DNA from: Lepidostoma basale
Taxonomy: Eukaryota > Arthropoda > Insecta > Trichoptera > Lepidostomatidae
Length of the DNA: 64,000 bases
NCBI GenBank assembly: GCA_022606425.2
Contig: JAHDVF020000761.1
Coordinates: forward strand, 682,001 to 746,000
Direction of reading: 5' to 3'
Position numbers and translations under genes: made by a program. Shown here in pieces: positions 1-64,000 of the stretch (its first letter is position 1; each line of letters opens with the position of its first letter). Under the pieces are notes generated by a model. It was not told where the DNA came from. It did no database searches and saw nothing but the letters and a program-made list of their open reading frames with translations.

Positions 1-280
1 GAGTGCGGCTTTTCCAGGAATGATATGTTTAAATTACATTTCTTAATCTACAATATAATAATTAAAGTGTACAGGGAATCATCCCTTAAATGAAAACACG
101 GCAATTAACAAACCTGACATACCTAAACATTCCAAGACACGGAAAACTTTAGTTCATATTAAATAAAGGACATTTTTAATTTAAATGCTTGTTTTTGTCA
201 ATATGTAAGATAATACATATTAATATCTAGTTTTTATTCAGTGTGCATAGTTTAAACCAATTTTTTAAAACAATGTACTT

Positions 281-915
281 GTTTACAAGAGATGGGCGAG
301 TGGAGAGGGATATTGAAAGAAGGGTTGGGGCAAGCAACAAAGTGAATGGTGCACTTAAAGTTGTCATCGCAAACAAAAACCTATCCAAAAAAACTAGAAT
401 GGCAGTGCACAATGGTGTTCTTCTACCGACCCTTATGTATGAAAGCGAAGCATGGAACTGGCAAAAAAGGATGAAAGTATAATAAATGCAGTAAAAATGA
501 GATCTCATAGACGAATGTGTGGATACTCTGTGTATGATAGAATGTCGAATGAAAATATAAGAAGTGAATGCGGTGCGAATGATGGTGTCATGAACAAAAT
601 AATGAATGGATCAATAAGATGGTTTGGACATATGGAAAGAATAAATGAAGAAAGAATGGTAAAAAATTATAAGTTAAAGATGTATATAGAACCAGAAATA
701 GAGGAAGACCGAGGAAAACGTGGCACGATAAAATAAATGAAATATTGAATGTCGGCGATGTGAGGAGTCAGAGAAATCGACGCGCGTGCATGAAACGATG
801 TACGAGTATGAATGTTGAGGAAACGAGAGAAATATGTCAAGAAAGAAAAGTGTGGCAGTCCATTTTTTCTGCCTCCCCATTCGGGGAGATGGCGTGATGG
901 TTAGTTAGTTAGGTA
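281..915 (+). mobile_element. 5'-truncated GTTA-tailed LINE copy (RTE-like C-terminus)
   Basis: This is the C-terminal end of a non-LTR retrotransposon. Two overlapping frames (243-482 and 452-736) read as one protein after a frameshift near 465. Recognisable blocks are MAVHNGVLLPTLMY, then RRMCG, then RWFGHMER. A third frame continues to RKVWQSIF. The copy ends in GTGATGG followed by GTTAGTTAG, the family tail. No catalytic YADD box remains, so it is a dead fragment. The same 5' breakpoint region is seen in the copy at 57900. Confidence 0.85.
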
Positions 916-1160
916 CTTTTAAGTAATTTTGGCCCTCGAAATAAAACAAAATATTTTAACTTCTTATATTTGGCTCTTTTCGCTTACGAGTTTTCCGACT
1001 TCTGTCATAGTTTATTGCATTTCAGGGAAAGTTTTAAAATTGAAGAATATTGATCGGTATCGGTCCTTGTCTAGCGCTTAACCTTAATACCAGATATTCT
1101 TTACTTCGAAAGCATCACTTTTCTTGTATAAAATATTACAGATAATAAATATCTACTTAC

Positions 1161-1289
1161 AGTTGACTTGCACCATTATCCTTTTGCTAACCGCTGGAGG
1201 CACGTCGTTCGAAGCTATGCAGAGATATGCTCCCATCTGTTTTCTATCCAGCTTTGTAAGGTGTAGACTTTCACCATTGTAAACTTCCA
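1161..1289 (-). CDS. Internal exon of a lachesin/DIP-type Ig-domain gene (second half of an Ig domain)
   Basis: This is a 129-bp internal exon of a neural cell-adhesion gene. On the minus strand the acceptor is TATATTTGCAG and the donor is GTAAGTAG. Read in phase 1 it gives 43 residues with no stop. They include the F-strand motif MGAYLCIASNDVPP (about residues 19-32, cysteine at 24), a hallmark of lachesin and Dpr-interacting proteins (DIPs), followed by VSKRIMVQVN at the domain end. Known DIPs are surface receptors of neurons that bind Dpr partners during synaptic matching. The phase and domain position continue exactly from the exon at 32607-32777, so the two are neighbours in one transcript across a 31.3-kb intron. 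Which DIP or lachesin paralogue this is cannot be decided from 100 residues. A solo LTR starts only 49 bp upstream of the acceptor. Confidence 0.9.
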
Positions 1290-1338
1290 CTGCAAATATA
1301 AAAAATAGTTTGATTTGACATGTGAAAATTCAAACATT

Positions 1339-1961
1339 TGTGGGGTTAACAAACCATGAAGGACAAAGTCCAAAAACACAAGACCACACGAGTGGAGGCA
1401 AACTCAGACCAGCATATTACAATAGTGAAATACATTGTTTGGACAGGCAAAACATCTGAAACAATAGATTCTCAGCCTAACGAAGCCGATGACCGAAGGG
1501 GATTGAATGCAAAAAAATGAATCAGGGCCCGGGTTCATACACAATGGTAAATAGAGGTTGTCTGACAGAGTAAGAACAAAGGAAGCAAAAACATATAAAA
1601 GCCGTATAGTTAACCATCATACACGTCAGTCATTATTTACAACTTCTAATCGGCACGAGTCTACGTTACCAAGTCTACGTCGCGAGGAATCTCTGACTCT
1701 CTCCCGCCGATCAACGAAACCACTCTACTACATCACGTAGCTTCTGGCGAGTCTTCGCTTCAGCCGACCGACACTACCGCCCAGCGTAATATCGTCATCA
1801 GTTGCTCGTCGCCCGGACTGCGCCCCGCTGCTATCGACACCTTGCGCAGTTACGCCGCCGTCAATCCTCGCTCTATTACGAGTTACAATAAATATATCAT
1901 ATATTTACTTTCGATCGAAAATAAACGTTGAAACTTCCACCGTCTTTTAACCCTCCCCACA
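1339..1961 (+). mobile_element. Solo LTR of an LTR retrotransposon
   Basis: The block begins TGTGGGG and ends CCCCACA, the short inverted termini expected of an LTR. It contains a TATAAAA box at 1594-1600 and an AATAAA signal at 1887-1892, and is clearly more GC-rich than its surroundings. No gag/pol follows. A second, 3'-truncated copy lies at 34731. Both copies are preceded by ACATT, so the exact 5' boundary could lie a few bases earlier, and no convincing target-site duplication was seen. The promoter points antisense to the host gene. Confidence 0.7.
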
Positions 1962-2317
1962 CCCCAATCATTATTTTATCATTTTTTTAAATAATAAAAG
2001 CAAAAAAAGAAAACCGCTGGGTCTTTTTTTTATTTAAATAACATTTGGCAGAAATCGCAGCAAATTAATTAATTTTGCTCCCGTTAATCTCTGGTATTTT
2101 TATGTTGACATAAATATGATTTTAAAAATATTCAAAAATAATGAAAATGTCTCTTTTGATTCATATTTATTGATGGCATTGATATGCAAAAATCGACTCA
2201 TAAAAAAATTATTGAGTGATTGAACAGAAATTGAATAAAATATTTTAAATAGTCCACTGTTTTAGCCGAAACACTATGATACTTCAACATTATTACTGTT
2301 AAAATTTAAAACACTCT
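1962..2317. other. AT-rich intronic sequence, nothing recognised
   Basis: Long A/T runs and stop codons in all frames. No repeat family described here reaches into it. Confidence 0.6.
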
Positions 2318-2353
2318 TATAATATCACAATTTCTTTTTATTCACTGCGAGTG

Positions 2354-2397
2354 TCGCGACAGCTGTTTCGCCAACCGATGTTGGCATCATCAGGTGT
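2354..2397 (-). ncRNA. Hammerhead-like ribozyme motif, family A
   Basis: The minus strand reads box I CTGATGA (2387-2393), one extra T, helix II GCCAAC/GTTGGC closed by an ATCG loop, box II GAAAC (2365-2369), then the palindrome ACAGCTGT and C (cleavage triplet GTC). Stem I flanks (ACAC and GCGA) pair poorly here. Core boxes match the hammerhead consensus except for the extra T after box I. Activity is untested. Confidence 0.65.
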
Positions 2398-2429
2398 TAC
2401 AATAAACTTACAAAAAACAGTTTATTGTA

Positions 2430-2471
2430 ACACCTGAAGATGCCAGCATCGGTTGGCGAAAAGCTGTCGCG
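2430..2471 (+). ncRNA. Hammerhead-like ribozyme motif, family A, damaged box II flank
   Basis: Box I is CTGAAGA (2434-2440). Helix II is GCCAGC/GTTGGC with one G.T pair. Box II reads GAAAAGCTGTC instead of GAAACAGCTGTC, so the stem III palindrome has lost two bases. It is the mirror partner of the motif at 2354-2397. Confidence 0.55.
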
Positions 2472-2529
2472 ACACTCACAGTGAATAAAAAGAAATTGTG
2501 ATATTATAACAGTGTTTTAAATTTTAACA

Positions 2530-3447
2530 GCAATAAAATATTTTATTAATATTTTTAATTTGTTCATTTGGTAAAACAACGAACAAGGCAATAATTTCTA
2601 AAAAGATATTACCATTAATCTTTAAAGTTTAAGACATCTATTGAGAACAGGTAAAATATAATAAATATATTATATAATAAAAGGAACGCATGAGAGATGG
2701 TTCGACATTAGGAATACAAGATACTCTCCAAAGTCAAGAGTATTTGTCTTTTGACGGTACTTACACGAATATGAAATACATCGATCTCCGAAGCGATCAT
2801 GTTCAGCAGTTTGATTGCTCTCCCCACCGGCATCACCAGAGGCAGGTTGGTTCGGCATTCTGGGAGATAAAACAGTCTGTGCTGACGCTGTCGAAGATAC
2901 CCATCCGGAACATAAAGAATAATTGATTCAATTGCGCGGTATCTTCAAAATGTGTCGTTGAATGTCCAAATGCCGACTAAATTTTAATAATTTTCTAGAA
3001 ATAATCAGTATGACCCAAGTATGGGGCTAGTTACACCTAGAACCATCTTTAACCCAAACATTCCATGGAAATGCAAATTCCCCGAAGACATTAAACATTA
3101 CAAAGTTTTAAAGATTTTTAATATTTTTAAATAAATATACTTATTTTCACACATGATGTACTGTACAATTCATATTTTTTTTTTAAAGACAAGAATTTAA
3201 ATCAATGATATTAGAAATAATTTTACAATCGTCAATATAGGCAGAAAATAGCTCATTATTATGAAGAAGGAATCTGAACTCCATGCCTCCGAGAACAGGA
3301 GCCTAGCGTTCTGTTCCCTAGACTACCACAAGATTAAAAATTCTATTATATATTTATAAAAAAAACGTTATTATTATAGTTAAACAGCAAACATTTGATA
3401 ATATCCCTGGCACGGCAAAATATGTCGCTAATATAAAATTCTGGTTT
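2530..3447. other. Unique intronic sequence without a recognised gene
   Basis: Mostly AT-rich. A GC-richer island at about 2690-2910 has a minus-strand open frame and a GTAAGT, but no domain and no convincing acceptor, so it is not called as an exon. Confidence 0.5.
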
Positions 3448-4170
3448 CTGATTTTGAAAATTTGGTTTGGTTCATGTGGTGCTCCTGTAAATTTGAAGAT
3501 ATTTCGTGTATAAATGAATTGTTTTGGTCAATTTAATTGTTGCCGCACTTTATAATAGTTAATTGTGACACGTAATACGTTTGTAATGTTTTGCTGTTAA
3601 AATTATATTCGTTTTTTCGTTTTTATAAAGAATTTTGACAGGTGTAAAAATATTTTTTTCATTTGTTCCAATGACAATTTGAATAATTCCTTCAATATTA
3701 TTTTAAAGTTCTTGCTGGTTAAGTGCCTAATAACAGCTAATTTAAAAAACGGCGGATACGTGTAACATAAATTAAATAAACACAAAAGTCCGGATCGTCC
3801 ATGTCAACATGTGCAACATCGAAAAAAAAACATTATGTGTTATTACATTATATGTTAAATAAAAAAAAAACTGTGGATACGTGGAACATAAATTAAATAG
3901 ACAATATGTGCACCACCTAAATTTTGTTATTTTATTTTATATCATTGTATTTTATATTATTTGTTTTAGATTTATTTTGTGGGTATTGGACGATCGAAGT
4001 GTGCGCGGGAGATGCCTATTGGTGGCGATGAGGTTCGCAACCCATCACACCGTGTCTCCCGCGGGGCGAAAAGAGAAGGATGGAGTGCCGCATCAGTAAA
4101 AGTGTGACAGTCCATTCTTTCTGCCTACCCTTTCGGGGAGACGGCGTGATGGTTAGTTAGTTAGTTAGTT
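3448..4170 (+). mobile_element. Non-autonomous LINE derivative with the GTTA-tail 3' end (longest copy)
   Basis: About 720 bp, beginning at TCTGATTTTGAAAATTTGG and ending in (GTTA)n. The last ~90 bp (AAAGTGTGACAGTCCATTC to GGCGTGATGG) are the same as the 3' end of the protein-coding GTTA LINE copies, while the upstream body is unrelated to that protein. Copies at 32870, 48032, 51291, 53370 and 62744 share the body. A 60- to 70-residue hydrophobic open frame (3881-4099) recurs in several copies, but start and length vary, so I treat it as incidental. Shared 3' ends suggest mobilisation by the LINE's enzyme. Confidence 0.75.
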
Positions 4171-4554
4171 ATATAATATATTATAGAATCAAACTACAAA
4201 AAAGCTGACGTTCATTGATCAATATGAAACATTAAAAAATTGAATCCAATTAATAACATAAAATAAAAATATATTAAATTATATTTTGGCATCTAAAAAC
4301 TAGGTTATTTTCTCTTGAAAGAAATGTAAATCGTTTTACTGCTAATATTTGGCTCTTTTGACTAATAAATTTGCCGACCTATGACGATTCCTTTTAAGAT
4401 GATTATCGCTTTGTTTTCGGTACTTACTGAGGATTTGATAAATCTACCCAAGCGAATAAAATCTTAGATTATTTATTCCAAAGAAAAGTAATTATAACCT
4501 AAGATAATCCATTGTTTTGGAGGAAACACTTTGATATTTCAACATTATCTAAAT

Positions 4555-4690
4555 GAAAAACTTTGTTATGAATATCACAATTGATTATATTTAGTCGCGA
4601 CAGCTGTTTCGCTAACCGATGCTAACATCGGTAAGCGAAACAGCTGTCACGACTAAATATTCGCGACTAAATGTAATATTCATAATAAAG
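4555..4690. repeat. Palindrome derived from a family A hammerhead element
   Basis: The arms TTAGTCGCGACAGCTGTTTC and their complement meet at about 4625. Helix II and GAAACAGCTGTC are present on both sides, but box I (CTGATGA) is missing from each because the junction lies inside helix II. Both arms end in family A sequence (AATATCACAATT). It cannot be a working ribozyme as it stands. Confidence 0.65.
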
Positions 4691-4815
4691 TTTCTCAGTT
4701 AAACAGTTAGTAATTGTAACCGCATGTAGAATAGGAAAATTTAAATGATTTCCACGTTATTGCATTTTTATTTTCCTGGAAAATAATTAATAGGAATGAA
4801 ATGGGATATTTTGGT

Positions 4816-5903
4816 TTTATCTGATTCTTCTTCTTCTTGTGCCGTGTCAGGTCCCCCCGACGTTGGCGATCACTCCGGCGAAAACCTCCCTGTCCTGCGC
4901 TGCCCGAAACAGGTCATCCACCGTCCTCATTCCGGTCCACTCTCTAATGTTGCGCAGCCAGGACATCTGTCTTCTGCCAACTCCCCGTCTTCCCTCTATC
5001 TTGCCCTCCAATATAAGTCGGAGGAGGCGGTACTTTTCTCCACGCAGCACGTGACCCAAATATGAGACCTTTTTCACTTTGACATTCGACAACAGCTCTC
5101 TCTTGGCTCCGGCTCTCCTAAGTACTTCGACGTTACTGACCTTTTCGGTCCAAGGTATACGAAGCATTCTTCTGTGTATCCACATTTCGAATGCTTCTAA
5201 CCGATTCATTACGTTCACTTTTAGAGTCCATGTTTCACTTCCGTATAATAGAGCTGACCATATGTAAGCTTTTATCATTCTTTGTCGAAGTTTAAGATTC
5301 AAATTATCGTCACAGAAGAAGGGTCTCATCTTATTAAATGCAGCACGTGCAACTTCTATTCTACATTTCACTTCTGTATCTGGGTCGAGTGTTTTAGTAA
5401 TGATACTGCCGAGGTATTTAAACTGGTCAACCATTTCGATATTTACTCCTTTTAGTCGCAAAGATGATCCAGAATAATCAAGTCTTCCAAACGACATCCA
5501 CTTGGTCTTAGCGACATTTATTGTCAGACCCAATTCTTCTCCAGCCGTGTCAATCTTATTTAGGAGCTCCTGGAGATCAGGTATACTTTCAGTCAACATG
5601 ACTGTATCGTCAGCATATCTGATATTATTTATAACGACTCCATTGATCTTCACTCCAAGGCTAGAGTTTTCTAGAGTTCTTTGGAAAACTTTATTGGAGT
5701 ACAGATTAAACAATAGAGGTGACAGAATACAACCTTGTCGAACTCCTCTTTGTATAGCTATAGCCTCTGTATTTCCACTTCCATATCTGATCTTTGCCGT
5801 TTGACACCAGTAGAGGTTTCTTATGAAATTCAGGTCTTTGGAGTCAATGTTACAGTCTTTGAGCATCTCCATGAGTGTCGTGTGCCTTACCCTTTATCTG
5901 ATT
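4816..5903 (-). mobile_element. Recent 5'-truncated RTE-type LINE copy with 11-bp target-site duplication
   Basis: TTTATCTGATT occurs directly at both ends (4816-4826 and 5893-5903), an 11-bp target-site duplication. Between them, on the minus strand, lies a reverse-transcriptase fragment that ends in a (GAA)n tail next to the duplication. The uninterrupted frame and perfect duplication point to a young insertion. It was truncated at its 5' end on arrival, which is usual for LINEs. Confidence 0.9.
4847..5872 (-). CDS. Partial reverse transcriptase of an RTE-like LINE (341 codons open)
   Basis: This is the C-terminal half of a LINE polyprotein, which copies element RNA into DNA at the insertion site. 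The fingers/palm motif RGVRQGCILSPLLFNLY is at about residues 42-58 and the catalytic YADD at 86-89. FKYLGS is at 151-156, LLYGSETW at 208-215, and the RTE-like tail MWIHRRMLRIPW at 230-241, followed by a GRR-rich stretch and the natural stop. The N-terminal endonuclease and the start of the RT are absent. The first ATG is not the true start, since the frame is open to the truncation point near 5892. All visible RT motifs are intact, but without endonuclease and promoter the copy cannot move alone. A decayed relative is at 23910-24240. Confidence 0.9.
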   Translation of the reverse strand: MEMLKDCNIDSKDLNFIRNLYWCQTAKIRYGSGNTEAIAIQRGVRQGCILSPLLFNLYSNKVFQRTLENSSLGVKINGVVINNIRYADDTVMLTESIPDLQELLNKIDTAGEELGLTINVAKTKWMSFGRLDYSGSSLRLKGVNIEMVDQFKYLGSIITKTLDPDTEVKCRIEVARAAFNKMRPFFCDDNLNLKLRQRMIKAYIWSALLYGSETWTLKVNVMNRLEAFEMWIHRRMLRIPWTEKVSNVEVLRRAGAKRELLSNVKVKKVSYLGHVLRGEKYRLLRLILEGKIEGRRGVGRRQMSWLRNIREWTGMRTVDDLFRAAQDREVFAGVIANVGGT

Positions 5904-6018
5904 GGCAGATAAATTTCGCCAGTTAAACGATAGTTGCCAAGATTGACAGAACGGTTAGTTGAGTTAATAAATATAATTTATAAATCTAAAAAACAGCTTG
6001 AAAATATAGTAGACTAAA

Positions 6019-6831
6019 CAACAACTACAACAAACCATCACGCCGTTTCCCCGCAGGGGTAGGCAGAGGGAATGGACCGCCACACTACTCTATCCTGACA
6101 TACCTCTCTAGCTATCCATATTCATACGTCGAGTCATACACGCACGTTGATTCTTCCGGCTTCTGACATGACCAACCTTTAATATTTGATTAATTTGGTC
6201 ATGCCATGTTTTCCTCGGTCTACCTCGACTCCTTACTCGTTAACGCATACTTTTTTAACCATTCTTTCTTCACCCATGCGCTCCATATGTCCGAACCAAC
6301 GCAGCGATCCTTTCATAATTTTGTTCATAATACCTTCTTTCGCTCTACATTTCTTCCTAATATCAGCATTTGAGATTCTGTCGCACATCGTTCTACCACA
6401 CATACGTCTTAGGGACCTCATCTCTAACGCATTTATTCTGCTCTCATCTTTCTTCTGCCATTTCCATGCTTCGCTTCAATACACAAGGGTTGGAACCAGA
6501 ACTCCATTGTGAACGGCCATTTTCGCTTTCATTGATAAATTCTTGTTTCCAATAACTATTTTTAACTAGCTAACTAACTAACTAACCATCACGCCGTCTC
6601 CCCGAAGGGTTAGGCAGAAAGAATGGACTGCCACACTTTTCTTTCCTGACATATTTCTCTCGCTTCCTCAACATTCATACATCGTGTCATGCACGCGCGT
6701 CGATTTCTCTGACTCCTCACATGGCCGACATTCAATATTTGATTTATTTGATCGTGCCACGTTTTCCTCGGTCTTTCTATTATAACTATTTTTAACTAGA
6801 CTAATATTATTTTTTATTATTTTGTATTTTT
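6019..6831 (-). mobile_element. LINE copy with GTT-type tail, split by a nested LINE
   Basis: The minus strand encodes MAVHNG..., RRMCG, RWFGHMER and GKHGMTK blocks, then the 3' end with a (GTT)n-like tail at 6019-6035. The direct repeat TAGTAGACTAAA lies at 6007-6018 and 6832-6843. The older copy therefore spans the interval, including a later insertion at 6570-6782. Frameshifts and stops make it non-functional. Confidence 0.85.
6570..6782 (-). mobile_element. Short GTTA-tailed LINE copy nested inside the older LINE
   Basis: A 213-bp 3' fragment on the minus strand starts with the (GTTA)n tail at 6570. The 17-bp repeat TAACTATTTTTAACTAG lies at 6553-6569 and again at 6783-6799, giving a clear target-site duplication. 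Confidence 0.9.
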
Positions 6832-6843
6832 TAGTAGACTAAA

Positions 6844-7900
6844 AGCTTACATTAAAACACGATTATTGGAATAACATACTTTGGTTGGTACATGAAGTAA
6901 ATAAATCAGGTGTGTTAACAGTTTAGACAAGACTAACGTTAATCTTATTTAGATGTGGGTATTTGTAGGTATGAAGGTGCCGAGGGCGACAGCGCCGTGG
7001 GCCTTTCTCCTGGAGAATATAACGTTTAAACCGACATTGAAAAACTTCCCATTAGCCGAACGATTTGGGAAGGAAGTCGGCATGATTTTACACCGTATCC
7101 GAGCCATTACACAATACGGTGAATCTGGGAGCGAACTCTACTCGCCTTTGGAAGAAGATAGACAACTATTCCCGGGGGAAATATGGGAAACTTTGTAAAG
7201 AATACCAAACAAACGGGGGAGGGACTCCAAAGAGCTCTGTTTTTGTCTAATCGAAAAACGAAAACAGAAAAAAGTAAAGTTCATTGCGATTGTGCGTGAT
7301 ATGTTTTATGTGAGAGTTTTATTTGAGGACAAAAAAAGGAAATAAAAATTGTTTTCTACTTGGGTATCATATTTAATAAAATAATTTTAATTTAATGTAT
7401 TGTATCATAATATAACAATGAAATACCCAAGGTAGTGCACGTGTATCGTAGTATAGCACGTGTATCGTGTATGGTAGTGCATGTGTAATCATAAACGCAT
7501 TGAAAAATATCTGTAACGTTAATGATTTTTTAAAAATAAATTGAATTCAATTGACATTGAATTGAATCAGCCAATACATTAAAGTATTGTTCCTGAAATT
7601 TAAACACTTCTATTCAATATGTGCTGGAGACAGGATATGCCTTCATTATTTGATTTGTCAAATTGACAATTATGATAAAACATAATAAAACATTAAGTCA
7701 CTTGAGATTGCATATAATTGAATTTATTCTATATTCGTCATCACATTGTCTCATCGATTTACATATGATTGTATATTATCTAACCACCAGACGTTAAATG
7801 TTTTTTTTGAAAATATAAGTTCTTAAATACTCGTATTTGTTAAAAATAATATTTTAAATTCACAAATCAGTTTTAATTTTAGCCAATATGTTCGGAAACA
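6844..7900. other. Unique intronic sequence; GC-richer block at 6950-7200
   Basis: An 81-codon frame at 6953-7198 (+) is bordered by AG and GTAAAG. It has no recognisable domain and lies on the strand opposite the host gene, so no gene is called. CACGTGTATCGT-like repeats occur at about 7436-7490. The rest is AT-rich. Confidence 0.4.
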
Positions 7901-7909
7901 AATAATGGA

Positions 7910-8145
7910 ACTGGCTTAAGAAGGATGAGAGAAGATATAAATGCGTTAGAGATGAGATACAGACGACAGAATTTTAAATATTGTTAACAGAAAGGAATGT
8001 AAATGAATGAATAATACCCATATGTCCTAGGAATCTCATATCTACTGCATTTATTCTATTCCCATCCTTCTTGTACCATTTCCATGCTTCGTTTCCATAT
8101 ATATGGGTTGGAACCAGAACTCCATTGCGAATAGTTTATATATGG
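7910..8145. mobile_element. Two small opposed GTTA-LINE remnants
   Basis: A plus-strand scrap at about 7910-7975 (GGATGAGAGAAGATATAAATG, GTTAGAGATGAGAT) is followed by a minus-strand scrap at 8040-8135 matching the MAVHNG/INA part of the LINE. Both are short internal pieces without ends. Confidence 0.6.
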
Positions 8146-8439
8146 TATGTAACAACCACTAAATTCCCCAGAGGGTGAGAATGGGGTAACGAGACTGTGA
8201 TGCATAATGACCACATTGTTATGTAAGCACTCGATATTCAGACACTCGGGACAAAGAGGCCGAAGCCACAAGCAGCACACTGGTCAACTATGCAGAATGA
8301 ATGACACATTAATTTAACGCTATTTGGTATTAAAGCACTGAGCAAAATTTATTAACCCTGTTGGACAAAATATCATAAAATGTCGTTCATGCGAATTAAA
8401 ACAAAACAATAATAACGAATCGGATTTTTTTTTCCAGTT

Positions 8440-9005
8440 TCCAATTTGCATCTTCGTCTCTATTGAGATACAATTAAATCATGAATTGACAACCCGCAAT
8501 GGGTGAAATCCAGTATTCGTATACAAGTATAAGTATACATTCAAAAAAATATTGTAATACATATCTGGTTTAAGTTTGGCATTATAGGAGTGACATCTCC
8601 AGGCGGCTTCTAACAATGTGCTTATAGGCGGGTAGCCTTTCACATTGTGTTAAAAAAAGATGTTCTGCTTAATGCTTAATAAACATAAATCTCCATAGAT
8701 GGCGTTAGTATGTAGATTATATAGATTAATCTTAAAAGATTAACATATATAATCAAAATCTTCATGATGGCGCATTAAAACTGACATGTCAATTCTGCCG
8801 TTGTACTTTAACATATATACAACTTCCAAAAAATTGTCAGACATGGTCATAAGAAAGGCGGAATAGGGGAATGTTGTAATTACATAGAGTGTGCACTTAA
8901 CCCAACCAATGACAGGTCATAAGTCCTGTAAACACCTTGATCAACCATATTCAGTTTCCAATTTGCATCTTCGTCTCTATTGAGATACAATTAAATCATG
9001 AATAA
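8440..9005. repeat. Repeat S (two end copies flanking a body)
   Basis: The sequence CTTCGTCTCTATTGAGATAC occurs at about 8453 and again at 8972, each ending at ACAATTAAATCATGAAT. Between them is a body starting GACATCTCCAGGCGGC. The same repeat occurs at 25309, 27380, 30085, 51115 and 56076. No open frame or polymerase III boxes were recognised, so its class is unknown. Confidence 0.65.
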
Positions 9006-9960
9006 CAAGTTTTTTTTTGTATTTTATTTTATTTATAATTGAAAAGGCAACGAGTCGTCCCCGTGAAATATATGAATTCGAGAAAACTTTTTATAAATTA
9101 CAAAAAAATTTACGAAGTATATTAAAAACAATAAATAACTGACAATTAGTTTACAACATTATTAATCTTTTCAGTATCATCGATTTTGGCTTGTTGGCTG
9201 TATTTTATTTACATATCTCGTTTAATTGAAAATGTCGAAGAGAGGTTTTAAAGGAGAAAAATAAACTAAGAAAGGTTACTTTGTTATTAAAAGTCTCAGT
9301 TGTCAACTAGAAATAGACTCCAAGATATATTTATATTAATTGATGAGTTCGCTGTTAGCAAAATACATTCAGCCCTTTTTAGATGTGATTTTTAAATACA
9401 AAAAAAAGACTCAATGGTGAGTCTGGAATATTAAAATTTCAAATTCAGTGAAATGTTTACTCGGCAATTCGGTATTCCCCGAAAAATGTAATTGAAGTAA
9501 TAAAAAATCCAAGTACAAAAAGTCAAAAGTAAACCGAGTACAATTTTAATTGAAAAATAATTTGTTCCAACGCCATCTTACAAAGCGATTCAAAGGGAGT
9601 AATTTGAAGATATAAAAACGAAATTACAAAACGAATCCATTGTTCCAGCGCAATTTGTTTAAATAAGGCAAAACGGAATTTATTTATGGAAATTTCCCTA
9701 ACTAAAGGACGATAATATATTCGGTGAAGACATCAAAGGGACTTGCAAAATATTAAGAAGAGGGTGCCCCTTATTCCCAAAGCTTTTACATTATCTTATA
9801 ACAACTGTGGACGGTTTATTTATATATTATTTACAGCATATAAAATGTAATTAACATTAGAGAAAACATGTTGGCATACCTTTATGGAGTGCCATAGAAA
9901 ATTTATGTTATTAAATCAAAAGAAAAATACATACATAAATATTTATTATGTAATATCTTA
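9006..9960. other. AT-rich intronic sequence, nothing recognised
   Basis: No repeat shared with the rest of the window and no convincing open frame. Confidence 0.5.
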
Positions 9961-9964
9961 CAAA

Positions 9965-10085
9965 TTTAATTTATAATAGTAAACATGATTGATTAATGGT
10001 TTTACTTGAATTTAATTTATATAAATTATATAAATTGTGACAAAATTGTTTAGCCTTGCGAGAGCATTCTCAAACTTCTACATAA
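9965..10085 (-). mobile_element. Single-arm hammerhead element, family F
   Basis: On the minus strand: TTTGAGAATGC, helix II, CGCAAGGC, then TAAACAATTTTGTC in place of GAAACAAATTTGTC, followed by the family F arm (ATTTATATAAATTA, AAACCA, CATGTTTACTATTA). Box II has lost its G. Confidence 0.55.
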
Positions 10086-10224
10086 TATCTTACAATTTTT
10101 ACGAAGCATTAAACAAATTAAATGATTTTTGATTTACCAAAAGCAAAAGTTTTTTGATAAAATGTGAAATTCCATAATGACGAATTTTTTCAAGAATTAA
10201 AATATTGATTTTTCGAACTAAACT

Positions 10225-10300
10225 ATTATTTTTTGTATCGTTCTCCCGATGATGAAGGTGTACAGAATGTCGAGAAAAATTATCTCGAAAGCAAAAAAAA
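10225..10300 (+). repeat. Remnant of a family D hammerhead element
   Basis: TTCTCCCGATGATGAAGGTG is present, followed by GTCGAGAAAAATTA. The helix II 3' strand and the GAAAC box between them are deleted, so it is an inactive relic. Confidence 0.6.
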
Positions 10301-10470
10301 AACACATTGTTTTAAATTCATAAAATTTTTTGTCAAATTCAATGATGTTATTTTAGAGAACTATTTTAACGTAGGGACCATTTCCAATTTTGAAAACATA
10401 CAAAAATTTAAAGATTTTTTTTCTATTGCTTTTTATTATTACACAATTATAAAAAAAAAAAACAATAAAA

Positions 10471-10715
10471 AAAACAATGTAAATGGAGTAAGGAGTCGAG
10501 GTAGACCGAGGAAAACATGGCATGACCAAATTAATCAAATATTAAAAGTTGGTCATATCAGAAGCCGGAAGAATCGACGTGCGTGTATGACTCGATGTAT
10601 GAATGTGGAGGAAGCTAGAGAGGTGTGCCAGGATAGAGTAGTGTGGCGGTCCGTTCTCTCTGCCTACCCCTGCGGGGAAACGGCGTGATGGTTTTGTTGT
10701 TGTTGTTTTGTTATA
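10471..10715 (+). mobile_element. LINE 3' fragment, GTT-tail subfamily
   Basis: It reads VNGVRSRGRPRKTWHDQINQ, then CMNVEEAREVCQDR, then SAYPCGETA and a stop. The tail is TTTTGTTGTTGTTG rather than GTTA repeats. It is the best-preserved C-terminus of this subfamily, within an open frame from 10233 to 10688. Confidence 0.85.
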
Positions 10716-10805
10716 AAAAAAACGTAGTTTACGAGATATCACTCAACGTTATCAAAAAGTGAATTATTTTGTAAAAGAAAGACTAAGCGCATTTATAAAA
10801 TAACT

Positions 10806-11215
10806 AATGAATTAACTATCACGCCATCTCTCAGAAGGGGTAAGCAGAAGGAGTTGTCCGCCACACTGTTCATTTCTGACATTCATACATCATGTCATGA
10901 ACGCTCGTCAATTTCTCGGACTCGTCACGTGGCCGAAATTTAAAATTAGATTGATTTGATGGTGCCAAGTTTTCCTCGGCCTTCCTCTATTTCTACCTTC
11001 GTTAACGTCGTTTACATATACATTCTTCACCATTCTGTCTTCACTCATTCTTTCCATGTGTCCAAACCATCTTAACGACCGTTTCATTATTATGTTCATA
11101 ACACTTTCATTGGCACCGCATTCATTTCTGATATTTGCATTTGACACTCTATCATAAACAGATTTACCATACAGTCATCTTAGAGATCTTATTTTTAATG
11201 CATTTATGCATTTAT
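10806..11215 (-). mobile_element. GTTA-LINE 3' fragment, minus strand
   Basis: The minus strand encodes MSNANIRNECGANESVMN, RWFGHMERMSEDRM and GRPRKTWHHQIN (open 11147-10908), then the family 3' end. It meets the next copy head-to-head at about 11215 without a spacer. Confidence 0.8.
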
Positions 11216-11216
11216 G

Positions 11217-11652
11217 AGCAGAATAAATGCAGTAGAGATGAGGTCCCTAAGATGTATGTGTGGTAGAACGATATACGACAGAATCTCAAATGCTGATATG
11301 AGAAACTAATGTAGAGAGGAAGAAGGTATTGTGAACAAAATTATGAAAGGATCGCTCCATTGGCTCGGACATATTGAGCGCATGGATGGAGAAAGGAGGT
11401 TTAGAAAGTATACGTTAATGATGTAAATGGAGTACGGAGCAGACCGAGGCAAACATGGCATGACCAAATTAATCAAAATTTAAAGGCTGGTCATGTTAGA
11501 AGTCGGAAGAATCAACGTGCATGTATGACTGACTCGCTGTATGAATGTGGAGGAAGCTAGAGAGGTATGCCAGGATAGAGAAGTGTGGCGGTCCATTCTC
11601 TATGCCTACCCCTACGGGGAAATGGCGTGATGGTTTGTTGTTGCTGTTGTTT
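11217..11652 (+). mobile_element. LINE fragment, GTT-tail subfamily, plus strand
   Basis: Starts at GCAGAATAAATGCAGTAGAG and ends in TTTGTTGTTGCTGTTG. It encodes the RRMCG-like to AYPYGEMA region with several stops. It forms an inverted pair with the copy at 10806-11215, which belongs to the other subfamily, so this is a junction of two insertions rather than one palindrome. Confidence 0.75.
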
Positions 11653-11659
11653 AATTTAA

Positions 11660-12260
11660 AATGTTAGTTATCAGTTATCAAAAAAAAAACACATTACCTA
11701 TATCAATATTAAAAAGCGTTGCTCGCTGTTTCGCGCAATTTCGTTTGGCAGATTGATTTTGTGGACTTTATTAATTAATGATGCAATGTAAATAAACATT
11801 TGCCCACAATGCTTTCATTACGTTTGCTATCGACAAACAAAATATCAAGGGACCGAATATATGACTCAATTATTAGACCAGATAGAGTATGTTGCATACA
11901 ATACACAAATGATCCATTTAAAAGCACAATTTATTAATAAAATTACTTTATTCGCGATTTCAATAGTAATTAAATGACAAATACAATAATAGGCCAGATG
12001 TAAACAAATTGATTTAACTATGAATAAAGTATATTTCTTTTATTTGCTAGAAATTAAAAATAAAGAAAATATTATAATATAAATAATCAAATAAGTTTAA
12101 CGTCAAGTCTAATCCTTGATTTATTTCCTTTATTGTAAGTAATTACCTGAACCCCCATAAGAACTTTAAATTATTATTATCAATTTTAAATGAATTTTAA
12201 ATAAATCTTTATAACATCTGTCAGATCATGTTAACAATTTTATAATATTTTAAATCTGTA
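11660..12260. other. AT-rich intronic sequence, nothing recognised
   Basis: A somewhat GC-richer patch at 11700-11890 shows no domain or repeat partner. Confidence 0.5.
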
Positions 12261-12279
12261 TGTATCTTTAAAATATGTA

Positions 12280-12316
12280 TCTTTGAAGAAGACTGGTTGT
12301 CCGAAACATGTCTATG
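12280..12316 (+). ncRNA. Degenerate hammerhead-like motif
   Basis: TTGAAGA, a three-pair helix GAC/GTC with a TGGTT loop, then CCGAAACATGTC. Box I has C3 changed to T, and helix II is very short. Probably a relic. Confidence 0.4.
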
Positions 12317-12414
12317 TAGTTAAATTTTTTAATCTAAGTGTTGTATAAACAAAGTGTTTAAAAAAAGAATAGAAAAACATAGAAAAAAGTATATGTTACG
12401 ATATAAACGGTTAG

Positions 12415-12617
12415 TTATAAACGACTGAGGAAAATGTGGCATGATCAAATAAATCAAATATTGAATGTTGGCCACGTGAAGAGTCGACGAGAAATCGACG
12501 TGCGTGCAAGACACGATGTATGAATGTTGAACAAACGATAGAAGTATGTCAGGAAAAACTGTGTGGCGGTTCATTATTTTATGGTTGGATTGAATGGATG
12601 GTTAGTTAGTTAGTTAT
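12415..12617 (+). mobile_element. GTTA-LINE 3' fragment
   Basis: Matches the RKTWHDQINQ to RACM stretch and ends GGATGGTTAGTTAGTTAG. The last 40 bp before the tail are diverged. Confidence 0.75.
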
Positions 12618-12721
12618 GAAACTAGCAATTGATTCTAGTTTAACATGCTTTAAATTGCTGGCAAATTAAATGGCCAAAAAAATTAAATGGCTGGCTGCTT
12701 GCGCGACACCAATTAAGGAAC

Positions 12722-13140
12722 AAATACATGCTAACCAAAAGTAAAATCAAGATATACAAGGCATGCGTCCGCCCCATCATGACGTATGGAATAGAAGTCA
12801 GACCCGATACCAATAGGACTAAGAACCTTATTAGAGTAGCAGAAATACAAACCCTACGCTCTCTCGCAAACGAAACCCTCAGAGATTGGATCAGAAATGA
12901 AGCAATACGGTCTGTCTGTGGTGCTAAGATGGGAAAAAAAGCAGAAGGCGCTTATGGAGAGACCACGCGGACCGCATGGAGAATGCAAGAATTGCGAAAA
13001 TTCTTAAAGATGAAAACCCAATTAGCAAGAGATTACCAGGAAGGCCGCCAAAAAGATGGAAAAATGACTGGACATCATCATCCAGGATACCTCACCGTCA
13101 TAAACAGGTCTTCGACCTAAACTCAGAGGAGGAAGAAGAA
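12722..13140 (+). mobile_element. Degraded LINE RT C-terminus (second LINE family)
   Basis: The open frame 12728-13120 begins KSKIKIYKACVRPIMTYGIE, a segment conserved after the RT core in many insect LINEs. RVAEIQTLRSLANETLRDWI follows, then frameshifted sequence ending in (GAA)n. The fragment at 30841-31725 is a close relative with the same KTCVRPIMT block. Confidence 0.8.
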
Positions 13141-13311
13141 GAATTATAATAATATTGGTGAAAACCTTCGTTTTTTTGGAGTTAATTATTACATAGTAAA
13201 TATAAAAAAAGAGTAAAACCGAGAAAAACGACCAATCCTTTAAATATCAAATAATTACTGAAAAGATGATATTTTTCTATTAAATACTTCTACTAATTGT
13301 CTTTATTACGA

Positions 13312-13352
13312 CAGCGACCGATTTCGCCAAACTAGCTGGCATAGACAGACCG
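13312..13352 (-). ncRNA. Hammerhead-like motif, family C (diverged)
   Basis: On the minus strand: box I CTGTCTA, T, GCCAG/TTGGC helix, GAAATCGGTC, then GCTG. The box I G8 is changed to T, and the stem III palindrome ACCGGT is damaged. Other family C copies are at 21205, 28270, 38919, 50166 and 50413. Confidence 0.5.
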
Positions 13353-13714
13353 GACCAGTCGTGTAAAATGATATTATGAATCATAATAATTATGTTATCA
13401 TGAAGATTTGTTTAAAAATCATATAATTTTTTTTCACGTTAATTATACTTACGGAATCGATGCAAGAGCAGACACTGTCAGAACCAAAAATATAAATATT
13501 AAATGTAGCAGGAATGAGAACATTGGAACCTATTGTGGGGAGAACTGGAGGAGGCCTTTGTTCAGGAGTGGACGGGAATAGGCTGAGGAAGAAGAAGAAG
13601 AAGGTAGTAATAATATTATATAATTGAAATATCAGATATTCTTTGTACGGGTTTTTGTTCCCCTTTGACCACTTAAACATTTGTATAAAACTGAATAATA
13701 ATAAATGCATATTA

Positions 13715-13920
13715 ATTTATAATAGTAAACACGATTGTTAAGTGGTTTAATTTGGATTTAATTTATGTAAATTTTATAAATTGTGAAAAATTTGTTTCGC
13801 CTTGTGTGGGTATTCTCAAACTGTCTGGGCAGTTTGAGAATGCTCTCGCAAGGCGAAACAAATTTGTTTCAATTTATATAAATTAAATCCAAGTAAAACC
13901 ACTAAACTATAGTTAATAAT
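13715..13920. mobile_element. Palindromic hammerhead element, family F
   Basis: Two ~95-bp inverted arms (AAACACGATTGTTAAGTGG to TTGTTTCGCC, and the complement) meet at 13820-13832. Each centre-facing end carries GTTTGAGAATGC or its mirror, helix II, and on the plus strand GGCGAAACAAATTTGTT. The family F palindrome ACAAATTTGT is longer than in other families. Box I (TTGAGAA) departs from CTGANGA at two positions. Confidence 0.7.
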
Positions 13921-14384
13921 GGAGTTTTACAAAACTAATTCCTCAACCATCAACAATGCATATTTTTGATATTTTTATAATGTAAAAAAACGAAATATTT
14001 TCATTTAATATAATAAAATCGAATTTTCTAATTATCTTAAGATAGAAAAATAAATTAATTTTCTGTAGGTACTTATTATTTTAATTTAAATGAGAATCTC
14101 AGAAACGTTGAAAATAAGAAAGGTTAAATGAATAAATTTCAATATAAATTTGAAATTAATCAATCGCAAGTAATAGACTTGCAGTAATTTCCCTATTTAA
14201 ATAAAAAACATAATTGAATGATATTAAATTTACAATAAGAACGATTTTAATGCCATGAAAAGTAAATGAAGCGTGTTGTTTGATATTATTTAGTTACCAT
14301 AAGTCAGAAAACTGAATGGCTGAATGACTCTCAGTCATTTATTGTTTCTTGAACATTGATGTAAAACTCCATTTTAAATAATTA
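13921..14384. other. AT-rich sequence between ribozyme elements
   Basis: No gene. The last part (TGTAAAACTCCATTTTAAAT) belongs to the flank shared by family E elements. Confidence 0.5.
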
Positions 14385-14466
14385 ATAAAAATGAAAACGC
14401 CAGTTTTATAAAAGATTTATTCAATTTATGACATGTTTCATCATTCAAAAGCATTATCAAATGTAA
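14385..14466 (-). mobile_element. Single-arm hammerhead-like element, family E
   Basis: On the minus strand: TTTGATAATGC, a decayed helix II, then TGAAACATGTCATAAATTG and the family E arm. Family E recurs at 17690, 35700, 37575, 39870, 43680, 55665, 62290 and 63480. Its usual box I TTGATAA differs from the hammerhead consensus at two conserved positions. Confidence 0.55.
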
Positions 14467-14469
14467 CTT

Positions 14470-14795
14470 TCAGTCAGTTTCTTGACTTGTAACAAGATAA
14501 AAACGATAGGAACATTAAGATGGTTTTCACACACGGAAAGAATAAAAGAAGAAATAAAAGTGCAAAAAGTATTCTTTAACAATGTAAATGGAACTAGATA
14601 TATAAAACGTGGCACGATCAAACAATTCAAATATTGAAAGACTTCTTTGCAAGGAGTCGGAAAAGTCGACATGCGTGCATGATTTGATGTATTAATGTTG
14701 AGGAAGCGAGAGAAGTACGTCAGGAAAGAAAAGTGTGGCAGTCCATTATTTTTGCTTAATCCTTCGGAAAGCTGGCGTGATTTTTAGTTAGTATT
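14470..14795 (+). mobile_element. Decayed GTTA-LINE 3' fragment
   Basis: AGATGGTTTTCACACACGG (RWF-H-ER region), AATGGAACTAGATATATAAA, AGTCGACATGCGTGCATGA and GTGTGGCAGTCCATT are recognisable. The tail is decayed to TTTAGTTAGTATTATTGTTAG. Confidence 0.75.
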
Positions 14796-14865
14796 ATTGT
14801 TAGTCTTTGATTTGTACAACGCGCTGTTTACACTTAAAGGAGATTTTTTTAGAAAGGAAGCAAAC

Positions 14866-14990
14866 AAACAAATCATGCCGTTTCTCCGGAGTGGTAGGCA
14901 AAGAGAATAAACCGCCACACTATTCTATCCTGAAACACCTCTCTAGATTCCTCCACATTCATATAGTGAGTCATGTACGCACGCTCATTT
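14866..14990 (-). mobile_element. LINE 3' end, GTT-tail subfamily, minus strand
   Basis: Starts ACAAACAAATCATGCCG and includes TTCTATCCTGAAACACCTC and CACATTCATATAGTGAGTC, matching the complement of the GTT-tail copies. Confidence 0.75.
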
Positions 14991-15290
14991 AACTTTTCTT
15001 TTATACCTCCTTTAATGTTCCAAGTACCAATTCAGCACCACACTACTCTGTTCATGGGAATACCGGTGTGATGGGTGGCGGACCGTATCGCTGTTTCTGG
15101 GCATAAATCCGCATCCACTTCACACAGAAAAGAAAAGCAGTTCTAATTCGGACAATTATATTTTAAGATTTGTAATATGACTCTTAACCAACAAGGAGTT
15201 TAGGAGAGTATTATCAATCCCATTTACTATATTAATAATTGTGTCATATGTAAGAGTGTGATATTTAGGAATATCTCTGGATAAAAACAT

Positions 15291-15360
15291 TAGATGGCTC
15301 AAGGGTAGAGTACTCGTATATTCTAAGGCGAGTGAAGGTTCTAATCTCGCCGAGTGCAGG
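15291..15360 (+). repeat. tRNA-like sequence (possible SINE head)
   Basis: TGGCTCAAGGG at 15295-15305 fits a polymerase III A box, and GGTTCTAATCT at 15337-15347 fits a B box, with tRNA-like spacing. No full cloverleaf was confirmed. It may be a tRNA pseudogene or the head of a SINE. Confidence 0.45.
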
Positions 15361-15767
15361 ACGAAGATAAGTCAGCCCAGAAGAGGATTTAATATACGAG
15401 TATCCTTCGGCGAACTTTGCGGGATCCACGAACTTAACAAAAGAAAAACAGTACTGCAAGTATATAGAGAGCATCTCTGGTATAAGTTTTGCTGAAATGT
15501 AATAAATTGTTGTTTTTAAGTCATCTGCGAAGCTACGATCTAAAAATTGTAATAAATAGTATTTAATTAGTTATTTTCTTCATTCTGACAGGTTTCTGCA
15601 GTTTGCTGCTATATCGTTGCTGCAGAATATGGCAGCAAGCTATCAAAAGTGTTCGTAAAGAAAATGAAGAAATCAAGTGAAGTTATACTAAATATTTTTT
15701 CTGAAGATTTCTTTTTACGAATTTTTTTATGAATCAAACACTGTTTTTTCTACTGTTAAGTTTATTT

Positions 15768-15812
15768 TTCTCGACATGTTTCCATGGCTTTACACCCTCA
15801 TCATTGGGAGAA
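15768..15812 (-). ncRNA. Hammerhead-like motif, family D (helix II damaged)
   Basis: Stem I TTCTC/GAGAA is perfect and GAAACATGTC is intact (15773-15782). Box I is CCAATGA and helix II is mismatched, so activity is unlikely. Confidence 0.5.
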
Positions 15813-15833
15813 CGACATAAACGGTTTATATCG

Positions 15834-15877
15834 GTCTCCCGATGATGAATGTGTTAAACTTCGAAACGTGTCGAGAA
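15834..15877 (+). ncRNA. Hammerhead-like motif, family D
   Basis: Stem I GTCTC/GAGAA (one wobble), box I CCGATGA (U4 to C), extra T, a short GAA/TTC helix II, box II GAAACGTGTC, cleavage triplet GTC. The same U4-to-C change is seen in other D copies. Confidence 0.6.
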
Positions 15878-16269
15878 AAATAAATACAACAGTTATTCCC
15901 AATTAGTATATAGTACATTAAAAACTTTTCTCCTGTACAATCTAGCTAAAAAATAATAATACTACCTTCAACTTTTGTCACCTTTCCTATTAATGTAATC
16001 TACTTCCTGTTATTGTTTATCGTTTATAATTTATTATGTTTCATCGTTTTTGACTCAATACTATGTGAAATTGTTCCTTCCAATTACTGTTTTATTATTA
16101 TTATTATACTTTCCACCTTTATTTTTTTCTCCTATTAATAGTGACTAACCGTTCTTTTAATTAAAATATTTAGGTACCTGACTCAATTTCAGCAAGAACT
16201 TTAAAATTATATCAAAGAAATTATTCAAATTGACATAGGAACAAATATACATAAAGATTCGAAAAATCA

Positions 16270-16445
16270 CAAAAATTTGACATTTGACATATTATTGTAA
16301 CACCTGATGATGTCAACATAGGTTGATGAAACAGCTGTCGCGTAAAATAAAATACAATTGTGATACAAAATTTAACAGTTTAAAATGTTAAGGTATCATA
16401 GTTTTTCGGTCAAAACAATGGACTATTAAATTTAATAGTGTATAA
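16270..16445 (+). mobile_element. Single-arm hammerhead element, family A
   Basis: The A-type ribozyme module is followed by AAATACAATTGTGATAC, AATTTAACAG and GGTATCATAGTTTTTCGG. The same sequence occurs inverted at 36130-36280, with the ribozyme core nearly identical. Confidence 0.7.
16300..16343 (+). ncRNA. Hammerhead-like ribozyme motif, family A, well preserved
   Basis: Stem I ACAC/GCGT (one A.C mismatch), box I CTGATGA (16304-16310), extra T, helix II TCAAC/GTTGA, box II GAAACAGCTGTC (16328-16339). The ACAGCTGT palindrome replaces a normal stem III hairpin, and a self-dimer could supply stem III. Confidence 0.65.
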
Positions 16446-16734
16446 AACAGTGTTTAAATTCATTATAAAATCGTCATTATGGATTTTTACGGTGTTCACG
16501 TTTTAAATTTATCTAAAATAGATAAGTTTAATTTTTCTAAACTTTTATAAAAAAATTCAATAACCAACAATAATAATTAAGTTTTGGAATGAATTGAAAT
16601 GCACAATAACAATATATTGCTTGTAATTTTTCCTAGCTACATAGTTACTTAGATTGACAGAACAGATATTCTTACTTATTAATCGATCTTGTTATTTTGT
16701 AATATAATAAATGAACTTCTACGAAAAGTACTCC

Positions 16735-17010
16735 AATGTACAGACCGGTAAAAGTGTGACGAAATAAGAAATGCATAAATTCGAAGAATTTGCAAGAGTT
16801 AAGACATTGTTGGATGGGGCGCTAAAGAAGAAGGTACTGGAACATGCATGTATCCCGTGTGTAAGAAAAGAGGACCCTAAAAATAGCCGGAGAAAATATA
16901 ACGGAGGGTTCTTGACCACGTACCCGTCCACTGAAATAAGATAGTTGACAGTCCACATCCAAGGAACTCGAGGATGTAACCAACATGACGAGAGGGTTGT
17001 AATAAGATGT
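16735..17010 (+). mobile_element. Degraded LINE RT C-terminal fragment
   Basis: AAGTGTGACGAAATAAGAAA, TTCGAAGAATTTGCAAGAGT and GACATTGTTGGATGG align with the better fragment at 36640-36890 (RIRNTEIRRICG, EDIV). Many stops; about 60 residues are recognisable. Confidence 0.6.
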
Positions 17011-17040
17011 AACAAGACAGATCTCTTACCACTCTGCCAC

Positions 17041-17215
17041 GACCTTAGTGGCTTTGCCTGCCATACCGAAGGTTTCTGGTTCGATTCCCGGCGATGGCAG
17101 TGTGATTGTCACACTGTCATTGGTCTGGTGTAGAATTCTCGAGACAATAAAATGGCGATAGATTAGCTACCTATCACATGTCATAAGAATCAATATATCA
17201 GCAAACAAATTGTAT
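17041..17215 (+). repeat. tRNA-derived SINE
   Basis: B box GGTTCGATTCC is at 17078-17088, with an A-box-like GACCTTAGTGG at 17041-17051. The SINE body continues through AATAAAATGGCGATAGATTA and CTATCACATGTCATAAGAAT. The body recurs at 20735 (with a B box) and 60350 (tail only). Transcription would be by RNA polymerase III. Confidence 0.8.
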
Positions 17216-17689
17216 ACAGTAATTGGGTTCAAGCAACCTGTTGTATGCATTAAAAAAAAAAAGAAAAAAACATCAGACAAATGAAATGAATAAGATAATG
17301 ATGATAATAATAAACGAGGTTATGACTTTTTGTTAATATTCTTCAATATTGATGAACAAAATACAATATACCAAAATCAGGATACTATTTGTTTCCATGA
17401 AAGGAGGAGCATTGAAAATACTTCATGAACCATTATTCAAATTAAGAACATAAATCAAATGAACTGACAGTTATGGCCCATGAATACATTTCTAATACCT
17501 CTATGTATTATTTGTTATTTTAAGTACAATCCATAGCGAGAAACAAAAACTCAATTTCCTTTATAAAATTTCGTGACACCTGGACGTTGCAATTTTCCGA
17601 TTAGGTACGGAAGATGCAATTTCCCCCTCTATTTTTTCTCTTATACTGTGCCAGTGGCGCCCAGAATCTATTAACCGCAAATATTAGAT

Positions 17690-17895
17690 TGTTTATAATA
17701 AATACTAATGAAAACGTCTGTTTTCTAGAAGTTTTATTTTAGTTTATGGCAATGACATGTTCCTTATAAGGCATTATCAAATGCAAAATATTTTGTAATG
17801 TCTTAGAAAGGCGCACATGTCATTCTCATAAACTACAATACTAGTTCTAGAGAATAGAGGTTTTCATCCGTGTAAATTATTTAATGTGTGGTTTT
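17690..17895. mobile_element. Palindromic hammerhead-like element, family E
   Basis: The arms AATGAAAACGTCTGTTTTCT...TTTATGGCAATGACATG and their complement meet at about 17800. The left core has AAGGCATTATCAAATG (box I TTGATAA read on minus). The right core has TTAGAAAGGCGCACATGTC, with GAAAC changed to GCAC. Confidence 0.65.
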
Positions 17896-17999
17896 ACATC
17901 ATTGTTTAAGAAATAATAAATTGTTTAAATTTAAAAAATAATTTACAAATTTTTAAACAGAATTTTAAAATATATTAAATAATTTTAAAAATATTCATA

Positions 18000-18428
18000 A
18001 ATATATTCTTTACCGCTACTGAATGATGTTTGCCACCTTCGGTTCACGTTTCATCCCTATTGTCTCTACAAAGCCTGGATTTTAAGACTTATCTCGATAA
18101 TTGGCTCCCGAAGCGACGCAGCCAACAAAACTCCTTGGAGGGGGAAAAAAAGCAAAATAACCCTAACTGGTTGAAAATAATATCCAAGAATAAAGGTGGA
18201 TTATTTTTGATTAAAGCAAGTTCTGTTATGTTAAAAATACATACAATATTAAAAAAAACATGTGAAAAACATTGAGAGAAATAATTGATTAAGAAAAAAA
18301 GTTTGAACACTTCTTTTCACCCTGTCTCGTATATAGTCAATGCATTTTGACACAAACACCGTAAACAGAAACAGAAAGCAGATATAGATAATTAATGCAT
18401 TTTTTTAAAAATTTCTTAACGATGTATA
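18000..18428. other. Unique intronic sequence, nothing recognised
   Basis: The 81-codon frame at 18030-18275 has no domain and ends in A-rich sequence. Confidence 0.4.
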
Positions 18429-18436
18429 GTATATAT

Positions 18437-18647
18437 CAGTGATTCCCAAAGTGTGAGCCGCAATGTCGACATAAGAGCGCCGCGATATATTCATATAAAC
18501 AATTCGGCAAATTCGTTGGAATTCCCAATTCACGAAATTTTTGCGCGAACAATTTACAATTTGAAAAAATCTGATGTATTAAGGGAGCCGCGGGAAAATC
18601 TGATGTCTTTAAGGGAGCCGTAAACTGAAAAACATTGGGAACCTCTG
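18437..18647. mobile_element. hAT-type MITE
   Basis: Terminal inverted repeats are CAGTGATTCCCAA and (complement) CAGAGGTTCCCAA. The flanking 8-mers GTATATAT and GTATATGT match in 7 of 8 positions, as an 8-bp hAT target-site duplication would. There is no coding capacity in 211 bp, so it depends on a transposase elsewhere. Confidence 0.85.
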
Positions 18648-18654
18648 GTATATG

Positions 18655-18790
18655 TGGATATGTGTATAATAAGACCGGAAGACCGCCGAAGAGATGGAGA
18701 GATAGTTAGGAGTCAACCTCCCAAGAGAGGCCAGCCAGATTTCAGGAACAGACCTAAGGTCTATAAGGAGAAGAAGAAGAAGAAGATGAA
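18655..18790 (+). mobile_element. LINE 3' scrap with (GAA)n tail
   Basis: Encodes GRPPKRWRD-like sequence (GACCGCCGAAGAGATGGAG) with one frameshift and ends GAAGAAGAAGAAGAAGATG. A different LINE family from the GTTA one. Confidence 0.65.
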
Positions 18791-19444
18791 GAAGAAAAAA
18801 TATATTTAAATATCATGAACGGAACCAGAAATAAAGGAAGAATGAGACAACACAAATTGACTATTATTATAATCTGTGTATTATTTAAAGCTTTTTGGCT
18901 ATTTTTTGGTGTTAAATAATACAAAGATAATATACGGACTAGAAACGGTTGAAACGTTTTTAGTAGAAAAAAAGTTTGATATTTTTGATATACGTCCTAT
19001 TATTGATATTATCCCTCAGGGATGGGTTCTGAAGAATATTCTAATTTCACTGTATAAAAATTTATCCGAACCTGTTATTTTGCTTATAAGAAGTATATAA
19101 ACTATTGTGATTTGATATTGATAAATTCCGCCATTCTTCATAATCCCATCTGGCCGGGTTCTCTACTTGCATGGCTTTGGTAACTTCCCTAATCACCCTT
19201 TGACACGTTGACGGGCTTAAGAATGAAAAATGCCTTTTATGGCAAAATCCATCCTTTATCCTGACGTCCAATAAGCTGGGACGATTTACCTTCGCTTTAT
19301 TTCCACGTTAGCCGAATTTTTCACATATTGGTAGTCTATGTATGCAGTACTACAGATTTAAAACATCGTCTTCAAATAGTATATTTACTCTTCAGTGTAA
19401 TTAATACAACATTTAATAAGCATTTTCCTATTCTACCAAATATT

Positions 19445-19605
19445 TTTAAACTAACTAACGAACCATCACGCTGTTCCTGCAGAGGGGTAGACGGAAAGAA
19501 TGGACCGCCACACTGTTCTATCCTGACATACTTCTCTCGCTTCCTTTATATTCATGCACCGTGTAATGTGCATGCACGTCGATTTCTCTATAAATATTTT
19601 TAACG
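19445..19605 (-). mobile_element. GTTA-LINE 3' end, minus strand
   Basis: CTAACTAACGAACCATCACG begins the tail. CTATCCTGACATACTTCTCTC and GTGCATGCACGTCGATTTC follow on the plus strand as the complement of the family 3' end. Confidence 0.8.
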
Positions 19606-20730
19606 GGCCTGAATTTTCGGCCTCTGATAAAGAAGATGAAATATGAGTTTTTCATCGTTGCTCATGTAATGGCTTCCGAGAAATAACTACAAATAAAGGT
19701 TTATAAATAAGGGTTTACGAATTATTGAAACCTTTATACCAATGAATGTAAGATCACTTATCTCTAATATTTTAAATCGTGTTTTATTAAAATAAAGTCT
19801 AAATAATATAATTAAAAAATGAAAACATTAAATTATATATATACTACATAAATTACAATTTTTCGGATTTATAAATATTTTCCGAGGATTAAGGTGATGA
19901 AATAAAAAATCTATATGTATAATAGTTGACACAACTTGGAAATATTTTTTCCATAAACTTATTTGCTTATAATTCTACTATTTTTTATCACTATAAACAA
20001 AAGTGTAAATTACACATTTTTCTGAAAAATATTAACATTTATTATGTACAATTGTAGAAATTTCTAGCTGAAAAAATCAATAAATGTCAAAATAATTGAT
20101 AATTGGTGTACTAAAATGCTGTAAATTCTCAAGTCTGTGTGCTGTTTCAAAAAATAAAAATATTTAACGAAATAGTGTCGCCAACAAGAGAACAGTGATT
20201 TAAAATTATAAGCAATTTAGGTTGAAATTCAAACGTGGAAGGTTTCCTTGAGCGGGTCACATTCTCCGGTATCCACAATCTCAAAAACCCTCAAGAAAGC
20301 CACCATTGTAACATCTCGACTTACTTCCAAAGTAATCTCATTAAGCAAACGTTTCGCTGTACCCGGAGTCTGAGGGATCGCGCATGTGTGGGAAACAAGG
20401 TGATAAGTATTACCTGTATTAGTCTTTCTCAACTTTCTTACAACCGACAGGGGGACGAGTAAAACTTCTACTTTAGGGTTTCTTCCCCCTACCCCAAACC
20501 GCTGAAATTAGACCCGCTGACTGACACAGCAAAATAGAAAGAATATCGATTATCTGAGGATAATAAATTAAAGAACTTCGCCACGATTCGCATTATCTCC
20601 TCTCATTTATATGAATAACAACCCATCTAACATCATATAATACAAGCATTTTTCATCGTGTCACGTTTGCTCGTCGATTGTTTCAACTTGCGATTGTTTA
20701 ATGTTTAATACTTGATCTATCCATGACGTA
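19606..20730. other. Unique intronic sequence, nothing recognised
   Basis: A GC-richer patch at 20225-20520 has opposed open frames of 67 (-) and 75 (+) codons without domains. It has no repeat partner in the window. Confidence 0.4.
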
Positions 20731-20734
20731 AGTA

Positions 20735-20895
20735 ATTGCTTTGACGGTTACCCCGAAAGTCCCGGGTTCGATTTACGGCAATGACAACGTGAGTGTCACA
20801 CTGTCTTTGGTCTAGTGCAGAATTAAAGTGACAATAAAATGGCGATAGATTAGCTACTGATCCCATGTCACGAAAATCAATGTGATAGCTATACC
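20735..20895 (+). repeat. tRNA-derived SINE, second copy
   Basis: B box GGTTCGATTTA at 20765-20775, then GTGAGTGTCACACTGTC and AATAAAATGGCGATAGATTA, the same body as the copy at 17041. The A box is degenerate. Confidence 0.75.
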
Positions 20896-21144
20896 ATTTA
20901 CATCGATTTGGCTCGCGCTGTAATGATGTAAAGAGCGATTCAGCAAAATGAAATGAAATGATTAACATTATTCTTCTCGTATTTTTTTGCTCATATTTGA
21001 AATATTTTTCTTTCATAGATTCGTCCAATGTCTTAGAATAATGTTTGATGACCCATTTTGGGGGTTATTTATCTGCTTTGTATTCTTTTGTACATCGGTT
21101 ATTATTTTTAAAATCTCGTTATATATTTATAACTTTAATTCATT

Positions 21145-21365
21145 AAATAATAATTAAATAAAACGATATTTTTTTAACAGCTTCCACTTTTGTCTTTATT
21201 CCGACAGCGACCGGTTTCGCCAGGCTCGCTGGCATCGATAGACTGGTGCCAGCGAGCCTGGTGAAACCGGTTGCTGTCGAAATTATGACAAAGGTATAAG
21301 TAGTTAAAAAACAACGTTTTATTGAATTATTATTTAAAGTGAACTTCCACCAAGAGATCATTTGA
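21145..21365. mobile_element. Palindromic hammerhead element, family C
   Basis: The arms AAACGATATTTTTTTAACAG, CTTCCACTTTTGTCTTTATT and their complements meet at about 21246. The left half has a full C-type module. The right half has lost box I at the junction but keeps helix II and GAAACCGGT. Confidence 0.75.
21205..21245 (-). ncRNA. Hammerhead-like ribozyme motif, family C
   Basis: Stem I CAGT/GCTG (four pairs, one G.T), box I CTATCGA, extra T, helix II GCCAG/CTGGC with CGAGC loop, box II GAAACCGGTC. The other C copies have CTGTCGA. Both depart from CTGANGA at A6. Confidence 0.6.
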
Positions 21366-21539
21366 TTATCTTAAATTTATTAAATAAGGGTTGAAACTTA
21401 TTCTTAATATTGAATTGTTCTCTTTCATTTTATTATAGTAAATTAGTTTCAAATTTACATACAACAAATATTGTTGTTTTAGAGTTCAATGAAACACCAT
21501 TAAATTTTTTATTGATGGATGAGGTATTAGTTTTGTAAA

Positions 21540-21705
21540 ACTCCATATTAATTAATAATAGTAAACACGATTGTTTAGTGGTTTTACTTGGATTTAGTTT
21601 AGAATGCCCTCGCAAGGCGAAACAAATTTGTCACAATTTATATATATTAAATCCAAGTATAACCACTAAACAATCGTGTTTACTACCATTAATTAATTTT
21701 TTTGT
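21540..21705. mobile_element. Palindromic hammerhead element, family F, one core deleted
   Basis: The arm GTAAACACGATTGTTTAGTGG is mirrored by CCACTAAACAATCGTGTTTAC. The right core is GAATGCCCTCGC, AAGGCGAAACAAATTTGTC. The left core and box I are missing at the junction. Confidence 0.7.
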
Positions 21706-22904
21706 AGAAAATGGTATTTAAGGACAACAAAGTTGGGCGAAACAGCTGTCACTTTAATTTTGTTGAAAAATATGCAAGAGGAAATTAAGAAAAAGGCGTT
21801 GAAGGACGGGGACGCCTGAGGATCCTCTGGGAGGTGATGGCAATCGCCGCAACAGAGAAATTTTTATTGATCACGGGAATGGGCCGGTCAGAGGGTTGAT
21901 TGTGTGGAATCATTTGCGGACGATTGACACAGTCAAATATGGTGATTGTTTAAAAATAAACTAGAGAGATTAAAGCAATATAATTATCTCTTAATGACAT
22001 AAAATAAACCAATTTCCATACAAGTTATCTTAAGAAGAGCACGCATCTTCCAATAGGTGAACACATTGAAAAGTTAAGACAATAACTTGGACCATGTAAT
22101 GAATAACATTTGTGCTCGTTGTCTCAATTAATCGTCAGGGTCATATAGGTAATATAAATACTCGATAACATCTTTTTTTGGCAAAGAACTTTCGACTTTC
22201 TATGTCATTATCATTAAGCTTGTCTATCTTTGCTTAAGTCAATTATGTTAGTTCCTTTTAGCAACGATAACATAGAAATGAGAAATAGAATTCCACATAC
22301 GAGTAATGGAGTCCAAATATTATCTTTGCTTTAATATAACAGATCAATAAAGTGATTTGATTTTAGTCGTTTCCATTCGCGTATAGGTTTGTCTCCACGA
22401 TACGTGAACCACAAATGTACGGATACATCAACGGATTCAGCTGTATGTATACGTCGAGCGAAGTAATCCAGAAATCGTAGTGTCGGACAGATGACGGATT
22501 TGTGTGTCGTGGTGCGATTATGTTGTCTGGAGTGGCAAGATGGATGTGTTTTTGGCTTTGTGTTGACACGGAATAATGACGTTTAATATTAGCCATCGCA
22601 AAAAGGTGTCCGCCCTTAATTATGCTTGGAATTTCTACAGGGACTGACAAAAAGGGAGCCTTTTACCGCATCCTGTGGTAGATATTGAATTTAGGATCAC
22701 AATAGATGAACTTTTTGTGAGAAAAGTCCATAGAAAGTGTTTCAATACGGCAAGAACTTTATAAATAAATAATAAATGGGTGCTTATCATTTTTAATATA
22801 AATATGACATTGTATTGTAGTTATACTAACCTTATAATGGATAATTTAACAATATTTTTATATGGTGACAAATATAAAATATAATGAAAAATAAAATAAA
22901 ATTT
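21706..22904. other. Unique intronic sequence
   Basis: No gene recognised. A GC-richer, repeat-poor block at 22370-22650 has a 95-codon minus-strand frame without a known domain. A short RTE-like GRRGRPRILWE scrap is possible at 21785-21830. Confidence 0.4.
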
Positions 22905-23345
22905 TTGTTATTAAAAAAACATTGTTTAAACCACTTTTTAATAAAAAATATTAAAATACATTAATCCTTTTATTCCTTTCTCCTTAAATACTTTGTCTAT
23001 ATTTAATCTCCCAAGCTCCCATTCCCAATCAAATGCACATTGATCATTTATTAATTTCTATATAAATTATGTCTTTTCAAATGTATGTTTTTTCTAAATT
23101 ACAATTTTTGGATTATTATTATTTAATATTATTTCTCACTGTTAAAAAATAATTGTTAGTACCTAATTATAATAAATAGCCCAGTTTAATTTTTAAATTT
23201 GAATTATTGTATCGAATTTTAAATGCGTTTTTTATTAGTCTTTCTTTGTTTAGTTTTTGTTATATTTTTACACCTGAAGATGGAGGTATCCCCCGAAACA
23301 TGTCGTGTATCATATGGAATTCCACAGTGTTAATGACTTAACTTT
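22905..23345 (+). mobile_element. Hammerhead element, family B, with body
   Basis: Carries TTAAAAAAACATTGTTTAAA and ACCACTTTTTAATAAAAAAT at the left, a ~300-bp AT-rich body, and a B-type ribozyme followed by TGGAATTCCACAGTGTTAAT at the right. The body recurs on the minus strand at 41400-41830 and weakly at 44385. No reverse-transcriptase frame remains. Confidence 0.65.
23269..23309 (+). ncRNA. Hammerhead-like ribozyme motif, family B, consensus core boxes
   Basis: Stem I TACAC/GTGTA is a perfect five-pair helix. Box I is CTGAAGA (23274-23280), consistent with CTGANGA, then the extra T. Helix II is GGAGG/CCCCC with one A.C mismatch around TAT. Box II and cleavage site are GAAACATGTC (23295-23304), with ACATGT as the minimal stem III palindrome. 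Confidence 0.75.
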
Positions 23346-23909
23346 CAATAAAAAAATAAAATTATCATCATAGAACTTGGAGACATCTTTAATAATCTAT
23401 TTATATCTCTAATTTTTACTGGAATTACTAATTTTATGAATCGTTTATTAGCACAATTATTCACATGGTTTAATTAACAAAATATGAAAGGTTTTGCAAA
23501 GTTGTGTCATATTTGTTGAATGAGTGACGAAAAACTTGTAAAAGTGATTTTGTATTAATACCCAATGAGACCCAGAAGTATACTATAATAATAGGTAGAC
23601 CTAAGCTGCATCGACTAATTGGAATTATAGATGATTGTCACACTGTGGGCGAATACTGTCACAGATTCTAGAACCACAACGGATAGATCAGGTTAGGTAA
23701 AACCCATGCTGGATTCTAGCGCTATTACTAGCGCTTCTAGAAAATACAATGAACAATTGATAAAATAAGTTTTTTTATTTCACTATTTTTTTTAGTTTTG
23801 ACCGATTTTGACGGCTTACTGCAATCTTCTTGTAGATGGCCGAGCTTCCAAACCTGGTTAATCAAGCAGAATTCTAATCATTAATCTGATATATACTAAA
23901 GATTCAGAT

Positions 23910-24245
23910 TCAAGAAGAATGTTCAAGATCCCATTGGCAGACAGAGTGACGAACACAGAAGTCCTGAATCGTGCAGGAGTAAATAGAGAGCTGCTGACAT
24001 TGATCAAAATCCGCAAGATTTCTTATCTGGATCACGTTCTACGAAGAGAAAAATATTGCTTGCTGCATCTAATTTTGAAGGGAAAAATAGAGGGCCGCAG
24101 GAGGGCAGGGAGAAGGAGATCTCTTGGCTGCGCAATGTGAGGGAATGGACGGGAATCGGAACTGTGGAGGAGCTATTCCGGACAGCGCAGGATAGGAAAG
24201 AGTTTACCAGAGTGATCGCCAACGTCGGGGGGACCTGAAAGGGCA
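23910..24245 (+). mobile_element. Decayed RTE copy, same family as 4816-5903
   Basis: MFKIPLADRVTNTEVLNRAG, then YLDHVLRREKY and LKGKIEGRR. After a frameshift near 24110 it continues ISWLRNVREWTGI to VIANVGGT and a stop, the same ending as the intact copy. It lacks the YADD region. Confidence 0.85.
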
Positions 24246-24439
24246 CTTTAAGAAGATACTAAAGATATTTTATGAATTACTTATTTTAATTTTTTGTATT
24301 CATTATTTGAAATGAACATCTACCAAGAAATTTCAATGATTAACACGCATATTTAGATATTAACGTTTTTTGTTTTAACATTTATTTAAAACTTTTAATT
24401 CAAAATATTGTATGTTTGTCAAAAAATAATATACGAGTA

Positions 24440-24550
24440 GATAATTGTTTAAGAATAAAGATGATGAAGGTGTGTTCAATGCTTTGAAACATGTCTAGAA
24501 AATTGAACTCGAAACTGTAAAAAGCGTTTTAATTCATTAATAAAATTCGT
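24440..24550 (+). repeat. Family D hammerhead relic
   Basis: GATGATGAAGGTGTGTTCAA and GCTTTGAAACATGTCTAGAA preserve boxes I and II of a D element, with stem I and helix II diverged. Ends with AAAATTCGTCATC as other D arms do. Confidence 0.5.
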
Positions 24551-24779
24551 CATCTTAAGATTATATAACAGCTAATTTGCTCCAAACGATTAATTTTTAT
24601 TTTTGACATATTATTTGAAATTCTAATCTCAACACGTGCTCTTAGAATTCTTGCTTAATCGGGTTTATGAGATAAAAATACGTCTTTTTAATAATGTGTT
24701 TCGCCTCATCTCTTCACAAAGCAAATTATAATGCCACAATGGTTGCGCAATCCAGAACACAATTAAGGTATTTAATAAT

Positions 24780-25025
24780 TAATATAGTTCCAACACACGC
24801 CGGAGATACGTGCCGGCGCTAGAGCGCCCCGCCAGTCGAGACCGCACAGTGACGCATGACTAATTCGGTGAGACGCCGCCGTCCTGCCAGACAAGCGTCG
24901 GCGTCTCTCCGAAGCCGTACAGGGAGCCACCTTTGAGTAATGCTTCGGTGAGTGGGGGTCTATGTACACATCTTTGTGTCTTCGAGAATTTGGCATCACC
25001 AAATATACACACAACAGCACACGAA
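24780..25025. other. GC-rich island of unknown origin
   Basis: This block is markedly GC- and CpG-rich in an AT-rich window, with overlapping minus-strand frames of 82 and 63 codons. No domain, splice pair or second copy was recognised. It could be an LTR or UTR fragment of an element or an unidentified exon; I cannot decide. Confidence 0.3.
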
Positions 25026-25194
25026 AAAAATTGTCTTGTTGAATAAGTCATAATTATTATTTAAAATGAACTTCCAAAGAGATTTCAGTAAAATCATTTG
25101 ATTATCATAAATAATATATTAACTGGTTCTTAAACGATAACGTCTGTTTTCTAAAAGCTTTATTAAATATTTTTTTGAGAATTACATGTTTAGT

Positions 25195-25650
25195 CTTATT
25201 TTTTAATGGAGGAGAAAAACATAAGAAAACGTGGCACGATCAAATCATTCAAATATTAAATGTCAGCCACGTGGGGAATCGGAGAAAAAGACGAGCATGC
25301 ATGACACGACTTTTTTTTGAATGTATACAAATACTTGCATATATACAACTTTCAAAATCAAATTTCAGACGTGGTGTTCGTAAGAAGGGCGCAAAGGGAA
25401 ATGTTGTATTACATAAAGCGATCGCTTAACCCAACCAATGACAGGTCATAAGTCCTGTAAACGCCTTGACCACCATATTCTGTTTCCAAATAATTTAGAT
25501 CTTCGTCTCTATTGAGATACAATTAATTCTTCAAGACACGGTGTATGAATGTTGAGAAACCAAGAGAAGTATTTAAAAAAAGAAAAGTGTGGCGGTCCAT
25601 TCTTTCTGCCTACCCCTTTGGATAGACGGCGTGATGGTTGTTGGTTAGTT
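25195..25650 (+). mobile_element. GTTA-LINE 3' fragment interrupted by repeat S
   Basis: The LINE part KTWHDQIIQILNVSHV runs to ATGACACGAC at 25310. It resumes at 25535 with GACACGGTGTATGAATG and ends GTGATGGTTGTTGGTTAG. The two halves abut at one LINE position, so the interruption is a later insertion. Confidence 0.8.
25309..25534 (+). repeat. Repeat S inserted in the LINE
   Basis: Contains AACCCAACCAATGACAGGTC, AGTCCTGTAAACGCCTTGAC and CTTCGTCTCTATTGAGATAC. It is flanked by GACACG on both sides (25303-25308 and 25535-25540), a probable short target-site duplication. Confidence 0.7.
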
Positions 25651-25654
25651 ATTA

Positions 25655-27380
25655 AAATATTTAACATAATAGTTCTTTTTACAAACGATGGTGGCATTGA
25701 CAAGGATGCTATCACTGGCCGTCCATTTCCATTTTTAAGGTTTTACTAGTTTCTCCCAATCCTCTTCCAATGATTTTACAATCACGAGAAAATAATTTTT
25801 GGTTCGATTGAGATTCTTAGTACATAGAGTGTAAGCTGAATAAACACACATCGTTCGCGCAAAAACATCAGTGTACGTGACTTAGAACACAATACTCTTG
25901 TCCCGTGAAAGGATCCATTACTTTGGGGAGGAAAACGGTTTCAAAACGGGTGGGGCTGTGAACTAAGTGGGTTCGGTGGACAGAGCGAAGAAAGATTTAA
26001 TAAAGATATGCCTAAACCTCCCCCTAGTTGATCGTTCTTATTTTCGTTGACTAGAAACAATTTGCTGTTAGCAGGAGAGAAAGCGTTGCTCCAAACAATT
26101 GAGACTTTTAAAATATCTTAACAATCAATAAATGTAAATGTGTGAGGGTAGACACGTGGAGGATTAATTTTTTTTTGAAATATCATAGTTTGTAATGATG
26201 ATTTTGGTGAATTATGGAAATCTAAATTATTTCAGCCTGCTTACAAAATAGATATATAAAAAATTCCTTACTTTATTTTTCTTTGCTTTTCGTATGAATT
26301 TAGTTTGAATAAATTAATTTTAATAAAAATACGTAAATAACTAAAGATTCGTAATATAGTTTTTGTTATAAATTGAGATATAATCTAAAGAATTGATTAA
26401 AATATCTTGATGGAAGTTCGTTTTAACCGCCCTATGCATATGAAAGTACGTGATATGCACACTTTGACTGTACCATTCTGCGCTATCCCGTATCACGTAC
26501 GCGCTTGAAAAAAAGTAATGCACCTAAAATCTACAAGCCGTTAGGGATATGCCCGTGTGCCAACAGCACATGAGTCTTTACAAGTATGATTGTTTTACAA
26601 GAGGCAGGTGAAGTGTGCGGTCGAGTTTTTGACGCATCGTAATTTAAAAAAATATATAAATAAATTTAATTAATAAAAAACGTGATTTTTTTAAACATGT
26701 TTCTCGGAAAGTTACCTGAAGGTAGGGCGGTTAAATAATAATTAAATTAAACGATATTTTTCACTTTTTTTAATCGATAGTGTATAGACGTATAAAAAAT
26801 CTGTTTAAAATATTTATTTACATCAAAAAATTCTAGATTTTTATTTACTTTTATTTATCAAGTTTGATAATATTTACGATAATTATAATAAAATTATCCA
26901 TTCTTCTTTTCCTTATTATTCTGTCACACCACCGTGGTGCATTAGTCTTCGAGCACCATTCTCCATCCTACTTAGTCGCACGCCTGATGCCTAACATCAT
27001 TCCGAGTGAGGTTTGTTGCCATAACTTCGTTTAGGAATTTTTATAGTTGGCATTTAATAAAATAATAAGTTGGCATTTAATTAAATATTCATAAAAATGA
27101 ATTTTAAAAATAATTTAAAACACTAAGGTACTTTGATTTTACACCACTTCTTTGGTATAAAAACACAAAACAGTACATATTATTCTTAATAATGCCACAT
27201 TATAAATCAAGAGAATATTGAAAAAAAAAATGAAAATCTTTTTAAAATGTGTGATATATTTAGTTAAAATATACTTATGTTAGTAGATTTTAATTAAAAA
27301 TACATTAAAAAAAGTGCAATGAATTTCTATCCTGAAATTTAAGTAAATGACATTAAGGTCCAAGTTAAAATAGCATAAAA
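25655..27380. other. Unique AT-rich intronic sequence
   Basis: No gene recognised. GC-richer patches are at 25860-26060 and 26430-26640. AAATAATAATTAAATTAAAC at about 26735 is the edge sequence of family C elements. Confidence 0.4.
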
Positions 27381-27715
27381 ATAGGAGAGACATCTCCAGG
27401 CGTTATCTAGCAATGTTTGTTAATGGCGGTAACTTTTCACATTTCGTTCATAAAGTTCTTCTACTTAACGCTTAATCCAATCTTAATAGATGGTGTTAGT
27501 GTAGACTGAACTAAAAAAATGTGAAGTGTGGTGCAAAATTGTAGCATATATACATCTTCCCAAAATTTGTAAGACGTGGTGGTCGTAAGAAGGGAGGAAT
27601 GGGGAATGTGCGCTTAACCCAAACAATGACAGGTCATAAGTCCTGTAAATGCCTCGAACACCATATTCTGTTTCTAATTTGCATCTTCGTCTCTATTGAG
27701 ATACAATTAATCCTT
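27380..27715 (+). repeat. Repeat S, near full single copy
   Basis: Begins GGAGAGACATCTCCAGGCG and ends TCTATTGAGATACAATTAAT. It is about 335 bp, like the copy at 30085. Confidence 0.75.
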
Positions 27716-27719
27716 AAAA

Positions 27720-28220
27720 AAAATAAGTGTTTCATACGAAAGTATAAATGCATTTTTACTGTTTTGTGGCAGTTGGTTGCGTTTTGTTTAGTCCCTGGTG
27801 GACAGGGAATAGAATAGTTTTCCTTTTTGCTCGCACATACCCGAATAAGGGTGGAAAATAATACCAGCGACAAAAAATGGCCAATGAAGATATTACTTTC
27901 TACACGAGTAGAGTATCGGAAATCCGAAATCGACGCGTGAGCGCTGAAAAGCGAAACAAAATACTAAACAAATCTATTATTTATAAGAAGGTTTTTAACC
28001 GCTAACCATTCAAGTAGGAGAAATGTTCCTTTTTATGTGAATACGTAAAAAGTGGTGTACTAAAGTAAACTGGAATTTCGATTTATTTTTATATTTTCAT
28101 ACATATTGCAGGATGGCATAAAACAAAAGTAAACAAAATAAAAGCACGGAATAAGAATTCAAATATCGAATGATTTCACTGATATTTTTTGTTGGAATTT
28201 TATTTTCAATAATAATGAAA
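27720..28220. other. Unique intronic sequence, nothing recognised
   Basis: Short opposed frames at 27634-27873 overlap repeat S and are not genes. Confidence 0.5.
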
Positions 28221-28365
28221 CAAAACGATGTTTTTAACTACTTCCACTTTTGTCTAATAACATTGTCACCAGTCTGTCGATGCCAGCAAGCTTGGCAAAA
28301 CTGGTCGGTGTCGAAAAAAATACAAAATCTTATGTAGATAAAACCATCGTTTTATTTTATTATTA
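28220..28365 (+). mobile_element. Hammerhead element, family C
   Basis: The left edge AAACGATGTTTTTAACTACT, CCACTTTTGTCT is the inverted partner of the right edge AGATAAAACCATCGTTTTATT. The left ribozyme module is deleted and the right one remains. Confidence 0.7.
28270..28310 (+). ncRNA. Hammerhead-like motif, family C, box II mutated
   Basis: CAGT stem, CTGTCGA, T, GCCAG/TTGGC helix, then AAAACTGGTC. Box II GAAAC is changed to AAAAC. Confidence 0.5.
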
Positions 28366-28499
28366 TGTTTTTATTATATTAAAGTATCTCAAAATATTTC
28401 ATGTTTACTGTTAAATTCAGGATTTTAAGGATACTTTTTTATGAATAACTTCTTGGTTTGATATTAAACTAGTCAATAATATTTTTTTTAATTTTGGAA

Positions 28500-28585
28500 A
28501 ACTGTTATACGTATCACAACTTATTTTTATTTCGGGTTATCGGTACAACTAGCCTATGTTGGCATCATCAGGTGTTACAAAGATT
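28500..28585 (-). repeat. Family A element relic
   Basis: On the minus strand TGTAACACCTGATGATGCCA and ACATAGG are intact, but the downstream GAAACAGCTGTC is destroyed. Confidence 0.55.
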
Positions 28586-28589
28586 GGGG

Positions 28590-30080
28590 TGATTAGTCAT
28601 AGTTATGAGAAAAAAATACGGACAATGTTTTAAGCAAATATAAATAAAGATAAGGAAAAAAGAGTGAAGAGAAAGAATAATCGGGAATGACCCTGCTTAT
28701 GGGATTTGGAGTGTTCGTGCGTCTAAGATACTTTCATCTGAATCGAGTAGTAATTTAAAATATATTTAATTAATGTTTATGTATACTAGAAAAAAATAAA
28801 GAAAAATATTTGTAATTGGGTTCGTCCATTTAATTACTAAGTAAGAGTAGAGGTGAATTTCATTGTCTAGTATAAGAGTTAGAGAGCAAAGATTGGTAGA
28901 AGAATTAGAGTGCGACGAAGAAAGACTTCATCTTAACTTGGGAGTGAACAGGATACAATATTAAGAAATTCATTCTTTAGCTTAAATTGTTTTTACAAAA
29001 GTATGTCTTCGAAATAAACTCAATAGTGAAAAATAATCTTTATATTTTTATAGAGGATATTTTGAACATTTTCCGGAAAAAGTTTTTCTTATACCTTTTA
29101 CAGAAAACATTGAAATAATAATTCGTTTAACAAATCGGTTTTTATATTATTACCATATAAATTCACTATCATCTTCATTTTTCGATAAAAACAAGTTTTG
29201 AATCAAGAAGAATTAAATTTCCTAGTAATTAAATTTTTTAAATAACATATTTCGATTTGCAGACATGCTCCGTTTGTGATGAAACTTTTTCTATGCACAA
29301 ATTTTGACAGCTTTCAAAATAATTTATTCATCGATGGAGGTCACAACCGAAAAATATGTGTTAATCGAAAAATAAAGTGTTATGGAAATTCGAACTGTTA
29401 TTATTTTTAATCAAATGTGAATTCAAAACACAAATGGAGACAAATATATAAGAAACTCTTTGTTTTTATTATTTTCCTTTCTTAGAGGGATCAATTTGAG
29501 TTTCCAATACTATTTGCTTACAGAAGACATGTGTACTGCAGCTGTTTCATAGAATTTACCGAGAAACAAATTGAGACTGTTTGGGAGCTCAACGTCCAAT
29601 AAATTATTGAAATGCATCTTAGTGAAGTTATGGTGTGGCAACCAAAGCTAGATTTGAGAATTCACTCTGTTAGAAGTTCGTCAAAATTATAAACTTATTG
29701 GGAACTTTGTAAATGCAGTATTCAAAGGGAATTAAATACACATTGCTTGGATTGATTTAAGCTTCACTTGCATATGCTTCTGCTCAGATTAATTAGTAAA
29801 ATACTTAGTAATTAGATTGCTGAAAAGAGTTCAATATTATATTGTCGTGGACTAAGAAAGATACAATTTTAATAGTTTACAATAAAATCACAAATATTTT
29901 AAATATACAATAATCGTTTAAATAGTTATGTTATTAAATATCTTTATTCTATAATATATAAAATAATAATAATTAAGGCGTTTACACTGTTAACGTTTAG
30001 CTTAATGAAAAATTTATGATTTTTAAAGAATTAGAACCATTGGAGCCAGGACCAAAAACTTGAACCAGAAAATTGGGGAG
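28590..30080. other. Unique intronic sequence, few repeats
   Basis: About 1.5 kb with no recognised element or domain. It is AT-rich, with a purine-rich stretch near 28640-28690. Confidence 0.45.
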
Positions 30081-30084
30081 CCAT

Positions 30085-30430
30085 CTTCAGGCGTTATCTA
30101 GCAATGTAAGATAATTGCGTAGCCTTTCACATTGCATTAATAAAGATTTTCTGCTTAATGCTTACACCTTATATTGATAAATGGCGTAAGTGTAGATTGA
30201 ACTAAAAAATGTGAAGTGTTTCTCAACAAGATGGCATATATACATCTTACAAAAAATTGTCAGACGTGTTGGTCGTAAGAAAGGCGGAATAGGGAATGTT
30301 GTTAACATAAAGCGATCGCTTAACCCAACCAATGACAGGTCATTAGTCCTGTAAGCGCCTTGACCACCATATTCTGTTTCTAAAAAAAAAAACAATTTAG
30401 ATCTTTGTCTCTATCGAGATACAATTAATC
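30085..30430 (+). repeat. Repeat S copy
   Basis: CCATCTTCAGGCGTTATCTAGC, AACCCAACCAATGACAGGTC and TATCGAGATACAATTAAT mark a near full copy with an internal A-run. Confidence 0.75.
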
Positions 30431-30840
30431 TTTAATAAGAATCAGGTAGAAAAATATTGTTTTAATTCATTAAAACCGTTAATATGAAAAAGCTGTTTAT
30501 GAACCAAAGTCATAAACTGCCTTTGAATAAGAAGTTAGCCATCAATAACGGCCGGACATTTCACGCATGCCAACTTGAAACGTGCAAAAACATCATGAAA
30601 CGAGACATAAATTAAGTTAGTTGTAAAAAGTGTAAAATAGTGAACTTGAACTTCCCATTTCAGTTTCCCATTTCAGTGAGGTAATTTATTTTGGACAGTT
30701 TGTAAAAATACCTGTAATTGTAAAAACTTTTTAATGAGGTAAAGTAAAAACTGTACCAAATATATTATTTTAGTACAATAATTTGAAAATAAGTAATACA
30801 AATCACAGTTTTTGGAGTAATATGATGAAGTTAGCAATCA

Positions 30841-31725
30841 ATGATGAAAAATTATTTCATTATTCTCACAACTTGTGTTGACAACGAACTGTCTAGGGAA
30901 ATTCCTGCAAGCAATGGAGATAGTTTGAGCCCCTTTCTGTTTAATCTTATTATGGACGAAATCATAGAAGAGATAATTAGCTCTGGACTAGGTTATAAAA
31001 TGGGCAGCAAAACTGTGAACGTCATTTTCAATGCAGACGATGCCGCATTAATAGCTGAGTCTGAAGATGACTTGCAAAGAATGTTGTACAAATTCCACAC
31101 AGTAACACAAAGTATATCAGTCAGCCAAACAAAAAGGCTCAATATATCTAGGCAACCTTCGAGATGTAAGCTGACTGTTGATGATATACCTGTGGAGCAA
31201 GTAATGCGTTTCAGATATTTGGGAGTACAGATCTGCAGCCATAATGACCTATATACCGAAGTACAAGAACAAGTCAGTAAAGCGTCTGCCGTGTCAGGGT
31301 GCCTGAAGGATCTGGTATGGAAGAACAAGCACATGCGTATCGGCAGCAAGATCAGTATTTATAAAACATGCGTGCGACCTATCATGACGTAAGCTGTAGA
31401 GACGCGGACCGACACTGTGCGAACCAAGGGACTACTTAGAACATCGGAGATGATGGTCCCAAGATCAATTACTGGATAAACTGTCCGAGATCGTGTCCGC
31501 AAGGCAGACATATAAGGAAAACTTGCGAAATAGAGGATATAGTTCAGTGGAGTAGATCTAGAAGAAGATACAGGGACCATGTAGCCCGAATGGATGGTGA
31601 CAGACTTGCATACTCGTATACAGCTGCTTATGAAATGAAGATCGTCCGACGAGACATGATTTATGTGTCACAGATCGTCAGATCTATTAAAAGAAGAATG
31701 AGAATAAGAGAAAACTTGTGTAAAA
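30841..31725 (+). pseudogene. Degraded LINE reverse transcriptase (second LINE family)
   Basis: The open frame 30841-31392 covers the RT palm. SPFLFNLIMDE is at residues 30-40, the catalytic box reads NADDA (64-68) instead of YADD, RYLGV is at 125-129, and KTCVRPIMT precedes a stop. Beyond it, frameshifted sequence reads RYRDHVARMDGDRLA, the usual C-terminal part. The changed tyrosine, stops and frameshifts make it a pseudogene. It belongs with 12722-13140, 16735-17010 and 36420-36890. Confidence 0.85.
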
Positions 31726-31874
31726 TTTACCTGGGACAAAACTTATGTTAAGATTTATCAGCGACAATACTTGTGTCAAAATTTATTTTCAAAACATTAT
31801 AAGTTTTATTTTTTGTTTTGTTACAAAAAAAAGTATAACTTATACTTTTACTTTACTTAGACTTACATAGGTGT

Positions 31875-32368
31875 TTTTTTAGAGGTTTGGTTTTTAAACT
31901 AGCGACATTGTTTCTACAGATCGTCAATTTGATAATTGACAGTTGATTTGTAATAAGGACGTTTTGCCATTTTATCATGAATAGACTGACGTCAGAACAG
32001 CGCTTGCAAATTGTGCAAATTTATTTTGAAAATCGTGGTTCGGTTCGCCAAACTTATCGTGCACTACGTTCATTTTACGGTCGACATAATCGTCCATTCG
32101 AGCAAATTTTTCGGAAGACCATGGATCGTTTGCGCACCACGTACACTCTAGTGGATAATACGCATCCACAAAGACGACAATTGTCGAAAATTGGATTACA
32201 CGATTGCGCTTCATTCGAGCTAGCCGTGGCGCTCATATGCCCGAAATCATATTTAAACAATAATGGCTTAAAATTATCTATTAAATAAAGCCAATATCAT
32301 AGACATTAACATTATTTTAATGTGTTTTTTTTTCATTTTGAATATGTATTGTAAACCTCTAAAAAAAA
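31875..32368 (+). mobile_element. Internally deleted mariner-like transposon
   Basis: Possible inverted ends TTTTTTTAGAGGTTT (31876-31890) and, as complement, AAACCTCTAAAAAAA (32354-32368). An ATG frame at 31977 gives MNRLTSEQRLQIVQIYFEN and YGRHNRPFEQ, the DUF4817-type N-terminal DNA-binding region of mariner-like transposases. After about 60 residues the catalytic DDE part is missing. The sequence jumps to RASRGAHMPEIIFKQ and a stop (32216-32263, another frame), which looks like the protein's C-terminus. It would be a non-autonomous deletion derivative. Confidence 0.75.
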
Positions 32369-32606
32369 TTATAGTTTTTATAACTGTTATTAGTTGCATC
32401 TCCGTCTTCATGAGAAGTGGACAACCAACTATTATATATCGCCATCTTCGGTTCTTTAGTAGACTGTCTCGAGCTATCTTTCATACATGTATATATTATA
32501 AATATAGTATTTTAATCTAACGGTATCTTAAATCAACGTCTTTTAAAATGAGAGAAAGTGGTTGGTGTTGTGAGAAATGACATTTATATACAACATAGAT
32601 CTTTAC

Positions 32607-32777
32607 CTTTGTTAGTAGCCCCTTGCGGATCCCTTAGTACAATGTGGTCACCATCCTCCCTCCGCCAAACAATCCTAGGGGACGGGTGGCCGCGAGCCTT
32701 GCAGATGAGGGGAGCCTCCCCTCCTTCGTCCACTTCCATACCCCCTGACGAGTCATCATCCACAATATCGGGCGGTA
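32607..32777 (-). CDS. Internal exon of the lachesin/DIP-type gene (first half of an Ig domain)
   Basis: This is a 171-bp exon. On the minus strand a pyrimidine-rich acceptor (CTCCTTTCAG) precedes it and GTAAAG follows. In phase 1 it reads 57 codons without a stop: VPPDIVDDDSSG at the start, LICKARGHPSPRIVWRRED in the middle (B-strand cysteine at about 26, C-strand tryptophan at 38), then IVLRDPQGATNK. VPPDI, CKARGHP and WRRED are hallmarks of the second Ig domain of lachesin/DIP proteins, GPI-linked or secreted neuronal adhesion molecules. Its end phase matches the exon at 1161-1289, which supplies the second cysteine. GC content is far above the surrounding intron. The exact paralogue is uncertain. 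Exons for the first Ig domain were sought in 32778-64000 and not found. Confidence 0.93.
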
Positions 32778-32869
32778 CTGAAAGGAGAAAAACATAAATG
32801 AGTTTTTGATAATTTTATTTTAGACAATTCATTGTTTTGACCGAAACACAATAATGCTTTTAGATTATT

Positions 32870-33140
32870 AAAAAGAACATTTTGTGTTAAATTATTTTTA
32901 TTTTGTTATTTTATTTTATATCATTGTATTTTATATTATTTGTTTTAGATTTATTTTGTGGGTGTCGGACGATCGAAGTGTGCGCGGGAGATGCCAATTG
33001 GTGGCGATAAGGTTCGCAACCCATCACACCGCGTCTCCCGCGGAGCGAAAAGAGAAGGATGGAGTGCCGCATCAGTAAAAGTGTGACAGTCCATTCATTC
33101 TGCCTACCCTTTCGGGGAGACGGCGTGATGGTTAGTTAGT
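32870..33140 (+). mobile_element. Non-autonomous GTTA-tail element, truncated copy
   Basis: Shares TTTTATATCATTGTATTTTA, GGTTCGCAACCCATCACACC and the LINE-like 3' end with the long copy at 3448. Its left end is only about 95 bp from the exon acceptor at 32777. Confidence 0.8.
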
Positions 33141-33164
33141 TTTTTATTTATTAAATGTTAAAGT

Positions 33165-33310
33165 TTGAAATACTGTTATAATATTATATGTATCACAATT
33201 TATTTTTATGAGTTGGTCACAACAGCTATTTTTAAACGTTGTTTGGCGACAAACTTGTAAAAATAAATTGTGATACGCATAAAAACAGTATTCACAAATT
33301 TAAACGCTTA
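33165..33310. repeat. Family A palindrome relic without ribozyme core
   Basis: GTATCACAATTTATTTTTAT and its complement AATAAATTGTGATACGCATA are inverted around about 33245. The central boxes are lost. Confidence 0.55.
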
Positions 33311-33339
33311 ATTTTTAACATTTTTTTATACATTTAAGG

Positions 33340-33490
33340 CGTTAACACTGTAGAATTCTATAAGACCGATTTTTTGTGAATTAAAACTCTATTTGTTCAC
33401 ACCTTCATAATCGGGAGAACATTTTAATCTTTATAACGTATATGTCGTATATGAAGGTGTAAACACGTCGAGAAAAATAAAATAAAAAGG
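33340..33490. repeat. Family D palindrome relic
   Basis: ACACCTTCATAATCGGGAGA on the left and GAAGGTGTAAACACGTCGAG on the right are mirrored D-type pieces with damaged boxes. The left end has GGCGTTAACACTGTAGAATT, the common outer end of B and D elements. Confidence 0.6.
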
Positions 33491-33494
33491 GGAA

Positions 33495-34120
33495 AAATCA
33501 GTAATTAATGATAAAAAAAACAAATGAACAAAATCGATTTAAAATGTATATTTAGTTGAAATCCACTATTGTTTGAAAAAAAAAACAGTTTTTTAATTCA
33601 CAAAAAAACTCAATTAACGTTCCATTTTATATTTATGAACATTAACGTACATACCTAAGTTTTTAAACAAATATTTTATTTAAACATTTTTAATATTGAC
33701 ATGAAGAAATATGCGAACTATAGATAAAGTAAAAAGTTTCTCTCAATTACTTATTATGTAAATTTTAATGTATAGAAATATATTTTAGATTTAATTTAAT
33801 AATTGTATAGAGATATATTGTAGATTTGATATACATTTTTATTTTGTAGTAAGAATATTAAGTACATTGACTTTTAATTTAAAAAAGGAAGGTTCTTTCT
33901 AGAGGTATTCATGAATTTTGATGTGATTGAATTGAAAGTAATAACGGTTATTTCCTAGAATAAATATCTTAAAGCGGAGTGACATTTTTATTAAATCTCT
34001 CTCTGTATGTACGTACGTACTTAAAAATATGTATCTTTAGTGTATATTAGAGAATCCAATTCTGTAATGATTTTAATACATTTAAATAAATAACTGAAAT
34101 GAAATGAAAAAAAACTGAAT
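33495..34120. other. AT-rich intronic sequence, nothing recognised
   Basis: No repeat partner or frame of note. GTACGTACGTAC-like sequence at about 34008. Confidence 0.5.
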
Positions 34121-34124
34121 GCCT

Positions 34125-34480
34125 TTGAAATGTGGATTTATCGTAGAATATTTGAAATATCATGGATAGAGAGAGTCACAACAAGGAAGTACTGCATCGA
34201 ATGAAGAAAGAAAAACAAATGGTCAAGACCATAAAGCACATAATACAGGAATACTTCAGGGACATTTTTAATACAAAGTGTTGCAACTGATTGTCTAAGG
34301 AAAAATTAACGGAAAACGAAGTGTTGGGAGAAAAAGAAAATCCTGGCTAGAAAATCTTCAAGAATGGTTCAGTTGCAGTACAACATCCCTGTTTAGAGCT
34401 TCTGTATTAAGGGTAGAAATAACCGTGATTCGTCCAATCTCCGATAAGAGAGGAACAAGAAGAAGAAGGAGAAAAAAATC
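34125..34480 (+). mobile_element. Degraded RTE-like LINE C-terminus (third LINE family)
   Basis: LNAFEMWIYRRIFEISWIER is followed, across frameshifts, by sequence for GK(I)-GKRSVGR and KSWLENLQEWF and an (AGAAGA)n tail. This is the same arrangement as the intact RTE tail at 4847, but clearly a different family. Confidence 0.75.
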
Positions 34481-34564
34481 TTAAAACGTCAATATAATTG
34501 ACTTATTTTAATAAAAATGATACTCTGCGTATAATATATACGTTTTTTTATCGATTTTTAATTG

Positions 34565-34720
34565 AGATCTCTTAGACGAATTTTTTGTACCGTTCTTTCT
34601 TTATTTACTATTTTCATGTGTCTAAAACATCTTAATGAACTTTTCATTATTTTGTTCACAACGCTTTGATTCGCACTGCATTCACTTCTAATATCAGCAT
34701 TTGTCACTGTATCATGTAAA
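34565..34720 (-). mobile_element. Internal GTTA-LINE fragment
   Basis: Minus strand RSEC(S)A-like, VNKIMKSSLRCF and HMK blocks. Both ends of the LINE are missing. Confidence 0.65.
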
Positions 34721-34730
34721 TATATACATT

Positions 34731-35095
34731 TGTGGGGTTAACAAACCATGCAGGACAAAGTCCAAAATCACGAGACCACACGAGTGGAGGCAATGAAATG
34801 TGAAAATACATTGCATGGACAATCAAAACACCTGACCCAATAGATTCTCAGCCTAACGAAGCCGATGACCGAAGGCTGTCGTGTGCAAAAAAATGATGAA
34901 TCAGGGCCCGGGTTCATACTCAAAGGTAACTAGAGGTCGTCAAGGAAGCAAAATATATAAAAGCCGTACAGCCAACCACTCTATACGTCAGTCATTATTA
35001 CGACTTCTAACCGACACGAGTCTAACTTATCAAGTCTACGTCACGAGGGATCTCGAACTCTCTCCCGCCGATCTACGAAGTCACTCTACTAACCA
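34731..35095 (+). mobile_element. Truncated solo LTR, second copy
   Basis: Begins TGTGGGGTTAACAAACCATG and keeps CACGAGACCACACGAGTGGA, TATATAAAAGCCGTACAG and CTCTCCCGCCGAT, matching 1339-1730. The 3' third is missing. The open frame inside it is not a gene. Confidence 0.75.
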
Positions 35096-35695
35096 ACCAC
35101 TCGGTACACTAACTTATGCGCAACATTAAAACTTTGGTTATTTTAGACTTTGTTCCATAAACTGCCTTTTCACAAAGGTAGAAAAAGCCATGATGCTGTC
35201 TAGCCTCCGATAGAAGAGAAACAACAAGAAGAATAATAGTATCGCTTTCTCAAATTTTATTGAAAGCCCCAAACTTGCGAATAAATTTTCGTATAAGTCA
35301 AGAGTGAAACTTTTTAAAACATTGTCTCAAGAATCCAATTGTCTCGAGTGGCAATGGATACTCGCGCATGCATGAATGACATTTTCTTTTAACCTTTCAC
35401 AATTCCCTAGGACGGGTTACTTTAAAGGCCCTGTAATGAAAGTTAACTGGGGCAACGAGCTGTCAGAGTGGGTATTTGGGTAATAGTTGGGTGCTTTACG
35501 GGTCTCCTATATCAAGAATGCTGGAAACTTTCTTGCGATGACTCTTAAAGGAACAGTGCTTCTCGAAGAAACCATATAACATTTGTTTAAAATAACATTT
35601 TTGGATCCTTGAAAATATGTATTGTAATAGATGCCTTTTGTATTTCGTTAAAATAACGTTTTTAAACTAAACTTATTTTATAATATAATTTTTCT
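35096..35695. other. Unique intronic sequence
   Basis: A weak RTE-like scrap at about 35150-35240 ends in AAGAAGAATAATAG. The rest shows nothing recognisable. Confidence 0.4.
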
Positions 35696-35699
35696 AATG

Positions 35700-35805
35700 C
35701 CATAACGAAATGCATGACATAATAAATACGAATAAAAATGTCGCGTTATTCTTGGTGAATGACATGTTTTAGCTGTCTAAGGCATTATCAAATGTAGCGA
35801 AAAAT
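35700..35805 (-). mobile_element. Single-arm family E hammerhead-like element
   Basis: Plus strand GAATGACATGTTTTAGCTGT, CTAAGGCATTATCAAATG. Box II reads TAAAAC on the minus strand. Confidence 0.5.
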
Positions 35806-36129
35806 CAAACGTCTAGCTGTTTATATACACGGGTGAAAGGAGCAGAATACGGTAATTAAAGTAATTGACGTGGCCCAATTAATTATTGAAAATAATCAAG
35901 GGATAAACCTCATAATACAATAAAGTATTAACTGGAACTAATTAAATAAAACAATACAATATTTACACAGGAAATGAATACTAAATGATGCTACATAAGA
36001 AAAAGAAAAGTATTTCAGTGTTTAAAATAAAGAGTTTCAGAGAAAAACGTACTTTAACAATTCTTTAAAATAAATTATGATAATGATTTTACATATTTAT
36101 CATAATAATATATTTCAATGGTCCATTAT

Positions 36130-36280
36130 TTTGGCCGAAACACGACGATACCTTAACATTTAAAACTGTTAAATTAAATAACTTTGTTTTTTGTATCACA
36201 ATTGTATTTTATTTTACGCGACAGCTGTTTCATCAACCTATGTTGACATCATCAGGTGTTGCAATGACAAAAATACAAAA
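36130..36280 (-). mobile_element. Single-arm family A hammerhead element
   Basis: Inverted copy of the element at 16270-16445: same arm, same ribozyme and same outer sequence. Its right edge has GTTGCAATGACAAAAATAC. Confidence 0.7.
36216..36259 (-). ncRNA. Hammerhead-like ribozyme motif, family A, well preserved
   Basis: On the minus strand: ACAC stem, CTGATGA (36249-36255), T, helix II TCAAC/GTTGA, GAAACAGCTGTC (36220-36231), GCGT stem. The same core as 16300-16343, though the two copies are 20 kb apart and opposite in orientation. Confidence 0.65.
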
Positions 36281-36419
36281 AACAATGTTATTTAATTAGA
36301 CAGTTTAATATATTTCAGTATATTCTAAGTATACCGTTCTTCTGCGTTGCGTGGACTCAACAGTGTTTACTTCAGGGAACACAAACTGTGTAATCTGACA
36401 AAAGAGAATGTCGCAATAG

Positions 36420-36890
36420 AGCAAGAAACGTAATTAAAATACTTCGGTATTAAGATGGCAAGCTACGGCAAATTATTCATATACAACGAAGTACACAAGG
36501 CTGTATTAATATCGAGCTGTCTAAGGGAAACCATCTTGAAAAATGAGGATCTACAAAACCTGCGTCAGACCTATCTTAACTTATGCAATATAATCCGGAG
36601 ATTAACTCCAGCGTGTCAACAAGATATAAGTACTACAATGTATAGCTAGCAAAAACCTTTGTGACCGAATAAGAAATACAGAAATCCGAAGAATTTGCGG
36701 AGTTGAAGACATTGTCAGTTGAAGGCGCCAAAGTAGAAAATACTGGAACAAGCATGCGACCTACTAGTCTACTGGAGGGTTCCCGACCACGTGGCCTACC
36801 CCGAAAAGATGACCAGATAGTTGACGGTCAACTTCCCAGGCGGACGGAGATGTAACCAATAACAGGTAACCAGATCTATAATAAGAATAA
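36420..36890 (+). mobile_element. Degraded LINE RT C-terminus
   Basis: The frame 36455-36649 corresponds to the YLGV...CLRETI...NLRQTY region. Further on, CDRIRNTEIRRICGVEDIV is readable. Related to the fragments at 16735 and 30841. Confidence 0.65.
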
Positions 36891-37014
36891 GAAGTAGAAG
36901 ATTTTCGTATGAATCATACTAGTTCGCGATTTTTTTATGAATTAACTAAGATTTACACGAGCGCTTAGTGAATACAATTTTTTTGATTGATTCCCGATAT
37001 TATGACTTACGAAC

Positions 37015-37285
37015 AAAATAATGAAAGGTCGATAAAACCGGTTTGGACACATAGAAAAAATGATAAAATAAATTATCGTGAAAAAGTATACCTACCCGAT
37101 GAGAACGAAACAAAATGAAGAGAAAGACCGATGAATACATGGCTTGATCAAATCAATCAAATATGAATTGTCGATCACGAAGAGTCTGATAAACTAACGT
37201 GCGTGCATGACACGTTGTATGAATGTTGTGGCGGTAAATTCTTTCTGCCTACCCCTTCGAGGAGGCGGCGTGATGCTTAGGTATT
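37015..37285 (+). mobile_element. Decayed GTTA-LINE 3' fragment
   Basis: GAACAAAATAATGAAAGGTC, TGGACACATAGAAAAAATGA, CGTGCATGACACGTTGTATG and TCTGCCTACCCCTTCGAGG are family landmarks. An internal ~50-bp deletion precedes the 3' end, and the tail is mutated. Confidence 0.75.
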
Positions 37286-37574
37286 TATTTTTAAAAATTC
37301 AACCAGAAATCTTGTCATATTTGAGAACTCGTGGTTTAGTTTAAAGTGAGTAAGTTATTTTATACTATAAACTTCAGTACGGTGCAGCCAACAGTAATGC
37401 AGTTTAAGAAGTCAAGGGACATAATATGCAATGATATATGAGCTGAATATCATACAAGAGTACATGACTTTTTATTCTTACTATACTAGTCCTCGGGACA
37501 ACGAATTAAATCTAATTTAAATGTGCATTTAAAAATTTACATAAAAAGATACAGAAATTTATTGATGTACTCGT

Positions 37575-37700
37575 ATAACTAAAACAATTAATATTAATAA
37601 AAATGTCTGTTTTCTAAAAGGTTTATTAGATTTTATGGAAAAGTTATGTTGCACCTTGCTAAGGCATTATCAAATAAAGTAAGAATCATGTGCGTTGCTG
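37575..37700 (-). mobile_element. Single-arm family E element
   Basis: Plus strand GTCTGTTTTCTAAAAGGTTT and TTGCTAAGGCATTATCAAAT. Box II is not recognisable (GTTGCACC). Confidence 0.5.
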
Positions 37701-38139
37701 TTAATATACCCGAGCTAATGAAGCAGTATACTAGGTAATTGAAGAGATTTAATACATTGTAAACGATAATAAACGGGCTAGAGAAACGAAAACCAAAATT
37801 TGAATGTGTTTTTTGAAAATTATTAAAATATGCTAACATGTAAATTTAATATATAAGAATATTATTGGACATAAAAACCATAAAGCTGAAAAAATGTTAT
37901 ATCCAAAATAAAGTGTTTCATAAAAATAGGCTTTTACAATAAAACACGTATTTCCATGATTTTAAATACTTATGAATCCATTAAAGTGTTTAATTTTTTT
38001 TTCTACGTTACGTAGATAAAGTTTTTTGTAAAAGATTCGTGATGGGTTTTGTCAGCACTACTGCTATAAAAGACTTATAATTCAAACTCAAACATTTTGT
38101 TTCTTGAACGATGATAAAAAAACACCACATTATATAATT

Positions 38140-38640
38140 AATACGAATGAAAACGCCTGTTTTATAGAAGTTTAATTATAATTTATGGAAATGACAATTG
38201 ACCTTTGATTTATATAATTACTTAAGTGAATGACAATTAACATTCGGTTCAAAAGGGTAGTAAGGCTACGACGGGGTATGTTTTGCTGGAAAGTATGCCT
38301 CTACAAAATGTCGTAAGGCGCCATGTTGCATTTACAACAGCAACACTACTATCAAGTCCAACTCTCTGGCGTCCATGCAAGGTCTTTTAAAGACCCCGCG
38401 AACCCCGGGCAATGTGGCACATATTACTTAGTGCCATAGCAGATAGAGAGAGGACGAATGGCGAGCTTCCAGCGCCATAAAAATGGATACACCCAGCTAA
38501 GGGAAGGTAACCCCGACAGAAAATCACCCAGAGAAGGCAAGGATATACCACTCTGAATATTTTTTCCCAGGTCATCACTCAAGGGTGATAGTTAACGTTA
38601 GGGAGATCTGACAGGACACAGAAAGAAGAAGAAGAATGCC
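38140..38640. other. Family E arm followed by a GC-richer unknown block
   Basis: 38140-38200 is an E arm without its core. 38230-38640 is GC-richer and ends in GAAGAAGAAGAA, which suggests the 3' end of another LINE, but no RT motif is readable. Confidence 0.4.
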
Positions 38641-38702
38641 ATAGAACAGAACGCTCTGAAATAACTTACTTAAATATCAATATTTGAATTTAGTAAAAAT
38701 TT

Positions 38703-38805
38703 AACTTACTAACCATCACGCCATCTCCACGAAGGGATAGCAGAAATAATGGACTGCCACACTTTAACCGATGCGGCACTCCATCTTTCTATTTTCTCCA
38801 TCTTT
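38703..38805 (-). mobile_element. 3' end of a non-autonomous GTTA-tail element, minus strand
   Basis: CTTACTAACCATCACGCCATC, ATGGACTGCCACACTTTAAC, then CGATGCGGCACTCCATCTTT, the complement of the 3' end of the 3448-type copies. Confidence 0.75.
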
Positions 38806-38884
38806 CAATTTAGTACATTTTACATGATCATTTTATATTAATAGAATTTTTGTATAGAACATTGATTTCCACTCCCGATCTGTA

Positions 38885-39000
38885 TGTATTTGAAGTAGTC
38901 CGTTTATAAAAGAATCACCAGTCTGTCGAGCCAGCGAGCCTTGCGAAACCAGTCGCTGTCACAAAAAACACAAAAGTGGAAGTTAAAAAAAAATAACATG
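38885..39000 (+). mobile_element. Single-arm family C hammerhead element
   Basis: The C-type module is followed by ACACAAAAGTGGAAGTTAAA. The arm is short and A-rich. Confidence 0.6.
38919..38958 (+). ncRNA. Hammerhead-like motif, family C, without the extra T
   Basis: CAGT/GCTG stem I, CTGTCGA (38923-38929) joined directly to helix II GCCAG/CTTGC (one mismatch), then GAAACCAGTC. It lacks the extra T between box I and helix II found in the other copies. Confidence 0.5.
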
Positions 39001-39404
39001 GATAATGAGATTTACGTGTATATTGAAAATGAATAGTATGTACCTGTCGATTATATGAAGGCATGTTTCAAAACAACTCCTAATCATTATTACGTACTTT
39101 ATTTTGGTCGTTATAGGAGAAAATCTTTATTTATGAAGAAGTTCTTCATTTCACATTAAAGTTTCCGTTAACAACATACCTTACTTGAAACATTATACCA
39201 GAAATTACGGCGCGGCAAGCTGACGCCGTGTTGGTATCTGGAAAAATGTGGTCCGGTTGATAATTCGGAAACTTTGCCAACATTAACGTAACAATGTTCC
39301 CAATGCAAAGGCGCCTGGTGATAACCAATTAACCGTTTAACGTTTTTCTTTTTAAAATATTTACCGCAATAATAAATGGTTGAGACATATTAATTTAGAT
39401 AACA

Positions 39405-39720
39405 ACAATAATAACAAACCATCACGCCGTTTGCCCAAAAGCGTAGGAAGATAGAACTGACCGCCACACTACTATATCCTGACACATATCTCTACCTTCC
39501 TCTACACTCATACAACGAGTCATACACGCACGTCGATTCTTTCGATTTATAACATTGCCGACCTTTAAAATTTGATTGACTTTGTCAATAAAATTTTAGT
39601 CTTCAAATTTCATTTTACTCCATTCACTTCGCTAATGTATTTTTTATTAACCATTCTTTCTTTATCAATACGTTTCATGTGACCAAACCAACGCAGTGAT
39701 TCTTTAATATATTTTGAAAT
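39405..39720 (-). mobile_element. LINE 3' fragment, GTT/ATT-tail subfamily, minus strand
   Basis: AACAACAATAATAACAAACC tail, CACTACTATATCCTGACAC, CGTCGATTCTTTCG, and CATGTGACCAAACCAACGC (HMKR/FGH block) on the plus strand. Confidence 0.75.
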
Positions 39721-39869
39721 CTAAGTAAATTTTTTTAATTTTTTTATTCACTTAGATGCCTTTTGATAAACGTACTTACTTTAGAATGCCTCATGTCTTA
39801 CAACCTATTTTCATATTATCTTTTAACAGGGTGATGGTCTAGGCCCTGGACTATCTTCTTTGAGTTTTA

Positions 39870-40045
39870 TTATACTTAAGATGGAAAGGCATGTTTGGCC
39901 CTTCTAAGGCATTATCAAATGTGACATTTGATAATACTTAAGAAAGGCAAAACATATCATTCCATCTAAAATATAAAAAAAACGCTTAGAAGACAGACGT
40001 TTTCATTCATATTAATTATTTTATATGGAGTTTTACATTGCATAT
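39870..40045. mobile_element. Palindromic family E hammerhead-like element
   Basis: Left core CTAAGGCATTATCAAATG and right core CATTTGATAATACTTAAG meet at about 39923. The right arm reads GGCAAAACATATCATTCC. The arms end in GTTTTCATTCATATTAATTA. Confidence 0.65.
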
Positions 40046-40524
40046 GATATTGATTCACCACTGTCTTGGTGATCGCATTGCAAGTATGCAGCTTGGTGCT
40101 TGTTTTAATAAGCTTGGACCTTGGAAATTTTAGTAGCACTTTGGGTTTCTGACTGCCCGTAGATTTTTTAAAAGATTTTTTAAATATTGACGGTGATAAA
40201 AAAATGCGTTAAAAATACGGACTCCACTGCGCCTCAAAGAAAAAAACGGTTAAATCGTTCAATATCAGTATTTTACAGTGCTGCGATTTTTCAAAGTAAT
40301 TGGGCTTTTAAGGATTTTATCAATGAAAGATATTCTCGGTGTATAACAAAGAAAACGTTTCCTAAAATTTGTAATCCAATACTCTATATAAAAACGAAAT
40401 TAAGGTAGAATTGCAAAATGAATTTGAATGAACGTAACGAGAGTACCCATTCTGATTTAATAAAATATATATTGTTCATCGGCTATGAACGAATAATGAA
40501 AAATGAAATATTCTACCATATAAG

Positions 40525-41062
40525 GTGGCACTTTTTTCTCTCATACAGTAATCAATTGGTTCCTGAAATATGAAACTTAAAACCCTCAGCACCATAGTCT
40601 TTTTATTTCTCAAGCCACAAAGTGTTTCATGTACTTCTTATCAATATCACACTGAATAATGCTATTGGCTAGCACCTTTCTCTGTCATACAGTTACATTT
40701 TGGTTCCTGAACTATGAACCTTAAAACCCTCAGCGCCATAGACTCTTTATTCCGTAAGCCAAAAAGTATTTTTTGTACCTACTTCCAATAGTTATAAAAC
40801 TGAACTAACAGTATTTAGTGTCACCTTTTTCTCTCATATAGTGATCATTTGGTTCCTGAACTATGAACCATAAAATCCTCAGCGCTGTCTCTTTATTCTG
40901 TAAGTCACAAAGGATTTAATTTACTTTCCATAGTTATCACACTGAACTAACGGTATTTGGTGTCACCTTTCTCTCTCATACCGTAATCTCTCGGTTCCTG
41001 AACAACGAACCTAAAAACCCTCAGCGCTATAGTTTCTTTATTCCGTAAGCCACAAAGAGCAT
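40525..41062 (+). repeat. Tandem array of four ~145-bp units
   Basis: Units start near 40525, 40669, 40818 and 40959. Each contains CTCTCATA or a variant, TTGGTTCCTGAACTATGAAC, ACCCTCAGCGC and CTTTATTCCGTAAGCCACAA. The units have diverged by point changes, so the array is not recent. There is no second site in the window. Confidence 0.85.
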
Positions 41063-41399
41063 TCGCAGTAATGAGTTGAACCGAAATAAGAAAGACTAAA
41101 TTAAGCATTTTTCTTTGGACGAGTTCAGCCGGGATAACCACCCTAAGTCTGTGCTTGCAGGGGATTACCCATTAGCAGAAACGGAATGACGTAGCTAAAT
41201 ACTTAGGGACACTTGTAAAATTTAGTAGTTCAAAAGTAAAACACGGAAGGTTCTGAACGGAAATTTTAAAGGAAAAGTAAATTTCGAGTGAGATTCAAAC
41301 CTTCAGTGAAACAATAACTTAAGTGAAATGGATTTTTTTCAGCTGCCTTAGTTTTTGCTGAAGTGAAGTAATTTTTTTGTGATAACTGAGCCTTGCTGG

Positions 41400-41830
41400 T
41401 AACATTCGTGACATATTGAAAGTTAAGGCATTAACACTGTAGAATTCCATAGTAATCTACTTTGGGAATTAAAAAAACATTGTTTAAACCACTTTTTAAT
41501 AAAAAAATATTAAAATACACGACATATTTCAGAGGATACCTCCATCTTCAGGTGTAAAAATACAACAAAAACTAAACAAAGAAAGACAAATTAAAAACGC
41601 ATTTAAAATTCGATACAAAAATTAAAAATTAAGTTGGGATATTTGTTATAAGTAGGTACTAACAATTATTTTTTAACAGTAAAATAATAAATAACATTAA
41701 ATAATAATAATACACGATGATAATATAATTAAGAAAAAACATACATTTGAAGAGATATAATTTATATAGAAATTAATAAATGATTAATTTGCATTTGCCT
41801 GTTTTAAAGACACTAAAAAATTAAATAAAA
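41400..41830 (-). mobile_element. Family B hammerhead element with body, minus strand
   Basis: The outer end TTAAGGCATTAACACTGTAG, the arm TTTAAACCACTTTTTAAT, the ribozyme, and then a ~270-bp body homologous to 23040-23270 in inverse orientation. Confidence 0.7.
41516..41556 (-). ncRNA. Hammerhead-like ribozyme motif, family B
   Basis: Stem I TACAC/GTGTA perfect, box I CTGAAGA (41545-41551), T, helix II GGAGG with imperfect partner, then GAAATATGTC. The stem III palindrome is changed from ACATGT to ATATGT. Confidence 0.6.
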
Positions 41831-42479
41831 AATTTATTTCCAACCTAATAAATAGTTTTATATCTATTAGGTAAAACAAAAATTACAAAGTAACCTTACA
41901 TTTAAAAATCCAAAAATATCTAAATCCGCGATACTCTAATTAAGTAATGAGATTTATCGACTTACTAGCCCAAACTTTGGTAGATTAATTCTTTATTATA
42001 CATACATTTCAAGATGTATTCGTGATGTTTTCTCCTTATTTGAGGATGCTTAAGAACAAAAACTGTTTTTTATCATAATCTTATTTTTCTTGATAATCCA
42101 GGAATATCAGGCCATGAGATATTTTTGCTGAACAATCTCTATCACAAACGTTAATTCTACGGTTCACAATGAAAACGTGCTTATCGTGAAGAACAGAAAA
42201 ATCACATTTAATATATAATTTTTTTTCATGTTTTGTCAAAAACTTTGCACTGAATAAACTCTCCTTACAAGATAGCATTGCAAGCTTTGTGGCTTGTGCA
42301 GCTTATAATAACATAAGTTAATTAATAAATGCATAAGTTTTCATTCTAATAGACATAGAGTATGAAGTTAAACGAAATATCACCCACTGGCACCTCAAAA
42401 CAATTAAAAAAATATAAAAACTTATTTAAATACCCTTTTATACTTGTTATTTCATCTCTTTATATTTTTATCAAGCCAA

Positions 42480-42790
42480 TCGGTTTCGCTTTCACCGATT
42501 TCGGCAGTTCGCTGCCATCTTCTGCTTTGCAGGTTCATAAGAGGTCACTACAAATATTTTTCTTTAGAGCTGAAACTAGAAGAACAAGTGGAATAAAAAA
42601 AAACTCTAAAAAAATAATTTTAAATATTTGTGTCGTTTGCTTTTATACCAATTTATTTTGTTTTTTCGAACCATCCGGTTTTGATTCCATCGAAGCTTCG
42701 TCAGGGTTACAAATCAAATTGTTTTTAGTTTGTTTTATATCCCTGACAAAGCTCCGGATAGAAACAAAACCAGTTGGTTTGATAAAATAA
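42480..42790. repeat. Cluster of diverged hammerhead-like modules (families G/I)
   Basis: On the minus strand 42491-42524 reads CAGAAGA, T, GGCAG-CGAA-CTGCC, GAAATCGGTG. At about 42670-42710, also minus, is CTGACGA with AAAACCGG downstream. At 42727-42775 (+) is CTGACAA with AAAACCAG. The boxes depart from consensus. Outer sequences (ATCAAGCCAATCGG and CCAGTTGGTTTGAT) are inverted partners, so this may be one larger palindromic element. Confidence 0.45.
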
Positions 42791-43675
42791 ATATTAAATG
42801 GTAAAAAATAACATGAAGTGTTTTTACTTAGTACCACAGCACAAATGAAGTGTTTCATAGGAAAGTATCAAATATATAATATTGTAATGTGTAATTCATA
42901 ATTCATTTTCTGTGAAACTGTTTGAATATTCAATACAAGATTTTATTAGAAGTCACGGTTAGATTGTCCATAGTAAATTATACAATTCAATTTATTATCG
43001 AATTAAATGAGAATACTGTTGTAGCTATAAAGGTACCCAACTAATGTGGATAGTTGATTATTCACACATGTGAGAAAGCGCGAGTCGTGGACGGGTTAAT
43101 ACGTCTGGTGCTGACCGTCAACCGAGCAGAATTGAATATTTAAGTAAAATGCTGTATGTTCTCTCGGAGGACAATCTACTGCTTAGTATTAAAGGCGTGA
43201 AGCGGTTAAGTTTAACGGACTTAAAGTCTTTTACTTCCGACATTTAATTTTTGTGTACGTACTCAAGAGGAGAAAAAACACTTTACAGATAAGTGAAATC
43301 TTAAAAATAACGAGCTTTTGTACTTTTTTCGTTCTAATAAATGAATCCAACAGCAAAAGAGTGAATAATTTGTAATTCGCTTTTACAATGTTTTCTACAG
43401 CGAAGCAATAAACTCGAGTTTTGTAATCAAGTCTCAACGGAACGTTAAAACATAGTAATTTTTTTTCATATCTGCGTACTTGTATGTTGTATGTATGTAA
43501 TTCGATTTTCAGAAAGACTGCCTGATACAAGATCTTTAAAAAGCAACAATCTTGAAAGGATAAATTAGATCAAGCAACGGATCTAAAATGATTTCGTATT
43601 TTGAAAATGTCCCTCCAATTCGCATTTTATGTGCGATGAAAATATATATGGGAAATCGCACATAAAAACTTCATA
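42791..43675. other. Unique intronic sequence, nothing recognised
   Basis: No element ends or convincing frames. A GC-richer patch at 43070-43210. Confidence 0.45.
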
Positions 43676-43679
43676 TTAA

Positions 43680-43770
43680 ATAATTAATATAATACAAATG
43701 AGAATGTGCGCTTCCTAGAAGATTAATTATAGTTTATGGGAATAACACGTTTAGCCTTTTTAAGGCTTTG
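43680..43770 (-). mobile_element. Single-arm family E element
   Basis: CTTCATATTAAATAATTAAT, CCTAGAAGATTAATTATAGT and GTTTAGCCTTTTTAAGGC are E arm and core. The TATCAAATG end is replaced by a microsatellite. Confidence 0.55.
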
Positions 43771-43773
43771 CTA

Positions 43774-43805
43774 TCACCGTCACCGTCACCGTCACCGTCA
43801 CCGTC
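43774..43805 (+). repeat. (CACCGT)n hexanucleotide microsatellite
   Basis: Five near-perfect CACCGT units begin exactly where the family E core should continue. Confidence 0.9.
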
Positions 43806-43809
43806 TATT

Positions 43810-44384
43810 GTATTATACAAAGTATATATCAATGTCTTACAAATGTTAGTAAATGTATGTTTATTTTTGCTCCATTGTTTGAATTGTCCACTTAGCATGT
43901 CCAGATCTCGACAAGGATTAATGGGGACAGCTCACGGATATTAACGGATGTATTACGCATTAGTATAGAGAGGGGTATATCCATTTACAGCCCAGAGCAC
44001 TGATAGGCATAAACCATCGGGAAACATGTTGTCTGATCAATTTGCGGCGTTACAGAAATACATTATCGCCTGATCTATTAATGGACGTCAAAATGTTCAA
44101 TTATGTTTTATCATTCCATAAACCGAATACTTATGATTAAAAAAATGTTTAATTCCACACTTAAAATGCAGGAAATTTTGTTCAAAATACTTAATTAAAA
44201 ACCAAATAAAGTTCACTTTTTTAAAATCATAAAAATATTTCCTAGTTCTGAAGAAATTCATTATTTTCTGACAGATATTCGATCAATATACCTTTACCAA
44301 GAAACAAAGGACTACTCGTATAATCACTCGAAATATATTTAGACATGATATTTAAAACGATTAAATTATAATTTTATTGAAGGT
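43810..44384. other. Intronic sequence, nothing recognised
   Basis: No gene or repeat partner noticed. Confidence 0.5.
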
Positions 44385-44720
44385 AAAGGTATAAACACTT
44401 TGGAATTATATTGCTAAACACAATATTTACAAAAATAGCCTTCATCCTTAGGTGTAAATGTAACTCAATCAATAACAAAACGAAATGACTTACGAATTAA
44501 AACTTTTGATGTTGTGGATAATATTTTTATATTTGTATTTTATAAATAAATTTCATAAACCTATTATAAAGTATTTAATATTGTCCTTGAACATTTTAAA
44601 TGAAATAATTTTAATACTTAATAATTGTTTAGTACACCTAATTATAATTCCAATGTAAGAGCAAGTAAACTTCTATAAAAATAATACTATACTTATCTAC
44701 TTTTAAACTTTATAGAACTT
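44385..44720 (-). repeat. Diverged family B element
   Basis: TATAAACACTTTGGAATTAT (outer end) and GCCTTCATCCTTAGGTGTAA (on the minus strand CTAAGGATGAAGGC) are followed by an AT-rich body with TTAGTACACCTAATTATAAT, also found in the other B copies. Box II is lost. Confidence 0.5.
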
Positions 44721-45395
44721 ATAAATAATATCATTTATAAGACAAAGACATTATCATTTTTCAACTATTTGAAAGGAGCAAAATTTTGAATTGAAATAAC
44801 AATTGAATTTTGGGTTCATCATTTTATTAAAAAACATGTATGGCGCATACAAAAAAAAAACAGATACAAATTTAAAAACCCATTTTTTCACGTTACATAT
44901 ATTATAATATATGTATGTATATTATAAAAAAAATGAATAGAAAATACAGCGATGTATCAAAATCGAGAGATGCATAGGTTTGGAGATGAAAGAACGCGGA
45001 AATTGAAACCCTATGGATGTATGAGAAACCATTTAAAAATATAATGGTTGATTGGAGGAAATACGTTTTGTGCTACATGGCTATTTTTAGATTCACAAAA
45101 CCAATATTTTTGGAAAAAATATTTGCACTTCTTATCTGTGTTCACGTAGCAAGCGAAATGAGTAAGCAAGAATATGGTGTAACTTCTTGAAGTTTCTCGA
45201 ATATACGAAAACGGCGGTATCTTCCGTCGGGGCATAAAGTATATTTGTTTAGGTAATATTTTGGGGACTACAGTATGGTACAGTAGGTAAATTTTTTGTT
45301 ACTTTATCATTTACAAAATGATAAAAAATATGTCCCTATGCTTACAAATTTTAAGTTTATATATATTATAGTTGTCTTTGTCATTTTCTTCTTTA
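44721..45395. other. AT-rich intronic sequence, nothing recognised
   Basis: The 74-codon minus frame at 45011-45235 shows no domain. Confidence 0.45.
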
Positions 45396-45399
45396 TACA

Positions 45400-45965
45400 A
45401 TCAGTCTGTTCAGATATCAGGCTGGCCTCTGTTAGAAAGCTGACAACCAGCTATTTCTCCATATTTTTGGTTGTCATCCGAGGAGACGGTACCTAATAGG
45501 AGTCTGATCTATTACAACGCTTGGGATTCTGGAGGGATCCATCCTTTGCACGTGTGCATTCCATAGTCTTCTGCATTGCTTTGTTCTTGCGGTAACCGCT
45601 CTGGTCTCAATAGTTCTCTAGTTACTCTTACTAATAGTTCTCATATAATATATTTATTTTTGCATATATTTGAGACAACCTGATAACGCCGAAGCTTTGT
45701 TGACTTGTCCCATTCTTTCGCTGACAATGTTATTTTGACTGAGCAGATCTAAATTGAGTAACCTGTTCCGGTATTCTGTCATTTATGAATAACCTGCATC
45801 CTAAGGATTCTATTGAGAATGTCATGACTTTCGTTTCCTCAACTAAGATAATCATATTGAAGTTAGCGGGCTATGTTTGGAATTTTTTCAACAGCGTCGT
45901 CCGCGTAGCATATGATGCTAACTTTATCCTTCCTCGTGCAGTATTCAAAACCAAGTGAAGTGACA
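45400..45965 (-). pseudogene. Degraded LINE reverse transcriptase, minus strand
   Basis: From high to low coordinates the minus strand reads SIICYADDAV (catalytic YADD intact, at about 45920), then frameshifted sequence, then ARTKQCRRLWNAHVQRMDPSRIP at 45510-45600, the usual post-RT region. Stops and deletions are frequent. The YADD tyrosine is retained, unlike the copy at 30841. Confidence 0.8.
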
Positions 45966-47085
45966 TCTCCTAATAATTAATCCTATAATGACGTTAAAAA
46001 GTAAATGAAATCAAACTGTGTCTTGAAGTAAATGAATTCGCAATATTTCCTTTTTCTATTATTATTTGAATATTAAAAAAAGTAAATATTTGGACAACAA
46101 TTTATTACAGCTTTTAACAAAAGTATTTATGGCTACAGCCTCCCTTCCTCAGTACAGAAATTAAAATTTCTACAGCGAGGAATTGGATCTGCGGCCCTAA
46201 ACATCTCGTTAAAAATATAATATTAAAAAAATTAAAAAAATTCAAAGTGAATTAACAACGTAAACTGATGGTAAATATAGAAGACTGGTAATAGTTTTGT
46301 AGTTTCTTTATATAGATAAAATAAAAATAAATGATATCAAGAATACATTTTCGATCTAACTATCAAGAAAAGCTTTTTAATTCTGTTTTCAAAGTTTATC
46401 TGACATGAAACTTAAAATGGAAGAATTGTGAAATTACGAAAAAAAACAGATAAATATATTAATATTTCTTTACTGTTTCTTGAGAAATGATGTACATCTC
46501 TATAATAAATAATCAATATGAAAATAATAAATTTAAGTCTATTGATATTATATTTATTAATGCCACAATAAAAGTTAAGTGCTTCATACAAAATATTTTG
46601 AACAAACATTATATTCAATACTCTTTTAAAAAGAGTATAGTTGAAAGTGTTTCAAAAGATAAAAGTCTTCAAAAAAATTATTTCACCTAAAAAACTGTAC
46701 CTAGATAGCGAGAGAAAACATACTTGATTTTTCTTGGAAAACTGTTCACAGGAATATTTTTCTCAGGTTAAAGAAATAACACATTTGGAATCACGGAATG
46801 TGGATGAAACAGGCTCTGTATTAGTTGTATAGTAAATGACATAAATAACTAAGTAAGCTTCTTTTCTGTGGACCTGAATGAATGGTATGTTTTAATATCT
46901 CTCATTGAAACAGGAGGCATGCGCCCTCATTCCTTACAGCAGCATAAATATATTATATTTGAATGTAGAAGTTTTTGAATGAAATAAGTTAACCGTAAAT
47001 TTTGTTGAATCAATAATACCGTTCATGCGATTGTGCTGTGAAATGAAAATTTTCAAAACTGCTCATTAAAATTCAACATGCAAAC
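45966..47085. other. AT-rich intronic sequence
   Basis: No gene recognised. Inverted TTTTAAAAAGAG-like and TTAAAATTTCTA-like patches are local only. Confidence 0.45.
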
Positions 47086-47089
47086 CATT

Positions 47090-47545
47090 GTTTACGGCCG
47101 TATAAAGGAATGGTATGAAAATTCGTCGCGTCGGGTTGCCTAAGAAGTTTTCCACTCTGCCGAGCGAATAAAATTAGCCCCATGATCGTAAAATACGGGT
47201 TGTAGCAAACCCGTTTCACAAAAATATTCCCGTGAATGGCAACAAAGTGTCACCGAGTCGCAAATTTTAGTGCCAATCTCCCTAAATGGGAATCGAATTG
47301 GGAAATATCCACAGAATGTGTTTATGATATACGAAAGATATAAAAATCACACGAGGCGGCAGAGCAAATAAATAAAAGTTTGGGCGTGCATTTATTTATG
47401 TTTATTGAGGGCAATATCTTTCGGGCTCGGGCCGTTTACAGTTGAAGGGTTATTTCCTACCCCGGCCCTGCCCTTTCACACTTCTGTCGACGAAGAAGGG
47501 ATTGCAGGGGCGGTGCTAGACCTTCTAGAATAATTAAATTATAGA
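47090..47545. other. GC-richer single-copy block, candidate conserved regulatory DNA
   Basis: CpG-containing sequence with no repeat partner, no long frame and no splice pair, bracketed by AT-rich DNA. Features include TTTCGGGCTCGGGCCGTTTA and CTACCCCGGCCCTGCCC. Its composition is like that of retained non-coding DNA in insect introns, but this is only an inference. Confidence 0.35.
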
Positions 47546-48031
47546 TTTAAATGTTCAAGTTTATGAGAGATATAATCTACATTGATATTCCGTTACATTG
47601 ACACAGGATTCTGTTAAAATTTCAATAATTTTCTGAACCAGAAAAATTAATGAAATAATTTTATGTAATACAATCAGCATTAATAATTTCACTATAGATC
47701 ATTAAAGAAACTAAGAAGATATAAACTGTCAAAATATTTTAATTGGTCATATCTGGATTAATGTATTTTAATTATTCCAAAAATAGGTTGGCATACAAAA
47801 CTAATTTCATCATTTAAATTAATGGAAATATAGCGTATCCGTACAATGGTTGATTTTGGAGAACCCAAACATTGTGATGAGATAATAAAGGTTAGGTTAG
47901 GTTAGGGTTATACGTGATGTTCGTTATGAGCGCCCTTGAAATGAGTAATTCATAAAAATGGCACTCTATAAATTATCCAATTAATTATTATTATTATAAT
48001 ATTTTATTATAAAGGGTTAATTTAAAACACT

Positions 48032-48149
48032 TGTGGCGATGAGGTTCGCAACCCATCACACCGCGTCTCTCGCGATGGCGAAAAGAGAAGGATTCCATTC
48101 TTTCTGCCTACCCTTTCGGGGAGACGGCGTGATTAGTTAGTTAGTTAGT
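48032..48149 (+). mobile_element. Short 5'-truncated non-autonomous GTTA-tail copy
   Basis: Begins in GGCGATGAGGTTCGCAACCC and ends GATTAGTTAGTTAGTTAG. A ~25-bp deletion relative to the other copies removes GGAGTGCCGCATC. Confidence 0.8.
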
Positions 48150-48394
48150 TATGTTTTAAAAGTAGTATACATAGATATAGTAAGATAACACAGTTCGAGT
48201 TTTGCTTAAGAAACCATTTCTGAGTAATTTGTGTGGACTTTTTCCTAACGAATCATATTTCGTAAATTAAAACAAGATTTGTAGGTAATTTTGTTAAAAC
48301 CATGTGTTGACGTATAGATTCGTGATCCCGGCAGTATATTATTAACTGAATTTTTGTTTATTGTTAATATCTTTGAAGTAAAAATTAAATGGGA

Positions 48395-48690
48395 TTAAAC
48401 TAACTAACTAACTAACCATCACGCCGTCTCCGCGAAGGGGTAGGCAGAAAGAATGGACTGCCACACTTTTCTTTCCTGATATATTTCTCTTGCTTCCTCA
48501 ACATTCATACATCGTATCATGCACGCGCGTCGATTTCTCTGACTCCTCACATGGGCGACATTCAATATTTGATTTATTTGATGGTGCCACGTTTTCCTCG
48601 GTCCTCCTCTATTTCTGGTTCCATTTACATCATTAACATATATTTTTTTATCATTCTTTCTTCATTCATTCTTTCCATATGTGAGGATAA
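48395..48690 (-). mobile_element. GTTA-LINE 3' fragment with probable target-site duplication
   Basis: AACTAACTAACTAACCATCA tail followed by the complement of the LINE 3' end to TTCTTTCCATATGTG. AAATGGGATTAAACTA on the left and AAATGAGGTTAAACTA on the right match in 14 of 16 positions, a likely aged duplication. Confidence 0.8.
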
Positions 48691-48699
48691 AATAAATGA

Positions 48700-49145
48700 G
48701 GTTAAACTATAATAAATACATAAAATATAGAAATTTTAATGATTTAATAATTTACAATTAACTTTTACAAGAAATTTCAATTAACAAAACAAGTGATTTG
48801 AGTTTTAATTATGGTATTTTACATTTCGAAAATGCGCCTCTTTACTTCTGCCCGCCCTGGTGAGAAATATATTACTCTGGTTTCTCCTTATCCCGATTTG
48901 CCCACAAATCTTTGGCTCATTTGATTTACGAATATTACGCAAGGAGAATCCGTACAGATGATTTTGCTATTACTAGCGAAACAGATTTTTCGATTGAATT
49001 TATGTGTACAATATTTTTGAAAAAATAAATTCTCTTTGAAGTACATACGTTCTGCTATACAAAATTCAAATTATACTTTGGTCGGTAGGTATTTTAGAAT
49101 TGAATGCTTAAAAATAAACATAGAGCCTACAGATTAAGGTGAAAG
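48700..49145. other. AT-rich intronic sequence, nothing recognised
   Basis: No repeat partner or coding signal. Confidence 0.5.
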
Positions 49146-49164
49146 AATACATTTTGGATAAAAT

Positions 49165-49420
49165 TTCTTCTTCTTCTTCCTTATTGTTGACGTATGTGGT
49201 CTGTTATCCAGAGTGTTGCTCCTCTGTGGTCTGTTATCCTTGAGGTAGATTTCCAGCTGTCCTTCCATCTTTTAGGAGGTCTTCCACGAGGACGAGTCCC
49301 ATGAGGTTGATTATGCAATGCAATATAGGGGAGTTTGGTGGTGTCCATTCTTTGAACATGACCAAAGACTTTGGATAACACATTGTTTGTAAATTTTTGA
49401 CTTTGGATAAAACATTGTTT
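49165..49420 (-). mobile_element. LINE C-terminal fragment (fourth LINE type), minus strand
   Basis: Minus frame with FGHVQRMDTTKLPYIALHNQ and GTRPRGRPPKRWKD. It ends in a (GAA)n tail at 49167-49180. The phrase RGRPPKRW is a common LINE C-terminal signature. Confidence 0.75.
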
Positions 49421-49454
49421 GTAAATTTTCATTATGTTAAATGAACTAAAATAA

Positions 49455-49965
49455 AGATGGCAGTACATAATGAAGTTCTATTGCCAACTCTAATGTTTGA
49501 AAGTGAAGTTTGAAGCTGGCAAGTAAAGGATGAAAGTTCGATAAATGCCGTAGAAATGAGATCACTGAGAAGAATACATTATAGAATAACGAACGACGAA
49601 ATAAGGAAAAAATGTAAGGTAGATGATTCCATCATAAATAAAATTAAAATAGGATCCCTTAGATAGTTTGGACTTATTAAACTTATGGACGAGAAAATAA
49701 TAGTTCAAATGCTGTATACATGTAGTGCGAGTGGAAAGAGAAGCCGTGGAAGACCAAGGAAAGCATGGCATGACCCAAATTAATCAAATACTAAACGGCG
49801 GAAACATCCGAAGTCGGAAAAATCGACGAGCGTGCATGTAACGATGTATGAATGTGGAGGAAAGTAGAGTGGTATGTCAGGACAGAACGGTATGGCGGTC
49901 CATCGCCTCTGCCTACCTGGTGCCTGGGGAATGGTGTGATGGTTAGTTAGTTAGTTAGTTAGTTA
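49455..49965 (+). mobile_element. Diverged GTTA-LINE copy
   Basis: MAVHNEVLLPTLMFESE, RRIHYRITNDEIRKKC and GKRSRGRPRKAWHD can be read across several frames. It ends GTGATGGTTAGTTAGTTAGT. The open minus frame at 49562-49771 is a shadow. Confidence 0.8.
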
Positions 49966-50165
49966 AGATGAACGCAAAGCGAACTTATAATATCAACAAA
50001 TATTTCTACGATGATTTAATCGTGCGTTTAGAAAAACGTCTAAAAACTGTCGTAAAGTAAAATAAATGTGATATAAAACAAAGTTTTTGCATTAACAATT
50101 ATAAAAAAATAATAATTAAATAAAACGATGTTTTTTAACTACTTCCACTTTTGTCTTTATTTAGA

Positions 50166-50206
50166 CAGCGACCGGTTTCGCCAGGCTCGCTGGCATCGAC
50201 AGACTG
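50166..50206 (-). ncRNA. Hammerhead-like ribozyme motif, family C, intact
   Basis: CAGT/GCTG stem I, CTGTCGA (50196-50202), T, GCCAG-CGAGC-CTGGC helix II, GAAACCGGTC (50170-50179) with the ACCGGT palindrome. Box I has T where A6 is expected. Confidence 0.6.
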
Positions 50207-50412
50207 GTAACACTATTGTAAACTTAGTCCTTTCTTATACATACAGATCAGGGGTGGTAAACATGATTCTATACAAAAATAATCTTCAAATATTTATGTA
50301 AAATTTTCTGAGTTTAACTATTGGTATTACAGGTATTCTTGGAGGTTCGTATTTAATACAATGGGTTCTAGTTTTTATTATCTCTTACATATTAAGTTTA
50401 CAATAGTTTCAC

Positions 50413-50453
50413 CAGTCTGTCGATGCCAGCGAGCCTGGCGAAACCGGTCGCTG
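50413..50453 (+). ncRNA. Hammerhead-like ribozyme motif, family C, intact
   Basis: Identical in the 41-nt core to its partner at 50166-50206, on the other strand. Confidence 0.6.
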
Positions 50454-50659
50454 TCTAAATAAAGACAAAAGTGGAAGTAGTTAAAAAACATCGTTTTATT
50501 TAATTATTATTTAAAATGAACTTCCATCAAGAGATTTCAGTAAAAACATTTGATTATATAAAAGAATATTAAATAAAAAATTAAATATATTTTATAAAAA
50601 AATATTAAAATAAAATAGAAAAGTGCAAAAATACAAAATCAATGAATACATAAAAAATA

Positions 50660-50905
50660 AAATGATGGTTTTTGGCGTTAACACCGTGGAATTCCATTGT
50701 AACTTGGAATAGAATTAACATCACTGTTTTCATTACACTTATATTTTTATGAAATAAAAATATCAATCACATGTTTCAGAGTTGACCTTCATCCTCAGAT
50801 ATAAATTTATATGGAGGTCACCTCCGAAACATGATGAGACTGATATTTTTATTCTATTTAATTAATAAAAGTGGAATAAAAACGGTGATGTTAATTTTAT
50901 TAAAA
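50660..50905. mobile_element. Palindromic hammerhead element, family B variant
   Basis: GGCGTTAACACCGTGGAATTCC is the outer end. The arms AATTAACATCACTGTTTTCA and complement meet at about 50807. The left module on minus (50768-50803) has CTGAGGA and TGAAACATG. The right module (50812-50835) has GGAGGTCACCTCC, GAAACATGATG, but no box I. Confidence 0.7.
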
Positions 50906-51114
50906 AAACAATTAAGTTGAATCATAGGGATTGATCCTCTTGTCCTACAGCTCAGGAGGTTAAGAGATTTCGATTAAAAATTAAAAATTTTCTTTTATGT
51001 ATATAAACTAGCTTCTTGAAGAAACGTTTTCATTTACATTAAATACTTGACATTTAAATTTTTCTTAAAAGCTAATATTAAAAAATTAAATTAAACTCTT
51101 TTTTAATAAGAATT

Positions 51115-51260
51115 AATTGTATCTCAATAGAGACGAAGATGTAAATTATTTGGAAACAGAATATGGTGGTCGAGGCGTTTACAGGACTTATGACCTATCA
51201 TTGGTTGGGTTTGCCAAGAATACAATTAATTCCTAATTATTAATCCATAATGGGTAAAAT
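51115..51260 (-). repeat. Partial repeat S, minus strand
   Basis: TTGTATCTCAATAGAGACG, GTTTACAGGACTTATGACC and TCATTGGTTGGGTT are the complement of the S end. Confidence 0.7.
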
Positions 51261-51290
51261 CCAGTATTTGTCTACAAATACGTATTTTTA

Positions 51291-51806
51291 ATAATTTCTT
51301 CAATATTATTTTAAAGTTCTTGCTGGTTAAGTGCCTAATTACAGCTTATTTAAAAAAAACGGTGGATACGTGTAACATAAATTAAATAAACACAAAAGTC
51401 CAGATCGTCCATGTCAACATGTGCAACATCGAAAAAAAACATTGTGTTATTACATTATGTGCTTAATTAAAAAAAAACGGTGGATTCGTGTAACATAAAT
51501 TAAATAGACAATATGTGCACCATCTTAAAAGATCATTTTGTGTTAAATTATTTTTATTTTGTTATTTTATTTTATATCGTTGTATTTTATATTATTTGTT
51601 TTAGATTTATTTTGTGGGTGTTGGACGATCGAAGTGTGCGCGGGAGATGCCTATTGGTGGCGATGAGGTTCGCAACCCATCACACCGCGTCTCCCGCGGA
51701 GCGAAAAGAGAAGGATGGAGTGCCGCATCAGTAAAAGTGTGACAGTCCATTCTTTCTGCCTACCCTTTCGGGGAGACGGCGTGATGATTAGTTAGTTAGT
51801 TAGTTA
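51291..51806 (+). mobile_element. Non-autonomous GTTA-tail element with internal duplication
   Basis: Shares the body from TCTTCAATATTATTTTAAAG onward with the copy at 3448, and carries two successive versions of the GTGTAACATAAATTAAATA segment (about 51370 and 51490), as that copy does. It ends in (GTTA)n at 51786-51806. Confidence 0.8.
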
Positions 51807-51829
51807 TTTGTATACATTAAAAAAAACAA

Positions 51830-52050
51830 AATCTTTTATAATACTTTATATAAACTTTCTTACGAGTAAGTAGCGCCAATCAGTAACACTTTGCAGCCAG
51901 CTTCCTTAGGACTGTACACAAACTTAGTTTATAGCAAAACAGTTTGCGTATAGCCCTGAGGAGGTTCGCTACACAGTGAAACCGGTTGGCGTTACTTACT
52001 TATAATAAAGTGGTTTTTATACAAAGTATTAAAAAGTGTTTAATTAAATT
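51830..52050. mobile_element. Palindromic hammerhead-like element, family G
   Basis: AATACTTTATATAAACTTTC, AAGTAGCGCCAATCAG and the mirror GGCGTTACTTACTTATAATA enclose ~60 bp. The right module is fairly complete and the left has decayed. Confidence 0.6.
51953..51990 (+). ncRNA. Hammerhead-like motif, family G
   Basis: GCC/GGC stem I, CTGAGGA (51956-51962, matches CTGANGA), a poorly paired helix II region, GAAACCGGTT (51978-51987) giving a GTT cleavage triplet. The weak helix II makes function doubtful. Confidence 0.45.
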
Positions 52051-52059
52051 TTTAAGAAT

Positions 52060-52425
52060 GTCAAACCACAAGTATTGGCTTCTTACCGAAGTTTATAATT
52101 AACTCCATTAATATATTCAAGATGAGTAATTCATATCGATAAAAACAATACTTTTATAGAAGATGTAATCGCAGTAATATTTTTCGCGTTACTTGAATGT
52201 TATTTCAATGTTATGTTAATATGATTTGGCATGAAGTATTTTGAGTTCTTTCATCATTGTTCAAGAAATAATAAATTATGTTTAACTTGACTTTTATAAG
52301 GCGTTTCAGACACGTACGTCAATTCGTTTAAATCGATACAACTTAAGCCAAAAGTTTTCTCAATAGCACTGGTACAGAAATACTTGAGAAAATAAGGTAA
52401 ACGTAACGCGCGAAGGGTTCATGAA
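52060..52425. other. Intronic sequence; family E edge at 52240-52285
   Basis: TCATCATTGTTCAAGAAATA at about 52251 is the outer flank shared by E elements. Nothing else recognised. Confidence 0.45.
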
Positions 52426-52429
52426 GGAG

Positions 52430-52660
52430 GCATTTTAAACATTTTAATAAACCACTAAAAATTCAGCGTAAATTTGGTCCGCATACGTGAGCCACTTAGG
52501 GGTAACGTCCTCGGCGGCGCTTATCGGCTCGGCGGTGATTTCTCGCGGGAAGGGTAGCTGAAGTTATTTTTTATTCCGGAAACCGCATTCGATATTCACA
52601 TTTCCGGTGGCATGAGATTTTCATGAATCTCTCGAAAACATTTAAAACGTTTTTGCTACC
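52430..52660. other. GC-richer single-copy block, candidate regulatory DNA
   Basis: Contains CTCGGCGGCGCTTATCGGCT and CTCGCGGGAAGGG. No repeat partner and no long frame; similar in character to 47090-47545. Confidence 0.3.
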
Positions 52661-52784
52661 CTGAAGATGTCACATATACAATCTTCTTCAGCTGACTTTC
52701 ATATTTAAATAATTTTTATATCAAGTTTAACATGTCATATATACAACGTTCTACAGCTGACTATCATATTAAATGATTTTTATA

Positions 52785-53045
52785 CCAGCAAGCGATATCT
52801 GCATCCAGGCACTTTTGCGCTCTTCCGGATATCGTCACGCCAACGCACATGTGGGCGCTTCAACTCCATGCTCTGCCGTCCTTGGGCACCAAAACAGCAA
52901 TCACGTTGTCCACTTTTATCTGGGTCGCGAGCGACATTTCCTACCCATTGTCACTTAAGGGTTGCGGTCACCTTGATGACGTCGGAGATTTTGGTCCTAA
53001 CTCGTATGTTCTCATTTCTGGCTCTGTTTCACAGGCAAATAACCA
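52785..53045 (-). mobile_element. LINE C-terminal fragment, minus strand
   Basis: Across frames the minus strand reads RTKISDVIK, then WVGNVARDPDKSGQRDC-like sequence, then APTCALA and RYPEERKSAWMQISLAG. This fits the region of RTE-like LINEs with TK(V)SDVI..., GHVAR and DDIR..AG..WMQ. Frameshifted and non-functional. The plus-strand frames here are shadows. Confidence 0.65.
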
Positions 53046-53139
53046 ATTATTGATTTATTGTGAGACTTACAAGAAAACAGTGTTTTACCTGAATTAAAAA
53101 AAAAAAAATTATAAATAACACTAACTTTAATTAAAAAAA

Positions 53140-53210
53140 TTTAATTATTATAAATACATACATGTTTCGGATACAGAAGCCCTTCATCAGGGTTGTGTAT
53201 ATACATTTTA
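53140..53210 (-). ncRNA. Hammerhead-like motif, family H
   Basis: On the minus strand: AACC, CTGATGA (53184-53190), AGGG...TCC as a three-pair helix II, GAAACATGTA (GTA is an allowed cleavage triplet). Box I and II are consensus. Stem I pairing is not evident. Confidence 0.5.
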
Positions 53211-53369
53211 AATATTAAAAAAAAAATTATAAATGTGGTCAGTTTTGACAGATATTTATTTGAATTTAGAAGAAATAGAAATTGTTTTATCTTTTTAAAG
53301 AGTATATGCAATTTAATTCAATAATTTCCTTAGCTTAATTTTTGTTTAAAGTATAAATTAAATAGAATC

Positions 53370-54042
53370 TGATTTTGAAAATTTGGTTTGGTTCATATGG
53401 TGCTCCCGTCAATTTGGAGATATTTCGTGTATAAGTGAATTGTTTCGGTCAATTTGATTATTGCCGCTCTTTATGATAGTTATTTGTGACAAAAAAAACG
53501 TTTTTTTACTGTTTTGGTGTTAAAATTATATAAATTTTTTCGTTTATAAAAAGAATTTTGACAGCTGTAAAAATAAAATTTTCATTTGTTCCAATGACAA
53601 TTTGAATAAATTCTTCAATAATATTTTTAAGTTCTTGCTGGTGTTGGATTGTTTGAAGTGCCTGATTACAGTAAATTAAAAAAAAACTGTGGATAACGTG
53701 GAATAAAAATTAAATAAACACAAATGTCCGGATCGTCCAGCTGACGACAAGTGCACCATCTAAAATAACATTATGTGTTAAAGTATTTTTCTTTGTTATT
53801 TTATTTTATATCATTGTATTTTATATTATTTGTTTTAGATTTATTATGTAGACGTTGAACGATCGAAGTGTGCGCGGGAGATGCCTTTTGGTGGCGGTGA
53901 GGTTCGCAACCCATCACACCGCGTCTCTCGCGATGGCGAAAAGAGAAGGATGGAGTGCTGCATCGATTAAAGTGTGGCAGTCCATTTTTTCTGCCTACCC
54001 CTTCGGGGAGATGGCGTGATGGTTAGTTAGTTAGTTAGTTAG
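53370..54042 (+). mobile_element. Non-autonomous GTTA-tail element, long copy
   Basis: Aligns with 3448-4170 from TCTGATTTTGAAAATTTGG to the tail, with a ~50-bp difference in the middle. Its 3' end GTGTGGCAGTCCATTTTTTC to GGTTAGTTAGTTAG matches the coding LINE more closely than the other copies do. Confidence 0.85.
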
Positions 54043-55000
54043 TATAAATTAAACGAATTATAAATTTCGTTATTCTGGTACCTCTTCATTCCATGATTAT
54101 TAAAGGAAATTTCATGTTTAATAACGCAGATGTTAACCAAAAACTTGTAATTACGATTTTAATAAAAAAAGGTGGAGGCATTAAAATATAAAATATTTCA
54201 CAGGTTTTCAAAAAATATTAAGAGATTGGCTGGAAATATTTGATGCATCTAAATGGGAAATTCTTCTATGATAAAAATATATGCGCGGTTACTAATTTAT
54301 AGGTTTAAAACGATCTTTTAAAATAGTTTAACTGAAAAATAAAAGGCCTCCGAAAAAAAAGTTTTTATAACCATTAGGTTAATTGATAAATATTTATAAT
54401 ATTTCTCATTATATTTTATATTTATAACTATACCCATAGAAAATTGATATCATTTTTTATTTCTTGAATAATAAATAAGTAAAATTATTAATATGAATTA
54501 AAATGTATATCCTAGAATATTTGCTGTATTTTATGGGAATGAATTAGTTTTATTTTATGTCTTTTAATTACAAATGGGAAAACCTTTTTATAAGGATTAA
54601 AGAAAGTGAGATTATCACATAAGATTATCCCTTTATAAAATACCTAAAAATATAAAAATGTATATATGTTTTTTCGATATCTAATGAATATAACTTCTAG
54701 TTTAAAATTTTTCAAGTTAAGCAAGTAATATTACATTATTTTGTTATGTAATCGCAGTTAAGATGGTATTAACTAATAATGGTTCTTTAGTAATTGATTT
54801 CAGTAAAACGATCTTTTAGTCCATTGATTTGATTCAATAAAAAAAACAGGTACCAACCGAAGCAATGAAATCAAGTACGCTTGAACAAACCGACGCCTTG
54901 CCAATTCGCTGAGTTGGTATACAGGTACGTTACAGCATTGGCGTAAGTAAATATTTAATTTAGTTGCAATCAATAAAGAAAAATACGTTTTTATTAATTT
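54043..55000. other. AT-rich intronic sequence; weak family E arm at 54480-54620
   Basis: TTAATATGAATTAAAATG and TATTTTATGGGAATGA resemble an E arm without core. No gene. Confidence 0.4.
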
Positions 55001-55004
55001 CATA

Positions 55005-55165
55005 TCATCACAAGGACGACCACAGAGCTGCTGGTCCGATCAAATCAGGGCGTTGACTGGTCTCTCACTAGATGTAACCTGGAGACTGACGGGTGACAGG
55101 AGCGCGTGGCGTGCCATGGTCAATGGTTTACAGGATGGACACGACCCTCAATCATGAGGTACACA
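55005..55165 (+). mobile_element. LINE C-terminal end (fifth LINE type)
   Basis: RGRPQSCWSDQIRALTGLSL, then WRLTGDRSAWRAMVNGLQDG HDPQS and a stop, in one frame apart from its truncated start. This is the usual ending of an insect LINE family with GHDPQ at the C-terminus. Confidence 0.8.
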
Positions 55166-55244
55166 GTGAGAATTTTTTTAAAAAACAAAACATGCCTGGT
55201 TTGTTCACTCAAATAATTTTTTTTATTCATCCGTAATTTAAATC

Positions 55245-55405
55245 CATAACCCAGGACGTCCGCCACATCGATGTAAGGACGACATTAATGAAACAGCCGG
55301 TATGATATGGATGCGTATTGTTCTGGATCGATAGACATGGGAGCAAATGGAAGAGGTCGTCCAGAAGTGGATGGATACAGGCTGATGATGATGAATGATG
55401 CCTTG
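55245..55405 (+). mobile_element. LINE C-terminal end with (TGATGA)n tail (sixth LINE type)
   Basis: GRPPHRCKDDINETAGMIWM, then RIVLDR, stop, WEQMEEVVQKWMDTG and stop codons formed by TGATGATGATGA. The ending and the TGA-repeat tail are typical of another RTE-like group. Confidence 0.75.
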
Positions 55406-55664
55406 ATTAATGCATTAAAGAATTCTGCTGCTGTGTTTCCTATTGTGCTTTTTATTGTTGAAAGTTATACAGTTTGTGGTATTAAGTAGAATGGTATTGG
55501 TATTTTCATAATTTTTAATTAATGGCGATTGTTATGTTGTTATGTCTCGGGACAATTTATACGAAAAATTAAGAACATCATTCAAACTTAAAAAGAAAGA
55601 TATTCTTATAAATATCATAGATCACACTGTTTTCTTTATATAGCTGTCTTACGACGTTGAAGTA

Positions 55665-55865
55665 TTTATAATTAATACGAATGAAAACATCTGTTTTCTA
55701 TATGTTTTATTATTGTTTATGGGAATGACATGTAATAACTCCTTTTTAGAGGATTATCAAATGCTTGATATAGTCCTAGAAAAACGTCATTCCCATAAAC
55801 TATATTAAAACTCCAGAAAACATATTTTCATTCGTATAAATGATTTCATATGGAGTTTTAAATTT
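55665..55865. mobile_element. Palindromic hammerhead-like element, family E
   Basis: TAATACGAATGAAAACATCTG...TTTATGGGAATGACATG and complement meet at about 55765. Outer end ATATGGAGTTTTAAATTTACC. Cores are decayed on both sides (TAGAGGATTATCAAATG, and CCTAGAAAAACGTC). Confidence 0.6.
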
Positions 55866-55924
55866 ACCAAGAAATTTCAATTAAAATATTTTTTTTTTGA
55901 GTTCTACATCATTGTTTTTTGATA

Positions 55925-56850
55925 GATATGATATGTTTTATGATAGAGTGTCGAATAAAAATATAAGAAGTAAATGCGGTGCAAATGATGGTGTCATGAA
56001 CAAAATAATGAAAGGATCATTAAGATGGTTTGGACATATGGAAAGATTGAATGAAGAAAGAATGGTAAAAAAATTCATGAAATTTAATTATATCTCAATA
56101 GAGACGAAGATGCAAACTGGAAACTGAATATGGTTGATCAAGGTGTTTACAGGACTTATGACCTGTCATTGGTTGGGTTAAGCGCACGCTTTATGTAATT
56201 ACAACATTCCCCATTCCACCTATTTTCTTTATGACCATGTAAGACAAATTTTTGGAGGTTGTATATATGCTACAAATCTATACTTATCTTCACATGTCAG
56301 TTTCAATACGCCATCTATGTAGATCTGATAACATATGTTAATCTTTTTTTAAGATTAATCTATATAATCCACACACATTTAGCAAACTACTCTATTAACA
56401 CAATGTGAAGGCTATCGCCATTAACGCATTGTTAAGTCATAAATCCTGTAAATACCTTGATCAACCATATTCAGTTTCCAGTTTGCATCTTCGTCTCTAT
56501 TGAGATACAATTAAATTTCATGAATTAATCACCCACCATGGGTGAAATCCAGGATTCGTATACAAGTACAAGTATACATTCACAAAAAAAATGTTTGTAA
56601 AAAAATTATATGTTAATGATGTAAACGGAACCAGAAATAGAGGAAGACCGAGGAAAACATGGCACGATCAAATAAATCAAATATTGAATGTCGGCCATGT
56701 GAGGAGTCAGAGAAATCGACGCGCGAGCATGACACGATGTATGAATGTTAAGGAAGCGAGAGAAATATGTCAGGAAAGAAAAGTGTGGCAGTCCATTCTT
56801 TCAGCCTACCCCTTCGGGGAGACGGCGTGATGGTTAGTTAGTTAATTAGT
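55925..56850 (+). mobile_element. GTTA-LINE copy interrupted by repeat S
   Basis: The first half (DRVSNKNIRSKCGAND, RWFGHMERLNEERM) stops at 56075. The second half (KLYVNDVNGTRNRGRPRKTW to SAYPFGETA and a (GTTA)n tail) resumes at 56597. Removing the insert restores one continuous LINE with the best-preserved C-terminus in the window. Confidence 0.9.
56076..56596. repeat. Repeat S insertion with inverted ends and 11-bp duplication
   Basis: GTAAAAAAATT lies at 56065-56075 and 56597-56607, a perfect 11-bp direct repeat. Inside, AATTATATCTCAATAGAGACG...GATCAAGGTGTTTACAGG and its complement form ~80-bp inverted ends, followed by a tail with ATTCGTATACAAGTACAAG and A-runs. The A-rich end and variable-length duplication suggest retroposition, whereas the inverted ends suggest a DNA transposon. 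I cannot decide. Confidence 0.75.
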
Positions 56851-56854
56851 TTAC

Positions 56855-57415
56855 ATCATTGTTCAAGAAACAATTAACAAAGTATAATATTTCACCGATG
56901 GCGATGTCTAAATCAGTTTTCTCAACTCACGGGAATACGTGATATTTCCATTTATGTTGTATTGTATGTAAATAAAAAAAAATGCTTATAATAAAAAATA
57001 TTGGTTATTTTTTTATTTCACCTTTCAGTCCGCCACTGGCAAACTGGGAAATAAGGTTGGTAGACAAGGACAGCAAACTATTAGATCAGGTAGAGTGAAA
57101 ATGAGAGCAAAAGGCAGGGTGGCCGTTTTTTTGGTAATTGCCGATTTTCTCAAACGATATATTTCTTCCACTGTGATTTTCTAAAGCACCCGGGCAAAGC
57201 GGACAAATTCATTAAAATATTTTCGCCTCATGATATTTCCGTACTTTTATTAGAGAATTCGTGCAAACCCAAGAAATAAATTAAATATATATTTTTTTAT
57301 TATAATTCCAACATAACTTTTTTATAGGCTATCTCTAAAATCAGAAAAACATTTTTTGAGTTGAAATATAATAAAATAATGGCTCGTTTGGATATCTACA
57401 AATTATAAATAATCT
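56855..57415. other. Intronic sequence, nothing recognised
   Basis: A GC-richer patch at 57030-57240 without domain or repeat partner. Confidence 0.45.
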
Positions 57416-57463
57416 CGAATTTTTATGAATTAAAACACTGTTTTTCCACTTTTGAGTTTATTT

Positions 57464-57507
57464 TTCTCGACATGTTTCGAAGGCTTACACCTTCATCATC
57501 GGGAGAA
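57464..57507 (-). ncRNA. Hammerhead-like ribozyme motif, family D, complete stems
   Basis: On the minus strand: TTCTC, box I CCGATGA, T, GAAGG-TGTAAG-CCTTC, GAAACATGTC, GAGAA. Stem I (five pairs) and helix II (five pairs) are perfect. The only core change is C for U4. ACATGT is the stem III palindrome. Confidence 0.65.
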
Positions 57508-57534
57508 CGATATAAAATAGTTTTTTTTTTATCG

Positions 57535-57578
57535 TTCTTCCGATGATGAAAGTGTGAGCATTCGAAACATGCCGAGAA
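57535..57578 (+). ncRNA. Hammerhead-like motif, family D, cleavage triplet mutated
   Basis: CCGATGA (57540-57546), T, GAAAG/ATTC weak helix II, GAAACATGCC, GAGAA. GTC is changed to GCC, so cleavage is not expected. Confidence 0.5.
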
Positions 57579-57899
57579 ATATAAACTCAAAAGTGGAAAA
57601 AAACAGTAATTCATAAAAATTCGTCATTATGGAATTCCACAGTGTTAACGTCTTCAGTATATCTAAAATTAAAAATAGTCTTTTGTACCGACTACGTAAA
57701 CTTATAACCTTAATTGAACCACTATAATGTGTATATTATGTATATCGTGTGAATTACTATATACGGTCTATATTTCTTACTTAATATTTTAAAGTACTTA
57801 AAGCAGTTGCAATAAATTATATGTTTAAAGAGCGATATATGCTTTTAACAAAATTTTATTTTAAATAATGAAATTTAAAAAAAATCTAAATTCCTTTAT

Positions 57900-58400
57900 T
57901 ACATGTGTTTACAAAGGATGGGGCGAGTGGACAGGGATATTAAAAGAAAGGTTGAGGCAGGCAACAAAATTAATGGTGCTCTTAAAGTTGTCATCGCAAA
58001 TAAAAGTCTTGATGCAATTTCACCTCCACTAATTGGAAAACACAAATGTGTGGAAAATCTGTGTATGATAGAATATTGAATTAAAATATAAGAACTGAGT
58101 TCAGTGCGAATGAAAATGTTAAAAACAAAATAATTTATGGAACATTGCATGGAAAAAAAGTATCTGTATGTTAATGGAACTAGAAATAGAGGAAGACCGA
58201 GAAAAACGTGTCACGACCAAATAAATCAAATATTGATTGTCGGCCAGGTGAGGAGTCAGAGAAAGACGTGCGTACATGACAACATGTATACCATATACGT
58301 TGAGAAAGCGAGAGAAGTATGTCAGAAAATAACAGTGAGGTGGTCTATTCTTTCTGCTGACCCATTAAAGAAGACGGCATGATTGTTAGTTATATAAGTG
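57900..58400 (+). mobile_element. Diverged GTTA-LINE copy
   Basis: Starts TTTACAAAGGATGGGGCG like the copy at 281, with VERDI-type then AGNKINGALKVVIANK sequence, a deletion, and TRNRGRPRKTCHDQINQI. The tail is reduced to GATTGTTAGTTA. Confidence 0.8.
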
Positions 58401-59250
58401 TAAAGTTTAGTGTTATTGTGTAAAGGAGTTATATTCGTATATACATTTTTATTATTAACAATGAAATTCTTCTGAGACATATCAATTAATAACATGAATA
58501 TTTTGAAAATTTATTAAATAAAAAAAAAACATTTCCGGGTTTTCGAATGTTTTTCTATTTCCAAATACACAACCGATTTTGCTTCCACAGGAGGGTTAGA
58601 GCTTAATAAGGTAAATAGACAAATCACCTGATCACATGGTTAACTTCAATCTAACTAGTTGGTGGAATAGGGTAAAAAAACGTTTAGGACTGGGGTTTAA
58701 GTCTGAACATGAACCGATTCCTTCCTTTTAGTAATGACTTAATTTCAGGTTCATATTGGATATGGTAGGGAGAATGATATTAAACTCAAAATTAAACATA
58801 TTAGTTTTATTATACTGGTTATTGACAAGTTTTGCCCTGTTTAAGCTTTATCAAAGGGTCAACATTTTACACATTAATTATGATAATATCACTTTTCAGA
58901 TTTTCTTATTTTGAAATATTAAAGTTAAGTAAGTTCATTGTATTATACAACTTTTTATTCTTTCATTTTGCCATTTTCCATTATTTGTGGTCGGCTCTCC
59001 TTGCACGAAGTAACCAAACTTAATTCTGGCTTATCTCCTCTTTCAGGTTCTCTTGATGCAGCTCATTTCCCAAGTTGGCCCGTCATGTTGCCATTGGGCG
59101 ACATTTACCACATGGTTTTGTGGAAATGGTGATGCATGTCATTTCGCTTCACCTGGCCGTACTATCGGAGTCGAGATTCTGTCATCTTGTTCGTTATTGA
59201 AAATGTAGAAATTTATTGTTAATAAGGAAAAAAACTCTATTAGAAATATA
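58400..59250. other. Intronic sequence with hammerhead-like relics
   Basis: CAAGTTTTGCCCTGTTTAAG and CTTTATCAAAGGGTC at 58828-58860 read on the minus strand as TTTGATAAAGC...GGGCAAAACTTGTC, an E-like relic. No gene recognised. Confidence 0.4.
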
Positions 59251-59259
59251 AAGTTTTTA

Positions 59260-59870
59260 GTTTGTCGGTTTTATGAGCTAGCTACCATCTTCTGGGCTAT
59301 ACTTTTAATCTCTTTTTTCGGTATATTTTAATATTATGAGAGACAGGAGAATTTAATATAAATCGTATTTTAAATTCTCAAAAAACTACAAAAACACTTT
59401 AAATTCATTCCGCCAAATGTGTGAGTACATGACACGAAAATGGTGCTATCATCCACCATCAAATTCAATTTCCGCTCGGATAGAGTTACAGTGTCAGAAC
59501 GGAGCTTTATGGCGGTCTCCCAAAGGAATCGCGTTGAATCAGTTGAAAAGGCTAACACTATTACGGGACTTTCTGATAATCGAAGTAGGAGTCCCGAGTC
59601 CAGACGATAATCAATATAGACTTTCGTTTAAGGAATCATTTCGAGGGTTAACACCTTTTGATGAATTATTTCAATAGGACGAAATAAGCTTTACCGAAAT
59701 AATTATAGATTCTTTATATATAAAATTAATAACAAAACGTAAATATGATATCCTTTCATCATTTTCGACAGTTTTCGACAAACTTTCCTAGCCAGTCGTC
59801 ATAGCATGATAATTAGTATTATAAACGTATACAATTAATTATAAATATTAATCGTCAAGCAACAAAACTC
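59260..59870. other. Intronic sequence; unassigned 86-codon frame
   Basis: The plus frame 59417-59677 has no domain, and a minus frame overlaps it. 59272-59308 on minus (CAGAAGATGGTAGC, AAAACCGAC) resembles the family I relic at 42500. Confidence 0.35.
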
Positions 59871-59871
59871 A

Positions 59872-59877
59872 TTCCCT

Positions 59878-59921
<44 letters not shown>
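59872..59921 (+). repeat. (CT)n microsatellite
   Basis: CCCTCCCTCCC followed by about 18 CT units. It adjoins the end of the minus-strand LINE fragment, for which it reads (AG)n. Confidence 0.95.
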
Positions 59922-59923
<2 letters not shown>

Positions 59924-59954
59924 CCCTACAGTTCTTGGTTGAGCTGAGCTCTCA

Positions 59955-60105
59955 ACTATCACTCTTCAGGTCTGACTCCTAACAATTGCGGGTCCTTCAG
60001 AACACCCTTAAGCCAACAAAGCCGTGGTCTTCCACCAGTCTTGTGAATGTCAACTGTGTGGGTGTTGAAAGCTCCTCCATTCGCACCAGATGTCCAGCTC
60101 ACCTA
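59955..60105 (-). mobile_element. LINE C-terminal end, minus strand (seventh LINE type)
   Basis: The minus strand reads GHLVRMEELSTP, TFT, and after a frameshift GGRPRLCWLKGVLKDPQLLG and VRPEE followed by a stop. The order GH-V-RME, GRPR-W-GV-DL-LGVR is a recognised LINE ending. Confidence 0.75.
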
Positions 60106-60349
60106 TGCGGTTGGAGTTTTATAAATTTGACAACAACAAAATCAATCAACAAAACTACGGATATAATTTGTTTACATTTTATGATATTCGATTTTTCGAA
60201 CGTTTCCGTGATCATGGCCCGTTTCGCTTCGGTAGTCCGTATTCTTCTTCTTCGTGTCGATGGGAAGTTTGTCTTATAGGAATGGCCCTTAATGTGGTAT
60301 CGTCTTTTCTTTTTCTCTTGTCATTGATGTGAGGTTTGGCCGATTTTGT

Positions 60350-60440
60350 GTTCACGTGATAATAAAATGGGGATAGATTAGCTACCTATCACATGTCATT
60401 AGAATCAATATAATAGCTAAAAACAAATTGTACACTTTCA
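60350..60440 (+). repeat. SINE tail (same family as 17041 and 20735)
   Basis: AATAAAATGGGGATAGATTA and CTATCACATGTCATTAGAAT match. The tRNA-like head is missing. Confidence 0.7.
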
Positions 60441-60467
60441 TTGTTTCTTCAGCAATGATATAAACCT

Positions 60468-60780
60468 TGTGGTGAAATGCCCTGTCCACGAGGACACCTA
60501 ACTGTGATGGGATCGCCTCCCACCCTTCCAAGTTATCATCAACTACTATGGTAGTTCATCCTGGTCACGGCACCAAATGTGGTGAATCGTCCTCTGTCCA
60601 CGAGGAACAGCTAGGGTGGAAGGATTCCTCTCCTTCTCCAGTCCTCTCCTGGTCACGGCACCAAATGTGGTGGATTTGAGCTTTCCCCGAGGAACCTAAG
60701 CAGAATCCCTCCTAACCTTCCTCCACGGATGGTGGAGCTTCCTCCAGTCATTCCCTCTTCATCCACTTGTACGGAGCTTA
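60468..60780 (-). repeat. Array of three LTR-end-like units
   Basis: TGTGGTG occurs at 60468, 60578 and 60666, each time followed by a version of GTCCACGAGGAAC or CCCCGAGGAACC. In two cases CCTGGTCACGGCACCAAA precedes it. On the minus strand this is CACCACA followed by TTTGGTGCCGTGACCAGG, which resembles an LTR end plus a tRNA primer-binding site of BEL/Pao-like elements. Three tandem ends with no internal region is unusual. Confidence 0.5.
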
Positions 60781-60784
60781 CAGG

Positions 60785-62040
60785 TGTTTTACCTTACGCG
60801 AGTTGGCCTTCGTGATCGTCTAGAAATAATACCGTATGACCCTTCGTTATGACCGATGTAATCCAAGCCCTTTTATTTGGCGAATACTGATAATTTCATT
60901 CTAAAGCTAATCGTTCCTAACCCTTCCGAATATTCTAAGCAATCCTGACAAAACCACATATAATCAAACTATATGTCGCTCAATATTTCCTAGGAACATC
61001 TAAACCAAACAACCTAAAATATCTCTAAGTTTACAAAATATAAATTCAAAATATTATCTCTAGAGAATGTGGCAGCCCTGGAAGAAACATTCACACACAA
61101 TATGGAACAAATACGATGTACAGTAATTTAAATCAGAGCGTAATGTAATAATGATGCAATAAAGAACAGCTTTCTGAAAGGTACAATTATATAGCAATTC
61201 AGTATCAAAATATAATATATTAAGTATACGAGTATAAGGATTTGTGGGAACTGGGATATGATAGTGTTAGTATCGCGTTGACCCAGATCTTTCGTCAATC
61301 TGGTGATTTTTCTCCACTGCTCCACAGCAGAATCGTCTGGAGACCAGACGTTCTACCTCCCAACCCTTAATCAGTGGACCTGGGGATTCAAACCCATGAA
61401 CCTGGCCATCACCCTATCGGGGGTTTTCGAAGTTAGCCCACCCACGACAGAATTCCCGCAGACGCGATAGTAGGGTCTTCCACCTACTTATCTATATGAG
61501 TCTGTATATGGCGCGGGCTCTTGAAGTGAGCTTCCCAACTTCTCTAACTGTCTTCATTCATCAGCAGTCAACCATATTTATGTAGCATAATTTGCATGGG
61601 TCGAAGTTTATATGTTTATTTATATAGAAGATGGCAAATTTTGTTAGAACGCTACATGTCCATAACTAAGGTTTCAGTATTCGATGAGTTAGTGAATACC
61701 TGTTCGGGCGCGATGCGTTGGCCCGAGTGTTAGTGAACTATATTACGTGCAGTATAGGAAAGGTATCAATATATCATATATATATATATATATATAGGTA
61801 CATGTATGTAATACATAAACGTAAGCATAGTATAATCATGGAGTAAGCCGAACGCATACGTTCCAATTTCCTGAAATATAAATTCTTAATTCTAGACTTA
61901 GCTTTCCGTCGATCAGCTCGGGAACACTGATTCTATAGTATCTTTAAATCTGCAAATGCCGCACCCCTCGTACCACTATACTTGTATACAAAATAAAATG
62001 AAGTTCTTGATAATCAAAACAGCAAACACCCACTGAATTT
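60785..62040. other. Intronic sequence with small repeats
   Basis: A (TA)n run at 61775-61796. A tRNA-like B box on the minus strand (GGTTTGAATCC, 61384-61394) within CATGGGTTTGAATCCCC suggests a further SINE relic, though no clear A box was found. No gene recognised. Confidence 0.4.
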
Positions 62041-62084
62041 AATACCGAAAGCGACCGCTTCCCGTCAGGTCCAAAGTCAACTGC

Positions 62085-62205
62085 CCCGAGCTACCTCTCT
62101 CCCTGGCCCACTACCCTTCCCCGCTCCCCGCGCCCCAATCCCATCCCCAAATCTTCCCCCTCGTCCCCCTCTGCTTCCCGCACCCCTACACCCATCCCAC
62201 TTGGT
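62085..62205 (+). repeat. C-rich pyrimidine tract
   Basis: About 120 bp composed almost wholly of C and T (CTACCCTTCCCCGCTCCCCG and similar), unlike anything else in the window. Confidence 0.8.
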
Positions 62206-62289
62206 TAGGTGTTACATTTTCTAGTCATTTGAATTCATTTCCGTACATCTGAATTCACGTATCTCTCTCTACGATGGTTCAATACCATC

Positions 62290-62590
62290 ACAACCTCCAT
62301 ATTAAATAGTTAATATAAATAAAAACTTCTGTCTTCTAGGAGTTTTATATGGAATGACATATTTCCCCCTTCTAAGGCATTATCAAATGTGTCGAGAAAA
62401 GAAATTTATATACCCGAGTTAGTGTAACAGTAACACTAACTTCGGTATAAAAACGATCCTGCACTTGTTTCTCGCCACATTTCATATTGTATATAAGGGC
62501 GAAACATGTCATTCCATTTAAAACTTAATAAAACTCCTAGAAGACATACGAGTACGTTTTCATTTATATTAATAATCAAATTGTACACAG
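62290..62590. mobile_element. Palindromic family E element with a long loop
   Basis: The arms TATAAATAAAAACTTCTGTC, TATATGGAATGACATATTTC and complement are separated by ~110 bp. The left core (minus) has TTGATAA, T, GCCTT/AGGGG, GAAATATGTC. The right core has AGGGCGAAACATGTCATTCC but lacks box I. The loop has a small inverted repeat, AGTGTAACAGTAACACT. Confidence 0.65.
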
Positions 62591-62691
62591 TAATTATGTT
62601 CAAATGACCAGTTATATTTAAAAAAATCATTAAGCATTGAAAGTTAATTATGCATTAGTGCTTTTTTCTGGATATATTTTACAATACTATA

Positions 62692-62743
62692 CATTAACTA
62701 ACTAACTAATTATTACGACATTTCCCCGTAGGGGTGGGCAGAA
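62692..62743 (-). mobile_element. 3' end scrap of a GTTA-LINE, minus strand
   Basis: TTAACTAACTAACTAATTATT and CCCCGTAGGGGTGGGCAGAAG are the tail and last codons. It abuts the next element directly. Confidence 0.7.
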
Positions 62744-63067
62744 GTTATTTAAAAGAACAGTGCATACGTGGAATATAAATTAAATAAACACAAAAGTCCG
62801 GATAGTCCATGTGCACCACCTATAAAAACATTGTGTTGTTTTATTTTATATCATTATATTTTACAGTATTTGTTTTAGATTTATTTTGTGGACGTTGGAC
62901 GATCGGAAAGCGCGGGAGATGCCTATTGGTGGCGATGAGGTTCGCAACCCATCACAACGCGTCTCCCGCGGGGGCGAAAAGAGAAGGATGGAGTGCCGCA
63001 TCGGTTAAAGTGTGGCAGTCTATTCTTTCTGCCTACCCCTTAGGCGACGGCGTAATGGTTAGTTAGT
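62744..63067 (+). mobile_element. Non-autonomous GTTA-tail element
   Basis: Body from ACAGTGCATACGTGGAATAT through GGTTCGCAACCCATCACAAC to TAATGGTTAGTTAG. The 3' end reads ...KVWQSILSAYPLG in the frame of the coding LINE, which shows the shared end clearly. Confidence 0.8.
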
Positions 63068-63478
63068 TTTTTTAAAATTATTTTTTGTACTATACATTAT
63101 TCATACAAAAAAATGTGATAAGCGATCCTCAAACAAAGTATTTAGTAACGGTCTGTGAGACTAAAGATTTCGCCATACAGTGAATTACTCGCAAAAAGAA
63201 AATATTGTCGTAATACAGAAACTAATGATTGTTTTTATTACATGAGACAGTACTTTAGGATGTGTAATCTTGTGAAATAATGTCATTATGGGGTGTATAG
63301 TAAGCCGTAAAAGAATTAATTCTTCTCACATGACATTTTTATTACTAAATCTTTGTGTGGAAAATAATAATTATGTTATATAATTTCTATGTGTATTACA
63401 TAGAAAATGTATTTAAAAAAATAAAATCCTCGCACAATAACTTATACAATAAGTTTATTAATTGATTTTTGAAAAATG
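63068..63478. other. AT-rich intronic sequence, nothing recognised
   Basis: No repeat partner or frame. Confidence 0.5.
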
Positions 63479-63479
63479 A

Positions 63480-63990
63480 TGTAAAACTCCATATTAAATA
63501 ATAAAAGCGAATAAAAACATCTGTTCTAGAAGTTTAATTACAGTTTATGGCAGCGGTTCTCAAAATGTGCTCCACGAAGTCCTGGATCTCCGTCAAGCGT
63601 CTTCTTCGACAAGCAGCATAATAAATTTACAATAATTCTAAAATCAAAATCTGCAAACAAACAATATCGCTTGTACAAGTAGGTATGTGGCGACTCGATA
63701 TTTGATACCCACGCAGCCGATTGTATGATTTTAGTTATATGATTATAAATAAATAGTAAATATGAAACTAGGTTAAGCTTATTTTAGGGCAATGTAAAAC
63801 ATAGGTGTTTCATAAGGGTTCCTTCGCCAAAAAAGTTATAATAGAAAACCTCTGGTTTATGGAAACGACACGTTTCGCCTTTTTAAAGTATTACATTTGA
63901 TAATTAAAAAGACGAAACAAGTCATTCACATTAAGTATAATAAAAGTTCTAGAAAACGGAAGTTTACTTTCGTATTAATTATGGAAGCTT
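63480..63990. mobile_element. Palindromic family E element split by a hAT MITE
   Basis: The left arm (GTAAAACTCCATATTAAATA, GTTCTAGAAGTTTAATTACA, GTTTATGG) stops at 63550 and resumes at 63855 with GTTTATGGAAACGACACGTTTCGCC. The cores GTATTACATTTGATAATTAA and GACGAAACAAGTCATTC follow, then the mirrored arm to 63990. Confidence 0.8.
63551..63854. mobile_element. hAT-type MITE with perfect 8-bp duplication
   Basis: Ends CAGCGGTTCTCAAA and (complement) CAGAGGTTTTCTA. GTTTATGG is directly repeated at 63543-63550 and 63855-63862, an 8-bp hAT-type duplication. 304 bp, no coding capacity. Its ends resemble the MITE at 18437-18647. Confidence 0.9.
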
Positions 63991-64000
63991 AAAAACATAG

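Follow-up and report, generated by a model that had tools for sequence, protein, structure and literature searches.

Hammerhead-bearing modules of Lepidostoma basale as probable pseudo-LTR pieces of Penelope-like elements

Hammerhead-Like Modules of the Analyzed Locus

The window, that is, the whole analyzed stretch of 64 kb of Lepidostoma basale DNA, contains 52 copies of short modules, located by profiles at positions 2245-63988; in many of them the core has decayed. The six families (A-F) of minimal hammerhead-like modules named in the original prediction do exist. A module, referred to here as a pseudo-LTR (pLTR), starts ~15 nt 5' of a putative ribozyme that by its sequence and pairing is a minimal type I hammerhead, with one extra A/U after A9 and a palindromic stem III. 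The short AT-rich interior contains an AAAC-loop-GTTT hairpin, and the module ends either just before the ATG of a short frame or up to ~40 nt after this ATG, the latter extension forming an optional "tail". Relative to the conserved core CUGANGA...GAAA...UH, families A and B have the canonical box, families C (CTGTCGA) and D (CCGATGA) deviate at one position, and families E (TTGATAA) and F (TTGAGAA) differ at the 3-8 pair, where the change is compensated (U3-A8). The altered cores among the families are U4C, A6U, and U3-A8.

Family A forms three head-to-head pairs. The pair at 2245..2586 (arms 2245-2403, -, and 2424-2586, +) has a tail on the left arm and a core at 2358-2393 (-), CTGATGA-T-GCCAAC atcg GTTGGC-GAA-ACAGCTGT-C; one 14-bp AT-rich flank, AATAAAATATTTTA, is by eye shared between its two sides. 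The arms of the pair at 4501..4743, also with a left-arm tail, are fused within helix II with loss of the boxes, and the pair at 33152..33306 has its tail match at 32828-32860, beyond an interspersed-repeat insertion. Single A modules with tails lie at 16294..16429 (+, core 16304-16339) and 36115..36265 (-, core 36220-36255), and a module with the CTGATGA box at 28487..28581 (-). Family B is represented by pLTRs at 23261..23348 (+, core 23274-23304, tail starting with ATG) and 41416..41563 (-, with a tail) and by a head-to-head pair at 50664..50948 (core 50773-50798, -). Family C includes modules at 13245..13353 (-) and 38915..38999 (+), head-to-head pairs at 21108..21378 (core 21209-21241, -) and 28167..28370, and an element at 50065..50555 that consists of an inverted pLTR, a piece of 3'UTR, and a pLTR with a tail (cores 50170-50202, -, and 50417-50449, +).

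The D module at 10163..10331 (10233-10331, +) is accompanied by a weak 5'-truncated left arm (10163-10212, -), and another D module is found at 24460..24600 (+). The head-to-head pairs of this family are located at 15671..15893, where a tail was not found, at 33334..33509, with a tail on the left arm, and at 57358..57670 (core 57469-57502, -, box CCGATGA). Minus-strand E modules occur at 14351..14464 (with a tail), 25132..25197 (partial), 35713..35795, 37566..37675, 38107..38203, and 43651..43769, and head-to-head E pairs at 17683..17906 (box TTGATAA), 39851..40041, 55665..55863, and 62285..62598; the region 63471..63988 contains one more module (63471-63553, -) and a pair (63851-63988) almost at the window end. 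Family F comprises a module at 9936..10079 (-), a head-to-head pair at 13709..13970 with box TTGAGAA and palindrome ACAAATTTGT, and a pair at 21544..21727 whose left arm lacks the hammerhead (core 21598-21632, +). An additional hammerhead-bearing head-to-head pair at 51826..52094 has the core 51956-51987 (+) with CTGAGGA-g and ACCGGT. At 53159..53190 (-), there is a core, CTGATGA-a-GGGCTTCTGTATCC-GAA-ACATGT, that belongs to a further family and resembles GGGC...TCC cores at three other genomic loci (L090, L103, and L125).

Statistical Support and Genome-Wide Abundance

The strict pattern CTGANGAN{6,30}GAAAC has seven matches in the window versus 0.46 expected, a number reached in 0 of 100 shuffles. 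When helix II and a palindromic stem III were also demanded, 10, 14, and 19 window modules were found at no more than one, two, and three box mismatches, respectively, versus 0-1, 0-3, and 0-7 in 12 Markov shuffles. The loosest modules are partly noise, because shuffles yield up to seven of them. Thus, the cores of the predicted dense field are far above chance, but this density is not particular to the window or to one gene: an independent 200 kb of the same genome contains 144 modules, and the seven strict cores of the window compare with 6.1 predicted from the genome rate. The modules are not peculiar to the window and are spread throughout the genome. Their proposed placement in the introns of one gene was not borne out, as 10 ORFs tried and six frames of 56001-64000 gave no exon.

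In the 769-Mb genome, strict-core matches number 73,554 versus 5,048 for the reversed pattern, and those of the E-type (U3-A8) motif 19,108 versus 4; a further genome-wide count stands at 13,730 versus 1. At least one other helix II family has the same core form as the E type. The predicted extra base after box I is confirmed by the 76 cores with helix II of at least 3 bp among 100 genome core matches listed: exactly one extra base is present in 73 of them (36 A and 37 T).

A lack of compensatory changes had been named in advance as grounds for refutation, and the outcome differs between families. Helix II of family A covaries, with support on three of five measures, whereas within-family covariation in helix II of family E is no greater than in shuffles. 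Stem I pairs beyond shuffles (2.06 versus 0.94 bp, 0 of 1000 shuffles being as high), with 12 of 35 cores having no pair at all. A search against Rfam gave no hammerhead matches. Six cores were folded as monomers; helix II forms in three (A1, A2, and D1), and in these the box pairs with the palindrome and is not left open. Judging from sequence, the modules may have ribozyme activity.

Orientation of the Modules, Tails, and Flanks

Neighboring modules are mainly arranged head-to-head: there are 17 such neighbors in the window, none tail-to-tail, and one in tandem, and the respective numbers for the independent 200 kb are 44, 6, and 9. Read by hand, the tail is present on exactly one arm in 15 of the 17 window pairs and on both arms in none. 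An automatic search in 61 pairs at an E-value of 1 assigned the tail to one arm in 39, to both in 2, and to neither in 20 (Fisher p 0.002); at 0.1, these counts were 34, 1, and 26. In the better copies, the tails are MNFHQEISVKSFDY (C), MLRYHSVSAKTMDY (A), MEFHSVNALTFNK (B/D), and MEFYIIVQETINN or MEFYKTNTSTINN (E/F). The tails of all four superfamilies appear to open with an ATG frame resembling a PLE N-terminus (PLE, Penelope-like element), their shared start being partly by construction, since the first 10-12 bases are set in the tail patterns used. No clear constant target-site duplication emerged across the 58 of 61 pairs with full flanks; a score of 11 was reached by six of the 58, versus 3% of mismatched flanks, which is weakly above chance.

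Relation to Penelope-Like Elements

Elements with both Penelope domains, which the original prediction advised looking for, are present in the same genome and carry the same hammerhead and pLTR. The long copy at locus L134 contains a 758-aa stop-to-stop frame (first Met at residue 159) with RVT_1 at residues 302-478 (1.4e-13) and GIY-YIG at 651-734 (6.6e-5); a sequence search of PDB gave one weak match (E 0.0032). Thus, the RT and the C-terminal GIY-YIG domain lie in one frame in a genome copy with C pLTRs, and the window modules themselves hold only fragments. In the long copies, the C-family hammerhead of the window occurs 389 bp past the frame and a second, inverted one precedes it; when the (TA)n tract is disregarded, the terminal inverted repeat measures 449 bp, with 99.6% identity. 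The ends of the L134 copy are 90-96% identical to the window C element. The 758-aa copies at L134 and L135 match each other in their left flanks (98.1% identity over 362 bp, as far as the compared stretch extends); they may represent one duplicated insertion and were counted as non-independent.

We examined 22 GIY-YIG loci, namely 20 among the 62 matches listed and two later ones. In 14 of them, a same-strand pLTR of family C (nine loci) or B (five loci) lies 550-700 bp downstream, as measured from where the GIY-YIG match begins. None of the 22 has an A, D, or E pLTR in this position and strand; a doubtful coding partner of family F is provided by locus L123, where a partial same-strand F arm follows GIY-YIG at a distance of ~500 bp. 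No copy uniting the tail peptide with the RT/GIY-YIG frame was seen.

The claim that the window has no Penelope coding sequence proved wrong. The remnant at 22960..23094 (+) corresponds to the C-terminal end of the GIY-YIG frame of locus L131 (82% amino acid identity over 45 aa), with the B pLTR 23261..23348 following 167 bp past it. The second remnant, at 41733..41861 (-), lies 170 bp upstream of the B pLTR 41416..41563 and is 58% identical to the same frame over 45 aa. Hence the proposed kinship to Penelope is strongly supported by the RVT_1/GIY-YIG copies carrying the hammerhead and pLTR, but the label "non-autonomous" should be revised, the modules of families B and C being ends and truncated copies of coding PLEs. 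The elements belong to a known kind, the Penelope type. Direct observations concern how the modules are built, how many copies exist, the bias in their orientation, and the link of B and C to PLEs; the modules as a whole are very probably pLTR pieces of several PLE families filling the genome.

Alternative Explanations

For families A, D, and E, with no coding partner among the 22 loci, a non-autonomous status is possible. They could be true SINE-like elements relying in trans on the proteins encoded by B and C, and not the ends of coding PLEs of their own. We consider this a serious possibility, if on balance an improbable one. The great number of E-type cores agrees with it, and in 264 kb with 91 E modules, no coding piece adjoins any of them. 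However, coding pieces are scarce even near families with coding members (at least three in 264 kb, as the search used L134 and, from other loci, short C-terminal frames only), the vacant downstream positions concern only the loci examined, and L123 has its partial F arm. In addition, the tails of A and E/F start with an ATG frame as in other families.

Three other explanations place the modules outside PLEs. Animal retrozymes, non-LTR retroelements with circular RNA, share with the modules type I hammerheads, AT-richness, and a majority of copies without coding sequence; such an origin is very unlikely, as tandem neighbors are rare here (one out of 18 for the window, 9 out of 59 for the 200-kb sample), most are head-to-head, and the motifs are minimal. 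Many near-palindromic inverted pairs of ~150-500 bp would suit foldback or MITE-type DNA transposons whose inverted ends hold hammerhead-like sequence by accident, yet identical ends flank RT and GIY-YIG frames, which contradicts this origin for B and C. Single unpaired arms, the frequent asymmetry of pairs caused by the optional tail, and the failure to find a clear constant target-site duplication further make it highly implausible. Finally, the poor monomer folds, the Rfam result, and the up to seven shuffled matches against 19 at three box mismatches could indicate chance or simple hairpins misread as ribozymes. The genome-wide counts exclude this, and the helix II covariation in family A and the stem I pairing speak against it as well, leaving its probability negligible.

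Possible Mechanism and Significance

In Anolis PAc, both strands are cleaved and extended, synthesis starts internally, and hammerhead mutants insert normally; RNA data for this element contain no cleavage-site reads (PMC11167929). By analogy, reverse transcription of the L. basale PLEs would begin internally near the two pLTR end sites, close to the RNA 5' end, and most insertions would for this reason be short and pLTR-only, without coding sequence. With priming on both target strands as well, two cDNAs would come together head-to-head immediately 5' of the hammerhead, and in many cases only one of the arms would bear a tail. The hammerhead is whole in many copies, and hence the template of those copies was probably uncleaved RNA. 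The tail frame may mark the start of the PLE protein. A more speculative reading, which we regard as rather unlikely, is that the palindromic stem III pairs two PLE RNAs as a double hammerhead joining their 5' ends, and that this dimer sets up two-strand head-to-head insertion. Each RNA would template one arm from a different start site, and therefore one arm would have a tail and the other would not. If so, the hammerhead would be retained mainly as a dimerization and junction device, which would explain the amplification of altered-core families (U4C, A6U, and U3-A8, the last to 19,108 copies).

The role of the hammerhead in PLEs is called a mystery in PMC7761336. In the L. basale genome, several families that differ in their cores are available in tens of thousands of copies, with paired arms and two discrete 3' ends, and long RT/GIY-YIG copies occur alongside; therefore, predictions on where the template starts, on two-strand priming, and on whether ribozyme activity is needed become statistically testable. 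The abundance and mirror-image pairing are clues to how these elements copy themselves. This genome also suggests that tiny "non-autonomous" repeats in a dense field can arise as the usual short products when an element begins reverse transcription close to its RNA 5' end.

Comparison with Known Systems

Minimal and dimeric type I hammerheads are reportedly found in PLEs. A palindromic stem III is described for the Aedes repeat-type hammerhead (Perreault 2011, Fig. S8 legend). Both kinds agree with the modules described here in being type I and associated with repeats and in that their stem III is very short or palindromic, as suits dimers; the difference is that 73 of 76 L. basale cores have a single additional A/U ahead of helix II. 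The same compensated swap of the core pair, U3-A8 replacing C3-G8, is noted for "several" hammerheads in section 8 of that source (Perreault 2011); here, 19,108 motifs have this form, which is shared by one or more further helix II families.

Retrozymes are described in PMC7229834 as having canonical hammerheads and consisting of short (150-450 bp) repeats in tandem. They too are non-coding retroelements with type I hammerheads, but the L. basale modules are head-to-head and minimal. Short nonautonomous Penelope elements are prominent in some lineages of heliconiine butterflies (PMC6685494) and likewise lack coding sequence; hammerheads are not mentioned in the available text of that paper.

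The closest parallel is given by the GIY-YIG PLEs. According to PMC3846280, PLEs have inverted pLTRs with a tail on one arm, the head-to-head arrangement being the commonest. In L. basale we observe adjacent inverted head-to-head pLTRs, an optional tail of ~30-40 bp on one arm, and a minimal hammerhead within the pLTR. Pen2/Pen3 of A. vaga and PAc of Anolis share with this genome the RT and GIY-YIG frame, pLTRs, an inverted head-to-head pLTR, the optional one-arm tail, and truncated copies, and PAc also has a minimal hammerhead in its pLTR. Compared with these elements, the L. basale genome is distinguished by very many pLTR-only pairs and by a palindromic stem III together with the extra A/U across several families.

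Hammerhead-Like Cores in the Window and in the Genome

The original prediction described a field of hammerhead-like motifs in the window, and our counts confirm it. Seven strict cores CTGANGA-(6–30 bases)-GAAAC are present against 0.46 expected; when helix II and a palindromic stem III are also demanded and the box may differ at no more than one position, 10 modules remain against 0–1 in 12 shuffles. A search with profiles made from the predicted families, with overlapping same-strand matches merged, yielded 52 module copies (17 of E, 9 of A, 8 each of C and D, and 5 each of B and F), and cores of two further kinds, outside A–F, are located at 51956 and 53159. Each family has its own box: CTGATGA in A, CTGA(A/G)GA in B, CTGTCGA in C, CCGATGA in D, TTGATAA in E, and TTGAGAA in F. 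A misalignment of the D-type box was considered and rejected; CCGATGA is common to most copies. No hammerhead was recognized in the window by Rfam, whether at the gathering threshold or by E-value; several of the best Rfam matches (mir-4637, MIR6438, rox1, mir-H4) are models that take inverted pairs for hairpins.

The window corresponds to G000:C1394:682001–746000 of an assembly of 769 Mb, which holds 73,554 strict cores against 5,048 for the reversed control. With an extra A or T and GAAACATGTC, the form with a C3-G8 core pair has 13,730 genome copies against 1 in the control, and the U3-A8 form has 19,108 against 4. Family E makes up most of the 100 U3-A8 places listed; some others have a different, perfect helix II (GGTTAC/GTAACC). 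For cores ending in GAAAC-N2-6-GTC in 264 kb, positions 3 and 8 are C-G in 10, U-A in 12, U-G in 3, and C-A in 0 cases, versus 0, 1, 0, and 0 in the box-reversed control. Excerpts of a 2011 paper report several natural examples of U3-A8 covariation and a lowered in vitro activity of U4C (PMC3088659).

The seven strict cores of the window compare with 6.1 expected from the genome rate, and its 52 modules in 64 kb with 144 in a 200-kb stretch of contig C1; the window is average for this genome in both core and module density. The predicted placement of the modules within the introns of one gene did not find confirmation. Many animal genomes contain thousands of minimal hammerheads, mostly scattered in non-coding regions, as stated in sections of PMC7761336.

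Extra Base, Stems, and Folding

Among the 100 genome places listed with a strict core, 76 possess a helix II at least 3 bp long. Exactly one extra base follows box I in 73 of these (36 A, 37 T), none in 2, and two in 1. Similarly, among 58 cores from the window and fetched genome stretches, 51 have one extra A or T, and the rest have one G or C (3), no extra base (2), or two (2).

Compensatory changes were found in part. In helix II of 21 A-type cores, 88.9% of cells are paired (81.6 shuffled), 16 cells are altered on both sides (5.8 shuffled), and the covariation score is 0.429 (0.256 shuffled), each value being matched by none of 500 shuffles, which do not preserve relatedness among cores. 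The remaining two of the five measures stay within the range of the shuffles, 118 and 104 of 500 of which reach them, and slid versions of the helix pair far less. In stem I, the mean over 35 cores whose palindrome is 6 or 8 bases long is 2.06 continuous pairs versus 0.94 with 3' sides shuffled (maximum of 1000 shuffles, 1.71); such pairs are absent in 12 of the 35. For 50 E-type cores no measure of helix II covariation exceeds shuffles, which would follow from the decay of most copies from a single source. When six window cores were folded as monomers, helix II formed in A1, A2, and D1, with the box pairing with the palindrome. Two of the six alone fold better than most shuffles, D1 (z −3.4) and A1 (z −2.1).

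Link to Penelope Coding Sequences

A genome search for GIY-YIG gave at least 62 matches at E ≤ 0.001 (541 candidates, 150 scored). We examined 22 loci: 20 cut out with the search, and two later ones with 758-aa frames, L134 and L135. The prediction that the modules are Penelope relatives holds for families B and C, as a B or C pLTR (pseudo-LTR) follows GIY-YIG in 14 of these 22 loci. A C pLTR lies on the same strand 550–700 bp past the GIY-YIG match start in nine loci (L119–L122, L125, L126, and L133–L135), and a B pLTR in five (L117, L127, and L129–L131). The other eight (L114–L116, L118, L123, L124, L128, and L132) have no C or B pLTR at 550–700 bp; L123 has a partial F arm ~500 bp downstream, and L114–L116 are probably not PLEs. 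In L114 (G000:C102:22626) and L116 (C729:135548) the matches lie in long frames that are not PLE-like. The L114 frame resembles a bacterial UvrC, and the assembly may thus include a contig of a bacterial symbiont or contaminant.

A long element is provided by L134, which has RVT_1 and GIY-YIG in a single frame, open from stop to stop, with the first Met at residue 159. A C hammerhead lies 389 bp beyond the frame on the same strand, and a second, inverted, ahead of it. The terminal inverted repeat of 449 bp (99.6%) is next to a (TA)n tract. This setting (near 432–600 and 3805–4045 of L134) is consistent with the AT-rich target preference of PLE endonucleases (PMC11167929). L135 is 98.3% identical to L134; because part of the left flank is common to both, they may not be independent insertions.

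In the window, the C element at 50065–50555 is 90–96% identical to both L134 ends. Penelope coding sequence was believed missing here, but a PLE coding fragment lies 167–170 bp upstream of two B pLTRs. The 264 kb contain 196 modules versus at least three coding pieces, a lower bound obtained with L134 and short C-terminal frames as queries.

Other Elements

The window also holds RT remnants (RVT_1) at 4850–5893 (−) and 30835–31389 (+). A Penelope origin was rejected for the former; its best structure matches are of the LINE-1/R2 type, by which it is classed as a non-LTR retrotransposon. A DUF4817 helix-turn-helix domain at 31947–32285 (+; 2.2e-11) probably marks another mobile element; the presence of this domain points to an arthropod genome. 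A common interspersed repeat whose end is of the GGCGTGATGGTTAGTTAGTTAG type occupies 3892–4173, 32871–33152, 51527–51808, and 53761–54042, with related copies; one copy splits a family A pair near 33150. A ~145-bp unit forms four tandem-like copies at 40519–41081.

Viral contigs were considered as a source of relatives. Three family patterns gave 2, 39, and 32 matches, of which 0, 11, and 0 have a helix II of 3 bp or longer. None of these 11 pairs in stem I, and ten are variants of one sequence; therefore, we regard no viral relative as credible.

Arm Arrangement and Proposed Mechanism

Neighboring modules of one superfamily are mostly head-to-head: 17 cases in the window against 1 tandem and 0 tail-to-tail, and 44 against 9 and 6 in the independent sample from C1. 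With tandem order in only 1 of 18 and 9 of 59 neighbors, a tandem-array (retrozyme) reading was rejected. Three same-strand E-type cores at G000:C1:1464007, 1464276, and 1464545, spaced at exactly 269 bp, may be a tandem array, which would set them apart from the prevailing head-to-head order. In 34 of 61 pairs the profile edges of the two arms meet within −6 to +12 bases, immediately 5' of the hammerhead; overlaps of up to 43 bases in some cases are due to fusion of the arms or to double matches of the profile in palindromic parts. Signs of target-site duplication are at most weakly above chance, with 6 of the 58 pairs that have full flanks reaching a score of 11, against 3% of mismatched flanks.

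A tail is often present on one arm only. Hand reading of the 17 window pairs gave exactly one tailed arm in 15 (one judged across a repeat insertion, another at E 0.39), both in 0, and none in 1, with one pair at the window edge. Automatic assignment at E 1 gave one-arm tails in 13 of 17 window and 26 of 44 sample pairs, both-arm tails in 0 and 2 (the two in compound loci), and no tail in 4 and 16 (Fisher p = 0.002, 61 pairs). At E 0.1, one-arm, both-arm, and tailless pairs number 11, 0, and 6 in the window and 23, 1, and 20 in the sample. In the better copies the ATG-starting tails read MNFHQEISVKSFDY in C, MLRYHSVSAKTMDY in A, MEFHSVNALTFNK in B/D, and MEFYIIVQETINN or MEFYKTNTSTINN in E/F, the first 10–12 bases being set by the search pattern itself. 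We infer that the tail frames are N-termini of PLE frames; no copy was seen linking a tail peptide to RT.

A possible scenario is that reverse transcription would start near the RNA 5' end, just before or after the ATG, usually leaving a pLTR-only copy. Such a start would explain the excess of modules over coding pieces. Priming from both strands would then produce head-to-head arms, and different start sites a tail on one of them. Many copies retain an intact hammerhead, which implies that their templates were uncleaved. Self-priming on an antisense template was proposed instead by authors in 2013, and our data are compatible with it.

Comparison with Known Penelope-Like Elements

The Anolis PAc protein cuts and extends both strands and initiates internally on the RNA, at two positions that define the tail; insertion is unchanged by hammerhead mutants (PMC11167929). 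Short nonautonomous Penelope elements are reported from butterflies (PMC6685494). According to passages of PMC3846280, the pLTR of A. vaga elements extends into the first codons, and one inverted pLTR carries a 31-bp tail. As far as these passages go, A. vaga PLEs and the modules of this genome are alike in their inverted pLTRs, in the tail on one arm, and in head-to-head being the commonest inverted arrangement.
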